This document shows positions 1 to 64,000 of a DNA stretch of 64,000 nt, piece after piece (position 1 is the stretch's first letter; each line of letters opens with the position of its first letter). The translations under genes and the position numbers were made by a program. The stretch is from the NCBI GenBank assembly GCA_963457665.1, contig OY735212.1:57588038-57652037 (forward strand). The letters are read 5' to 3'. The notes beneath the pieces are model-generated. The model worked only from the letters and a program-made list of their open reading frames with translations. It had not been told where the DNA came from and searched no databases. Origin of the DNA: Thysanoteuthis rhombus. Its lineage: Eukaryota > Mollusca > Cephalopoda > Oegopsida > Thysanoteuthidae.

Positions 1-237
1 GTGAATTGACCCATCAATAAAAAAAACTATTTGGCGAGGAAGTGATCTTCAAGAAACCAAACAAATATTTTTGCTACTCATTGAAGGGAGTTTGTGTTCA
101 AAATTTCAAGTTTCTCCTATAATAGGCTACATCTGGGCAAAGTCCAGATAGATAGATAGATAGATAGATAGATATAAATGTCAGAACACAGTGATTAAAT
201 CAGCTTGATGTGGGTAACGGTGATTAATCTTACTGAT
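1..237 (+). repeat. Rep-A' copy (3' half, partial at window edge)
   Basis: Shares with 20610-20886 the order: ctcattga(a/g)gggag, a short A-rich and cagtttc segment, ctgggcaaa, a GATA-rich run, then ttgatgtgggta and ggtgattaat. Includes a (GATA)n run at 148-172. Confidence 0.6.
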
Positions 238-663
238 GTTCAAGTTTCTGAATATTCTCTTTTGTGCATGTATGAAGATTGGTCCAATGTTCTGAAATAA
301 ATGTGGCTTTCAGAGACATAAATGTTTGTACAAATATTTTAGTGTTTTTCTATTTACATGTTTCTACAAAAAGCAGCCTTTTTAGTATTAATTTTGGAAA
401 CGAGTCTTATTCATCAAGTTTTATTAACAGCCACTGTTATGAAAACACATTTCAATCTAAGTATATTCTTACTGACTGCCGAGATTGAGAATGTAATTAT
501 GGAAAATGAATGCTGTAACAAGAAGTGCCAAGTTTTGAAGTCTTTGAGTGGAAGAATTTTATAGAAATTTTAAAAACAGAAAACTTCCAGTCACTTTCTG
601 CAGATGAGCATTGATTTGAGTACAAAACAAAAAAACCAAAAAATTGAAGAGTAATGGATATAC
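238..663. other. No recognisable feature
   Basis: AT-rich sequence with short open frames only. I see no splice-flanked coding segment or repeat match to the rest of the window. Confidence 0.5.
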
Positions 664-1545
664 AGGTCTAGTTAATCTCCAAATAGAAACCAAGATGGAA
701 CATCAGCATATTGTGTTGAGGGTGATCAATGAAAGAATTGGGGAAAAAGGAGTGATCAATGAATAAGCTACTCTCACCTTTAGTTTGGACCGTGATCACT
801 GAAAAACAGAAGCAGGCTCAAGCTAAGGGATCAATTCACCTTGAGTTCACAGGGCTTTCTATCATGGGCATTGCAGAGCCAATACTTTCTCAACTCGTCT
901 AGTCCATCCAATATTCTGTTGGATACTGTTTCACATGTAATCTATGGGTATCCAAATTTTGAATCGTGATGTCCAGTGGTTGTCAGTCATTTTGTCAACC
1001 AGCCCATTTGAGGTTTCTAAAGGATTTTTTTTACATCACTCACTCCTATTTTTCCTCTCTAATACACTGTGCTGTCTTGTAATCTCTCCATGTAATTTTG
1101 TGCATGATTCTCTCTTCTGCATACTTCATGCTTCTCAGTTTGAGGGTCAGTCTCTTGCTTAGGTTCAAAGTTTCAGCTCCATAGGTGACTATCAGAATGA
1201 TGCATTGATTGTAGACCTTTCTTTTTGAGACTGATGGGATTTCCTTGTTCTCAAAGGCTGAACTTGCTCTACCAAAACCTTGCCATCCCAGAGTGATTCT
1301 TCACTTTTTCCTTCTTTTGAGAATTTCATAGAGATTTATTGTTCAAATATTTGGGCAACTAGCTCCATTGGTACAGCCTCTATACATGATACATACATAC
1401 ATAGCCAGCCAGACCAACTTGAAAACTGAAAAGACCTATTTTGACTGCTTAGGTTTACAGTTTCATATATATACAGAGGCAGCGGACCAACTTGAAAACC
1501 GAAGAAACCTATTTTGACTGTTTGGGTTTACGGTTTCTAAAATAG
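664..1545 (+). repeat. Rep-A copy split by a LINE
   Basis: The 5' part is 664-850 (caggtctagttaatctcc onward) and the 3' part about 1346-1545 (agctccattggtacagcc onward). The tail segment with agaccaacttgaaaac appears twice, at about 1405 and 1488, so the 3' end has a local duplication. A minus-strand RTE fragment sits between the two parts. Confidence 0.75.
852..1345 (-). mobile_element. RTE lineage 1 LINE, 3' fragment
   Basis: The reverse strand encodes decayed matches to the RTE C-terminus (GAETLNLSK..., RDYKTAQ...). The 3' end lies at the low coordinate and the TGATGA tail is missing. Inserted into Rep-A. Confidence 0.75.
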
Positions 1546-1640
1546 ATTAATGGATTGACAAATCAATCAATAAATGAATAAACAAGCAGAGAAATTGGAA
1601 GAAGTATTTGGGAACATGTACAGAGATAAATCCATCAACT

Positions 1641-1722
<82 letters not shown>
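1641..1722. repeat. (TA)n microsatellite
   Basis: About 80 bp of nearly pure TA with one TG interruption. Confidence 0.95.
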
Positions 1723-1874
1723 AGTTTGTGTCTTTTTAATGTGTTATTTGGATTTGGAACTTTTGCAAATTTGGATGTTGCTTCATGCACAATGAGAAAA
1801 ATGGCTAAGTAGTTCTTTTAATAGTCTTGAACTAAAATTCAAGAAATATAACAGCATGATTCTGGAAGATTTCT

Positions 1875-1990
<116 letters not shown>

Positions 1991-2168
1991 TGAAGATTGC
2001 TCTTAGCCTGAAACACTACTATTACTGGGATTTCTTTTTCATGTTCTTGAATCTATTTATTAGTTCTATTTACATTGTGAATATTGAACAGCACAGTGAA
2101 TAAATATTATCAACAACACATATAAATCTTTATATGTATTTTTTGTAATTTTTATCAAGATTACTATA

Positions 2169-2170
<2 letters not shown>

Positions 2171-2243
<73 letters not shown>

Positions 2244-2244
2244 C
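2171..2244. repeat. (TA)n microsatellite
   Basis: About 70 bp of TA ending in tacatacc. Confidence 0.95.
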
Positions 2245-2461
2245 CTAATTTTATAAACTCACACTTTACAAACTCCCAGCTTAATGAACATTAAAATAAG
2301 AATTTTAAACCTAATGGAAATTCAGCAATATTTTTGATTTTACCAGATTTATTCTTGAATCTAGGGTTGTAACATTAATTTTAATTTTGATTCTTAATCA
2401 TTGAATATTGGTTGTAAGGGTTTAGGTTTGAGGTATGAAATCAGCTTTTGTTTAACTATAA

Positions 2462-2645
2462 AGTCACTCTGGCTTGGTGGTTAAAGTAGTCAGGCATATA
2501 CTGGATTCCCTCTGGCTAGAGTGTGTGAATTTGATTCTAACTGTGGGCTTACTCTTCATTTCCAATTACACTTTTCAATTGTTGCCGTAGAATTACGGTC
2601 TGATACAAAGTTCTGATAAAAAACAACTGATAGTGAAAATGAAGG
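2462..2645 (+). mobile_element. tRNA-derived SINE (old)
   Basis: A box A-like stretch, TGGCTTGGTGGTTAAAG, is followed about 50 bases later by a degenerate box B (GAATTTGATTCTAAC), as in the pol III promoter of tRNA-derived SINEs. A non-tRNA body follows up to about 2645. The arms do not fold into a complete tRNA, so this is a SINE head and not a tRNA gene. Confidence 0.6.
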
Positions 2646-3010
2646 TGAAAACTAGTCAAAATTAATAATAATGCAAATAGACATTATATAAAATGTTATT
2701 ATTCTTCAATTTGGACCCAGAAACAGTTGTTCACATATGAATAGCACAAGTTTGTATGTAAGTGTCAGTTGATAGAAGATTAGTTTGTAAGTTCGTCCCT
2801 GCTTTTGTGGTGATGCAGAGTATTGTGAATGTTGGGTCTTGAAAGGATAAACGCATATGTGTGAGAGACAACCATCTCCACACTTGATTAAGTCCAGGGA
2901 GAGGAATACTGTTTTATCATTTTCATTTATATTACGTTTGTTTTCTAAGAACAATTTTACCTCAATTTCACTTCTCTTGCTTTACAACCAATCATTAGTT
3001 TGTAAAACAA
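2646..3010. other. No recognisable feature
   Basis: AT-rich; nothing identified. Confidence 0.5.
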
Positions 3011-3097
<87 letters not shown>

Positions 3098-3098
3098 A
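3011..3098. repeat. (TA)n microsatellite
   Basis: About 85 bp of TA. Confidence 0.95.
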
Positions 3099-4054
3099 AA
3101 AAATCCCCCCTACAAGAGGGACAGGTATCTGCAGCCATAAAAACAGACTAACAAATTAAAAATATTTTTTATGAAATTTTTAGATTTGTTTCCCTTCATA
3201 TAAAATGATTAATTTTCATCCTAAATTGACTGTAAAACCCCCTTCCTCTTAAACCTTTATAAAAAAAGGGGATTTGTCAACCTAAAATGTCTGTGGTAGG
3301 GATATCAAGATGTGCTGAATTTAGTCATAGCTTTTTTTGTCTGGGATGCCTGGCTCTCAAGTTATAAGACTACGAACATACATGCATTACAATTTTAGAT
3401 GCTATACCCGGCAAAAATTGTGTAATCTACATGATCTAGAAAAAAATATGATATCAATTTTATTTTGTTTGTTTGCAGTGTACGCCTTGATGCCGAAATG
3501 TTCAGCTATTGAACAAAAATTATTTTGCATGCTACCTGTGATTTATTTATAAGTTAAAAAGCTGAGTGAACATCTTCTGAGTTTGCTGATTCCATAATTT
3601 TTTGCCAAGAGTTGTACATAGGTGTGTATAGGGGGTATAATGTTTCTTCTGGCGTGATAAAAAAAGTGAGTGATAAACTCTTCGAATAGTCTTGAACTAA
3701 AACTCCATAAGTATGTTAGTAGAATTCCGAAAGATTACTGGTTGTGCAATTCTAAAAAGTACAAACCGACTTATTCTAGAGCTCACAGTTTTCAAAAAAC
3801 TCAGCCAACTTCATTAGCTTACTTATATTGCACCTGTCTAAGATCAATCTGCTTGATCAGATCTACTCCTACTACTTATGTCTGACCTCCTCTTCAAGAA
3901 AAGTCGATTTGACAACTAGAAATACACTTCCACACAAATTAAGACTCCTTTTAATTCCTTTAACCAAGGCGCATTGTTGATAAAAGTTGTCTTAAGTTCA
4001 TTATCGATGCAGCCGAGAGCTGAACAGATGCAACCAGACAGAACTTGCCTAAAT
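3099..4054. other. No recognisable feature
   Basis: AT-rich; short open frames without splice signals or family motifs. Confidence 0.5.
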
Positions 4055-4205
4055 TACAATCTGTACCTTGCATGAATGAATCACCGTAGCCCACGCATGT
4101 ACCAGAACTAATTATCTAAAATTATCTTGAGAAAAAACTGGCAAAAGATTTGGGCTTTGTTGATCCAAAATAACCACAGAGACCCCAAAAAGCATTAAAA
4201 AATTT
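4055..4205 (+). repeat. Rep-B MITE, 5' half
   Basis: Starts with tgaatgaatcaccgtagccc, the left terminal repeat, then gtaccagaactaattatc. The 3' half is absent. Confidence 0.75.
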
Positions 4206-5607
4206 TAGAAACATATATAGGTTTGATAGTTCCTACATTGTATGAGGTTGAAGTAGGAATGGTAGTTGGTTCTGCATTGCGATGAGATGAAGTAGGTGCT
4301 GAGGATAAAGGAATTTGTCCACGCACATTTTGAGTTTACCACCACATGCTATGACATGATATGAATGTTGAAGGAGATGAAGTGGCCATCTTCTTTAGAT
4401 GTAAACATCCTGTAGCCATTTCGTTTGAAGAGAGGATATGCGTGCCAAGTATGAATATGGATAAGGATATTAAACAGAATTTGCGATTGTGATAAAGACA
4501 CATAAGAATGTGCAGACAAACAAATAGGACACATATTTGATGATTCCACAAATGAGGCATTTATAACAATACATATAATACTGAAAGGAAAATACATGTT
4601 AATATGAGTAAGATTGATCGTGATAGAGAGGCCTGTTTAAATGAGATCACTAGCTAATTAAGGAAGGAGAGTGGATCCATGATAGAATGGGTATATAGTG
4701 TAAGCTTGAAGTTAGGTGGGAGAAGAAGACAGTAGTTAGGGCTTGAGCAAAGGTTAGGAGCTCTGTGCAAAGTAGTTGTAGCAGTGAGCCATTGAAGTGG
4801 AGGTAAACGAAATGCTTTGAATCCTTAAGGATAGGTATTTTGTAGACCAAGGAATAATTATGGGGACTGGGTAATCAGTGGTATGACTAACAGTCAAGTT
4901 TGGAGGCAATATAAGACATCTGAATCTATGATTGCTAAAAGCGACTCCGAGGCCATTCTCAGACGCTGGAAAACAAACAGCTGAAAAACTAAATCAAAGA
5001 AAGCACACGGGGTTAAACCTATAAACGTTCCCCCAAGCAAAGGGAATTAAGGAGACAGAAGATAATTGTGACTGTTGTGCAGTAATTGCAGTTATTTCAT
5101 TCATGGGAGTTGGAGGGGTGAATACATGTTTGAGCTAAAAGACTTGTGATTCGTAGCTGAGCGTATGAGAGATATCTCAATATCTGTGAAAATTAAACAG
5201 GCAAGATTTAGAACACTGATTGGTTACAATCAGAGAAAAATAAAATTCAAATTGACTGGGAGGCCAGCAAAATAATATTGGTCCCAGAGAGAAAGAGAAG
5301 AAGTAACCGACTAAGAAAGTCAAGGTTTCAAATAAGCAAGTGAACAGAGCTCCTAAGTACAGTAGATACAGTAAAAAACATTCTGCATATGTGGCTAGAT
5401 TTATGATATTGTATCAAAAGCTGAGACTTTTTTATTTTTGTATTTAATTTTAATTAAATATAAGATTATTACACTTGCAAATTTTTATTTACATGGCATA
5501 TCTTTAAATTCTAAAAATGTCACTCAAGTGTCCCCACATATTGATTTATATGAGCACATAATGAAGAAGTGTCTTCCAAGAACAGATACTTCACATTACT
5601 CTGAAGT
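4206..5607. other. No recognisable feature
   Basis: A 1.4-kb stretch with purine-rich segments (4230-5100). The open frames of about 75-80 codons on the minus strand (4336-4597) show no recognisable family. Confidence 0.5.
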
Positions 5608-6275
5608 AGTTTCAATATCCGTACCTCAAATAAATGAATCACTGTAGCCCCCACCCATGAACCAGACTTGATTATATAAAAAATTATCTTTAAAAAATTA
5701 CTCTTTTATCTAAAATTATCTTTTAAAAGACAGACCATGGAAAAAACAGGAATCAGAGACATCATAGAATCTACTAGAAAACTTAAATGGCAATGGGCCG
5801 GTCATGTTGCAAGAATGGCAGACAACCAATGGACATCACGACTCACAACATACATCCCCTGGGATCAAATGCAAAACTGAGGCCGGCAAAATACAAGATG
5901 GAGAGACAAACTAGACAAATTCAGGAAATACTGCCTCTGCAACACCCACGATAGAGAAATGTGGCAAATCCTAGAGAAGGTCTATGTCCAACAACGAACG
6001 ATAAAAGACTGATGAGGATGATGAAGATGATAATCTTTGAAAAATTTGTTTCAAAGTACATTTTTGGAAAAGCAAAAAATACATTTTTTAGATGGCGCTT
6101 AGTGGTGTGCTCATGCTGATTTTAACGATTGTACCCCCCAAAATATGACTATGAGCAACCAGAGACACACATACACTTATACAAACAAGCAAAGAAAGAA
6201 GGATTAGTCCCCCACTTCACTGGTTGGGCCATTTGTGGAACTATGGTTATTCGACCAAAAAACCAAGAACGAGAA
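5608..6275 (+). repeat. Rep-B MITE split by a LINE
   Basis: The left part is 5608-5737 (gaatcactgtagcccccacc onward). The right part, 6036-6275, ends in ggaactatggttattcgacc, the decayed right terminal repeat. An RTE fragment occupies the gap. Confidence 0.8.
5738..6035 (+). mobile_element. RTE lineage 1 LINE, 3' end
   Basis: Encodes the conserved RTE tail region (GIRDIIESTRKLKWQWAGHV, ARMADNQWTSRLTT) and ends in a gatgaggatgatgaagatga tail. 5' truncated and inserted into Rep-B. Confidence 0.9.
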
Positions 6276-6815
6276 TTTGTTTTGGTCACATATGAGACAG
6301 AATCCTGCAGTTCATTTTATGATTAGATTTCCTTTTTTATGCAATGTTTAATTCCCAGGAAAGTTTCATGCTGATGAGACAAAATAGAATTAGCAGACTA
6401 ATACAACAAATCATCAAATGAGCTTCTGTTTTTTTTTTCTACTGCAGGCAATGTTAAGTGACTTTTGGTGGTAAATATTTCAGAAGAACAGGGAATGAGA
6501 AGGAGGTACATTATGTTATGATTATAGCAATGTAATTGATGTGCCAACGTACATTGTTTTTAAAATCCACTTAAGACCAGAAATGACAAAACAGTGTGTT
6601 TGAACTGTGATGGTTGGAAAACTACCAGAACTTATGGCTAGAAAACATTTTTTCATTCAAAGATTCAGTCCCACTTCCCTCTTCCCAGCAACAAATATCC
6701 TAACCTGACAGCGTATGTACAATAATCACATAAAAAGCTTTTTCCTGAGATTTTCAAAGCCAATATATTCAATAATTACACTACAGAGACAAAAATGAAA
6801 GAAAAAAAAAGAAAA
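6276..6815. other. No recognisable feature
   Basis: AT-rich; nothing identified. Confidence 0.5.
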
Positions 6816-7264
6816 GAGGTCTGGTGAGTTACTCAGTGAAACCATCACCGGACCATCTCTTAGCAGTATTCCTTGTCGGGGGTGAGCATTCAAAAACTTT
6901 GGAAAAAGAATGATCATTGAATAAATTACTCCTCTTGCCTTTCATTGGATCATTAAAAGGTCCTTATAATAAAAATAATAACAAGCATGAACACAGCCTG
7001 GCACGAACTAGAGACCAATTTAGCATAAACTTCCATTGCAAATTGAAATTCACCCCCACCTAAAAAACCTATTTAGAGGGAGAGTTTTCAAAAGAAGAAA
7101 ATACTTGTTTTTTGTAGACATGATAAGGAATGAATGTAAAAAACTTCAGCCCTCTAGTTTCATTTAGGCAGCCTGTACACATGATACGTTCATAGCCAGC
7201 TAGCTAGAACAACTTGAAAACTGAAGAAACTCGTATTTACAGTGTTGATTAATGATTTCTAATT
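6816..7264 (+). repeat. Rep-A, full-length copy
   Basis: Runs from ggtctggtgagttactcag through the conserved middle (accaatttagcataaac) to aatgatttctaa. About 450 bp. Confidence 0.85.
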
Positions 7265-7565
7265 TGGCTGGATACTGGGGTAGGTATCATTGCTCAGCTG
7301 ATAAAACCATCAATTTATGTGTGGATAAGTTTTTTGTCTGCAATTGGATATGCAGGCATTTTTTTTAGTGGCCACTACCCATCTTACTTTTTCAATTCAA
7401 GTGAGAATCAATATGAATTGTATTTTGTAAAAGTGGACAATTTTGAAGAGCAAAAATGAATAATTAACACAATAGTATAAATAATGTGTTTGAGTCAGAA
7501 GAACAAAAATTATGGAAAATCGAGTTGAATAATTTTACTGCCTTCTGTTTTTAAATGCTGATTAA

Positions 7566-7705
7566 CTAATATCGAGTTTGGCTTTCAGAATTTCCATCTG
7601 AAACTCTTCGTATTTGAGAGAGATAAGCAAATTGATTTTTGCTTCTTCTTTTGTTCGAATCTGATAACAAGTTTTGCCTATTAAGTAAACCTGATTATCT
7701 GTCTA
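7566..7705 (-). pseudogene. Degenerate coding-like segment, unknown family
   Basis: The minus strand reads about 40 codons after a stop: GKTCYQIRTKEEAKINLLIS and then LKYEEFQMEILKAKLDI. The composition (charged, amphipathic, coiled-coil-like) is unlike random AT-rich translation. There is no start and the frame is blocked upstream. It could be the C-terminal coiled coil of a transposon-borne protein or an old exon. I do not recognise the family. Confidence 0.3.
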
Positions 7706-7892
7706 TGTTGGTATTCTTCAGGCTGCTGTCTTTGTCTTTGTTGATATAATGGCAGACTTGGAGCTGACCAGTGAAATCTAATTCCACTTCCAGGTGTCAT
7801 ACTTTGTTTGCATCCACGTAGACATAATCATATGAATTATATAATTTTGCATTTCAATTCATATCTAAATAGATAGCAAGATAGATAGATAT

Positions 7893-8180
7893 CTGTGTCT
7901 TGCATAAGTGAATTACCTTAGCCAGTGTATGTACCAGAACTAGTTTTCCAAAAGATTACCTTGAAAAAATAGACCTTCCGTCTAAAATTATTTATATATC
8001 TACCTAAATATTTTTAGATTGTGCCTAGTGGTGTACTCGTGCGAATTTTCAATGTTTTAACCCAAAAAATGTGACCAGGAGTATCTAGATACACACACTT
8101 ACATACACATAGACATAATAAGCAGAAGAAGAGGAATCTGTAGCTCACTTGGCTGGTTGGTAAGGCAATTTATGATACAA
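7893..8180 (+). repeat. Rep-B MITE
   Basis: Opens with gtgaattaccttagccagtg and runs through gtgcctagtggtgtactc to ggctggttggtaaggc. Its right terminal repeat is replaced by the RTE insertion that follows. Confidence 0.75.
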
Positions 8181-8611
8181 CCATTGCATCCTCTGGATAA
8201 TCATTTATGAAGCTGAAACATGGAACCTAACCGAGAGACTGACCTACAGATTGAAATGCATACAACATGCACTTGAAAAAATCATGCTCAACCCTACAAG
8301 GAGAGATCATAAGACAACACAATACATCAGGGTACAAAACGGGAGTCCGAGACATCATAGAATCCATAAGAAGACTCAAATGGCAATGGGCTGATCATGT
8401 TGAAAGAGTGGCAGACAACCAATGGACATCACAACTCACCACATGAATCCCCAGAGATCACATGCACAACCAAGGCCAGCAGAATTCTAGATGGAAAGAC
8501 AAAATAGACTAACTCAGATAGTATTGGCTCCGAAATACCCATGATAGAGAGGTATGGTGAATCCTGAGGAAGGTTTAACAGTGGTCATTAAAAGACTGAT
8601 GATGATGATAT
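8181..8611 (+). mobile_element. RTE lineage 1 LINE, 3' end
   Basis: Begins at the QCILxIVIYEAETWNL region of the RTE C-terminus and ends in ctgatgatgatgat. Decayed. It starts exactly where the Rep-B right end is lost. Confidence 0.88.
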
Positions 8612-9327
8612 ACGTTTGGAAATTTGATCCTGAAAAAGATGACTCATCCTAACACCTAGTTTCCAACATATTCATCAAAGTAGTCCCCTTGTGAGCCACT
8701 GTGCAGGATCACAGTGGGTACTGCTCACAAAAGATAGCAGCAAAAATCAGTACAACAATCATTGCAAGACTGCTATTGATATTCTCTTAACTTTTAGATC
8801 ATACCTTGTATATTCATTTATATACATAGGTAGGTAGGTATGTATATGCAGGGTGAAAGGAAAATATATCTTTGTGGTCTTTTGATAAAATTGCCCATAT
8901 ATTTCTCAAAGTAAACAAGACAACTAAAATTTAGCCATAAATAAGCTTTATGTAACAATATATATGTTATGTAAGTAAAAAATATATATATATATATATA
9001 ACCATTATGTTGTTATATTAACATAGGTGTACAACCCGGAAGACAGTCGGGAGCAAATGCTCTCCTAAATTTGGCACAGACAGTATAGAATTTTGGGAAA
9101 ATCAGTGTAATTCAGGCAAAACAATGTGAATTTTCAGGCAAATCAAGCCCTTTGCCCCCCTTAACCAAAGTGTTCCTATACACTCATGTGTATCAATGTG
9201 TTTATGTATGTAATATATATATATATATATATATACATATTTTTTTTTTTTTCATGTTTGTATGTATGTATGTATGTATGTATCAAGAAAAGGACATATA
9301 TGATCAGTCAGAATGAATTATAAATTG
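8612..9327. other. Low-complexity intron sequence
   Basis: Contains a GGTA-type run (8830-8845), short (TA)n tracts (8978-9000, 9213-9236), a T tract and a (GTAT)n run (9258-9284). No gene-like signal. Confidence 0.6.
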
Positions 9328-9496
9328 TGTTATCAAATAAAACTTTATTTGAAATGATCTCCCGTTGTTACACAGTTAATGTGTCACTAAACTTAGACAA
9401 CATAAGTAGAATTGTTTATTCTACTTACAATGAGTGATGCATTACCCGTGTAACTATGGGATATCATTTCAAATAAGATTCTATATGATATAACGC
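9328..9496. mobile_element. Fold-back MITE F1
   Basis: Two imperfect arms of about 80 bp pair around 9413: tatttgaaatgatctccc on the left against the reverse complement of gggatatcatttcaaata on the right. A short gtagaattgtttattctac hairpin is at the centre. No coding capacity. Confidence 0.7.
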
Positions 9497-9592
9497 ATTT
9501 ATAATACATATGTATATATATTTTTTTAAATGTGTAAACAGATATAAGTAAGCTATCAAATATACATAAATATATATGTAAATGTTAAAATC

Positions 9593-9960
9593 ATATATAT
9601 ATATATAGTCCAGAAAGCTTTACAGCTTTAAACCCTGATCATTAAAAAAACTTTTTTAATAGATTTTTTGTCTCACTTCAATCACCCATTTCTCAATATC
9701 TGTCAAAACAATTTATGTGATTTTCCAAAGTGAAATTTTCTCTTGTTGGGATCATCAGTTGTTTACCATGTAACTTTTTCGGGGATTTTGAAAACAAGTT
9801 ATAAAACAATTTTTGAAAACAGTTATATTAACCCGGCATTTCAGCAGTGTTGATCAAATACAATCTCCCTATATTTCATAGTTTATACCATGCATGCAGT
9901 TGGTCATTTTATGTGTATCGTTTATCAATATCATTTTATACTTCATATTCATTTCTTGAA
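9593..9960 (+). repeat. Rep-C copy 1
   Basis: Similar over about 360 bp to 35135-35495: agtccagaaagctttacag..., gttgggatcatca(g/a)(t/c)tgttta..., and a (TA)n run at the left edge of both. Confidence 0.7.
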
Positions 9961-10390
9961 ATAAGGCTTACTTAGATAAGTTACCCTTTTAGAAACGCTT
10001 TTAACGACGAGGGATCAGTAAGTATAACAACAGACGTGAGTTGCTCTTCATGTCATCTCTATTGAATGTTCACCCATATCAATTCTGTTGTGTCAGTTTT
10101 AGTTCCAGACTGCATACCAACCAACTTATGATTCCATGTCTGAAAACACTAATTATACAGAAAAACTTCTTCGAGTTGATTGTCTACTAACATAATCAAC
10201 CAAATAATGTGACAATTATTTTCTACTTACCATAAATTAATTTTTCCACATTGTATAACATTCTTTTAAAACACTTTTAATTATGAAATAAAGTATTTTT
10301 ATATACATGGTTAATCACTCGATAGAAACAATGAATAGGAGATAATAGATAGGAAATGAAGAAACAGACTTAATGAGTAAATGTTTAAAT

Positions 10391-10505
10391 TTTCAGATCT
10401 TAAGCTCCATTGGTGCAGCCCATACATGTGAAACATATATAGCCAACTAGACCCACTCAAAAACTGAAGAAACCTATGTGGTCAGTTTTGATGACAGTTT
10501 TCAAC
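10391..10505 (+). repeat. Rep-A, 3' fragment
   Basis: From aagctccattggtgcagcc to gatgacagttttc. Confidence 0.75.
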
Positions 10506-10867
10506 AATGCAAATACACATCCACATATAACCTCCCTCTCTCTCTCATACATACTATAAAACGTGATGCACAAATATTTTTTTCAAACCATTTTCTCTGC
10601 AGTAACCAAAGTATTTAAGCAATTAATCTCTCTTCTGCTGAACATAGAATCTGTTATTTTCTTTCTACTTGTTTATATGATGTAATGCTAAGGTCAGGTT
10701 TTTGGTTCAGTTCACTTGCAGTCATAATGGAGACTGCAAAATTTTCAACAATTCTTTCCTTTCCATCAAAGGTGGGATGATTTTTTGATATTATCTGTTT
10801 ATACTGATAGAGAAATTGATATATTTCAATGGTGGTCTATTGTACAAAACCAAACATAGTAATATCT

Positions 10868-11180
10868 GTACTCTGTATAAATGAATCACTGAAGCTTTTA
10901 TCTAAAAAAGAAAAAAATTGATCCCTTATTTAAAAAAAAATACCAGCACAATATTTGGGCATTGTTGGTCAGAATGACAAAAGAGATAAAAAAAAAAAAG
11001 ATATACTGTTTTTAGATGATGCCTATTAGCGTAATGATGCAAATTTTCAAGGTTGTGGCCAAAAAAATGTGACCAGGAGCATTCGGAAACACACACACAC
11101 ACACAAAGCAAAGAAAGAAAAATCCATAGCCCACTTGGCTGGTTGGTAGGACTATTTATAGGGCTATGGTGATTCAATAT
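10868..11180 (+). repeat. Rep-B MITE
   Basis: The left end is aatgaatcactgaagc and the right end ggctatggtgattc. These terminal repeats are inverted with respect to each other. Confidence 0.85.
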
Positions 11181-11750
11181 TTTTCAGTGGTGATATTTTG
11201 TATAAAACCAATCTAAACAAACATAAGTGAGTGTTCATATTCTGTGAAAATAAATCATTGAAAATCATTGTGTATAGAATTTTCATTCTACTTTAATTCC
11301 CTGACATTTTGTTGAATTTTTATTTGAAAATTTTCTCATTTGGAAATATCCTTTCAATGTTTTAGACATGTAATGTTCTTAATCACCATTTTTTTTTTCA
11401 TAATGGCTTCCATTTTAGATTGTTTTTTTTCCCTACAAATCAAAACCACTGATTTAGTAACCAGTTGAAAAATATCCAGATATAATTTAGTGGAGGCATG
11501 AAATGAGTTCTGCTAGATTCACCAATTTACCATGAATAATAGCTAGAAAGAGAATTGCATTGTTAAGCTAACATAGAGAACATTCTGAAAATTGATTTTA
11601 TAATAAAAAAAAAAGATATGATACCACTCAACCAATCAAAAAATCCCAGAAATAATACCAACACGATGCATTCATTTGCTGGGCCGCCTACTAAGTATTA
11701 GACTAAGTATACTTTTCTCCTTTCAACCTTTTTCAAGCTTTTTTTTTCTT
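11181..11750. other. No recognisable feature
   Basis: AT-rich with poly-A/T tracts. Confidence 0.5.
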
Positions 11751-11751
11751 A

Positions 11752-12028
11752 GGAAAGAGAAACCATCAACACAAATGTCAAAATAAGTTTCTTCAGGTTT
11801 TAAGATGGTGTTGCCGGCTGTGTATGTATCACCAGGCTGCAGCATCAGAGCTAAAGGGCTGAAGATTCGAACATTTATTCTTATGTCAACAAAAAAACAC
11901 TTTTTGTTTTGCTTTTTTACTGGGGGTTCAATTTGCAATGTAAAAATTATGCTAAATTAATCCCTCAGTTTGAGTGTGCTTGTTTTTTGAAAATTCACTC
12001 TTTTTAATGATCACTTCCCAACTAAATG
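11752..12028 (-). repeat. Rep-A copy (partial)
   Basis: Reverse orientation, starting gagaaaccatcaac. The 5' third is missing and it abuts a Rep-B copy. Confidence 0.8.
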
Positions 12029-12034
12029 GGACCA

Positions 12035-12310
12035 ACCAACCAAGTGGATGACAGATTTTTCTCTTTGACTATCTGAATGCCTGTGTCTCTGGGTGCACAT
12101 AGTCACATTTTTAGGACTACAACTTTGAAAATCCACTAGGTACCATCTTTCAAGGTCTCTAAGATCATTTTGGACCAAAACTAACCCAATCTTAAGCTGG
12201 TATATTTTACAATGATTTAGATAATTTCACATAATCTTTTAGACAATTATATAATTAATTCTGTTACATACACTGACTGTGGTGATTCATTTATTTGAGG
12301 TACAGATGTA
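12035..12310 (-). repeat. Rep-B MITE
   Basis: Reverse orientation; the left terminal repeat is seen at ctgtggtgattcatttattt. Confidence 0.8.
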
Positions 12311-13394
12311 TTTTCTTAAAATCAAAATTCCTTGCTCTAATTTTCATACTAATTATCTTTGATTAGCATTCTTTCCTTTATTAATCCAGCATGTTACATT
12401 TTGTAAGATCTTCATCAACATTTACCAACTCCCTTTATATTTTGATGCCATTTTTATCCAATTTAAGGAGTTGAAACATTCCGGAGACAGTGAGTTTATA
12501 GGTATATAGCCCCCCTTGAAAAAAAATCCATGGTTTAAAGATGAACACAAAAGCATGAAGATATCCTAAAATTCGGATTCATTTACCAGTAAAAGCTACC
12601 ACTGAACTGATTACGTGGGTACTATGAAAATACATTGATGCGTACGGATGATAGTTATCTCACCAGAGAACGTATGAGACTTTTTATGTCAGCATTGAAA
12701 AAGGCCATGCTCTTTAAAGATGAACTAAAGAACACACATCAAAGAAACATTTATGTGCTGACAGGTTTCTTTATTCCACTGGTAAAAGCTTCATGCATTA
12801 TCCATTCTGGCTTTGTTGGAGCCTTTGTAGCAGCCACAAATGAATTCCTAGGTTATAATAAACAAGAGGGAGGATCCAAAGCTATCGTTCATTCTTATAT
12901 TCTATCTTATAATTTTGCTTTCTCTCTTGCCAGCTCAGGGTTATCTGTTCAACTTTATGGACAGCTTCCTGTTTCAAGTAATCTTGCTTTTTGATCTCTT
13001 TCTAATAGCCGAGTTGATGAGGTTCTTGTTCACACTTTTGGTGCATGTCTGCGTTTCTAACCATAAAGAAAGACGGAACATATTGGATCATATGAAGACC
13101 CGCGCGTCCTTTTGCAACTATAGAAATCTCTTTTGATACTAAATGACCCTAAAAATAAACCATCAGAAAAACATTTTCTGGCACATTGACATCGATATGG
13201 ATGACGCAACACCAAGAAGCAATCTTATTTAGCGCTGATGATCACCACAAACGTTTTCTCATCATTTTACTGAGTCAATTAAGAACTCTTTGCTGATTGA
13301 AATGGTTTGACGATATTTGCCAAATGAAAAAAGGAAAAATACAGACCCAATCAAAAGAGATTTCATTTGGGCTTGCACTGACATATTTTTCTTT
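12311..13394. other. Unassigned stretch with a 119-codon open frame
   Basis: A plus-strand open frame at 12635-12994 begins MMRTDDSYLTRERMRLFM and includes ALKKAMLFKDELKN. It is longer than most chance frames here, but has no family I recognise and no clear splice sites. It may be part of an old transposon or chance. Confidence 0.2.
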
Positions 13395-13857
13395 TCAGAA
13401 ACCGTCAACCAAAACTGTCGCCAAAATAGTCGACATAAGTTTCTTCAGTTTTTAAGCTGGTCTGTCAGTCTATGTATGTATCATGCATACAGGCAGTACC
13501 AATGAAGCTAGAGAGCTGAAAATTTAATCATTCACCCCTTATTATGTGTTGGAAAAAACATTTTTTTTGTTTCTGAAGATTCCTTCCCCAAACGGGTTTT
13601 TAGCAAGGAAAGGTCCATTTTACAGGGTAAGTTTATCCTAAACTGGTCCCTTAGTTCGTTTCTAACTACGTTCATTCTTGTTTTTTGAGTATTTGGACTT
13701 TTAGTGATCACTGGCCAACAAAAGTGAGAGAAGTAACTCAGTCATTGATCAGCCCATTTAGCAAGTTTTTAAATGATCACCCCCCCACACACAGCATGCT
13801 GCCAAAAGACATTGGTCAAATGGCAGTTTCTAGGGAGTGACCAACCAGACCTATTAT
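13395..13857 (-). repeat. Rep-A, full-length copy
   Basis: Reverse orientation, from cagaaaccgtcaaccaaaac to ggagtgaccaaccagacc. A good reference copy of about 460 bp. Confidence 0.88.
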
Positions 13858-13904
13858 CCAAACATTTCAGAGTTATATTATCCAGTCTTCCTTGAGTTTT
13901 AAAA

Positions 13905-14095
13905 CAAACAAAAACATTTTTAGATGGTGCCAAGTGGTGTACTCATTCAAACTTCAAAGGTTGTAATCTGACTAGGAATGCCTGGAGACACAGACAGATA
14001 GATAGATAGGCAGAGACAATCATTGAGAGGAGCAACTATAACCCCAATTAGCTGGTTGGTCTGCTATTTGTTGGGCTACAGTGATCTGGCATATA
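13905..14095 (+). repeat. Rep-B MITE, 3' part
   Basis: From tttttagatggtgccaagtg to gggctacagtgatctgg. Contains a short GATA expansion. Confidence 0.8.
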
Positions 14096-14445
14096 AAGTC
14101 TTATCTTTATTCATTTGGACACAATAAAAAGTTGGCTGAAAGTGTATATCAGTGTTGCAAATCAATTCAGGAACCAATCGAAATGGTTTTTAATTTGGGG
14201 ACCAGAAAAGAAACTTTTGCTTGAGTGATTACTTTTAATCATTGTTCTTAAAGAATAATCATTCATCTAATTCAAGCTTCAAATTTACATAATTAAATAA
14301 AATTAGCATTAAATGGGTAATTATTAACTAAATAGTTCTAACCTGTGATATCACCTGAATGATTTCTCAAACAATTATGTGGAAGCTTTCACTCACTCTA
14401 ATTGTTACATATGTAGGGACATAGCGGATTCTAAAAGTGTACAAG

Positions 14446-14577
14446 CCTGGTTAGTCACTTAATAGAAAACTGTCATGTAATCAACCTGTTTTGGCAACAT
14501 GTTGTGTTGAGGGGTGATCAAATAAAAAATTTGGGGGGAAAAAAGGTGATCAATGAATAAGTTACTTCTACCTTTTT
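14446..14577 (+). repeat. Rep-A, 5' part
   Basis: Starts gcctggttagtcacttaat and stops at the following RTE insertion. Confidence 0.8.
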
Positions 14578-15098
14578 GAAATCCTCAAAAGAAGAAGAAA
14601 TCAAGCCAAGAATCAATCTAGGATGGCAAGTCTCTGGTGAGTGAGCTTGACTTTCAAAAACAAGAAAATAACATCAGTCCTAGAAAAAAGGGTATACAAC
14701 CAGTGCATCCTCCAGATAGTCACCTGTGGATCTGAAACATGAAACCAAATCATTGACCTTCAAGCTAAAAACCATGCAATATACACAAGAGAGAACCATG
14801 CAAAACATCAAGTGTAGAGATCACAAAACTGCACAGTATATTAGAGGGAAACAGAATCCATTAGGAAACTGAAATGGCCATGGGCTGGTTATGTTGCAAG
14901 GATGATAGACAACCAATGGACATCACATGGATCCCCGAAGATTATATTCAAAACTGTGGCAAGCAGAAAATAAGATGGCATGATGAACTAGACTAATTCA
15001 GAAAGTACTGGCTCCACAATGCCCATTATAGAGAAGTCTGGCAAATCTTGGCAAAGGTCTATATCCAACATCGGATGCTAAAAGTCTGGTGGAGATGA
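14578..15098 (+). mobile_element. RTE lineage 1 LINE, 3' end
   Basis: Starts in the EEEIKPRINLGWQ region just after the YLG motif and runs to the C-terminus. Decayed, with a poor tail (ggagatgaat). Confidence 0.85.
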
Positions 15099-15211
15099 AT
15101 AGAGCTAATTCATTTAATCCAAGAACTCACAGATGTTAATAGTTTAAGAGACACAGAATTTAAGCAAAATAAATTTCCTTCTATAAAAGTTCAAGGATGG
15201 ATCTGATAAGT

Positions 15212-15626
15212 CACAAAATAGAAGCTGTCATGTGATCAACATCTTCTAGTAGCATGCTGTGTTGGTGGTGATCAATTAAAAAATTGGCAGAATGGGTAAT
15301 CAATGGATAAGTTACTCCTCTCATCCTTAGTTTCAAGCAGTGATCACTAGAAAGTCTGAATTTTCAAAAAAAAAGGCGTCACTAAGTAGGGCCGAATTTA
15401 GGATAAACTTACATTGCAAACTGACCAACTAAAAACCTATACAGGTGGAAAATTCTAGGAAATCAAAAAATGTTTTTATTTGCATAATGATAATGAGTAA
15501 ATGCTGAAAATTTCAGCCCTCTAGCTCCATCGGTGCAGCCTGTACGCACGATACATATATATCAGCAAGTCAGACTAACTTAAAAGTCGAGAGAAACCTA
15601 TATTGACTATTTTGGTTGACATCTGA
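15212..15626 (+). repeat. Rep-A copy
   Basis: From gatctgataagtcac to ttggttgacatctga. Confidence 0.82.
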
Positions 15627-15784
15627 TATCATGTATGAGCATTAAAAAATAGATTTTGAGAATTAAATTTGTTCCATTAGATAAACTACATAAATTTCTT
15701 GCTTGTCTTTCTTTTGAAATTTTATTATCAGAATTAGAAATCCTGACATAATCCTCATGTAAAAAAGAAAAAAGAAATTAATTT

Positions 15785-16165
15785 GTTTTTGCTATTAATG
15801 CATTATCATCAAAGTATCTCAAATTACTCTAATATTCTCCATCTAAGTTTAATACCATATTTTCTTAGCCTGTTTTCTGTAAAGTGCTTTCAAGGCTTAC
15901 TGTAAAGAGTTTTGGTGATATTACATCTCCTGGTCTCACTTCTTTCAGGGTGAATTATATCGTACAAGTAACTAAGCAATAAAAATGGATACGGACAGGG
16001 CACAAAGCAAAAAAAACACAGTAGGAAAAGACCAGACACAAGATAGAGAGACGAAATAGAAAAGTTTACCCGTAAGACGGTAGAGATTAATGGATCACGT
16101 TCATCATAAAAAGTGATGGGAAAGGCCTTTGTCCAGCAGGGCTGCTGCTGCTGCTGCTGCTAATG
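15785..16165. mobile_element. RTE lineage 2 LINE, 5'-inverted (twin-primed)
   Basis: 15785-15955 reads on the minus strand as reverse transcriptase: VRPGDVISPKLFTVSLES and further on SNLRYFDDNALIA, around the FADD motif. 15958-16165 reads on the plus strand as the C-terminus, ending gggaaaggcctttgtccagc and a (CTG)n tail (16140-16162). An inverted upstream piece in front of a normal 3' end is the mark of twin priming. It ends about 25 bp from the splice donor at 16188. Confidence 0.7.
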
Positions 16166-16188
16166 AAGATATATAAGCGGATACTCAC

Positions 16189-16278
16189 CTCCTCAATAAT
16201 AAATCCAAGCTCTTTTAGCCGAGTATCATCCCAATCAATGGAGTGGAATAAGTTATTCACTCTTTCAATGACAGCAAT
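16189..16278 (-). CDS. ADAM17: ADAM17-like protease, catalytic-domain exon (helix 1)
   Basis: This internal exon of exactly 30 codons in phase 0 lies between an acceptor ending atctcttgcag and the donor GAG|GTGAGT. It reads IAVIERVNNLFHSIDWDD and then TRLKELGFIIEE. Joined after the previous exon it makes NYM-IAVIERVNNLF, matching human ADAM17 NYLIELIDRVDDIY, followed by a conserved Trp-Asp and a Gly-x-x-Ile-Glu pattern. In ADAM17 this is the first helix and second strand of the catalytic domain. The zinc motif HExxHxxGxxH would lie in later exons and was not found in 1-16188, so the gene continues below this window. An intron of about 33.5 kb separates this exon from the previous one. A LINE fragment ends about 25 bases beyond its donor site. 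Confidence 0.87.
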
Positions 16279-18084
16279 CTGCAAGAGATGAATAAATTTT
16301 TTTTTTCTTTATTGAACATTAGAAAAAAATTTAGTCTGGCTCAAGACAAGATCTATGGAACAATTGGTGAAAAGATCTAGATGACTTTCACGTCAGCCTG
16401 TAAAATTTTTTTTCGAAGTTATTCAACCAGCGGTCGAGTTTAAGGGCAAGTTTACCCACCCAAAAATAATTTGTTTCAACCAATCAAAAAATATCAAGAT
16501 GTTAGAGAAATTATCTAAAATATCCTTCATATCATTAAGCCTTCATTCACTGCATGCTATAAAAAATAACATTAAAATATCTAATCAAGTAATAATGATA
16601 TTAGATTCATTATATGTATGATGAATTTTCAATTGAGATACAGTTTTGCTATCTGGAATATTATTTTAGAAATATTCGAGTCTTCGAAAAATATCCAAAC
16701 TTATCCAATATTTAATTATTTCTATAAACGATTCTTTATATCAAAACATGATATAAAACTCTGTTGTACTGACTGCTTAAGGTATACAGGGGTTTTAGAC
16801 AGTAGGTATTTGCAAATACAAGTGGGAAAACGGGAAAATCAATGATTTAACCACAATGAATAAACAGTCAAAATAAGAAAATTCCCTGATGAAAAGACAG
16901 ACTTTCCAGGAATATTCTTACGTAATTATTCTAATATATGTTTTATTCCTATATATCTATTTTTTCACTGTAAAACAGAGAAATAAATGAGACTACTTTG
17001 AAGGGCACTGAAGTTCAGCTTGCCCAGGGCACCAGGAATCCTAGAGCCAGCCCTAAAGGTAGATGCAAGTAGACAGATATTGGCACCATAAACAAACTTG
17101 TAACTACTCCCAGCACCAAGTTCCTATTACAGAAAGCTATTACAATATATGATATACGCCAGACACTTTAAGAGGCTAAGAAATGAGAATAGATGACAAA
17201 GGTCATAAATTCAAAAAATGGATAAAAATTATTGAAAATGAAAGCCATGAATTTTCAATGACCAAGAAGAAGTTGTCAAAGTTTATCCACAATTTTATGT
17301 TCTCAGGCTAAACAATAATAATAATATTCCATCACTTCCAGTGACTCCTTGCATGAATGAACATTTATTTTAGTTTTGTTATACAGTCCAGCCGAACTTA
17401 TATCCAGTGGTCATATGTCTCCATGTGTGTACAGGTATGTTAAACATGATTTGATTCCACAACTTTATATGCTCCCTTCATGGAAGTCTAAAAACCTAAT
17501 TAAACTTTTTTTTGGCAACTTACTCCCGTGACAAAGTATTTTTTAATCATAAGAAAACAGCTTGTATCCTAGAGAAAAGATTCTAGCTACTGATAGAGGA
17601 TGTATTATTAGATGCATTAAAAATGTTGATTATCAGTAAATCTTTGAGCGCAGTAATGTCAGCAACAACCAGTATCTACATTGATAAGGTTGACATTAAC
17701 ATTCAATACGTATTCAGGCAGAAAAGAATTCCTTCAAGATAGATTATCTTCATATGCTGAAAAACAAAGGAAATCTCCAGACAACATATAAGATAATCTT
17801 TGCAAATAAAGTAGATCCTTGCAAGACATTGAGAAAATCTAAATCCTATGTAAGCTTTTCAGGTGGAGGATTTGAGTCATTCAAAATGGCTGCTCCTAAA
17901 GATATTTACTGCTCATCAGTTTTATCTGTAGTGTTAGACATCTCTGGTTTCATGACACCTTCTGTTTTGACTAAATCTTATGCTCAAGACTAAAGGGTTG
18001 AAATGACTTGTACAGCAAGGTCACTAACCTCAGTTGAAAAGAGTAGATCCACTACAACTATCTATGACAATGAATCTCCATGAA
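16279..18084. other. No recognisable feature
   Basis: Intron sequence. A 79-codon plus-strand frame at 17754-17993 has no recognised motif. Confidence 0.45.
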
Positions 18085-18620
18085 ATCTCCATGAAATCCT
18101 CAAAAGAAGAAATCAAACCAAGAATCAGTCAAGGTTGACAAATTTTTGGTAAACCAAGCCTAACCTTCAAAGACAAAAAAATCCCATTAATCCTAAAAAA
18201 AGAAGGGTATACAAACAATGCATTCTCAAGATAGTCACCTATGGAGCTGAAACATGGAGCCTAACCAAGAAACCAACACTCGAACTGAAAACTATGCTCA
18301 ACATCGCCTGGAAGGATCAAAATACAGTGCAAGGGGAAAAACCAGGAATCAGAGATATTATAGATTCCAATAGGAAACTCAAATGGCGATGAGCTGTTCA
18401 TATAGTAAGAATGACAGACAACTGATGGTAATCATAACTCACAATGTGGATCACAAGAGATCATATGTGAAACTGTGGCAGGCAGGAAATGAGGTGGCAT
18501 GACAAACTAGACAAATTCAGGAAGTACTGGCTCCATGACTTCAAACATAGAATGATCTGGCAAATCTTGGGGAAGGTCTATGACCAACGATGAATGCTAA
18601 GAGGCCGATAAGGATGATTG
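18085..18620 (+). mobile_element. RTE lineage 1 LINE, 3' end
   Basis: From EEIKPRISQG through VTYGAETWSLTK to the end, finishing in ccgataaggatgattg. Decayed, with a deletion in the middle. Confidence 0.85.
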
Positions 18621-19757
18621 CTTTGGCCAAATCTTATTTCTGAAATTGAAGAGTCAAGATAACTTGTGTTGCTAGATCACTTACATCCATTGCCAATGAT
18701 TTTTTTTAGATCTCAGTGAATAACAGCATTTAGACATCAAAGAAAACCCTTCTATGACATTTCATTTTGCCATTGTTTAAGTTATTATGGATATTTCTAA
18801 ATTCTTATTGTGGGGTTCTTAACCTGTAATCTAACTCAGTGTCCAATTTTTTGTATAGTTTTATGACTTAGTTATATTCTGGCAGTTTCATATTTATGGA
18901 TAAATTTCACAAACCTATAATTTTGAAACACACTTACACTTTAATTCCTTAATTTTTTTCATGAGAACAAAGAAAAACTAGAGAAAGAAGGGAAGAAAAG
19001 AAATTGAAGTGTAATGTGTTTCAAAATTATGGTTTTGTGCAATTCATTCATAAATATGAAACTACCAAAATACAAATTAGCATACAACATACAGGATCTC
19101 ATTAAATCATTGGGTGAAGATATCAGTGACTGAAAACAAGATTTATTACCGTTAACTTTGGCTTTCGGAATTTTGCAAGGAATTTTTCCAAGTTCTTCTT
19201 CTGCAGCAGCTAAGATATCTTTCAGGATTATTTCAGTGTCAGTATCTTCCTCAAAAAAGTTGATCTCATGCTCAGTCTTGAGGTTAGAATCTGAACACTT
19301 TTTTTCTTTTCACAGTACTTTGGAATCCAGTAAAATTACTTAGTAGATTGCCATTCTTTTGCTTTTGTAGGGTGTGCTTATTTGTTTTTATTAGTGATGG
19401 TGACATACAAGTGGAGACTATTTGAGACACCAACAGAGGGGGTGAAACCAAGATGTATACCAACAAATTTTTTGTGTAGTTTATTGGTAATTTTTTTTTT
19501 CTAATGGAACATCTGTGCAGTGTCTACACAATATCTCTGAAAGTATTCAACAAATTACAATGAAATTTTGTGGGAAAGTAGAAAATGGGGTACAGAAGAG
19601 TTGGTTAAATTTGCTGGGGTAGATTCAGATATTTTTCTGTTTTCTTTTCATACTTATGGGTTTACCTGTATGAATGTCCAAGCAATATCTCCAAAAGACT
19701 TATAGGTTTATGCCACCGCATTTGATAATATGGGAGAATCATGATGAATAATTAATA
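18621..19757. other. No recognisable feature
   Basis: AT-rich intron sequence. Confidence 0.5.
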
Positions 19758-20106
19758 TTCATCATCATCTGTCTTTTAACATCCGTCGTTGGACAGAGAC
19801 CTTTCCCAGGATCTGCCACATTTCTGCAGAGCCAGTATTGTCTAAATTTGTGTAGTTCATCTCTCCATCTTGTATTTTGTTTTGCATGTGGTCTATGGGG
19901 ATCCATGTTGTGAGTTGTGTTGTCCATCAGTTGTCTTTTATTCTCACAACATGACCAGCCCATTGCCATTTGAGTTTTCTAATGGATTCTTTGATGTCTC
20001 GAATCCCTGTTTTCTTTCTGATATATTGTGCTGTCTTGTGATCTCTCCATGTAAGGTTGAGCATGATTCTGTCATGCGCGCGCTGCACGCTTCTCATTTT
20101 GCAGGT
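19758..20106 (-). mobile_element. RTE lineage 1 LINE, 3' end
   Basis: The minus strand reads KMRSVQRAHDRIMLNLTWRD and on through KKTGIRDIKESIRKLKWQ, WAGHVVRIKDN. A short atcatcatc tail is at the low coordinate. Fairly young. Confidence 0.9.
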
Positions 20107-20507
20107 TTGTAGTACAACCCCCCCCCCCACAAACCCCAAAAATTCAAGACATACTTGGAAGAGAACAAGTTCAGGAAGGAGGGAGGGTTGACATCAACCA
20201 TAGGCCTGCCATTGAGGGGTTTTGTCACTAATTTTATTTCAGAATCAATTTTGCAGAAGAAATTAATAAGTATTGCCAAAACTGCCAGGGAGTTTTCCCA
20301 AGGTCAGGTAGAGAGCTGATGAGTTGTTTCTTGACATGAACAGTTGCCAATATTTATTCACCATTCTGTCTGTGTTTGACCAAAATGCTGTCTTTTTCTG
20401 GTTGGGGGCCACAGTAGGAAGGTGACCCTGTAAGAAATTTTGCCATAAATCATGACAAGCATTCCAAGGAAAAATATGTATCGTCACCACCCTATATATC
20501 TAACGTT
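20107..20507. other. No recognisable feature
   Basis: Contains a C tract at 20118-20128; nothing else identified. Confidence 0.5.
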
Positions 20508-20886
20508 AGGGGTGATCAATTGAAAAGTTGGAAAAAGGGTTAATCAAAAAATAAGTTACTCTTTTTTGGGCTATCTGGATTTAAGAAAAAAAAAAAAAAG
20601 ACAGGAAGGTACAAACTAGTGACCAATTTAGCATGAGCTTGTATTGTATCTTGAACCTTCACTAAAAATATTTTGGGGTAATTTTTTTTTTAAATCATTG
20701 AGGGGAGTGAGTGTGCAAAATCTTCAGTTTCTACTATCAACAGTAAGGACTGGGCAAACTCAGGATGGATATGTTGATAGATATATATGTATTTATATCT
20801 ATCTATATATAGAGAGAGAGAGCACATGATACGTAAACCCAGCAACATTGTTTAAACTAGTCTGATGTGGGTAGCAGTGGTTAATA
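20508..20886 (+). repeat. Rep-A' copy
   Basis: The 5' part matches Rep-A (gtgatcaattgaaaagttgg..., accaatttagcatgagctt). The 3' part matches instead the A' segment seen at 1-237. Ends ggttaatatta. Confidence 0.75.
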
Positions 20887-21768
20887 TTAGAAACCATCAA
20901 CCAAAATAGTCATCAAAACAAGTGGGTCTATCTGGCTATTTGTGTATGTATCATGCGCACAAGCTGCACAAATGGAGCTAGGGGGATGAAAATTTAAACT
21001 TTACTATTCATTATATCTGCAAGGTTATGAACATTCTCAGTAAAAAGGACGATGTTGTCAGCAAATCTGAGGTTGCGTAGGTAATCGACGTCAATTTTTA
21101 TTCTTTTTTTTTCCCAGTCCAAGTGTGGAAAAGAAGAGTATACAATCAATGCATCCTCTCAATAGTTACCTATGGAGCTGAAACGTGGATCCTAACCAAA
21201 TGACTGACCTTCGAACCGAAAACCATGCAATATACATAGGAAGAAATCTTGCTCAACATAGAGAGACCACAAGGCAGCACCAAGTATTGGAGGAGAAACA
21301 AGAGTCTGAAATATCATAGATTTCATAAGAAAAATTAACATGGATCCCCAGGGATCACATGCGGAACCCAGGGCTGGTAAAATATGGGACTGCATGATGA
21401 ACTAGATAAGTTCAGAAAGTACTTGCTCCACAATAGAGAGGTCTAGCAAATCTTAAGGAAGGTTTATGTCCAACAACGGACGCTCAAAGGCAGCTGATGA
21501 TGATGATGATGTCTAAAAGCAATTTTCTTTGGTTTCTTGAAAATCCCTCCCTCCCAAAAGATTTTCATTGGGGGTTCAGTGAGCAATGTTTATGCTAAAT
21601 TTGTGCCCATTTGTTTTCTTTTTTATTTACACTTTTTTGTGTTTACTGCCCAGCAAAAGATAAGAAATAACTTATACATTATATACCCTACCTTCAAATG
21701 TTTTAATTAATCACCCCTACATGGTGTGCTGCCAAAAGATGTTGGTCTTGACAGAGTTTCTATATTAA
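20882..21768 (-). repeat. Rep-A copy split by a LINE
   Basis: The 3' part is 20882-21003 (ttagaaaccatcaaccaaaa) and the 5' part 21512-21768 (ending ccaaaagatgttggtcttga and tttctata). It meets the A' copy tail-to-tail, and an RTE sits inside it. Confidence 0.82.
21004..21511. mobile_element. RTE lineage 1 LINE, 5'-inverted (twin-primed)
   Basis: 21004-21115 reads on the minus strand NLDWEKKRIKIDVDYLRNL and then RFADNIVLFTENVHN (RT core). About 21130-21511 reads on the plus strand from the VYNQCIL region to a tgatgatgatgatgatg tail. The roughly 100 residues between the two are missing, as expected of a twin-primed insertion with a deletion at the junction. Confidence 0.82.
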
Positions 21769-22261
21769 ATGCATCTCAATTCGAAATATTTCCAAGAAGC
21801 AATCCTTCATCAGGACTCCTGCTCAGTCCAATATGACTTTTTTTTCATCTTCACTCATACTTAGGGATGCACACACAAGTACTTCAAGGAACAACATTTA
21901 TTTCTAATTTTCACCAAGATATTTGGGATATAGCTGAAAAGTTTTGGATATCTAAACATCCTTGGCAGCATAAATATATAATTGTGGTTTCATCAGAAGT
22001 AGGCAGCAGGTATAATGACTTGGACCCTTACCTTATAAAAATTGAGTTCTACCAGTCACTTCTCAAATCTACTCAAACTGTTATCTACCTATTATCAAAC
22101 ATGTTTACGATTCTTTCGACAACTTTTTGTTTACAGCCCCAGAGATATTTGGCCACTCCTTTTGTTGAATTCTATTTATAACTGTCAGGACCCAAACCAT
22201 CACAACATTTTGTTTGGACACGAGTCAGGGACATAACTATTTTTAAACAGCTCTTCTCCAT
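21769..22261. other. No recognisable feature
   Basis: A 104-codon plus-strand frame (21867-22181) lacks any motif and is judged chance. Confidence 0.4.
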
Positions 22262-22442
22262 TATCATTGAGTGTTGATCACTTAAAGCCTGAATTATCAA
22301 AAAACAAGTCTGAATGCTGCCACACATAAATGAAGAGATCAATTTAGTATAAACTCACATTGCAAATTGAACCCCCTCCCACGCTGGAAACTGATTCTAA
22401 GGGAGAATTTTCAACAGAAAAAAATCTTTTTTTTTAATAGAA
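22262..22442 (+). repeat. Rep-A, middle part
   Basis: Contains gatcaatttagtataaac and ttgaaccccctcccac, and stops at the RTE cluster. Confidence 0.72.
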
Positions 22443-23310
22443 ATCATCATCAGCTTTTTAGTGTCATATCATCATCATCATCATCATCATCAGTCTTTTA
22501 GCGTCCGTCGTTGGACATAGACCTTCCCCAGCATTTGCCACACTTCCCTATCATGGGCATGACGGAGCCAGTACTTCCTGAACTTGTCTAGCTCGTCCCT
22601 CCATCTAACGTTTTGCCGGCCTCGGTTGCGCATGTGGTCTCGGGGAATCCATGTTGTGAGTCGTGATGTCCATCGATTGTCAGCCATTCTTGCAACATAG
22701 CCAGCCCGTCGCCATTTGAGATCTTTTATGGATTCTATGATGTCTCTAACCCATGTCTTTTCCCGGATGTACCGTGCTGCTTTGTGGTCTCTCCATGTGA
22801 GGCCCAGCATTATTCTTTCATGTGCACGTTGCATGGTTCTCAGCTTACGAGTCTGTCTCTTGGTTAAGTTCCATGTTAGTGTCATATATCTTCCCCAAAA
22901 TTTGCTACACCTCTCTATCATGGGTATCGCAAAGATGAACTTTTTGTCGGCTAGGGTTTTCCCTGCGATCTCTTGGGATCAATATTGTTAGTTGAGATGT
23001 TCAGCAGTTGTCTGCCATTCTAATAACATGACCAGCCCCATTGGATTCTCTGACATCTCTTCTTTGCTTTTCATCTAATATATCAGGCTATCTTGTGTTC
23101 ACTCCAAGTTATTTTCGCATAATTCTCTCCTGAGGATGTTCAGCTCCATAGGTGACTATCAGGGGGATGCATTGGTTGTAGAAACTTTTTTTAGCAGTAG
23201 CAGGATTTTCTTACACTTGAAAGTTGACCTTACCCTACCAAAAGCTTGTCAACCTTGGAAAATGACTGCACTCTTGATACTTCAGGTTCCTTCAAGAGCA
23301 TTTTTTTTTA
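22443..23310 (-). mobile_element. RTE lineage 1 LINE, host of a nested LINE
   Basis: Its 3' tail and last bases are at 22443-22469 and the rest at 22876-23310, on the minus strand. The two parts are separated by the younger copy at 22470-22875. Decayed. Confidence 0.82.
22470..22875 (-). mobile_element. RTE lineage 1 LINE, young nested copy with target duplication
   Basis: 406 bp, 5' truncated, with an (ATC)n tail at the low end. The minus strand stays open through HGT-like start NLTKRQTRKLRTMQRAHERI, MLGLTWRDHKAARYIREKTW and on to YVQRRTLKD. The 12-bp sequence TTAGTGTCATAT flanks it at 22458-22469 and 22876-22887, a target-site duplication inside the older RTE. Confidence 0.92.
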
Positions 23311-23324
23311 AATGTTTTTTTTTT

Positions 23325-23737
23325 TAAATCATAATTAGTCTTTTATAGTCCATTGTTGGACAAAGACTAACCCCAAGATTTGCCACACCTCCCTATTGCA
23401 GGTGTCACGGAGCCAATATTTTATGTTCCTTTCGCCATTTTTTTTATTCTGCCTGCCTCAGTTCTGTATTTGATCTCTGGGGATCCATGTTGTGATTCAT
23501 GATGTTCATCAGTTGTCTGCCATACTTGCAACATGACCAGCCCATTACGATTTAAGTTTCTTAATGGATTATATGATTTTGCAGACTCCTGTTTTTACCC
23601 TAATGTACAGTACCGCTTGTCTGTCTCTTCATGTGAAGTTGAGCATAATTTTCTCATGATCAAGTTCAGGAACCTAGACAGGGGAAACAAAGGAATCAGA
23701 ATAGATGGCAAATACCTAAGTGACCCTAAGAGAAATT
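23325..23737. mobile_element. RTE lineage 1 LINE, 5'-inverted (twin-primed)
   Basis: 23325-23660 is a minus-strand 3' end (agtcttttatagtccattgt onward). 23664-23737 reads on the plus strand FRNLDRGNKGIRIDGKYLSD, the segment just before the FADD motif of RT. For a minus-strand insertion this is the twin-priming layout. Confidence 0.8.
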
Positions 23738-25149
23738 AAGCAATAAATCATCAACACAAGTAATTTAAAGATAAATTGCTGTAATATGAATATCAAAAGG
23801 TAGTAGAAAAAAGATCTATCATGAAAATATTTTAACTCTGTGAGTAAAAAGAAATGAGAGCTAATCCTGAATACATGAATTTATAAAATATGCCAGAGAC
23901 TATAGTAAAATGTATTTATTGCAATCAACTTCTGTTAAAAAAATGTATCTATCACTATTATCCCAGCTCCATAAAGATGTTGACGGAGGCAAAAAATTAT
24001 TGCCTTTCACTTTGAGAAGAGTCATTAGTTTTCCCTAATTTGTTTGTACATTTGAACTGCTAGCGATGCTGAAAACCAGGAACTATAGGTGTTCAATTGT
24101 CCAAAGTAGCAAATCATGTGTTCACTCATCAAACAAAGGAACTTTTAGTGGGAATTAGTTTTAGCTAATCACAGTCTCCCTTGTGGCAAGTTTTGACTTC
24201 CTTAGCCAATCAGTGTACTGCACAGAAGTAGCTCTTTCTTCTCATTGGTTAATTCTTCAAACAAAGACACCTTGAGCAGAAGCGGCAACTGCAGAACATT
24301 TGAATTTTAGTAGACAGTTGAGGAAAGGAGACTGGGGCTGTGACATATTAACCTGGGGCTCCTTGTTGGTCAGGAAGTAGGGATGGGGGTTGAAGATGGA
24401 CAAGATAGCAGCTGAGGTAGTGTGGTAATAGTAAGAAAATCTATGAAGTTAGGGTCCATTTTGTCCAGCATTTCTATACTAGTGGATGCAACTGGCTGGG
24501 TAGTGGTCTAACAATGTATACATACATGTATTCTTTCAACATTTTTCTATTTATACCCAGTTTGAACTTCTCAATTTCCCCTGGTCAAATCTTAGTCCAG
24601 ATTATGTTTTCACATGCTGGTTCCATTCAGAGTTTTTTTTTTTGTGATCACAACAGATCGGTGAAATTCACAACTGCAATCTCTTTTGTAGTGCACACCA
24701 CAATAGAAACACTTGCAAATGCATGTTTCACATGGTTATACAACAGCTACCAACATTTAGAAGGCACAGAATAGATCTCGTCCAATTTGGAACACTACTG
24801 AGAATTAGCAAAGAATCAACATTTTTCAAACTTACTTTGTCTATTTTCTTCTATTATTGAAATTGACTTTTAAAAAATGACCAACTGACTGATCTATTTT
24901 ACTATCTCATAACCCCTACTATTTGATGGGAAAACAGATATGAGAATGTTAAACAGCTTACTCTACAGTAAATTTTGAGATCTATTGTCTTTTTTATGTT
25001 TTCATTCAAGGTAACCACGATAATCATTCCAATGATTTTCATGTATGTATTTGAAATGGGCTTTTTTTAACAGCAATTATTTGCATCATTAAACTAGCTT
25101 CAGTTTAGTTGGGGTGGAATTAAACTAAAAAGAAAATTGGTAGTTAAAT
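23738..25149. other. No recognisable feature
   Basis: A less AT-rich patch at 24000-24470 has some internal similarity (caaacaaagga / caaacaaagac). No gene found. Confidence 0.45.
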
Positions 25150-25618
25150 TTGATAAGAGTGATATCAGAATAAATTTTATTTTCAAAAATATTGATATTC
25201 TTGGATGTGATCATCTTTTCACTCAGACTGTTCCTTGCTTTTGCTATCTTTGCAGAGAAGAATGTTTCTTTAACACCAGTGGAGGTCTGAATTTGTAATT
25301 TGTGACTGTGTCCTCAGGTTTTACAGCAGATAGGTGAAGTCAGGGCATTTCAGGCAATGAACGTCATTATCTATTATATGTATATTGTTTCAGATTCTAT
25401 GGACTTCATTTGGTCAGCACGTTTTCTTCTTTTTCCCAGAGTACCTGAAAAAAGTGTACGATATATTTCCTAGCCTTGATTTTGGCAGCCCTCCTCTGTA
25501 CTCTCTCTATGGCATCTGAATTGTATTCCATGTGAGGGGGCCATATGCAAGAAGAGAATTCTTGATGGGGACACACCAGAGATTTCTCCTCATCAACATA
25601 CTTAAATGATTGTTTCAT
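25150..25618 (-). mobile_element. CR1/Jockey-like LINE fragment
   Basis: The minus strand reads SSCIWPPHMEYNSDAIERVQ and RRAAK, the pattern 'VWSPH...D...ERVQRRA.K' near the C-terminus of CR1- and Jockey-type reverse transcriptases. The following region fits the usual RKHSSLQR-like end. It is a different LINE group from the RTE copies. Decayed and truncated at both ends. Confidence 0.75.
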
Positions 25619-27119
25619 TTGATGTGTACACTTCGTTTAATACCATCAAGTATCTTTCATGTATAGATTGCTTGAAATCAAATGATTTTAGACCTAGCTT
25701 TGAAAAAGTTGTTGAAACATGAATCAATACACTTTCAGAGTAAAAAGAATTGTTTTTGATCAAGTGTCATAATCATGCAATGCAATTATCTAATAACAAA
25801 TGATTTACATTCATCGCCATCATTCACAAAGCTAGAATATAAAACTTTAATCTTCTGGATTAAAAAACCTGTCATGTTTTTAACTTCAGTACACAACAGT
25901 TGGAAAATAATATTATTGAGTTTCATCATCAAAATCAACACCAAAGGCACAAAGCAAAATTTACTAAAAGCAAACATCTAAAAAATATTCATTTGGGGGA
26001 GGTCGGAGTATGAAGATGCTTTGATAAAAAAAAAATTGTTCTTTTTTAAAAAAAATTTAGCTTTTAAAAACATTAGGAAAACATTCCATATTTTCATCTT
26101 AAAATCAATCATTAATTACATCTTCCAGTTCAAATTCTTTTTATAGAAGAGCTGCAGGCAACACTGGCATTTTTCCTCTTTTTTTTTAATCATTGCTGGT
26201 AAAATAAAAATAATGTTTTAAACAATACACTAGCAAATATCTTAAACTATTATTCCATTCATTGATTTCTTGTGCTTTTAATAGAAGAAATCAAGAGAAA
26301 AGAAAATGACTGATAATTAAAGTCAAATCAAGATTTGGAGAATTACAGAATCAAAATTGAACAGTAAGATCTTTTTGGTTCATAAAATGTCTCAAGTAAA
26401 GATCTTTGTAAGAGATTACTTTTTTCTTATATTGAGTCACTGTAGTCTCACATATGGCAGGCCCGACCAACCAGCCAAAGTGAGCTACAGCTTCTTCAGC
26501 TTGCAGGTGTGTTGCCAGGATTTGCTCAACAAAGGGATTGGCTTCCTCAATAGGGGGTGGGAGATCGATTATTCAGCACCAAGCTAAGGGTAAGGATCCT
26601 TGGGCATGCTCCCCAGGGTAATTTTATAAATTGGCATTTGAAATTGCAATTGAAAATTTTTTTTTACCACAATGTTAATTTTATAGACATAGGTACTACA
26701 AACACCTTGTTATCTATGGTGAAAAAAGACCGCTATTTGTAAGTCCATAGTGTTGACTGATATAATAGTGTCAGGGTTCGTGATGTGGTTTTAAAGATGG
26801 TGAGGCACAAAATAAGTTCTTGCCAGAGGTACCCACATGATTGGCACCACAGAGAAAACTTCAAGAAAGGAATCCTCTTGATTGCTGGAAAATGCATTTA
26901 CAGATGATTATTTAGTGACATTTTGACATTCATTATTATCAGAAATGTTATGAATTGCATCCCGTTTTATGCTACCCTTTGACTTTGGACTGCAATTCTT
27001 TTCAACATAGTTATCTCTTTCACAAAACAAAAATAAAATTACAATATAAACTTTGGTCAGCAGATTTTAAAGTCCAATTTATTGAATTTACCAAATATGA
27101 AAAACCTGTCTATGTGAAG
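25619..27119. other. Mostly unassigned; small Rep-B piece
   Basis: 26430-26505 is a minus-strand Rep-B fragment (ccaaccagccaaagtgagct). Nothing else identified. Confidence 0.5.
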
Positions 27120-28600
27120 TACAACAAAATCATATCCTACTTTTAAAAGGTCAAGATTATCCGTTATTCCTCTTAGATGCACAATATATAGAGAGAATTG
27201 AACCTCTTCTGTGACATACTCAATCATAACAATGTCTTGATGCAGTTGTGGCAGGATCAACAAAGATTGATTCACATATCAGAATGGTGTTTGGGATGAA
27301 TAACTTTCCATCTTTTTGTAGCTATTTCAACTCCTTATAAATGTTATTGAAATAAACTTGACGCCTTGAAATATCATCTTAAAGATCTAAAATTCTATTT
27401 CAAAGACATTAGTATTGATACCGCTTCTACTGATCTCTTGTTGGAGATTCAGCTCATCATCATATCATTTGCCAAAAATGGCACCAAGAAAAACATTCTT
27501 CAGCATTGATATGGTTTCGGAACTTGATTGGTTCCACATTTGAAAATTGCATCCCACAATTCTTGCTCCTACGTCCACTGTCAATTTCTCACAAAGACAC
27601 GTCCCTCACAAAATCCAACAGTTGATTATAATTAATAAGTATTTTCTAACAATATTAACCACAAACAGTCCTTTGTATTACACAAAGATTGTCCAGTGAG
27701 CATACCTTGTTGAATAACTATTCCTCAGCATCAACTTCTCCTTCAATGGTTTCTTGGAAGGAAGCAAGTATTTTCTCAATTTGGTGAGAATTTAACAATA
27801 AGGCATATTTCACTTACAGTTCTCATTGTATCATCAAGGATTTTACATTTGAGTGTGATGTCTTTCACTGAGAAACTGAAGGGATGCCCATGGCAACAAA
27901 CTACCAAGGCTTTTGGCAGGATAAATTTGAGAAGTAATGCTTGATTTTTCCCAGCATGTTATTTACATCATTATACATTTGCCCTCTGCAGTTGAACAAA
28001 GATAAACTGCATTCAGATTAGCATATCTTTCATTACAGAAACTATAAAGCCACTTTCCATATCTGTCAGTTTGTAAAAACCAAGAGAGTTATTCCTTCTT
28101 TGCAACGTCAGTGTATTCATCATATATAAGTAAAAAGAAATCGTTTTCCTCTTATCTCCAAAAAATGATTTTTTTTCTTTTTTTGCGTTTGCCATGATTG
28201 TCAACAATTCATTTTGATAAACTGGATGAATATATTTTTTTTCATCAACTGAATAAAGTTATCATCTTCCAGAGATGCATCCCCTTGAATACCAAGCTTT
28301 GTCTACCAAGGAACTGCTCATACTTCATGACTTTGATGAAGTATTTCATTTCCTCTCATCTTTCTTTTTGAGCCTTGGTATTCCCATTTCAACTGGATCA
28401 CCAGATTCCAAAATGTCAGAATGGAAGCAACTTACTTTAATGTTGAAACTGAATATTTCCAAGAAAAAACACTTTCTGATCGTACAAGGAATCTATCAAA
28501 AACACAAAGAAAGAATGAATGTACAACAGGCTGAGAATAATGTTATATTTCTATTCCTTTACCAGAAAGCTATCAATTTCTTTCCATTGTTTAGGAGTTG
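27120..28600 (-). pseudogene. hAT-like transposase, decayed
   Basis: Minus-strand pieces in the right order match the hAT group with a DUF4371-like domain (ZMYM/P52rIPK-type relatives). They are QGDASLEDDNFIQLM (28245-28290), NCRGQMYNDVNNMLG (27952-27996, the CRGQxYDxxxNMxG motif), ILPKALVVCCHGH with VKDITLKCKILDDTMR (about 27825-27900), and near the end MSQKRFNSL shifting to GITDNLDL (27160-27230), matching the C-terminal dimerisation segment. Many stops and at least one frameshift make it inactive. Terminal repeats were not found. Confidence 0.75.
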
Positions 28601-29400
28601 AAATATTCCTGGACATTTGAAGAGATTGACATCATAGAGAAGACATTGCCTTGTTTTTAATGAAGCCCATACATTATTGATTTTCAAACAGTGCAAAATT
28701 ACTCTACACACCTGTTAACCAATCAGATTTTTGGAATCATGCAGAATTCTTGATTAATAAGAAAAAAGAAGTATAACATAACGTTTCTAAGACAGTTCTC
28801 TGTTCTTTTTCAATTTCCTTTCTCTTTTTTACAGATAGGATTATAGATAGAGACACATACATAAAGTCCTTACATTGAAAAAGAATATCAGTATTGCAAA
28901 TAAGTTGGGGGGGGGCTGTGCCTAGCCAGCCCTCTACGGAATATCCTATTCTGAATCTGTTGGTGGTTTTCCATTGGTTTTCATCTGTAGACTTAAAATG
29001 AATTTCTCAGTAAATTCTCAATTCAATATTCATACAGCAACCAAAACATGTTCTGACTGTTTTTTCTACATGCGAAACCAGTTGCTTTTTTAAAAGAATG
29101 TCTGGGGTGGGGGACTGAACCATCAAACATTGCCATTAAATCAACTGGAGTTAGTATAGAAATTGATCTTCAATTTCATATGAAATTCAAGTGAACTAAA
29201 ACTGTCAAAATATTTTTAAAAATCTATTTAAAAACTTCAATCTGTAATTTCCATGCATTCTGATATAATAATAAACTCTCGTGTGACATCAAAATATATT
29301 AAAAACTCAATGGTAGGAATCTGACAGCAAAAGCCAGGGTAGATGTTGATCAAAGAAGGACTTTCAGAAAGCAGGAAGGAAAATTGAAAAACAAAGGAGA
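28601..29400. other. No recognisable feature
   Basis: Includes a GATA-like run near 28845 and a G tract at 28905-28915. Confidence 0.5.
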
Positions 29401-29600
29401 TCATACAAAATAACATTCAATAGAATCTGTTATGTGACCAACATCTTTTTGAAGCATGATATGTTGGGGATAATCAACTGAAACATTGGAATAATAGTGG
29501 GTTATCAATGAATAAGTTATTCCTTTAGTCTTTTGTTGGGCAATGATCACTAAAAAAAGTCTGAATTTTGAAAAACAGACAGATACAAACTAAGGGACTA

Positions 29601-29868
29601 TTTCTTTTATTATTCGGACCATCCTCATCTCGGTTGTTTTTCATACAACATTTTGGCCATTGTACTCTACAGCCTTCATCAGGTAGGTGTGGGGGAAGTA
29701 ACAAACCGAACCCTTTATTTAACTGACGGGGGTATATAGACCACACTCCCTTCACAGTAGTAGTATTTTTGAATAATTATTGTCTCACACTGGGATTGAA
29801 CCTAGAACCATTAGATTACTTTCGGTAATTCTGTCTGATTCTCTAACCCCTACGCTATGGACACATAA
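29601..29868 (-). mobile_element. tRNA-derived SINE, left arm of palindrome
   Basis: On the minus strand the head has box A TAGCGTAGGGGTTAGAG and box B GGTTCAATCCC at tRNA spacing. The body follows (tactactactgtgaaggg, then cctgatgaaggctgtag). Head-to-head with the next element. Confidence 0.8.
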
Positions 29869-30115
29869 CTAGTTAGAGAATCAAAAGACTAATGGTTCTA
29901 AGTTCAATCCCAGTGTGAGACAATAATAATTTGAAAATACTACTACTGAGAGGGGAGTGCGGTCTATATACTCCCGTCAGTTAAATAAAGGGTTCCATTC
30001 ATTACTTACCCCCACACCTACCAGTTGATACCTGATGAAGGCCGTAGAGTACAACGGCTGAAACATTGTATGAAAAACAACTAAGATGAGGATGGTCTGA
30101 ATAATGATAGAAATA
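29869..30115 (+). mobile_element. tRNA-derived SINE, right arm of palindrome
   Basis: The same SINE in plus orientation: agttagagaatc, box B ggttctaagttcaatccc, and the same body to ggtctgaataatgatag. Compared with the left arm it lacks the first bases and about 16 bp between boxes A and B. Confidence 0.8.
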
Positions 30116-30391
30116 ATAATAATACCTCATCTCAAAAATTCAGAGAAACACTAAGTAAGGGACCAATTTAGCATGAAAGTATGTTACTGATTGAAACCCC
30201 CACTAAAAACCTACCCTGGGGACAACATTTGTTGTTTTTTCTAGACATGACTCAGAATGAATATCAAAATTTTCAGCCCTCTGGCTATATTGGTGCTGCA
30301 TGTACGCGTAATACATACATACATACATAACCAGTCAACTTAAAAACTGAGAGGAACCTACACTGACAGTTTTGATTGACAGGTTCTAACT

Positions 30392-30988
30392 GAATGTCTC
30401 ATCAAGGAAAAAAACTTTAAATGTACAAATATTGATTTATCTCCCTTAAAATGTAAAGATAGCCTTTAACTACCCATTTACTTTTGTCACTGCAGAATAA
30501 TGGAAATATCCCAATGCCTTGATCCGCCTCAAAATTTAATCAATTCTTCCATTGCCAAGTCATCTATGAAATTTAATTGAAATTCATTAACAAGTTTCAG
30601 AGATGTTGCCTGGAAAAAGAGACACAAATGACTACATAAACCTCTTCTAACTTGGCCGGGAGCATTAAACAAAAGGCTTTGTGGTCACACAGAGGGCACT
30701 TAACATTAATATTAGGACAAAAAATTTGAATTTGGCAAATTGTCATAAATGTAACTGTTAGGAATCAAAATCTGAATTGTTCTGTTGCTTTCAGAGGTCA
30801 GATCTCAAGATAAAACCATAATGAATTTGACACAAGAGATAATGAGAAAAATAAATCAAAGCCTCTTTCTTCTAAGAATTGGTGCTGCCAGAGGAGATTT
30901 GAGAAAGTCATTTCCCCTGGGGACATATTTTTTACATTTTTTCTCATTATTCAGATTTTTGGTCGTCATTAATGTCTGCTACCTTTTT
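30392..30988. other. No recognisable feature
   Basis: AT-rich; nothing identified. Confidence 0.5.
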
Positions 30989-30989
30989 A

Positions 30990-31417
30990 TGAGAAACCGT
31001 TAACGAAAACTGCCAACATAGGTTACTCAGTTTTCAAGCTGGTCTCTCTGTCTATGCATGTATCATGCATACAGGTTGCACCAATGTAGCTAGAGGGCTA
31101 AAAATTTTAGCATTCATTATGTCTAAAAAAAAAATGTTTTTCTAATTTTTTTTTAATTCACCCCCTAAATTGGATTTGAGGGGCGTATGGGGGGTTCAAT
31201 ATGCAATAATGGTTCATGCCAAATCGATCCCCTACTTTAAGTCCAGTAGCATTCATGCTTGTTTTGTTATCTTTAGTGCCAAACAAAGGGCAAGAAAGGT
31301 AACTTATCCACTGATCTCCGATTTTCGCAATTTTTTAATTGATCACCCCCAACACAGCATGCAGCTGAAAGACATAAGTCACGTGATCGTTTCTATTGAG
31401 TGACTAACCAGACGAGT
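30990..31417 (-). repeat. Rep-A, full-length copy
   Basis: From gagaaaccgttaacgaaaac to tattgagtgactaaccagac. Confidence 0.87.
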
Positions 31418-31789
31418 TTATATGTTAATATTTTCTGTCTCTACCGAGAGTTTTATGATTTCCATTTCGACCACAGAAACAATTCCCCAAAGACGCAGAT
31501 TATTGAATAGAGGTAAAAGGATATCTTCCATTTTCAAAAAGTTATCAACACAAAATCAATATTCTCATCTTTTCAAATAACAGATTCCACTTATTAATTC
31601 TCTTGCGTATAATTTGTGTACATCTTGTTGAGGTTTTGGCTTTAAACTTGACCTTTCCTAATTACTTTTTTCACAAAGGAAATTGATATTATATATATAT
31701 ATATATCTATGTATTTATTTAAAGTATTCAATACCCATGAAAAAACAGGCGGAGTATTATATAAAACAACAAAGAGAACTTTACTCTGT

Positions 31790-31862
31790 GTTTCATGTAT
31801 CTCGATGCTTTTCAAAGGTAACCTTACTTTTGAAAAGCAGAGATACACAAAGCAGTGAAGAG
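31790..31862. repeat. Hairpin upstream of the long RTE copy
   Basis: The arms atgcttttcaaaggtaacc and acttttgaaaagcagagata form an imperfect inverted repeat of about 32 bp each with a very short loop. Confidence 0.6.
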
Positions 31863-31889
31863 CTGTCTCTGTTGTTTCATTTGCCTTAG

Positions 31890-34816
31890 GTAGGAGTGAT
31901 GTGCTCCAACTGCAACCACCCAAACAAAACCCAAATCAGAAAAAACCTCACCAAGAGAACAACATTATAAATCAGCACCTACAATGTCAGAGCACTCTCA
32001 ACAGACTCTCACCTAACCTATCTAGAAAACGAAATCAAAAGCATCAAATGGGACATCATCAGTATTAGCGAAATGATAAGACCAGACAAACTAATAGAAC
32101 TGAAAAGCAAACATTTTCTCTATAACTACGAAAAAAAGAAAGTAAAACAAAGTAGAGTAGGCTTTCTCATCAATAATGACCTCAAAATCAATGTGGTAGG
32201 TTTCAAAGCTGTCTAAGACTGCATGGTTAACGTAATCATACAACTCTAAAAGAAGTACAAGTTGAATGTCATCCAAGTCTATACTCACACTTTGCAATCA
32301 AATACACAACTTTTATGATGACTTGAAATCCTTACTGCAAAGTTCTAAAAATGACTTCAATGTCATCATTGGAGATTTCAACACACAGGTAGGACAAGGA
32401 AACAAACGCCATTTTGGCAAATTTGGATACAAAAGAAGAGAAGATCTTGTAAACTTTACAACCATAAATAACTTCAAAATCATGAATACATTTTTCAAAA
32501 AGAGACACATGGACTAGGAGGGGCCCCAACCAGGAAACCAAAACACAAAATAGATTACATCCCAACAGACAAAAACAACACCATCAAAGACATTCAAATT
32601 CTAAACCAAGTAAACATAGGAAGCAACCATAGAATGGTAAGATGTAAGATGCAAGTAAACACCAATAAAGAATGCAGAAAAATGTTCCACATCAAACCAC
32701 AATTACTAAACATTCCAAATGAACTCACTCAACCCTTCAAGCTAGAATTGGAAAACAGGTATAAAATCCTTACCAGAGAGAATTCCACCAACATCAACAA
32801 ACTCCTCAGCAAAATAACAACCTCTCTATAAGAAGCTGCCACTATGTTTAAACCAAGAAATACACAGACCCTCAGTAAAATTTCAGACAAAACTCATTGA
32901 AAAGTGAAGAAGCCTCAAACCACTAACAACAACAAGGGAAAAAATAGGAGTGACTGAACTAAACAAAGCGATCAAAAAGACACTAAGAGAAGACAAAAAA
33001 AGGTACACAACAGCAACCATCAAAACTACTCTCAAAAAACATTGGGACTTCAAAGAAATAAACAAAGCTCTCGGTATAGGACAGAAACAAATAAGTAACA
33101 TAATCAAACAAAACAGAGGCGTAACAACAGACAGAGACAGAATTGTCAAACGTGCCCAAGAATTCTACCGGGAACTCTACTCTTCAAGACATAGACAACA
33201 GAACAACAACCAGGATATGCAAGACACTGACAATCAGTTTGAGGACTTCCAAGAAGTTACACCATGGGAGGTAAAATAAGCCATCAAACAAACAAAAGAA
33301 GGAAAAGGCTCTGGACCAGATAGTATCACCATCAATCTACTCAAAAAAGCTGGTAAGATCATCAATAAAAAACCAGCTATTCTAAACAACTTGTTTCGAA
33401 AACAGAGTCAAGTCCCAAAAGACTGGAGCACAGCAATCATAATGCTTCTACATAAAAGAGGAAACCCCAAAGACTTCAACAACTGCAGGCCTATAAGCCT
33501 ACTCAACTGCATCGACAAAATTTTCACGAAAATCATCACCAACCAAATCACTAAAACACTACATGAAAAACAAGCCCAGCAACAGGCAAGATTTAGAAGA
33601 AGTTACTCAACAATTGACCATCTTCATTTGAAAAATCAGCTGAAAAAGAAAGCAGCAGAATACAAAATGCCACTTACAGTAGTATTTTTATTCGAGAAGG
33701 CATTTGACTCGGTGGAAAATACCTTGGTCATTAGGGCCATCATTCTTCAAGGTGTAGATCCTGTATATGTCAAGGTAGTGCAACATATATAGTCACCGCA
33801 GCTCCTTCATCAGGCTACATGAAGATTCTGAACCCTTCCTGCTCCAAAAACGAGTAAGACAAGGTGATATTAGATCCAAACTCTTCACAGTCTACCTCAA
33901 CATGATCTTCTGAAACTTAGACTGAGAGAATCGAGGAATCAAAATATATGGCGAATATCTGAGCAACCTCAGATTTGCAGACAACATCATCCTTTTTGCA
34001 GAAAACCCACATGACCTCCAACTAATGCTAGATAAACTAAACAAAGAAAGCAAGAAAGTCGGCCTACACATGAACTTCAGTAAAACAAAGGTCGTGTGCA
34101 ACAACCACATCAAGAATAAGAAAACAACTATCAAAATCGAAGATGCAGAACTGGAGAAAGTAGACCACTACGTCTACCTGGGACAGCAAATCTCTATGAA
34201 ACTCACAAAAGAAGAAGAAATCAAGCTAAGAATCACTCGAGGATAGCAAGCCTTCGGCAGAGCAAGCTTGACTTTCAAAGAAAAGAAAATAACATGTCCT
34301 TAAAAAAAAAAAAAAAGGGTACACAACCAAGCTCAACCTTCAAAACAAGAAGATCCCAATAATCCTAAAAGGAAGGGTATGCAACCAATGCATCCTCCCA
34401 ATAGTAATTTATGGAGCTGAAACATGGAACCTAACCAAGAGACAGATCCACAAACTGAGAAGCATGCAATGTGCACATGAGAGAATCATGCTCAACCTCA
34501 CATGGAGAGATCACCAGACAACACAGTTTATCAAGAAAAAAATAGGAGTCTTAGACATCATAGAATCCACTAGAAAACTTTGATGGCAATGGGTTGGTCA
34601 TGTTGCAAGAATAGCAGACAAGCAATGGACATCATGACTCACAACAGATCCCTAGAGATCACATGTGAAACTGAGGCCAACCGAATACAAGATGGAGAGA
34701 TGAACAAGACAAATTCAGAAAGTACTGGCTCCGCGACACCCAAGATAGAGAAATGTGGCAGATCCTTGGGAAGGTCAATGTCCAATGACGGATGATTAAA
34801 GACTGATGATGATGAT
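31890..34816 (+). mobile_element. RTE lineage 1 LINE, near full length, decayed
   Basis: About 2.9 kb encoding, in order: an apurinic-type endonuclease (ISTYNVRALST near 31969, DIISISEMIRP near 32055, IIGDFNTQVG at 32365), a reverse transcriptase (RPISLLNCIDKIF near 33490, FEKAFDSVE near 33695, RVRQGD near 33853, LRFADNIILFAEN near 33968) and the RTE C-terminus, ending in tgatgatgatgat. The catalytic FADD is FADN. Stops and frameshifts occur throughout. Near 34280-34340 a short segment (TFKEKKI / NLQNKKIPI) is duplicated around an A tract, suggesting template slippage or recombination. Confidence 0.92.
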
Positions 34817-35125
34817 ATATACATTATAAATCAAAGATGTAATATAACATAATACAATATGATATAATATCCGATGTATGATTGGTTTACTTTGTAGAGT
34901 GCTCGATACATTCGACTTTGAATATTAAGTTGGCAAAGAGTAGAGTTGGAGGTATAATAGAATGGCAATTCGCTACACAAACTAGGCAAATGATCGGGTA
35001 TATTTTAGATTCCCCTTTTGGACATCAGGAATCTAAAACATATCTAATCATTCAGACAGGGTCTAAAACATAAACATGTTTGCATAGCAAATCCTCACTC
35101 TATATACATGTATACATTCATATAC

Positions 35126-35134
<9 letters not shown>
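34817..35134. other. No recognisable feature
   Basis: AT-rich, ending in (TA)n(GA)n at 35125-35157. Confidence 0.5.
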
Positions 35135-35157
<23 letters not shown>

Positions 35158-35495
35158 TCTAGAAAGTGTTACCGCTTTAAACACTAAAAAACTTTTTCAA
35201 AAATCTTTTTTGTGTCACTTCAGTCACTTATTTCCAAATATCTGTGAATGTAATTGATGCAATTTTCTTCAGTGTTTTTTTTTAATGATTTACATGTTCT
35301 TTGTTATCATGGTACTATGTGTAAAATCTCTGTTGTTGGGATCATCAACTGTTTACCAGGATTTTAAAAACAAAACAGTTATTAACATAGCTCCCAAGCA
35401 ATGTTGATTGAACACCACCTCCCTTTCAGCTATGATTTCAATATACAGCTCATGTCATACACGTAGTTTGTCATTTTTTATAGGGTATTATCAGA
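35135..35495 (+). repeat. Rep-C copy 2
   Basis: The partner of 9593-9960, in the same orientation, with tctagaaagtgttaccgctt and gttgggatcatcaactg. Followed by (TA)n and (GA)n (35500-35560). Confidence 0.7.
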
Positions 35496-35498
35496 ATG

Positions 35499-35562
<64 letters not shown>

Positions 35563-35570
35563 TCTGGTTA

Positions 35571-35790
35571 GTCACTCAAGAGAAACCATCATATGACAAA
35601 AGTATCTGGCAGCATGGCATGTAAGGGATGATCAATTAAAAAATTGGAAAAAGGGATGATCAATGAATAAGCCATTTCTCTTGCCTTTTGTTGGGCAGTG
35701 ATCACTAAAAAAAAGTCTGAATTTTTAAAAATATGCATGAAAGCTGCCAGGCACAAACTAAGGGACCAATTTAGCATAAAAATATGTCCC
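35571..35790 (+). repeat. Rep-A, 5' half
   Basis: From ctggttagtcactcaagag to ccaatttagcataaaaatat, then cut by the LINE at 35790. Confidence 0.83.
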
Positions 35791-36310
35791 TTTTCTCCCA
35801 GTCAATTTTCTGGGAAATGTTCTCGAGGACCACTGTAAATAGTTTACCTTAAATTGTATCATCTTGTCTCACTTTTTTTCCAGTCTTTATTCTGTTTGTA
35901 TCTTTATGGAGTCAAGTTTCCATGTATATTCTCAATGACTATCGTATAATTGTTGTCAATACCTTGCTGCATTGAATTTAAGACCACCCTCAATTCTATC
36001 AAGTCAAATGTTTTTTCATGATTTACAGAAGCCAACTAGAGTGGTTTGTTGTATTCAGCTGTCTTTCGTTACATAGCAACATAATGGGACAATAATTGCC
36101 AGGGTCTTCATCATCTCCTTTCCTGTGTTCTCAGATCACTCATCTTTAACAAAAGTTTTAATGCATCTTTCTCCCCCATATGACGGCAGCAATTTTTTTT
36201 TTCAAATATTGTTCATATTCATTTCATGGCTGTCTCATTGTATATTCTATTGGAGTTATGGTTTGATTGCCTATGATATTTTCAGCTGACATTTTGTCAG
36301 ATGTAATGAA
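35790..36310 (-). mobile_element. RTE lineage 2 LINE, reverse-transcriptase fragment
   Basis: Decayed minus-strand frames read GGERCIKTF, NYCPIMLL, then KTFDLI, QGIDNNYTIVIENIY, VRQDDTI, KLFTVVLENISQKIDW. These are the RT motifs up to just before FADD, in the right order. The C-terminus is missing. Confidence 0.7.
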
Positions 36311-36887
36311 ATGGGAACAATTGACAAGTGAGATAAGAAAGTGACATTACTTTGTATCATGAGATCACAACACGTTTGTGCACATTTTACAAGGCCAGTG
36401 TTCAGAAACAAATCAGTATTAAAAAGTGAGGTAACAACCTTGGAAATGATTCTGAAGGTTATAATGTTGGTATTATGAAGAAAAATACTCAGACTGTATA
36501 TATTCAGGGACAGAAATGTTCGATTGAAAAAATGTTTTTAACATTGCCTCCATAACTACCAGCATTTGCAATATTTGCAGAAGTCAAATGTAAAAGATAT
36601 CCGCCCTTCATATTGAAAATGTTTACGAGATTTTCTTGTAGATGTTTAGACAACGGTTTCTTATTAATGGCCCTGTCACCTGCTTTGTCAGAACACAAAT
36701 ACCCGCCAGCTCTGATTCTGTTTACCTAAAGTTTGGTTTATCATTCAATAACACTTTGAAATACCAGGTTTATTCAGTAGATATGAAGTGCCTGACAGCC
36801 ATTTTTAGAGAGAAGAAAGAATTTTTGTCACTGAATTGTCTTTATATTGATAAAAGCAACAAAAGATCAATTTTGTTTGCCATGTTG
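36311..36887. other. No recognisable feature
   Basis: AT-rich; nothing identified. Confidence 0.5.
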
Positions 36888-37317
36888 GAATCTGTCAACC
36901 AAAACTGTAAACATAGGTCGCTTCAGTTTTCAAACTGGTCCCACGGACTTACAATGTATTTATGCATGTATTACACACACAGCCCAAACCAATGGTCCTA
37001 GAAGGTTGAAAATTCCAACATTTGCTCCTTATGTCTGGAGAAAACATGTTTTGTATTCAAATTCCTTCCCAAAATAGATTTTGAGTGGTGGGTTCACTTC
37101 ACAATGTAAGTTTATGGTAAATTGGTCCCCAGTTTATGTTGAGCTGCATTCATACATGTTTTTTTACTATTTTAGTGTGCAACAAAAGGCCAGAGCGGTA
37201 ACTTATTCATTGATCATTTTTTCTTCTAAATTTTAATTGATCATCCCTAAAATAGAATGCTGCCAAAACATTGGTCACATAATGGTTTCTATTGAGTGAC
37301 TAACTGGGCCTGTTTTT
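36888..37317 (-). repeat. Rep-A, full-length copy
   Basis: From gaatctgtcaaccaaaactg to tattgagtgactaactgggc. Confidence 0.87.
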
Positions 37318-37566
37318 ACTCTTTTCTGATTTTCCTCTTTTTATAAGAAGGTATGCATTAACAGACTTGTTTGTAACATTGTTGCTTATCTTTTAGAGAC
37401 AAATGAAATTTCAGAAAACACTTGGTTTATTTCAATCATTTTTTCTCCTACAAATCAAACAACATAAACACATATATTTTCCAATAATGAAAAGTTATAA
37501 AGTAAGTAAAGGTAAGTATTAAAATTTTTTTTTATACATTTGAAACCAAATTCAACAAGTTTTATT

Positions 37567-37665
37567 TGAAACTGTCACCAACTGTCAATATAGGTTTCTC
37601 GCAGTTTTTAAGTTGGTCCAGCTGGCTAACTGCGCATGTATCCTATGTACATCAATAGAGCAAGA
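37567..37665 (-). repeat. Rep-A, 3' fragment
   Basis: From gaaactgtcaccaactgtc to atgtacatcaatagagc; adjoins the next copy in the opposite orientation. Confidence 0.78.
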
Positions 37666-38150
37666 GGAGTCATGTGATCAATATCTTTTGGCAGCTTCCA
37701 TGCTGGGGTTGATTGATTAAAATTTTTTTCAAAAGCTTGATCAATAAGTTGCTTCTCTTGCTTCTTGCTGGGCAGTGATCACAAAAAAAAGTCTGAATTT
37801 TCAAAAAAAAAATTAAGCGATGCTAAATTGCATTAGCTTCCACTGCATGCTGAATGCCTTTTGTTAGACAGTGATCCTACATGAATGTTGCCGGATACCA
37901 TCTAATTGATCAGTTTAGGGTTAACTTGCAGTGCAAATTAAAACCTTCACAAAAACCTGCTTTGATGGGTATCTTAAAAAAAACAAAACAAAAGAAACAT
38001 TTTTCCCAAGACACAAGGAGTAAATGTTGAAAATGTTTGACCTGTAGCTCCATTAGAGTAGCCTATACATGCAAGACATATATAGCCAGCCAGACTAACT
38101 TAAAAACGGAAGAAATCTATTTTAACAGTTCTGATTGATGAACTCTAATA
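37666..38150 (+). repeat. Rep-A copy
   Basis: From agtcatgtgatcaatatc to gattgatgaactctaat. Contains an internal duplication around ggcagtgatca / agacagtgatcc. Confidence 0.83.
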
Positions 38151-38993
38151 CAATTTTATATATACTCTTGGCTTGGACATTGGTTGATAAGTTTGAAACA
38201 GGTTAGATATAAGTGTCCCCCATATGATGCAGTCCATTATGGTACAATTTGTGACATAAAGTGAATGGTTTGGTGTGCTTTGAATCCCAATACTTTTCTT
38301 ATCTGCTCCTATATAAAACAGTAAATAAAAGCAGGATTTCTCGTTGAAACCAAGAGCCTGATATTTAGGGCTGGGAGCTATTTCACTACACAGATAGCCA
38401 ATTTGAGGACAGAGCTGACACAACCTCCATCCCCTACAAAGAGGTAAAGTTAACTTTTTAAAAACTTTTTGAAAAAATTGAATTAATTTTTTTCAAAGTT
38501 TTTGACTATTGTAATGCTTTCGTCCAATTTATTTCATTTTTACACCAATGTTAGTTGTCTTTTTCCAATCACCTTTGGACAATCTGTCATTTTCCAATAT
38601 CAATACTAGAAACCTCCTAATTACTTGGACATTTTTAACTGAGTCATAAGGTGACGGTTCTAAGAATGGGAAAAATCTCATGCTGAGACCAGATTTAAAT
38701 AGGTCAACAGCATTTCCGAGAAATTAAGTGTCCCCAGAAATAGAGTGGCTAAAGAGAGAGAGAGAAATAGCATTCATAAGAAAGAAAGAAAGCTGTTATC
38801 TTGATAAGAGGGTGGATAATAAGAGAGAATAAGTGTTGATAAAGATAGAGAGATCCGATGAAGAGAGTGGGCAACAAGAGGGGAATATTTTTATTTTTTG
38901 TATCACACTACATCATATAATTCCTTTTCTAAAAATCAAGATAAAAAATAAAATACAAGAGAGCAGAAAAGAAAGAAAGCAGACTATATAGCA

Positions 38994-38995
<2 letters not shown>
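38151..38995. other. No recognisable feature
   Basis: Contains GA-rich sequence (38750-38880). Confidence 0.5.

Positions 38996-38996
<1 letters not shown>

Positions 38997-39050
<54 letters not shown>
38997..39050. repeat. (TA)n microsatellite
   Basis: About 54 bp of TA. Just after it, 39085-39140 (tttgtttattctattcac, atctagaccaa) resembles the SINE tail at 55665-55722. Confidence 0.9.
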
Positions 39051-39053
<3 letters not shown>

Positions 39054-39149
39054 GCAAAAATAGAATATATCGCTTAAATTCAGCCTTACTGACTGTCCAT
39101 TTTCTTTGTTTATTCTATTCACAACATCTAGACCAAGTGATATCATATA

Positions 39150-40050
39150 TACATATATATATATATATTTGTAACTTTTCTATTTTACAAGGAATTATGT
39201 GGCATTTCAGACAATATTTTTAAGTTCATTTTCGATGGGATTAACTTGAAAACTCAATCAGAAACAAATAGTTCTATTAGAGAAACAAATGCTAAAATTT
39301 CTTTTTAACTTTTTTCATATACATATGTATCAAAAGTTGTTTGCTTTTATTTTAGTATCTTTCATAGCCTTAAAAGCAGAGTTGTTAAAATAACATAAAT
39401 ACATTATTCTATATTCAAACCAATGTATTCAACAAATCATATATCTGAATGATGCCTATTATAGTTGCTTTTGCAAATATTGTACTTAATTATATTATTA
39501 AGAAGGATAATGCTGTAAGTCTTTACTGGGATTGAATTAACTTAGCATGGCATAGTTGAGGAGAAATGAATATAGGAATTACATTGATCCTCAAAGTGAG
39601 GCAGGGCCAGGTTGCCTTGAAAATCTGCATTTGATGCTGCTTTTCACCTGAACTTGAAAAGTGTCCTCTACCTCTAGAGGGAAATATTAAGATGTGTTGA
39701 AAGTAATTGCATTTTTCACATTCAGAAAGTAATAATGCTTTTTTTTAAAAAGGGATGAAAACAGAAACCAATAAACTTTAATTAAAGCCTATTTATCAAT
39801 AATGTAATAGCCATCACTATCAATGACAGCAGCCTAAGAGCAAAGTGATTTTCTTGCTTCCTTGTCAAAAAAGAGAGCAATAGTGAATACGTTGCTCTTT
39901 AAAGTCTCTATCTTTGTTCGGGTTTAACTGTACTAAATGCCATAAATGATTCACTGCTGGATAGAAAAGATGATGAATTAGATCCAGATGTCGTTTTGCA
40001 CCATTTAATTATGAATCTTATCTTTGTTGGTTGGCTCATAATTTCAAGCA
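39150..40050. other. No recognisable feature
   Basis: AT-rich; nothing identified. Confidence 0.5.
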
Positions 40051-40054
40051 GTGA

Positions 40055-40800
40055 AATATGTAACAACTTTCTGAACGCATAAATACGCGATTACTTTCTG
40101 AATGTATAAATACATAATTACTTCTTGAACACATAAATACATAATTACTTTCTGCACACGTAAATACATAATCACTTTCTGAACACGTAAATACATAATT
40201 ACTTCCTGAACGCATAAATACATAATCACTTCCTAAACATATAAATACATAATCACTTTCTGAACATGTAAATATATAATTACTTCCTGAATGCATAAAT
40301 ACATAATTACTTCTTGAACGCATAAATAAATAATTACTTCCTGAACATATAAATACATAATTACTTCCTGAACATATAAATACATAATCACTTTCTGAAC
40401 ATGTAAATACATAATTACTTCCCGAACGCATAAATACATAATTACTTCCTGAACACATAAATACATAATTACTTCCTGAACACATAAATACATAATCACT
40501 TTCTGAACATGTAAATACATAATTACTTCCTGAACGCATAAATACATAATTACTTCCTGAACACGTAGATGCATGATTACTTTTTGTACTTTCTTAACAA
40601 GTAAATACATAATTACTTTCTGAATACATAAATACATAATTTATATCTGAACACATAAATACATAATTACTTTCTGAATACATAAATACATAATTACTTT
40701 CTGAATACATAAATACATAATTTATATCTGAATGCATAAATACATAATTACTTTCTGAACATTTAAATACAGAATTATTTTCTCAACAAATAATACAATT
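40055..40800. repeat. 27-bp minisatellite, about 27 units
   Basis: The unit is about 27 bp: acttcctgaac, then (a/g)cataaatacataatt. Units vary at a few positions (cctgaacgc, tctgaacac, gaacatgta). Some units carry small changes and the array frays after 40620. 27 is divisible by three, so long frames repeating 9 residues (VFMCSGSNY type) are open on the minus strand. These are by-products. Confidence 0.93.
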
Positions 40801-41204
40801 ATTTTCTGAACAGCCAATAACATGACTATTCCAGCCAAGAGATGGGTCAACAGAAATATTTCTCATTCAAATGTCAACTGCCACTGGTATGTTATACCTT
40901 TTACAAGTATCTTGCTTTCAACAATAATCTAGGAGTGAGGACACGTTGACATTTGGCATTCAAAACATGGCAAATGCATTATAGCTAGTGTCAAGGAGAT
41001 GCAATGATGACTCTCAATCACTCAACCCTGGGAGATGGAAGCTATTGTTTGTGGAAGTGGATGCTCTCTTGTTTATCAGAAGTGATCCACGACTGATGAT
41101 GATAACAGCTACGGAATGGATGTTATTCCTCTGCTTACTCTTGGATAAAAAAGTGATACCTAGTGAGAGCATGCTGGTTGACTGTCTTGGATTTTTAATC
41201 ACGG
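40801..41204. other. No recognisable feature
   Basis: A 126-codon plus-strand frame from 40988 ends in the (CA)n run and has no family motif. Confidence 0.4.
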
Positions 41205-41620
41205 TTCCCCCCCAACAGACCGATTTAAACAGACTAGGTTATTCATGTGTTCTGACATTTATATTAATCTCTCCAGACTTAGTTCAATCCTTTCCATTCG
41301 TGATAGAAACTCAAAATTTTGCACACACACACACACACACACACATAAACACACACTCCCCTCAATGAGTAGGGGATACGTATGTTTTGTTTTTTTGAAA
41401 ATGCTCCTCCAATATGGGTTTTTAGATGGGGTTCAATATGCAATTTGAGTCTATGCTAAATTGGTCACTGATATGTGCCCACTTGTTACTTTTCCAAAAT
41501 TCAGACCTTTTCTAGTGATCACGGCTCAACACAAGGTTAGAGATGTAGCATTCATCGATTCCCCCCTTTTCCCAATTAATTTTTAATCAATCATCCCCAA
41601 CACTGCCTAATTTCCATTGG
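41205..41620 (-). repeat. Rep-A' copy
   Basis: Reverse orientation. The A' 3' part (agaaactcaaaattttgca, then ctcccctcaatgag) carries a (CA)n expansion at 41322-41343. The Rep-A 5' part follows (gttcaatatgcaatttgag, aattggtcac). Confidence 0.68.
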
Positions 41621-42010
41621 AATGTTAGTATTAATTTTCTCATTTCTCCAAAATAAATGGAAAGACGTCAATATTTAATTTCAATAAAAGCAGAATATTT
41701 GAGGCCCTTTATGTTTGCTCGAAGAGGGTTGATGTTTTAAAGACTGGTGAAGTGGGCTCATTGACAGGAGACTGAGATATGAAGTCAGTGCTGTTACATA
41801 ATAGAGTAAGAGAAATGAAGTACTTTGAATACTGAGCATCTGTCAGTTAACTTCTGTTTTCCTCTGTGCACTCCAGCAATTATAAGGAGACTGGCTGGTA
41901 AAGGCTAATAAACATTTCTCGTATATCATTCCTTTTTTACATAATCAGAAATTTATGTGAATTTTTATCCACGGAGATAGTCTTTTGGGTGTGCCAATTT
42001 CCAACACTAG

Positions 42011-42620
42011 TTGGGTTGGCCAAAACACAAGTTCTGTTTTTGTTATTTGACGGTATCAGAAGCGTTTAGTTTTGACTAACTTCATTCGAAAAGATCACTT
42101 TTAATTGGATTGCAATAGATGTTACATCAGCATTCATTGTAAAACAAATTTAGTCAATATTGGCGTATTTTTGGTTATTGATTTTAATAAAGATAGATGA
42201 CAATAAGCCCTATCACTGGCATATTTTGCCTTTTTGTTTTAAGAAAAGTAAAAGAATGTGACTCAAACTGAAAAAAAAGGATTTTCATAGTTTATGGAGA
42301 AGGTACTATAAGTGATTGAATGTATCCAAAGTGGTTTGCAAAATTGTGTGCTGGAGATTAATTTCTGAACAATGTTCCTAAGTCAGGTAGACGAATTAAG
42401 GTTGACAGCGATCAAATCCTGATATAACTTGAGAATAATCTATGTTATATGATTTGGAAGATAACCAACATACTTATTGTGTTCAGATCAAGCATCATTA
42501 TTTGCACCAGTTTGGTTACCTTAGGTGCTTTAATGTGTAGCTTCCACATAGATAGAATGAAAAAGAACAAATCAATTGTCTTTCCATAAGCAATTTGCTA
42601 CTTTTAAATGTAATAAAAGC
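42011..42620 (+). mobile_element. mariner element, 5' part, decayed
   Basis: Begins with a mariner-type terminal repeat, ttgggttggccaaaaca. It then encodes, across frameshifts, VYGEGTISD, PKWFAKLCAGD, KSGRR and HHYLHQFGYLRCFNV, LPHR, matching the N-terminal helix-turn-helix region of mariner transposase. A Rep-A copy starts at 42622 and no catalytic half was found after it. Confidence 0.82.
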
Positions 42621-42621
42621 A

Positions 42622-43030
42622 GATCTGGTTAGTTACTCAATAGAAACAGTCATGTGATCAACATCTTCTGGCAGTATACTTTGTTGTGGGTGATCTACTA
42701 TAAAATAGGAAAAAGGGATCTATGAATAAGTTACATCTCTCACATTTTATTGGGCTGTGATCACTAAAAAAATCAGGACCCAAACCAAGGGACCAATTTA
42801 GCATAAACTTACATTTGAAATTGAATCCCCCATTAGGAATAGATTCAGTGAGGGAATTATCAATAAAACAAAAAAAATGTCTTTTTCTAAACATAATAAT
42901 GACTAAATGTTTGAATTTTCAACCGTATAACTCGATTGGTGAAGCCTGCACGGTGATACGCAGATAGTCAGCTAGACTAACTTAAAAACTGAAGAAACCT
43001 ATGTTGACAGCTTTGGCTGATAGTTTCTGA
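42622..43030 (+). repeat. Rep-A, full-length copy
   Basis: From gatctggttagttactcaat to ttggctgatagtttctga. Confidence 0.87.
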
Positions 43031-43059
43031 GTTTTTTCTTCAACAGATTTGTGACGGGA

Positions 43060-43345
43060 TTCCTCTACTTTAAGTTCCTTCTGGAGAACCAGATGAATGA
43101 GTTCAACTAGATCCTATTTAATCCTATTCAGACCTCCTGAAAGCAGTAATCACATCTTGGCTGGGGGGGGGGGCTCCACTCATCCACCATATCTAGCAAT
43201 TATTGAACCTTCAAATTAACATTCATTCCAGTCTTTAAGGGATTCTCTGAATGAACTGAAAATTTCAATTCAGCAAAAAGCAACTAGAACATTTTTTCAG
43301 GGAATAAGATTATGAGGTTTCCTGAAATATGACAGCAGTTAGTGA
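43060..43345 (+). mobile_element. Possible LINE fragment
   Basis: Reads KAVITSWL, APLIHH and SLNELKISIQQKATRTFFQG, resembling the end of CR1/Jockey-type reverse transcriptases (YGAPLW..., IQ.KA.R). A similar short stretch occurs near 49215-49285. Weak. Confidence 0.35.
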
Positions 43346-43357
43346 AACAAAACAGTG

Positions 43358-43780
43358 AACAGGTCTGGTTAGTCACTCAATGGAAACAGTCATGCAACCA
43401 ACATCTTTTGGCAGCATGACCTGTTGGGGATGATCAATCAAAAAAATTTGAAAAAGGGGGATCATGGAAAAGGTTACTTCTCTCGCCTTTTTAGCGCGGT
43501 GATCACTAAAACGGATTTAATTTACAAAAGAACATGCAGACACAAACTAGGGGATCACTTTAGCTTAAATGAATATTGCATTGCAAATTGAACCCTCACT
43601 AAAACCTACTTAGTGAGGGGGGGGTAAAAATAAGAAAACATTTTCTGTTAACATAGCAAGGAGTGAATGCTTTAAATTCTCAGCCCTAAAGCTCCATTAA
43701 TATAGTCTGCATAGCCAGCCAGACAAGTTTAAACACATAGAAACCTATGTTTTGTCTATTAGTCAACAGTTTCTTATAAA
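43358..43780 (+). repeat. Rep-A, full-length copy
   Basis: From ggtctggttagtcactcaat to agtcaacagtttcttat. Confidence 0.87.
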
Positions 43781-43904
43781 TTCTTTTCAAAGTCTGTTAT
43801 TTTTACTTGATGAACCAAATAAACTTTTTGCAATATCCTTTGCCTACAGGTACTAAGAATAGCATAAGCTATGATCAATTCAGGCTTTTTCACTTTCATT
43901 TCAC

Positions 43905-45170
43905 AGACCTTTAAGCCTACTCAACTGCATCTACAAACTTTTCACAAAAATCACTCCCAATCAAATCACAAAAACACTTGATGAAAACCAACCACAGGAA
44001 TAAGCTGGCTTCAGAAAAAGCTACTCTATTATGGACTACCTGCATTCAATAAATCGGCTGGTAGAAAAAACAGCAGAATACAAGCTGCCGTTCACTGTAG
44101 CATTTATCAACTTCAAAAAGGCCTTTGACCCAGTGGAAATCCCTGTGGTCATGAGGGCCATTACTTTACAAGGTATAGACCCCATATATGTCAGAGTGCT
44201 GCAACATATGTACAATCACAGCAGCCTCTTTATCAGGCCACATAAAGACTCTAAACCCTTCTGGCTCCAAAAAGGAGTAAGACAAGGTGATACCAGCTCA
44301 CCCAAACCCTTCACAGCCTGCCTCAAGATGATCTTCCAAAACCTTGACTGGGGAACAAAGGAACAAAAATAGACAGCAAATATCTGAACAACCTTGGATT
44401 TGCAGATGACATTGCCCTTTTTGCAGAGAACCTACACAACCTTCAACTAATGCTGGATTAACTAAATGAAGAAAGCAAGAAAGTTAGCGTAAACATTAAT
44501 TTTTAGAATTTCATGTGCAACAACCACATTGGGAATAAGAACATAATGATCAAAATGGAAGATGCCAAACTGGAGAAAGTAGACCATTACATCTACCTAG
44601 GACAACAAATCTTCAAGACACCCAGGAAAGACAGAGAAATCAAACAAACAATCATTCTAGGATGGCAAGCCTTCAGCAGAGCAAGCTCAACCTTCAAAAA
44701 CAAGAAGATACCAATAATCCTAAAAAGAAGGGTATACAACCAATGTATCATCCCGATAGTCACTCATGGAGCTGAAACATGGAAACTAAGAGACAGACTC
44801 ACAAACTGAGAAGCATACAACATGCACACAAAAGAATCATGCTCAACTTCACATTGAGAGATCACAAGACGGCACAATATATCAGGGAGAAGACAGGAGT
44901 GAAGGACATCAAAGAATCCATTAAAAAACTCAAATGGCAATGGGCTGGTCATGTTCCAAGTATGACACACATCCACTGGACATCACGACTCACGACATGG
45001 ATCCCCAGAGACAACATGCACAAACGAGGCCAACAGAGTATTAGATGGAGAGATGAGCTAGACAAAGTCAGAAAGTACTGGCTTCGCAATACCCACAATA
45101 GAGAAATTTCGCAAATCCTGGAGAAAGGTCCATGTCCAATGACAACCAGTAAAAGACGGATGATGATGAA
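43905..45170 (+). mobile_element. RTE lineage 1 LINE, 3' 1.3 kb
   Basis: Starts inside RT at RPLSLLNCIYKLFTKI (the first residues decayed). It continues through FINFKKAFDPVE (near 44105), GVRQGDTSSPKPFTA (44274), the C-terminus HYIYLGQQI, IVTHGAETWKL and KLKWQWAGHV, to a gatgatgatgaa tail. A few frameshifts; better preserved than the 31890 copy in RT. Confidence 0.92.
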
Positions 45171-47374
45171 GTCATACAATAATTCACTATTTAAAAGGGA
45201 ATATTCCCTTGATTGGTTTTATCCCTAGGTTTGTATCTCTATTTCATTTGGAGAGTTTGGTTTTAAAACACGGTAAGTGCCATTTGAAAAAAAATGTATT
45301 TGATAAAACTAAAATCAAATTCTGGATTTTAATCTTATTGCAACCTTTTTATAGGTATGCAGTCTGTAATATAATAAAAAAAATGAAAATCCAGAATTTC
45401 ATGAAACACATTTTTTTTCTAAATGGCCGTGATCACATTTTAGAACCACACTCTTCATTTTCACATTTCTGGGGTTTTCTCTGTCCAAATTTTTCTCTTC
45501 ACAAAACTAATACAAATCAAATAATCAAATACATTTGATCTCAGAAACTTGCATTATATTTCAAACAGATTTAAAGACAAGTTGCTATCAATCAAACAGT
45601 TCAAACGTGATAATACATGGACATAGACGTATATTGATTCTTATTTATAAAGTGTACAAAAGAGTCAGTCAAGATATAATGAGTGTGCAAAAGTGCTTTC
45701 TGTTTGAAGACTGGCAAAACGTTTGATATAGATGGTATGATTCAAAGTATAGAAAGATGATCTATAAAAGACCAACCCTGGCATTGTAAACAACTTTGCT
45801 GCAATAACCTCCATACCAACTGCGCGAGATAAACAATTCCAATAATTAAAGCCAAGAGGGATATGTTTGGACCTGTTCCATGAAAACGTTTGCAGAACCT
45901 GCCTTTGGGGTCAGACTATGCCAAGAAAATCAAAATCCGTGAACAGTGAAAAACAAGGACTGAGTAACAGAGGCACTGAACTGTAATGAAAGTATTCTAG
46001 GAGAACCAGAAATGAGAAGATAAGTTTATGATCAATGAAAACACTTTTCTCCACTTTTTGTTTATATAACAGACAAACAGATTACACGTTTGTATAACAT
46101 TTTTGTCCGTCAGAGTCTCTTGCACTAGTACATAGATGAAGACATTTCCATGAAATTCCACAAACATACTTACTGGGATGTCTACTTTGTAAGATTTATT
46201 TATTTTTGGTGGATAGCCAATCTTTCCAGATTTTAAAAATAACTCGTTATCACAGTCAATAATTGAATAACTGTAGTGTAAAAATTTAAAGTCTTATAAA
46301 AAAAATTCCATTGAAAAATATGTATGATCAGGATAAATTCTATTGATGACATCACTTGAAAATTTCTTGAATAAGACAAATATCCAGATTCTGGAGAATA
46401 TTCACTCATCAAAAGAAGACCCCCAAAAAGTCAGAAAAGCTTCTTTTCCAAAATTTAGAAAGGGTCTAGTGGAGTGCTGTCGCCAATTTTCAAGTTTGTA
46501 GACAAAATGGTACGGCCAAAAGTGCTGGAACATAATCACAGGCACATTTTAAAAAAGGATTGTACGCTTAACCATCTTTGGTGACTGCACTTTTTCAACA
46601 AAATGCTAAACCATAATATCTTCAAATAATATCAGCATTCTTCTTCCCTATACTCAACCAGCTGTATTTGAGTCATAAGTCAAAACTAAACAAAGGAGAT
46701 TTCTCCTCAAATTTACTCATTTTAAAATATAATCAAATGAGGCAAAAGGGAGACAAGTTTGTTGATCATTCAAATTTTCATTGTAAAAATTTTTTAAAAT
46801 GTATCAAGTTTTAATTGCACAGATACTACAATTTTATTTCATTTCTAGTTATTATAAGAGGTCTTCAAAAAGGACTTTGTTTAATGCAAATCATAGATTC
46901 AGATCAAATTCACCTGAATTAAATTCTTGTCATCTCTTTTCTGTTTGCATGTTTAATTTGCAGCTATGTTAAGAGCTCATTGGAGAGAAAAATAACCAAG
47001 AAAAAAAGATTTTCTCAAAAGCTATTTTAATACTTGCAATACTGGGCAACTTTCATATTTTACGATTGAGTTGTTGACAAGTTTCAAAATGAAAATATCT
47101 CCCATGGACAATAAAATGATAATGTTTGTGAAATCTTCTGTGAAATGAGCCAGGCCATTTAATAATTTTGAATTCCATCGTTTTATTGATTTAGAATGAC
47201 ATTTTCTGCAAATTTTTATTCAAAGGTTTATGTTACATGATAATAAAAAATCAGGAGTGTAAATTTTTTATCACAAGCCTTCCATTTCATCATCAGATTC
47301 TTTTTTCTTTTTTTTTTTTGTTATAAAAGGGAAGTTTCTGGGAAGCTTGCACAAAATACACAAAATATTCAAAA
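45171..47374. other. No recognisable feature
   Basis: A 2.2-kb AT-rich stretch. 46430-46505 resembles the middle of Rep-B (gggtctagtggagtgctg, caattttcaagtttgta) but is too decayed to bound. Confidence 0.5.
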
Positions 47375-47730
47375 TATCCATACCTTGTATAAAAGAATCA
47401 CCATAGCAAACTCATTTACCAGAACTAAATTATCTGAAATAGATCTTTTATCTAAAATTATCTTTAAAAAAAAAAAATACTAGCACCAGATTGGAACATT
47501 GTTGGTTGGTTCATAAGGAGCATAGAGACCTGAAAAAAAACACTTTTTTGTCTTTTGAAAAAATTATATGGTGCCCAGTTGTGTACGCATGTAAATTTTC
47601 AAGGTTATAAACCCAAAAATATGACCAAGGGCACCTACAAATAGACAGGCAAAGAGAGAAGAATCTATGACCCACTTGGCTGGTCAGTTGGGCGGGTCAT
47701 TTGTGAGACTGTGGTGATCCAATAATAAAT
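47375..47730 (+). repeat. Rep-B MITE, full-length copy
   Basis: The left end is aaaagaatcaccatagc and the right end gactgtggtgatccaat. About 340 bp; a good reference copy. Confidence 0.88.
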
Positions 47731-48049
47731 AAGTTTAGTATTCAATTATGACATTAGATTGGGAAAATATTAGCTCAATCAATTTATTCAAAATAAATTA
47801 TAAAAATATCAACTCATTTTTATCATGCTTCATACTGTGAATATATATTTTTTTGAATTTAAAAAAATAAAATATAAATGATATTTTTTGTGGCCAGAAA
47901 AGCATAAATTGGAAAATATATCATCAATTGAACAATATTTGTTAAATGGAAACCAATGGAAAGATATTTGTTAATCTTCTCATTTAGACTTTATAAATAC
48001 ATCAGGCAACTCACAAGTAGATGAAGGTATGCAAAAAGAATTTTTTTTC

Positions 48050-48410
48050 CAGCTAAGTATACATTTTTATTTTCTGAAAGTTAAAAATGCAACTCAAATG
48101 CAATAGAAGATTTGTGCAGTTTATAGATGACTGCTATGAGTGATTGAATTTGTCTTTTGTGAAGTTTCATGACACTCCATGTTTAAGTAGTCCTCCTGAG
48201 GCTGACAGCAAACAAATGAAGACATTACTTGAGAATAATCAATGTTATACCATATGATGGACAGTCAACCTATACAGAAATTTTAAACCCGAAAAAAAAA
48301 TCTTGTACCAACTTGGTTGTATTAGATGCTCTTATGAGTAGCTTCCAAATGAGTTAAATGAGGAAAAATTACTGGACTATATTTGATGTTCCATTTTTGT
48401 AATAAGTTGT
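48050..48410 (+). mobile_element. mariner element fragment, decayed
   Basis: Similar to the copy at 42270-42600 over ttacttgagaataatcaatg, the ccaacttggttgtattag segment and gtagcttccaaatgag. It reads LYQLGCIRCSYE then LPNELNEEKLLD, the mariner pattern LHQLGYV...VPHELxEKNLLD. Terminal repeat not seen. Confidence 0.75.
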
Positions 48411-48784
48411 AACAAGCAATGAAAAGTGGATACTTAACGATGTAGAATAGCAGAGATCAAGAGACAAGAAAAACTAACCATTACTAACCGTACCAAAAGC
48501 CGGTCTTCTTCCAAAGAAGTTGATGCTAAGTACATGATGGAATTGGAAGGGAATCTTTTATCAGAACCTAGAGGTTTATGATAAACCAACTGATTGATTG
48601 AAACAAATACTGCTTCTAAAGGCTGCAATTGATAAAGAACATCTACAATTAGTTGAGAGAGGGTATAATATTCCATCAAGATAATTTTAGACTACACGCT
48701 TCTTTGGTGACCAGACAGGAATCGTTCTAGCTTTGCTTGGAAGTTTCCACATGTTTGCAATATTCACCAGATTTTTATTTATCA

Positions 48785-49125
48785 TATTATCAAATCACTG
48801 TGGGCCCATAAATGACCAGCAAATGGCCCGTCTGACCAACTAACCAGCCAAGTGGGCTACAGATTCTTCTCTCTTTGCTCATCTATTTGTCTGTTTGTTT
48901 TTAGCATTCCTATTCATATTTTTGAGGCTACAAGCTGAAAAACTTGCATAAGTACACTACTGAGTACCATCTAAGAACTTTTTTTGCTAATTTTTCAAAA
49001 AAGTGCTTTTTGAGGTTTCTACAGTTATTTTGGACCAACAATGCCCAATGTGCGAATATCTCTTTTGGGGGTGGGGATAATTAGTTTTTGTACATGCACA
49101 GGCAGATGTGATTCATTTATGCCAG
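48785..49125 (-). repeat. Rep-B MITE, full-length copy
   Basis: Reverse orientation, from aaatcactgtgggcccataa to gcagatgtgattcattta. Confidence 0.87.
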
Positions 49126-49774
49126 CAACGGATATTTACAGGATTCTTTAATTTTATTCCCTGGAAGTCTACAAAATGCCCCTAGTGCAGTTCTTTGCAG
49201 AAAGGAATAAAATGTCCCCGCAGGATTATTATGAAGTTGCCTGACAGAAGGGGATAGTGGAACAAGACAGTAAATATGTCATTTAATAAAGTTAATGATT
49301 TTTTTTTCCACTCAAACTGGACACTCAATATCAATTCTCACCAACTGTGATCATTGCAAGATTATTCTTAAGAGAATGTCATGCAATCTGGTCATATCTT
49401 TTTTGAGGAACATTTTCACATCAAGACATCTTCACTAACATCGCAGCAATGATTTAAAGTGGTTTAGTGAATCTCATTTGATTTTAAAGTAATTAACCTC
49501 ACGAGATTAACAACTCCTGGATGATAAAACCAGAGAATTTGGGGCTTCTGGGACTAATCTCTAACTAATTAAATCTTTGATAATTTCTCCTCTCGTTAGT
49601 AAACTGAGATTAAAAATTTGTGCATCTGTAAATTCTCCAGTGTAGCTCAGCCATTTCTATAGAGGGTAATTTTATTTTACTGTTTCTCTTAATATTCATA
49701 ATCTGGGATCTAGTAATCAACTATATGAAGCAAGAAAATATAACTGAAGATGTTGTGGAAAAGCCTAAACTCAC
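49126..49774. other. No recognisable feature
   Basis: Intron sequence just downstream (in gene orientation) of the donor at 49774. Confidence 0.5.
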
Positions 49775-49905
49775 CATATAATTAGCCGTCTTCAGAGGCT
49801 GGCCATTGCCAAAAATTTGGTGGAATCGGAAGTCTGCTACAAGAAGCAAAGAGCATGCTGACTTGGCTGCTGACACCTCTCTGCGGTTTCGATCATGGGA
49901 ATTGG
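49775..49905 (-). CDS. ADAM17: ADAM17-like protease, exon with furin site and start of catalytic domain
   Basis: This internal exon of 131 bp has an acceptor ending ggaattatttcag and a strong donor, ATG|GTGAGT. It reads two bases plus 43 codons without a stop. It starts NSHDRNRREVSAAK, where RNRR fits the furin rule R-x-K/R-R that separates prodomain from catalytic domain in ADAM17. It then reads ACSLLLVADFRFHQIFGNG and ends in TANYM. Human ADAM17 has TCKLLVVADHRF and TTNYL in the same places, the first beta strand and first helix of the metalloprotease domain. The protein would be a type I membrane sheddase maturing in the Golgi. ADAM10 is a poorer match, having QLYIQTD instead of LLVVAD. 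Codon use and splice signals look intact, so this is probably a working host gene and not a retrocopy. Confidence 0.88.
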
Positions 49906-50219
49906 CTGAAATAATTCCAAGAGCAAGATTAAGACTGTAGTAACTAATATTTCTTCAAGCATAAATTTATAGGGCAGACAGGCAGTGATTTGGCCACAAC
50001 TGCTGACTCACCAACTGGTGGGAGTTGTGATTCAAGCATCTAAATGCCCAATGAAGGTTGTGTACCACTGTCTGCTTCCAAAAGAAAACAAACAAACCCA
50101 CAAACAGTGACCTAATGAGGTAACCTGAGAATACACCTAACAGGTGTATTACAAAAGTATTATCACAATTCTAAGACCATCAATAATAAGGTATGTTTCA
50201 TCTGGGAAAACTTAAAAAT

Positions 50220-50478
50220 AGGTCCATTTAGTCACTCAATGGAAACTTTTCTCACTAAAAGTCTATTTGGTGAGTGGGAGGGTTAAAAAAAAACAACTTT
50301 TTTATACACATCATCATCATTAGTCTATAAACATCCATCGTTAGAATAAATGTTAAAATTTTCAGCCCTTTAGATCCATTGGTGCAACCTGTATGCATGA
50401 TACATACATAGCCAACCAGTCAACCAGACCAACTTAAACACTGTGAAAAACTTATGTAAATGGTTGGCATTTCTAATA
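50220..50478 (+). repeat. Rep-A copy, shortened, with a tiny LINE insert
   Basis: From ggtccatttagtcactcaat to ggttggcatttctaata, with the middle deleted. A 34-bp RTE end is inserted at 50311. Confidence 0.8.
50311..50345 (-). mobile_element. RTE lineage 1 LINE, minimal 3' end
   Basis: Only the (ATC)n tail and the last bases of the element (tagtctataaacatccatcg) remain, the same sequence that ends every other lineage 1 copy. Confidence 0.7.
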
Positions 50479-50639
50479 TTGTCTCCAGGTAGGTTTTCGA
50501 TTTCATCAACTAAGAGCATTTGTTTATATCCAGGTCTACTATGAATAATTAATTCATACAAAACAACTGATAATGTCTGTCTGTCTGTCTCTCCCATTAA
50601 ACATGGTCTAAATATTCACGTTGCTCAACCAAATGCTTA

Positions 50640-50765
50640 AGTAGTGAACCTATGAAAATGGTTTTAACTTTTTAGTTTAAAAAAAAAAGATTCTTTATGG
50701 ATTTTGGATGGAGGTTCTATTTAAAGTGTGACCGTAATGCTAAACTGAGCCCTCATTTTCCGTCC
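50640..50765 (-). repeat. Rep-A fragment
   Basis: Middle part only (ggaggttctatttaaag, taatgctaaactgagccct). Confidence 0.5.
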
Positions 50766-51144
50766 AATATACATGTATACATTCTATTATAAAAAAAATC
50801 AACTGGCTCTGTTTGTGTTTCTGCCACCCGCTTAAACCATTGGTTGAATATTGACACAGCTCAATCAAATTTGGAAGTTTCTGTTCTATATACATAAATA
50901 CACATGCATTCTAGCTGAGACCACCTGATAAGGCCATGTTCAGATAGTCTTGTATGAATAGTTGAATTATCTTAAGTTTTAAACTGGTAAAGAATGAGGG
51001 TACTAGTTGAAATGAATCTTCAAGTTGAACCAACATTTTTCTATTGAAATACAGGCATACCTTGAACAGCGTGGATAATTTGTTCAAAAATCTTTAGAAC
51101 TGCACCATTCAAGATCTCATCCTTTAACAGGCTTCTTATCTGAT

Positions 51145-51590
51145 TATCATTATGAGTCTTTTAACTGCTGTTGTTGGACATAGATCTTCCTCAGGATTTG
51201 CCACACCTCTCTATCACAGAGCCAATACCTCCTGAACTTGTTGACTTCATCCATCCATCTTATATTTTGCTGACCTCAGTTGCACATGTGATCTATAAGG
51301 ATCCATGTTGTGAGTTGTGATATCCCTTGGTTGTCTGCCATTCTTGCAACATGACCAGCCCATTGCCATTTGTGTTTTCTGTTTTTCCCTGACATAGTGT
51401 GCTATCTTGTGATTTCTCCACGTGAGGTTGAGCATGATCTTTTCATGTACACGTTGCATGGTTTTCAGTTTGCAGGTGTGTCTCTCGGTTAGGTTCCATG
51501 TTTCAGCTCCATAGGTGACTATCAGGAGGATGCTTTGGTTGTAGACCCTTCTTTTTAGGATTAAGGAGATCTTATTTTTACAGGTTTAGC
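51145..51590 (-). mobile_element. RTE lineage 1 LINE, 3' end
   Basis: The minus strand carries IVTYGAETWNLTE..., RVHEKIMLNLTWRNHKIAH and the C-terminus. The tail is decayed to attatcattatgagtc. A small deletion has removed the IESxxxL part. Confidence 0.88.
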
Positions 51591-52206
51591 TTACTGCTAT
51601 CTACTTAAACTTAGTTACATTGATTTTTACTGCATTACCTTAAACATACTATATCAAGACCCACATTAATCAAAGCTGTAATATTCTACATATTCCTGAA
51701 TTCAGTCCTACCAACTCAAATAAATTTTTCAGGCTAAATCAACTTTAAAAAGCATTGAAATACACTTTCAGCCATATTATGGCTAGAAAGTAGCTAAAAC
51801 TATGCTGAAAAATAGCACTAAATATGTAATGTTCATGCTGCCCAAACAAAAAATGCACAAAATTGGTAACACTACCAGTACTGCAACAGACCTAAAGATC
51901 CCTGCATAAATGGTCAAGAAATGGTGCCAGGTAGCAAAATAGTTATCTGCATAGGTAAACAGATTTTGTGTTCAAGTTGTGCTGGGTCTTTGATTAGTAC
52001 ACACTGTTATTCTAGGGAAAAGCATGAGTTTACCTTCCTCTGTCTCATCAATACATTCTTGTCACTGGTATGACACGATGGTTGATAGAAAAGAAAATGG
52101 GTAAGTGAGAACTTGGGTAAACCCTTTACTCATTACAATCTTACCTACTAAGGCACTGACAGCAGAAATAGCTATAACAACCACATTAAACCCTGAGCCA
52201 TTTAGC

Positions 52207-52404
52207 AGTACACTTTTGTCTACATCACTTGGACAAATATCAGTTTAGTCTACAGACACTAATCTAAAAGTAATTACCAAGGGTATACCAAATGTCTTTC
52301 ATTGTGGGTGCAGGCTCCTGGTAAGTGCTTTTAGACTAAGATCATTTACCTGAAGTGATTTAGACAAAACTTATATTCCCTAAAGTGATGTAGACAAAAG
52401 TACT
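52207..52404. mobile_element. Fold-back MITE F2
   Basis: The arms of about 85 bp are inverted copies: cttttgtctacatcactt at 52212 pairs with aagtgatgtagacaaaag at 52384, and aaaagtaattaccaag with ctggtaagtgctttt nearer the centre. No coding capacity. Confidence 0.78.
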
Positions 52405-53650
52405 GTAAGCAACCATGGAATAGTCACAATATGATTGCCATATGTTTAAAACAAAGAGAGAACATTCAATTCAAATTCTGAACATCTGTGATCATAGCAA
52501 GATTATTTTCAAGCGTAAAAAAATCAGATAATAACTGATCAAAAGAAAGTCGGAAGGAATTACTGAGTAAAACAAAAAAAAAATGAGAACATTAGTCAGT
52601 ATCAACAAAGGATGAAAAATTGCTGTAAGGATAGACGTTTTTGTTCAAGATTACTCCTTGAATTCTCTCTTATAAAAGTTATTGGTTTGTTGACTCAAAG
52701 TGAACATTAATCTCTGAGTTCAAAGAATTTTAATCAACAAACCTTTCATCTTCAAACAACTGAGTTGGATTCGCTAGAGGTAAGTGAGGATAATGTATTT
52801 TTCCCTTTGAATCAACTTTGTTCTTTGCTTAGGTGTTTAATTTAAAGTAAGTATCAGATAAGGAAGGAGATAGTACTTACTTCCTGAATTGTTATACTCA
52901 ACTACATATGTACTTACATTCTGCTTTCTCATTTGATAATTTTTCTCCGTACATCAAATGTACTGGATTGTACGTAAGACAGTGCTGCTGCACAAGGCCC
53001 CAAGATTTCTGAGGCCCCTAAAAATTATGTATCAAGAAAAAGTATTGAGATTTTTTTTTTAGATCAAAATATCTCGTCTTGTTTGAGGATCTATTATGCA
53101 ATATAGAGATAGATTATTGATATGTGAATACTATACATTAAATTACAAATCATAATTTTATTTCATTTTTGTTTTGATTTGTTTGAAAATAGCTAAATAC
53201 AAAATTAGAAGGGTTCCCATGAAATTGTATGCACTTGGCACTATTAATGTTAAATCCAGCCATACTAATGTTATTACTTTCTGTCTTTGATACTTGGAAT
53301 TTATGTAAAATACTCATAAATTGGCCAACTCTGGAATCTGATGAAAATTTCTCTTTCAATCAAAATTTCAATTTAACTACCATATAGGTGTATGTGTGGG
53401 GGGATGTGCATGAACTGCTCCAAAATTTGATCAGTTCTTCTGTGGCCCTATTATCGACCCCAAACAGAATCTATTGAGAACTTTAGGAGATATTGTGAAG
53501 ACAGTTGTGAGCATATACCTAAATGTACTTGGAAATAAAATTGAAAAAAAGATTTTTGGATCAGTTCGGAAAATTTTACCACTTTTTTCTGGGCCCATAA
53601 TTCACCATTTCAGAAAGTTTCATTGAAATCCATTGAGTACTCGAAGATAG

Positions 53651-53690
<40 letters not shown>
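53651..53690. repeat. (TA)n microsatellite
   Basis: About 36 bp of TA. Confidence 0.9.
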
Positions 53691-54845
53691 ACTTTTTTCA
53701 ACTTCATTGACAACCGTAAAAGATGTTGGGAAGAAATCGAGAGTTGAATGAGCTTTAAATTTAGATTCTTATGAAAAGTTCTTAGGGACAGATCCTGAAT
53801 TTTGAGCTCGGGAAGGATCCAATTTCATTTTTTCATTCTATCTGATTAGACAATGGATATGATATATTTTTTTATGTTTTTAAGGTTACTTTATGATTAT
53901 TTGTTTTTTTTTTCTTCTATAGGATGTCTTTATCTACATATTTATTTAAAAGAAATGTTGATTGGGCTAGCCCTTTGAGGGAGTAAAGTCTAGACCCCCT
54001 GGACCCACCCCTCTAGATCCACACCTGGCTTAGGAATGATTTATCAACTTTATTTGGGTAATGCTACAAAATGTCCTGATCTCTACCTCACAATTTCATT
54101 ATTATTTTTTTCTTATGTTTCATTGCTCTCCCCGAATTTACAGTTCTTTTTTAAATACAAATACACTTATAGAATAAAGATTGAAGATTTTGAAACATTT
54201 GAAAAGGTGGAACTATTGCATCATATATAAAAACAAAAACCATCTACTATCTTTCCATTGATATCTGTGATTTCTGATTTCAAAGAGTTTCTAAACAAAG
54301 CAATCGTAGCAATTAGTGAGTTTAAATAAAAGTTAAGTAAGTGTACAATTCTATCGATGATTTGTTCTGGCATCTCAGAGTACTTTTGTCTTTGATAAGT
54401 TTGCAATGAATGAGTATATATAACATTTCTAATCATAAAGTTAGCAGGATTTAATAAATTTTCGAAAACAGTTTCAGCTATTAATAACAAATGATACCTG
54501 GTATCAATGTAAAAACCAAATGCTTAATACATCAATAATTGATTCGAAACATGTTCTTTTGATGATGTCACACTTTTTTATAACATCCCATCTCTTCTGA
54601 TGTAATGGCCACTGGTAAATAAAACATAACATCCATTCCTTTCTATTTCTGTTATTTAACATAACTAGAACTGACAGACACACCAACCGACCAAAAATTA
54701 CCTATTGAGACATGAACACGTCTAAAAAAAATTATTCCCATAATTGTAAAAGTCGTAGTTCTTCTAAATCGTTCTTCTATGAATCATAGAGCAGATAATG
54801 CCAATGCTTGTAGCAAACAAAATATTGGTTAAAAAAATGTATTAC

Positions 54846-54922
54846 CTAAACTAATTTGAGGAAGATTCTTTTCCCTGGACATGATTTTCCTTTTCTCTTC
54901 ATTTCCACATTTGGTGAAGGCA
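54846..54922 (-). CDS. ADAM17: ADAM17-like protease, exon with candidate cysteine switch (end of prodomain)
   Basis: This is an internal exon of 77 bp on the minus strand. It follows a good acceptor (pyrimidine-rich run ending ttacatttcag) and ends in TTAG|GTAATA. Read as one base, 25 codons and one base, it gives AFTKCGNEEKRK... ending in LPQISL. The last G joins the CC that opens the exon at 49905 to make an Ala codon, so phases agree exactly. In ADAM proteases an unpaired Cys near the end of the prodomain holds the active-site zinc (cysteine switch). ADAM17 has VCG there and this exon has KCG at a similar distance (about 37 residues) from the conserved Cys that opens the catalytic domain. 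The rest of the exon diverges from vertebrate ADAM17. The call rests on phase, order and strand with the next two exons more than on similarity of this exon alone. The preceding exon was not found. Confidence 0.68.
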
Positions 54923-55664
54923 CTGAAATGTAAATAGTCAACAGTAAACAATCTTTATCCTTAAGAGTTTCAAGAATAACAATTCAATACAGTTCAAAGA
55001 GTTTTTCGGACAATTAAACCCCTTGTTGATTACACAACATTCCGTGCGATCCACTTCACAACATTCTTGAGGCATACTATCTGAATGTGTTGGTGGTAAA
55101 CAAACTTCTTTCTTTCTTTAATGGTTGCAATGCTATAACATTGGATTTGGTTGATATCTTTTTATTCAGGCTTAGCAAGAAAAGAAGAAGATATCACCCG
55201 AATCCTACACTACAGCATTGCTACCATTGGAGAAAAAAGAAAATTGTTTACTACAATCACATTCAAATAATAAAACTGAAGAAGGCTGTAGAATGGATCA
55301 TCCCAAAAGGCATGTTGAAAACTCAATCAACAAAGAGTTCTATCATCTGAAAAATTCTTTGAACGTTAATGACCTTTCTCAAACGATGGACAATTCAATA
55401 CCACTCCAAAAATATAGGCTAAACCAAATCAAGTCTTCCACTTCTCTCCAATTTCTTACCATCAAATATCACAAAAGAATTTCTTAAAAGCACCAGTTTC
55501 ACATTATCAAGTTGATTTCACATTTCTGTATTTCCCAAGTATCAATCACCGCTACCCACAACTGACCGCTTTAGAGGTTATGCTCTGATACTTATTTGTA
55601 TCTATCTATAATTATGAATAAATCATTCTATTTTGAACTATCTGAACTAACCTCCTGTTATTAC

Positions 55665-55820
55665 ATGGTTGATTTCTGTCTTGACCTAGACAGCATAAAT
55701 AGAATAAACAATTAGAGAAATAGGCTGCAGTAAGAATCGAACCTATGACCTACACAAAGCCATCTTAGTGTGACACTGCTCTTACCATTGAACAAAACAG
55801 CATGCTGGTAATAATTGCTC
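55665..55820 (-). mobile_element. tRNA-derived SINE
   Basis: On the minus strand the head has a box A-like TTCAATGGTAAGAGCAG and box B AGGTTCGATTCTTACTG. The body is short and ends near atttatgctgtctaggtca. The tail segment is repeated in the opposite orientation at 55915-55965. Confidence 0.75.
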
Positions 55821-55914
55821 TATGTCCACATCTTGTCTTGTTCTTTCACTGTCTGCTCTATTGTTTCTCAATGTTGACATTCGTATTATGAAAAGTATTT
55901 GTAAATAATGCAGT

Positions 55915-55970
55915 AGCCAATTTCTGTAATTGTTTATTCTACTTACGCTGTCTAGGCCAATTGACACTTG
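55915..55970 (+). repeat. Inverted copy of the SINE tail
   Basis: gccaatttctgtaattgttt and tattctacttacgctgtcta match, inverted, 55665-55725. Together with the SINE this makes an inverted pair about 190 bp apart. Confidence 0.65.
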
Positions 55971-56074
55971 CTTCAGGAACAGGAAGTAAGTTCTGATACA
56001 GTTTCAAATAAGACAACACCTCTATAATTAGAGCCCTAATTATTTATAGTTGAAACTTGAGATTTTGTGTGCAC

Positions 56075-56225
56075 GCATAACCATCAATGAGTAAGTAAAA
56101 AATTTTTTTCCAAAATTGTCCCCCTTAATATGTTTTTATAGGAGGGTTAAATTTACAATGAAACTTAATGGCAAATTGGTCCCTTATTTCATGTGCATTG
56201 TTCTGTTCATTTTAAAATCATAAAT
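56075..56225 (-). repeat. Rep-A fragment
   Basis: Middle part in reverse orientation (gagggttaaatttacaatg, aaattggtcccttatttc). Confidence 0.65.
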
Positions 56226-56617
56226 TTACAATTCAAACCATACTGGTAAATTATCAACATAATTTTTGCGACTATCACAGCTTAATTTATGTAGTTAAAA
56301 GCAGCATATATGGGTGGTGGTAATTCATAATTTCCCTTGGAATGCTAGTCTTGTGTATATTTCCACTAAAGAGATAACAGGTTTACATACACGCATGGAA
56401 ACAAAATCTCATATTTTACTGAATATAAATATATTCATATACAAATATACACAAATACACACACTTACCTTCAGAGATATATAAATGAATAAAAGATTAT
56501 GAAGTATATACAAAGTAGTTTAAGAAAGTTCCCGTATTTTACATACAGTAATTGTTCCATTCAACATGAATACACTGACACTCATTGTTATCCAACTTAC
56601 GGAGTGAATAGGTGAAG

Positions 56618-56997
56618 TTCAGCAAATCTTCTACCAAACCCCGTAAAATGTTTTATGTCAAACATAGGTTTTTCAGCAAATCTTCTACCAAACCCCGTAA
56701 AATGTTTTATGTCAAACATAGGTTTTTCAGCAAATCTTCTACCAAGCCCCGCAAAATGTTTTATGTCAAACATAGGTTTTTCAGCAAATCTTCTACCAAG
56801 CCCCGCAAAATGTTTTATGTCAAACATAGGTTTTTCAGCAAATCTTCTACCAAACCCCGTAAAATGTTTTATGTCAAACATAGATTTTTCAGCAAATCTT
56901 CTACCAAACCCCGTAAAATGTTTTATGTCAAACATAGGTTTTTCAGCAAATCTTCTACCAAACCCTGTAAAATGTTTTATGTCAAACATAGGTTTTT
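56618..56997. repeat. 54-bp minisatellite, 7 units
   Basis: Seven near-identical 54-bp units, each running ttcagcaaatcttctacc, then aa(a/g)ccccg(t/c)aaaatg and tttatgtcaaacataggt. Units 3 and 4 share aagccccgca while 1, 2, 5 and 6 have aaaccccgta. Unit 7 has ccctgta. The unit is 18 codons, so three frames stay open across it (for example FSKSSTKPRKMFYVKHRF). No splice or coding context supports a protein. Confidence 0.95.
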
Positions 56998-57000
56998 GAC

Positions 57001-58149
57001 GAGCATCTGCATTTCAGGGCCAGTCAAATGTTGGTTCAAGATGACTTTAGTTCAGAAAATGTCTTTTTTGTCCTTCTGATTGTCATTGCATAACTCTAGG
57101 GCACACATTCATGGAATCACTAATAGGACTGCAGAGCATGGTTTAGCATATTAAACTCCCAAATTTTTTTTGGGCGGTCCAGTCTAAGGAACTTTCTGAT
57201 AACCCCAGTAAGATATCTCATCTAGTTGGGTTTTTTTTCCATTCTCTCCTTTCACTGTCCACAAATAATGAGTAAAACCTACAAATGCAAATCTATGATT
57301 TACAACAAAAACCTCACAGTTGCCTCATTCCAGGTTCGGAAGCCTAGCAATTGTTAAGGAAAAATGAGTTTGGATGAATCAAATGACAACAACAGATGCG
57401 CAACTTGACACACCCAAAATATAATTAGGCACGTTCCAACCCATTGCTTCAGAATGAGCTTCATTCTTATAACAAACCAAGCACCCAGTGCTGCTGTTGT
57501 CGACTCAAAAAGTTTTTTTTGCACTGTCAACCTCAAAAAAAGCATCAAGAAACACTAAACACACAAAAAAACACTGGTAGCCATCTTTTGGCAATTTTTA
57601 ATAGCTATAAATTGCCAAATGTATCTGAAAAATACCTGAAAAATTGCTGAAATAGCTGGTAAATGGCTCTAAAGTTGGGATAAAAGTAGCCCTAGATGTT
57701 GAATTTCTACACTGCCAATACAAGAAACGTGCTAATTTCAGTGCAAAAAGTGCTAAGTTGGCAACACTGCTTAGTGCTGAGGAGTATTATCTGCAAGACA
57801 ATATTTCTATGAAGAGTAATGATGATATTGAAAACGAGGATTTATGCCAGATATTACTCAGAACATTTATTGATTGTCCTATCTACGCAAGTAAGCTGAT
57901 AAAAGCTTCTACTACATCTCGAATTCTAATTGGAAATTATTCCATGCCGTGCAAAGAATTTGATTTGGAGTGGGAATGAGTTCAGGGAAGTCTCAGTTTA
58001 TGCCGTCCAATAACGGTAAAGTGAAAGGCAATTATGAATAAATATGAGTATTTGTCACTGAAAAAGTGATGGAGTTGCTGATTCCAAAGTATGGAGCATA
58101 ACAAAGAGAGAAGTATGTAGTATGAAGATGGATATATCCCTTCTTCATG
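57001..58149. other. No recognisable feature
   Basis: 57600-57770 contains gctgaaatagctgg and gtgctaagttggcaacact, weakly like 51800-51890. No gene-like signal. Confidence 0.45.
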
Positions 58150-58490
58150 TAAATGAATCACCACAGTCCGTGCGTGTATCAGAACTAATCATCTAAAGAG
58201 AACAGATCTTTTATCTAAATAAGATTTGGACATTGCTAGTTCAAGATGACCATAAAGAACCCAAAAATCAATTTCTCGAAAAAAAAAAAAAAAGAAAGAA
58301 AGAAAACTTTTCTAGATGGTACCTAGTGGTGAACTCATGCAAATTTTCAAGGTTGTAGTCCCAAAAATGTGACCATGATCACCCAGGGACATGTGTGCAT
58401 GCACACATAGACAAGCAAAGAGTGAAGAATCTGTTAACCCACTTGGTTGGTTGGTCAAGCAATTTGGGGGCAGGGGCTACGGTGTTGTGA
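58150..58490 (+). repeat. Rep-B MITE, full-length copy
   Basis: The left end is aatgaatcaccacagtccg and the right end ggggctacggtgttgtga. A poly-A run at 58279-58308 is expanded. Confidence 0.83.
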
Positions 58491-58644
58491 TCATGAAAAT
58501 AATTGCTGAAGCATGTAATTCAACCGTGGTTCTCAAACTTCCCACACTTTTTCTTCTATCAAATTTGATTGTTGAATATACATTTTCCAAAAATACCTAT
58601 CATGATGAACAGCTAACCAATGGATGTATCTAAAATCCCCAACA

Positions 58645-58740
58645 GGTAACATACACACAGATGAGCAAAGAGAAAAGAATCTTTAGCCACTTGGCTGGTT
58701 GGACAGGCAAGCCATTTTTGGGGCTATGGTAATTCGATCC
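58645..58740 (+). repeat. Rep-B MITE, 3' part
   Basis: Ends ggggctatggtaattcgat. Confidence 0.78.
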
Positions 58741-59379
58741 GAAAGTAGCATTGAGGTCTAAGATAAATAGGAGAAAAAGCATTCAACTGTATTTGTAGAA
58801 ACATTTGACAAAAGTAAACAGACACCTCTATTTGTAAACAAAGGCTTTATTCATTGATGTAAACAATTCAAGAATTGATTTCATCATTTAAATTGAAGTT
58901 TGGTTGACTTGCTATTAGCAGATTATAAAGTTTTACTCTTTCATGTTTTGCCCAGATTCAGGAAAGGGGTGAACATGCCCCACTGGCTCGTATATCTATG
59001 AATATAATTCCATTTGAGAGATTAGCTTGGCTATGAGAGTTACTTACAGCATTTTGGACCTGCCATTCATGAGTCTCTTTTGGTGAATGACATCGTGTTC
59101 CATCATCCACAGAAAGAATGATGTTTTTGTTAAAATATCAATCAAAGAATAGTAAGATGCACTTCAGAAGCTTTCTATGAGCAAATCTCTCCTCACAATA
59201 AATACAAAAATCCAACATGCAAGATAGTTGGCAATAAGGTGGTTCAAACAAAATTTACCTCAAAGTAATCTCCAGAACCATACTTAAGCAAATGAAAATT
59301 CATCTGAAAGATGAAAGTTTGCCAAAGAACCATCTTTATTGCACATTCCTTTCTCCATTGAATGGCTTGTATTCATTCC
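58741..59379. other. No recognisable feature
   Basis: A splice-donor-like GCT|GTAAGT on the minus strand at about 59050 follows a short open segment, but no acceptor AG precedes it. Confidence 0.4.
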
Positions 59380-59515
59380 ATCTGTAATGCCATAGTATAA
59401 GACCAAATTGCATTGGATACACAGGCTCTCATAAAGTTACCAAAGTTAAGTGATGTTGAGCTTTGTCATTACCAAGGTGGGTGACTGTCTTGGAATACGA
59501 GGTGCTGTACGGGAC
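59380..59515 (+). mobile_element. 5S rRNA-derived sequence (SINE3-like or 5S pseudogene)
   Basis: Colinear with animal 5S rRNA: gataca(c)aggctctca, accaaagttaagtgatgt (box A region, usual GAAGTTAAGCA), aggtgggtgactgtcttgg (usual ATGGGTGACCGCCTGG) and gaatacgaggtgctgta (box C, usual GAATACxGGGTGCTGT). It has many substitutions, so it is not a working 5S gene. The sequence that follows (59516-59700) may be the SINE body. Confidence 0.78.
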
Positions 59516-59918
59516 AAGATTGTTCTGCAGCTATCTCTGCTTATTATGCTCTGCCGCTGATTAACAGAGCATCTTACCACGCTAGGACCAGAATGTGCCC
59601 CCAGTCCTTTTACACGCACATGCTACTCTCGTATTGAGCAGTAGCAATCACCCAATCACCATGCCATAGCAATAAGTCCCGAAATGAAAACATACCGCCA
59701 TTCTTAGGCCAATTTGTAAATATTCTACCACATTTGCGTCTTGCAATGCTTATTTTTTCCAATGTCTCATCTCGCTGCATGAAGGCACCTTCCAGTGGCT
59801 CCGGTCAATCAGAACAAGATGAATAGGTTTCCTTTGTCCAGTACTGAATTGCACAGTCATGAAATTGGCAGTAGAAAATGGAATTGCGAAAATTTGATGC
59901 TACTTATTTCTAGCCTTA

Positions 59919-60194
59919 GGGACATCATAGAATCCATTAAAAATCTCAAATGGCGGTGGGCTGGCCATGTTGCAAGAATGGCAGACAATCAATGGACATC
60001 AAGACTCACGACATGGATTCCCCGAGACTGCATGCGCAACCGAGGCCGGCAGAATATTAGATGGAGAGACAAGCTAGACAAGTTCAGGAAGTACTGGCTC
60101 CGCGACGCCCATGATAGGGAAGTGTGGCAAATCCTGGGGAAGGTCTATGTCCAACGACGGACGCTAAAAGATTGATGATGATGATGATGATGAT
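59919..60194 (+). mobile_element. RTE lineage 1 LINE, young 3' end
   Basis: An unbroken frame runs from RDIIESIKNLKWRWAGHVAR through RDCMRNRGRQNIRWRDKLDK to YVQRRTLKD, then the stop and a (TGA)n tail. With 22470-22875 it is the best preserved copy and shows the lineage consensus. Confidence 0.92.
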
Positions 60195-60339
60195 TTCTAG
60201 CTTGTTCAATCCTTTAATTCACCAAAGATGGACTCACACTTTTGCAATTTGATAAACCTTAAGCTCCTTAAGTGAATGTAAAGTTATTTATTTTGCATAC
60301 TTATAGTAAATCAAAAAATTGCTAATGATCTTTCACCTA

Positions 60340-60775
60340 AAACCAAATTTTGTTTTTTAGAAATTACCAGCACAAGAGATGGGAATAGTGGGTTGGTTGA
60401 AAATGACGATTGAGCCCCAAGAAAGCATTTTTTTTTTAAAAATCAAAAACGACATTTTTAGATACCTGGTGGTGTACTCATGCAAATAAATCTTTTCTAT
60501 AAAATAATATAAAAAAAAATACCAGCACAAGGTGAGGACACTGTTGATCTAAAATGACCGCAGAGACTCAAAAAAAGAACTTTTTTAAAAAAACGAAAGA
60601 ATTATTTTTAAATGATGCCTAATGATGTGCCCATGATTTTTTAAAGATTGTAGCCCTTAAAATGTGACCAAGACTTCCTGGAGAGACAGACAGACGGACA
60701 AAGACTGAAGAATCTGTAGCCCTCTTGGCTGGCTGTTTGGACAACTCAGTTTTGGGACTGACAAACTGCTTGATG
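60340..60775 (+). repeat. Two Rep-B copies in tandem
   Basis: The first, partial, is at 60340-60490 (ataccagcacaa type start, then ggtggtgtactcatgcaaat). The second is at 60500-60775 (aaataccagcacaaggtgag to gctggctgtttggacaac). The right terminal repeat is decayed. Confidence 0.72.
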
Positions 60776-61344
60776 GGAGTATTGTAGGGCAATGTCAGAA
60801 ATTTATATTTTACTGAATGCTTTCTTCTAGTCAAATGGTTTTCTATAATCATTTTGACCAAAAGCAAAATTGCTCAACTTCAGTGATTTTTTCTTCAAAC
60901 AGGTTGAGAAAGTTCAATATGGTATGGGAATGGAATCTTAAACCTCACACCTAGCAATTCGATGTTATAACCCTCAAGTTACATACACGTTAATGAATTT
61001 GAAGCATTAATAATTAGTAAAATGAAACATTGAAAATGATCATTGATGCCTTTCATATGTGGTGTCTATAACATCATTAATATTCACAAGATCATTCATC
61101 TTCAGAAAGCCAATATGGTGCCAATAAAGTTATTCATTTCCCATGATGCTCTTGGACAATTATCTGAATGGCACTTAGGCCACTTGAGGGTTTATAAACC
61201 AATCATAATAAAGAATGGATTGCTTTGAGAGAATTATGATTTTGATGATGACATGATAATAATTAAAAGATTTTGTCCCAAGCGAATTGCTTTCTCTATA
61301 AGTGGTAGTAATATGTTTCATAAATAAATATACATATATAAGCA
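60776..61344. other. No recognisable feature
   Basis: AT-rich; nothing identified. Confidence 0.5.
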
Positions 61345-61640
61345 CTTTTAAGTCTACTGCTGGACAAAGGCCTTTCCCATCTCCTTCCATGACAAGCTTG
61401 ATTGCGCTAAATTCTGCCATGTCTTACCAGCAAAGTTTTCTATCTCTCTTTCCATCTATTGTCTGGTCTCTTCCTACTGCATATAATGTCCAATAGGCAC
61501 CAATCTATAAGGCTTCTGGTCCATCTGTTACCTCCTCTTTTGCTATGTGCCCTGCCCATCTCCATTTTCTTGCTTGATTGCTTGAATGATATCCTTCACC
61601 ATGGTCCTCTCTTGGATCCAAGCGCAAAGTGCAATGGAAA
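61345..61640 (-). mobile_element. RTE lineage 2 LINE, 3' end
   Basis: The minus strand ends ggagatgggaaaggcctttg then tccagcag, the same end as the copy at 16165. It encodes decayed KTWQNLAQ..., WKEMGKAFVQQ, the common end of this RTE group. No CTG tail remains. Confidence 0.75.
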
Positions 61641-63600
61641 GAGCAATGTTAGGAATAACTTAGCAGCCCCCAAAATATACATTTAGAGAGAGAGAAAGTA
61701 CACGTCCTCTGTGTCATAGATAGATAGATCAATAAACACTCACACATGTATGTTCAATTATTTGTATTGAATCCAAGTGGGATTACAATCATCTTCAAAT
61801 TTCACCTTGAAGAAAGGAGAGAATTCTTTCTGAAGGGATGGATAATAAAGCAACACGAACAATTTATTGTAAGAAGATATCTTCATAGTTTTATTTGCAA
61901 CTATTGTATCAATCTATCTATGTATTTCACTGGATTATAATAATGATATTATGATATTTGAACAAGAGAACAATATCTTGAATAAGATATTTTTTATGGT
62001 TGAAAACTCTGATGAGAAATTTATTGAATAGAATACCCCCATGTGCTATGAAACCTTGCATTTTATTTATTTCCAATTTTGTTACCCAAAACTATTCTCA
62101 TTCAAGATGGATGCCATTGATTGACACAATATAAACCTGGATTTCATTTCTGAAAGATGAAAACTGCAACTGAAACAACAGTATATATTCTCTTCAACAC
62201 ACACTCATTCACATATATACATACACAGATTTGTATAAGTATGTATGCTGGTAGTAATTTGACAATGTGGAAGTGAAAGATTTTAGAAGGTGTATTACAT
62301 TTCAAAATATTTTTGCATAAAAGTAAAGCTTATAAGACTCAATGCATTTCGCTGTGATTCCAATCAGCATCTTCAGAAGTTCTTTTGTATTACAGGAAAT
62401 TATAGTAAATGCAGTCCATCATATGTTGAGACAATATACTGAACTTGAAAAAAAAATAGCAAGCCAGTGTCGGTTGTTGGTAAAGAGGAAGAGAGAGGAT
62501 CATCAGTGAACTCGGATGTCACACAATATTTTTCAAATCTTTCATTTCCACATTGTCAGATTACCACCACCATTCTATTGGATTGCTTCATATCCACTCA
62601 ACAAACTGAATGGATCTTGCAAGGTCTATTTTATATGCAAACATACTCTAAGTAAACTTGGGTGTGAGAGCTTTCTGCAGGAACTGCTTGAACATATAAG
62701 AAATTGAGGGGAGAGTGAATTGCCAAAGTTCTCACTCACCATCTCTCTTCTCTGTTAACCGTGATGACATGTCAGTGACAAGGCATTTCAAGAGGACATC
62801 TGAGGATGGTATTGAGTGATAGAAAAGGGGATTTGTGACTTTTCCAAGGGTATTAGTATGAAATGAACACAAACAGTTATAGACATGTTTGCTCTAACTA
62901 TGCCACCTTGCAGCATGTATGCATGTATATATGGTGATTGGTACGTGTGTACTATATGTGTATGTATACATACAGAGTGATTTTTATGCATACATATATA
63001 TGTATACATATATACATAGTGATTTTTATATATGTATTATATGTGTATGTATATATACACACACAAATCAATACACATGTACATAGATGCATTGATAAGT
63101 CCATGGCCTAATGATAAAAAAGTATTTATTTTACACAACAAATATTCATTTTTCAATTCAATCTCATCCTTTGTCAATGCACTTAATTCAGTGATTAATA
63201 TTAATCGTAGATTGAGTAGTATACAGTTAAAATTGAGATTTTGCTGATAACTACTTGTCTTGCAGGGCTCCGGTTTCCAGACCATCTAAGACAAATGTGG
63301 TGAAATAGCCAATGGTGTTTTACCTCATGAGGTGTGGTATTGCTCTATGAAATCCAAAGGGATCAGGATTTGTCTTGAGTCCCAAAGACCAGCGCTCTTA
63401 TATCCTTATAATAATAGGTGCAAGGACCAAATGGAATTTTTGTTAAGTTCCTGCCCACATGCTCACATGTGTGATATCCCTACATTAAACCAACCAGGAG
63501 TCACATGCTGTTCTTGTGGGGGCTCAGGTAAATAAGAACTAAATGTCAAGCTACAAACTTATTGTTCCTGCCTCGTATATGTTGCCATCCCCTGTGTGTA
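61641..63600. other. No recognisable feature
   Basis: Contains short GA, GATA and TATG runs (61686-61735, 62905-63065). Two small frames near 63332-63535 have no recognised family. Confidence 0.45.
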
Positions 63601-63608
63601 TGTGTGTC

Positions 63609-63615
<7 letters not shown>

Positions 63616-63664
<49 letters not shown>
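63616..63664. repeat. (TA)n microsatellite
   Basis: About 48 bp of TA. Confidence 0.95.
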
Positions 63665-63665
<1 letters not shown>

Positions 63666-63714
63666 TTAAGATTTAGGAGAGTAATTTCATTAAGAATACT
63701 TTTAAATAAAGTAG

Positions 63715-63718
<4 letters not shown>

Positions 63719-63769
<51 letters not shown>
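63719..63769. repeat. (TA)n microsatellite
   Basis: About 50 bp of TA, 55 bp from the previous tract. Confidence 0.95.
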
Positions 63770-63777
<8 letters not shown>

Positions 63778-64000
63778 ATACAAGTTGTATATGTTTATGC
63801 AAAATATCTTTTTTCCAGTAGTTAGTAACCAATACTTTGAGCAGAGCTTATGTCAATTAAATGTGGAAATTTGGTGTATAACAAGAGTTAAACAATTGTT
63901 TTGCTAAGTTTGCTTGAAATCTGTATCAGAATCTTAAAGAAGATTGAAATAAAATATTACAATGCAATAATAAAACTTCTTTAAAATTCTAGAATCAAAA

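What the first reader, a model, noticed from the sequence alone, without database searches (positions are those of the whole stretch)
16189..54922. An ADAM17-like gene hidden as three tiny exons across 39 kb of repeats
The exons at 54846, 49775 and 16189 on the minus strand join in phases 1 and 0 into 99 codons matching the prodomain/catalytic boundary of ADAM17. All have canonical splice sites. They cover 298 bases, so simple gene finders would miss them. The 33.5-kb intron inside the catalytic domain is striking.
Basis: partly seen in the sequence, partly recalled or inferred. Interest (0 to 1): 0.78.

Follow-up and report, generated by a model that had tools for sequence, protein, structure and literature searches.

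The report
Second ADAM17 gene with catalytic microexon
The three small exons are real pieces of a very long, divergent second copy of the ADAM17 shedding-protease gene in a mollusc (probably a cephalopod), and in both ADAM17 genes of this animal the catalytic amino acid seems to sit on an exon only six bases long, which annotation easily misses.

Summary
The three minus-strand exons, their phases, splice sites and the 33,496-bp intron are as described. The joined 99 residues match ADAM17 and no other ADAM in the PDB, and match two proteins of ~730 aa from assembled sequence across all 99 residues.

They are exons 5-7 of 13 exons mapped between C15:57,456,552 and 57,678,360; a C-terminal piece at 57,318,155 makes the gene at least 360 kb long.

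It is not the animal's ordinary ADAM17. A compact ~36-kb ortholog lies 9 Mb away; the two proteins are 40% identical. The window gene is a divergent paralog with introns nine times longer in sum. Its only close relatives found are the two assembled proteins; other ADAM17s are at 48% or less.

Unexpectedly, neither gene's exons spell the catalytic Glu of HExxH. In each, the intron splitting the motif holds one fitting 6-nt microexon (EF, EI), agreeing with the nearest assembled proteins. Five of 120 relatives, all from annotated sets, lack exactly these two residues. Including or skipping it would switch activity; regulated skipping is not shown.

The parts
54846..54922 (-). coding exon 5: end of prodomain with cysteine switch (TKCGN); preceded by a phase-2 intron, followed by a phase-1 intron
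49775..49905 (-). coding exon 6: furin site RNRR and start of the catalytic domain (CSLLLVADFRF); followed by a phase-0 intron
16189..16278 (-). coding exon 7: catalytic domain (IAVIERVNNLFHSIDWDDTRLKELGFIIEE); followed by a phase-0 intron
54923..64000 (-). part of intron 4 (11,106 bp in all; exon 4 lies 2,029-2,138 bases beyond the window end, at C15:57654066-57654175)
49906..54845 (-). intron 5, 4,940 bp, phase 1
16279..49774 (-). intron 6, 33,496 bp, phase 0, holding LINE and other repeat copies
1..16188 (-). part of intron 7 (29,049 bp in all; exon 8 lies outside the window at C15:57575084-57575176)

Best explanation
The three exons belong to a functional, divergent second ADAM17 gene of a mollusc, most likely a cephalopod. 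It encodes a membrane sheddase made as a zymogen: prodomain with cysteine switch, furin cleavage, metzincin catalytic domain, disintegrin domain and ADAM17-type membrane-proximal domain. The gene arose by duplication of ADAM17, before the lineage of Argonauta split from that of this animal, largely kept its intron positions, and had its introns inflated about nine-fold, in part by repeats. In this gene and in its compact ortholog, the two residues after the first zinc histidine (the catalytic Glu and the next residue) are supplied by a 6-nt microexon between two phase-1 introns. Including it gives HE[FI]GHNWGSEH; skipping it stays in frame but removes the catalytic Glu. Shown: exons, their order and boundaries, paralogy, shared introns. 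Strongly inferred: the microexon. Inferred only: the complete domain set of this copy, protease activity and substrates.
For: Exons and 99-residue peptide. Ortholog: modelled as 20 exons, the 6-nt one included, 82% to P0194. Tree of 31 rows: ortholog with Argonauta and P0194 (100/100), paralog with P0121/P0122 (100/100). A duplication after the Argonauta split is rejected, p-AU 0.003, the group being named after the tree was seen. 13 of 13 introns compared agree in phase, 10 of 13 in alignment column. Microexon: the spliced exons give TAH-GHNWG. One fit in the paralog intron (AG|AGTTCG|GTGAGT, EF) and one in the ortholog's 3,210-bp intron (AG|AAATTG|GTAAGT, EI). EF and EI are what P0121 and P0194 carry. 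Wider pattern with a strong donor: 1 occurrence in 249 kb on both strands, the candidate itself. Of 96 six-nt AG..GT sites in the paralog intron and 4 in the ortholog's, only the candidate reaches its combined splice score. Two other ADAM-like places of the genome carry HExGHN unbroken (L001, L014).
Against: No RNA of this organism was available. The microexon acceptors are weak: 4.2 and -11.7, against 5.0 to 16.3 for 27 ordinary introns, which were also the ones the scoring matrix was built from. One 5,000-base part of the paralog intron is masked and unseen. Residues 1-40, 516-597 and 639-729 of P0121, so the signal peptide and the transmembrane segment, were not placed in this genome. The cephalopod assignment rests on the tree alone. 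Without the donor criterion the wider hexamer pattern occurs 11 times in 249 kb on both strands, so one such site in a ~39-kb intron is unremarkable by itself; the weight comes from the donor, the matching residues and the second gene. P0122 has EL, not EF.
Confidence: 0.82

Rival explanations
1. The window gene is a decaying pseudogene of ADAM17.
For: Very long introns, an accelerated stem branch (1.74 changes per column), and no close annotated relative among the 120 listed of 476 hits.
Against: No stop or frameshift in 481 codons, splice sites intact at all 12 junctions, 76-81% identity to two full-length assembled proteins. That this means constraint is inference; no dN/dS could be computed.
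Confidence: 0.05
2. A real gene, but without the microexon: both genes encode proteins lacking the catalytic Glu (pseudoproteases), and the 6-nt candidates are chance.
For: Spliced exons alone give TAHGHNWG; annotated proteins of Argonauta, Physella, Lymnaea, Bulinus and one Ixodes isoform look the same; weak acceptors.
Against: The nearest assembled proteins of both genes contain two residues there; 19 of 19 assembly-derived rows have HExGH; one candidate per intron, with strong donors and the expected residues.
Confidence: 0.1
3. On timing only: the duplication is confined to cephalopods, and the grouping of the paralog with gastropod ADAM17s is long-branch attraction.
For: A cephalopod-only clade is not rejected (p-AU 0.152); long stem branch.
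Against: The free tree puts the paralog with gastropods (89/96), with Patella and Lottia on different sides; but gastropods as one clade are only marginal against this (p-AU 0.07).
Confidence: 0.4

Closest known systems
ADAM17 / TACE / Drosophila Tace ('ADAM 17-like protease')
   Same: Cysteine switch, furin site, HExxHxxGxxH (with the microexon), Met-turn; disintegrin domain and ADAM17-type membrane-proximal domain in P0121
   Different: About 38% identical to Haliotis, chiton and Argonauta ADAM17 and 40% to the animal's own ortholog; gene at least 360 kb against ~36 kb; P0121 has a short cytoplasmic tail
Vertebrate ADAM17 exon structure
   Same: An exon border near ..NNK, about where exon 11 ends here
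   Different: In the four vertebrate models that miss the zinc site, the loss is one 51-residue block with the whole HELGHN motif inside, which suggests that no microexon splits the motif there
Regulated microexons of 3-30 nt (for example the 6-nt Dctn2 microexon; PMC7821500, abstract start and passages seen)
   Same: Size, in frame, overlooked by aligners
   Different: Known ones usually tune interaction surfaces (recalled); this one would carry a catalytic residue. No UGC close to the acceptor was seen, so no sign of the known neural regulator (motif recalled; sequences)

Membership tests
ADAM17 | Sequence closest to ADAM17 rather than ADAM10 or other ADAMs | tested here: met
   18 of 19 PDB sequences at E up to 10 are ADAM17, none ADAM10; the listed hits of P0121 that bear an ADAM name say ADAM 17-like (120 of 476 listed). 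ADAM10 was not put in the tree.
ADAM17 | Cysteine switch in the prodomain | tested here: met
   C5 of the 99 residues is invariant in 13 of 13 aligned sequences
ADAM17 | Furin-type site before the catalytic domain | tested here: met
   RNRR in exon 6, aligned with RVKR of a mammal
ADAM17 | Zinc site HExxHxxGxxH | tested here: inconclusive
   H and GHNWGSEH come from exons 10 and 11; E and F only if the 6-nt microexon is used
ADAM17 | Met-turn | tested here: met
   KYLMYPYSVNGYEPNNK in exon 11
ADAM17 | Disintegrin and ADAM17 membrane-proximal domain | tested here: inconclusive
   Exon 13 and the piece at C15:57318155 match P0121 at 83% and 76%; PF16698 and PF00200 are precomputed for P0121, not scored on this gene
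ADAM17 | Transmembrane segment and signal peptide | not tested
   These exons were not placed; the genome search with P0121 did not complete
Microexon | Exon of 30 nt or less between functional splice sites, included in mRNA | tested here: inconclusive
   Sites found; inclusion supported only by relatives' assembled proteins

The most novel reading that the evidence does not exclude
ADAM17 of molluscs, and perhaps of protostomes in general, carries a built-in on/off splice switch: a 6-nt cassette microexon holding the catalytic Glu. Skipping it in some tissue or state would make an in-frame, catalytically dead, possibly dominant-negative sheddase, and cephalopods would have two such genes.
Probability: 0.18. 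Interest if true: 0.78.

Novelty: new variant of a known kind. Interest (0 to 1): 0.52.

Why it matters
It adds a divergent ADAM17 paralog that one large protein search found only in assembled sequence, not in annotated sets. It may also explain why several annotated invertebrate ADAM17 proteins look catalytically dead: the catalytic residue would sit on a 6-base exon that pipelines drop. Anyone who classes such models as pseudoproteases could be misled. If the microexon is alternatively spliced, one splicing decision would turn shedding on or off; the E406A form of human ADAM17 is described as catalytically inactive and dominant-negative (PMC7042727, passages seen).

Tried and rejected
Pseudogene, another ADAM family and chance exons were considered and rejected (see rivals). 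Pfam on single exons gave nothing (proteins 2-4). The 54-bp array in intron 4 was considered as a cassette exon of this gene: its open frame after the nearest upstream AG would need a phase-1 intron while intron 4 is phase 2, so it does not fit (worked out by hand). A UGC element near the microexon acceptors was looked for by eye and not seen. Missing 3' exons: repeated genome-search requests with P0121 did not complete. Papers: (microexon and ADAM17) listed 2 papers, neither about such an exon by title and start of abstract; some searches listed 12, 15, 15, 1, 12 and 12 papers of often many more, with no title or abstract start on an ADAM17 microexon or a cephalopod ADAM17 paralog. Only open-licence papers are searched.

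Full report
1. Observation. The joined peptide finds ADAM17 in the PDB (E 3e-12; 18 of 19 listed sequences are ADAM17, the other a ribosomal protein; no ADAM10 listed). tblastn of a related full-length protein against the window finds these three places, collinear on the minus strand, at 80, 58 and 33 bits; the next hit, at 27 bits, is in the range of chance, since the best hit in 50 shuffled windows was 29.6 bits. Exon 5 alone is thus only modestly above chance by score, but its position, phase and splice sites fit.

2. Support from relatives. A search with the joined peptide, set in a longer query so that full-length proteins qualified, returned two proteins of 729 and 731 aa, 77% and 75% identical over all 99 residues, as the only hits at E up to 0.001 among 45 candidates. 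They come from assembled public sequence, with contigs of 2.5 and 2.8 kb, so probably transcripts; no name is given. The closest named relatives of P0121 are ADAM 17-like proteases of Haliotis (48%), Gigantopelta, a chiton and other molluscs, with arthropods close behind (120 of 476 hits listed).

3. The whole gene. The genome is held (2.73 Gb, 514 contigs; the window is C15:57588038-57652037). In fetched sequence around the window, 13 exons covering residues 41-515 of P0121 were mapped on the minus strand from 57,678,360 to 57,456,552. The protein is 81% identical to P0121 and has no stop. The outer ends of the first and last exon are the ends of the matches, not true borders. A further match to residues 598-638 lies at 57,318,155, so the gene spans at least 360 kb. 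Gaps between exons run from 2.4 to 44 kb; the microexon splits the 44-kb one into 5.0 and 39.2 kb.

4. A second ADAM17 in the same genome. A chiton ADAM17 query also found exons at C15:48.37-48.40 Mb. That gene was modelled as 20 exons, the 6-nt one included, in about 36 kb; it is 82% identical to P0194 and 54% to Argonauta (junction 15|16 is unresolved and the ends are again match ends). In a tree of 31 proteins it groups with Argonauta and P0194 (100/100), while the window gene groups with P0121 and P0122 (100/100) on a long stem, next to gastropod ADAM17s (89/96). AU tests, with groups named after the tree was seen, reject a duplication after the Argonauta split (p 0.003), do not reject one confined to cephalopods (p 0.152), and leave gastropods as one clade marginal (p 0.07). 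The two own proteins are 40% identical over 467 columns. 13 of 13 introns compared agree in phase and 10 of 13 in exact column; the other three are off by 25, 20 and 1 columns. These introns sum to 220,366 bp against 24,324 bp.

5. The catalytic microexon. The spliced paralog reads ITAH|GHNWGSEHDP at exons 10|11: the Glu of HExxH and the next residue are missing. The ortholog has the same gap. Between two phase-1 introns the missing piece should be six bases of the form A[AG]NTNG. The paralog's 44,254-bp intron (5,000 bases masked) has one fit, AG|AGTTCG|GTGAGT at C15:57536556, coding E-F. The ortholog's 3,210-bp intron has one, AG|AAATTG|GTAAGT at C15:48389774, coding E-I. The nearest assembled proteins read HEFGHN (P0121) and HEIGHN (P0194); P0122 reads HELGHN. 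In 249 kb around the paralog, both strands, the pattern occurs 11 times, once with a donor matching GTAAGT at 5 or more of 6 places: the candidate. Among 96 and 4 six-nt AG..GT sites in the two introns, each candidate alone reaches its combined score. Against this: the acceptors are weak, with the pyrimidine-rich stretch some 25-60 bases upstream, and both score below all 27 ordinary introns from which the matrix was built, the ortholog's far below.

6. Breadth. Of the 240 proteins held (the listed best of three searches), 11 lack HExGHN: five (Physella, Lymnaea, Bulinus, Argonauta, Ixodes isoform X4) lack exactly the two residues, two scallops read HELGHS, and four vertebrate models lack a 51-residue block. 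Among the 120 rows, 5 of 101 with an ncbi, uniref or nr source and 0 of 19 from assembly-only sources lack the two residues. This is in line with 'missed by annotation', but 19 rows are too few to exclude skipping. It also suggests, without proving, that the microexon exists in snails and a tick. In four vertebrates the lost block holds the whole zinc motif, which suggests one unsplit exon there. Two other ADAM-like places of this genome have the motif unbroken (L001, L014). Aligners are known to lose sensitivity for microexons under 10 nt (PMC7821500, passages seen).

7. Function. By homology the product is a furin-activated membrane sheddase. Skipping the microexon would leave the frame intact and remove the catalytic Glu; human E406A is described as catalytically inactive and dominant-negative (PMC7042727, passages seen). 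Whether skipping occurs in vivo is open.

8. Verdict. The larger result is a divergent, very long ADAM17 paralog, found in one large protein search only in assembled sequence, and a probable 6-nt catalytic microexon shared by both ADAM17 genes. No paper on either was seen in the listings.

Noticed in passing
window 56597-57013, minus strand (C15:57644634-57645050), in intron 4: Seven copies of a 54-bp unit, 97% alike, open in one minus frame as FAEKPMFDIKHFTGFGRR repeats with Gly-Arg-Arg and then a stop, like a multi-copy amidated neuropeptide precursor exon. Two plus-strand frames are open too, and of four changes between copies (the array's end left out) one is synonymous and three are not, so a minisatellite read in a lucky frame is as likely. 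A search of papers for HFTGF found none.
   Followed up: partly
C15:48381204-48383003 (ortholog junction 15|16), loci L012 and L042: No good GT-AG fit; the donor side holds ATATCCTTTT and the acceptor side TTTCTTAAC, which look like a U12-type intron (consensus recalled).
   Followed up: no
window 59395-59511, plus strand: 5S rRNA match just above the Rfam cut-off (41.1 against 38 bits), perhaps a 5S-derived repeat or pseudogene.
   Followed up: no
window 32908-33792, 44004-45228, 22490-22978 (minus), 59783-60175: Reverse-transcriptase pieces (RVT_1 in 33280-33789 and 44004-44369) and about a dozen partial copies of what looks like the same LINE's 3' part, at 66-92% identity to each other.
   Followed up: partly
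window 6811-7263, 13389-13850, 15200-15620, 30984-31413, 36888-37318, 42614-43028: A dispersed family of ~430-bp repeats at 66-74% identity, in both orientations, with no ORF of 120 aa or more.
   Followed up: no
window 40066-40812: 27-bp minisatellite, 27 copies.
   Followed up: no
P0169 (Mizuhopecten), P0191 (Argopecten): Scallop ADAM17 reads HELGHSWGSEYD in Mizuhopecten (third zinc His replaced by Tyr) and HELGHSWGSEHD in Argopecten.
   Followed up: no
P0020, P0026, P0031, P0103: Four vertebrate ADAM17 models lack one 51-residue block with the whole zinc site, as if one exon were skipped.
   Followed up: partly
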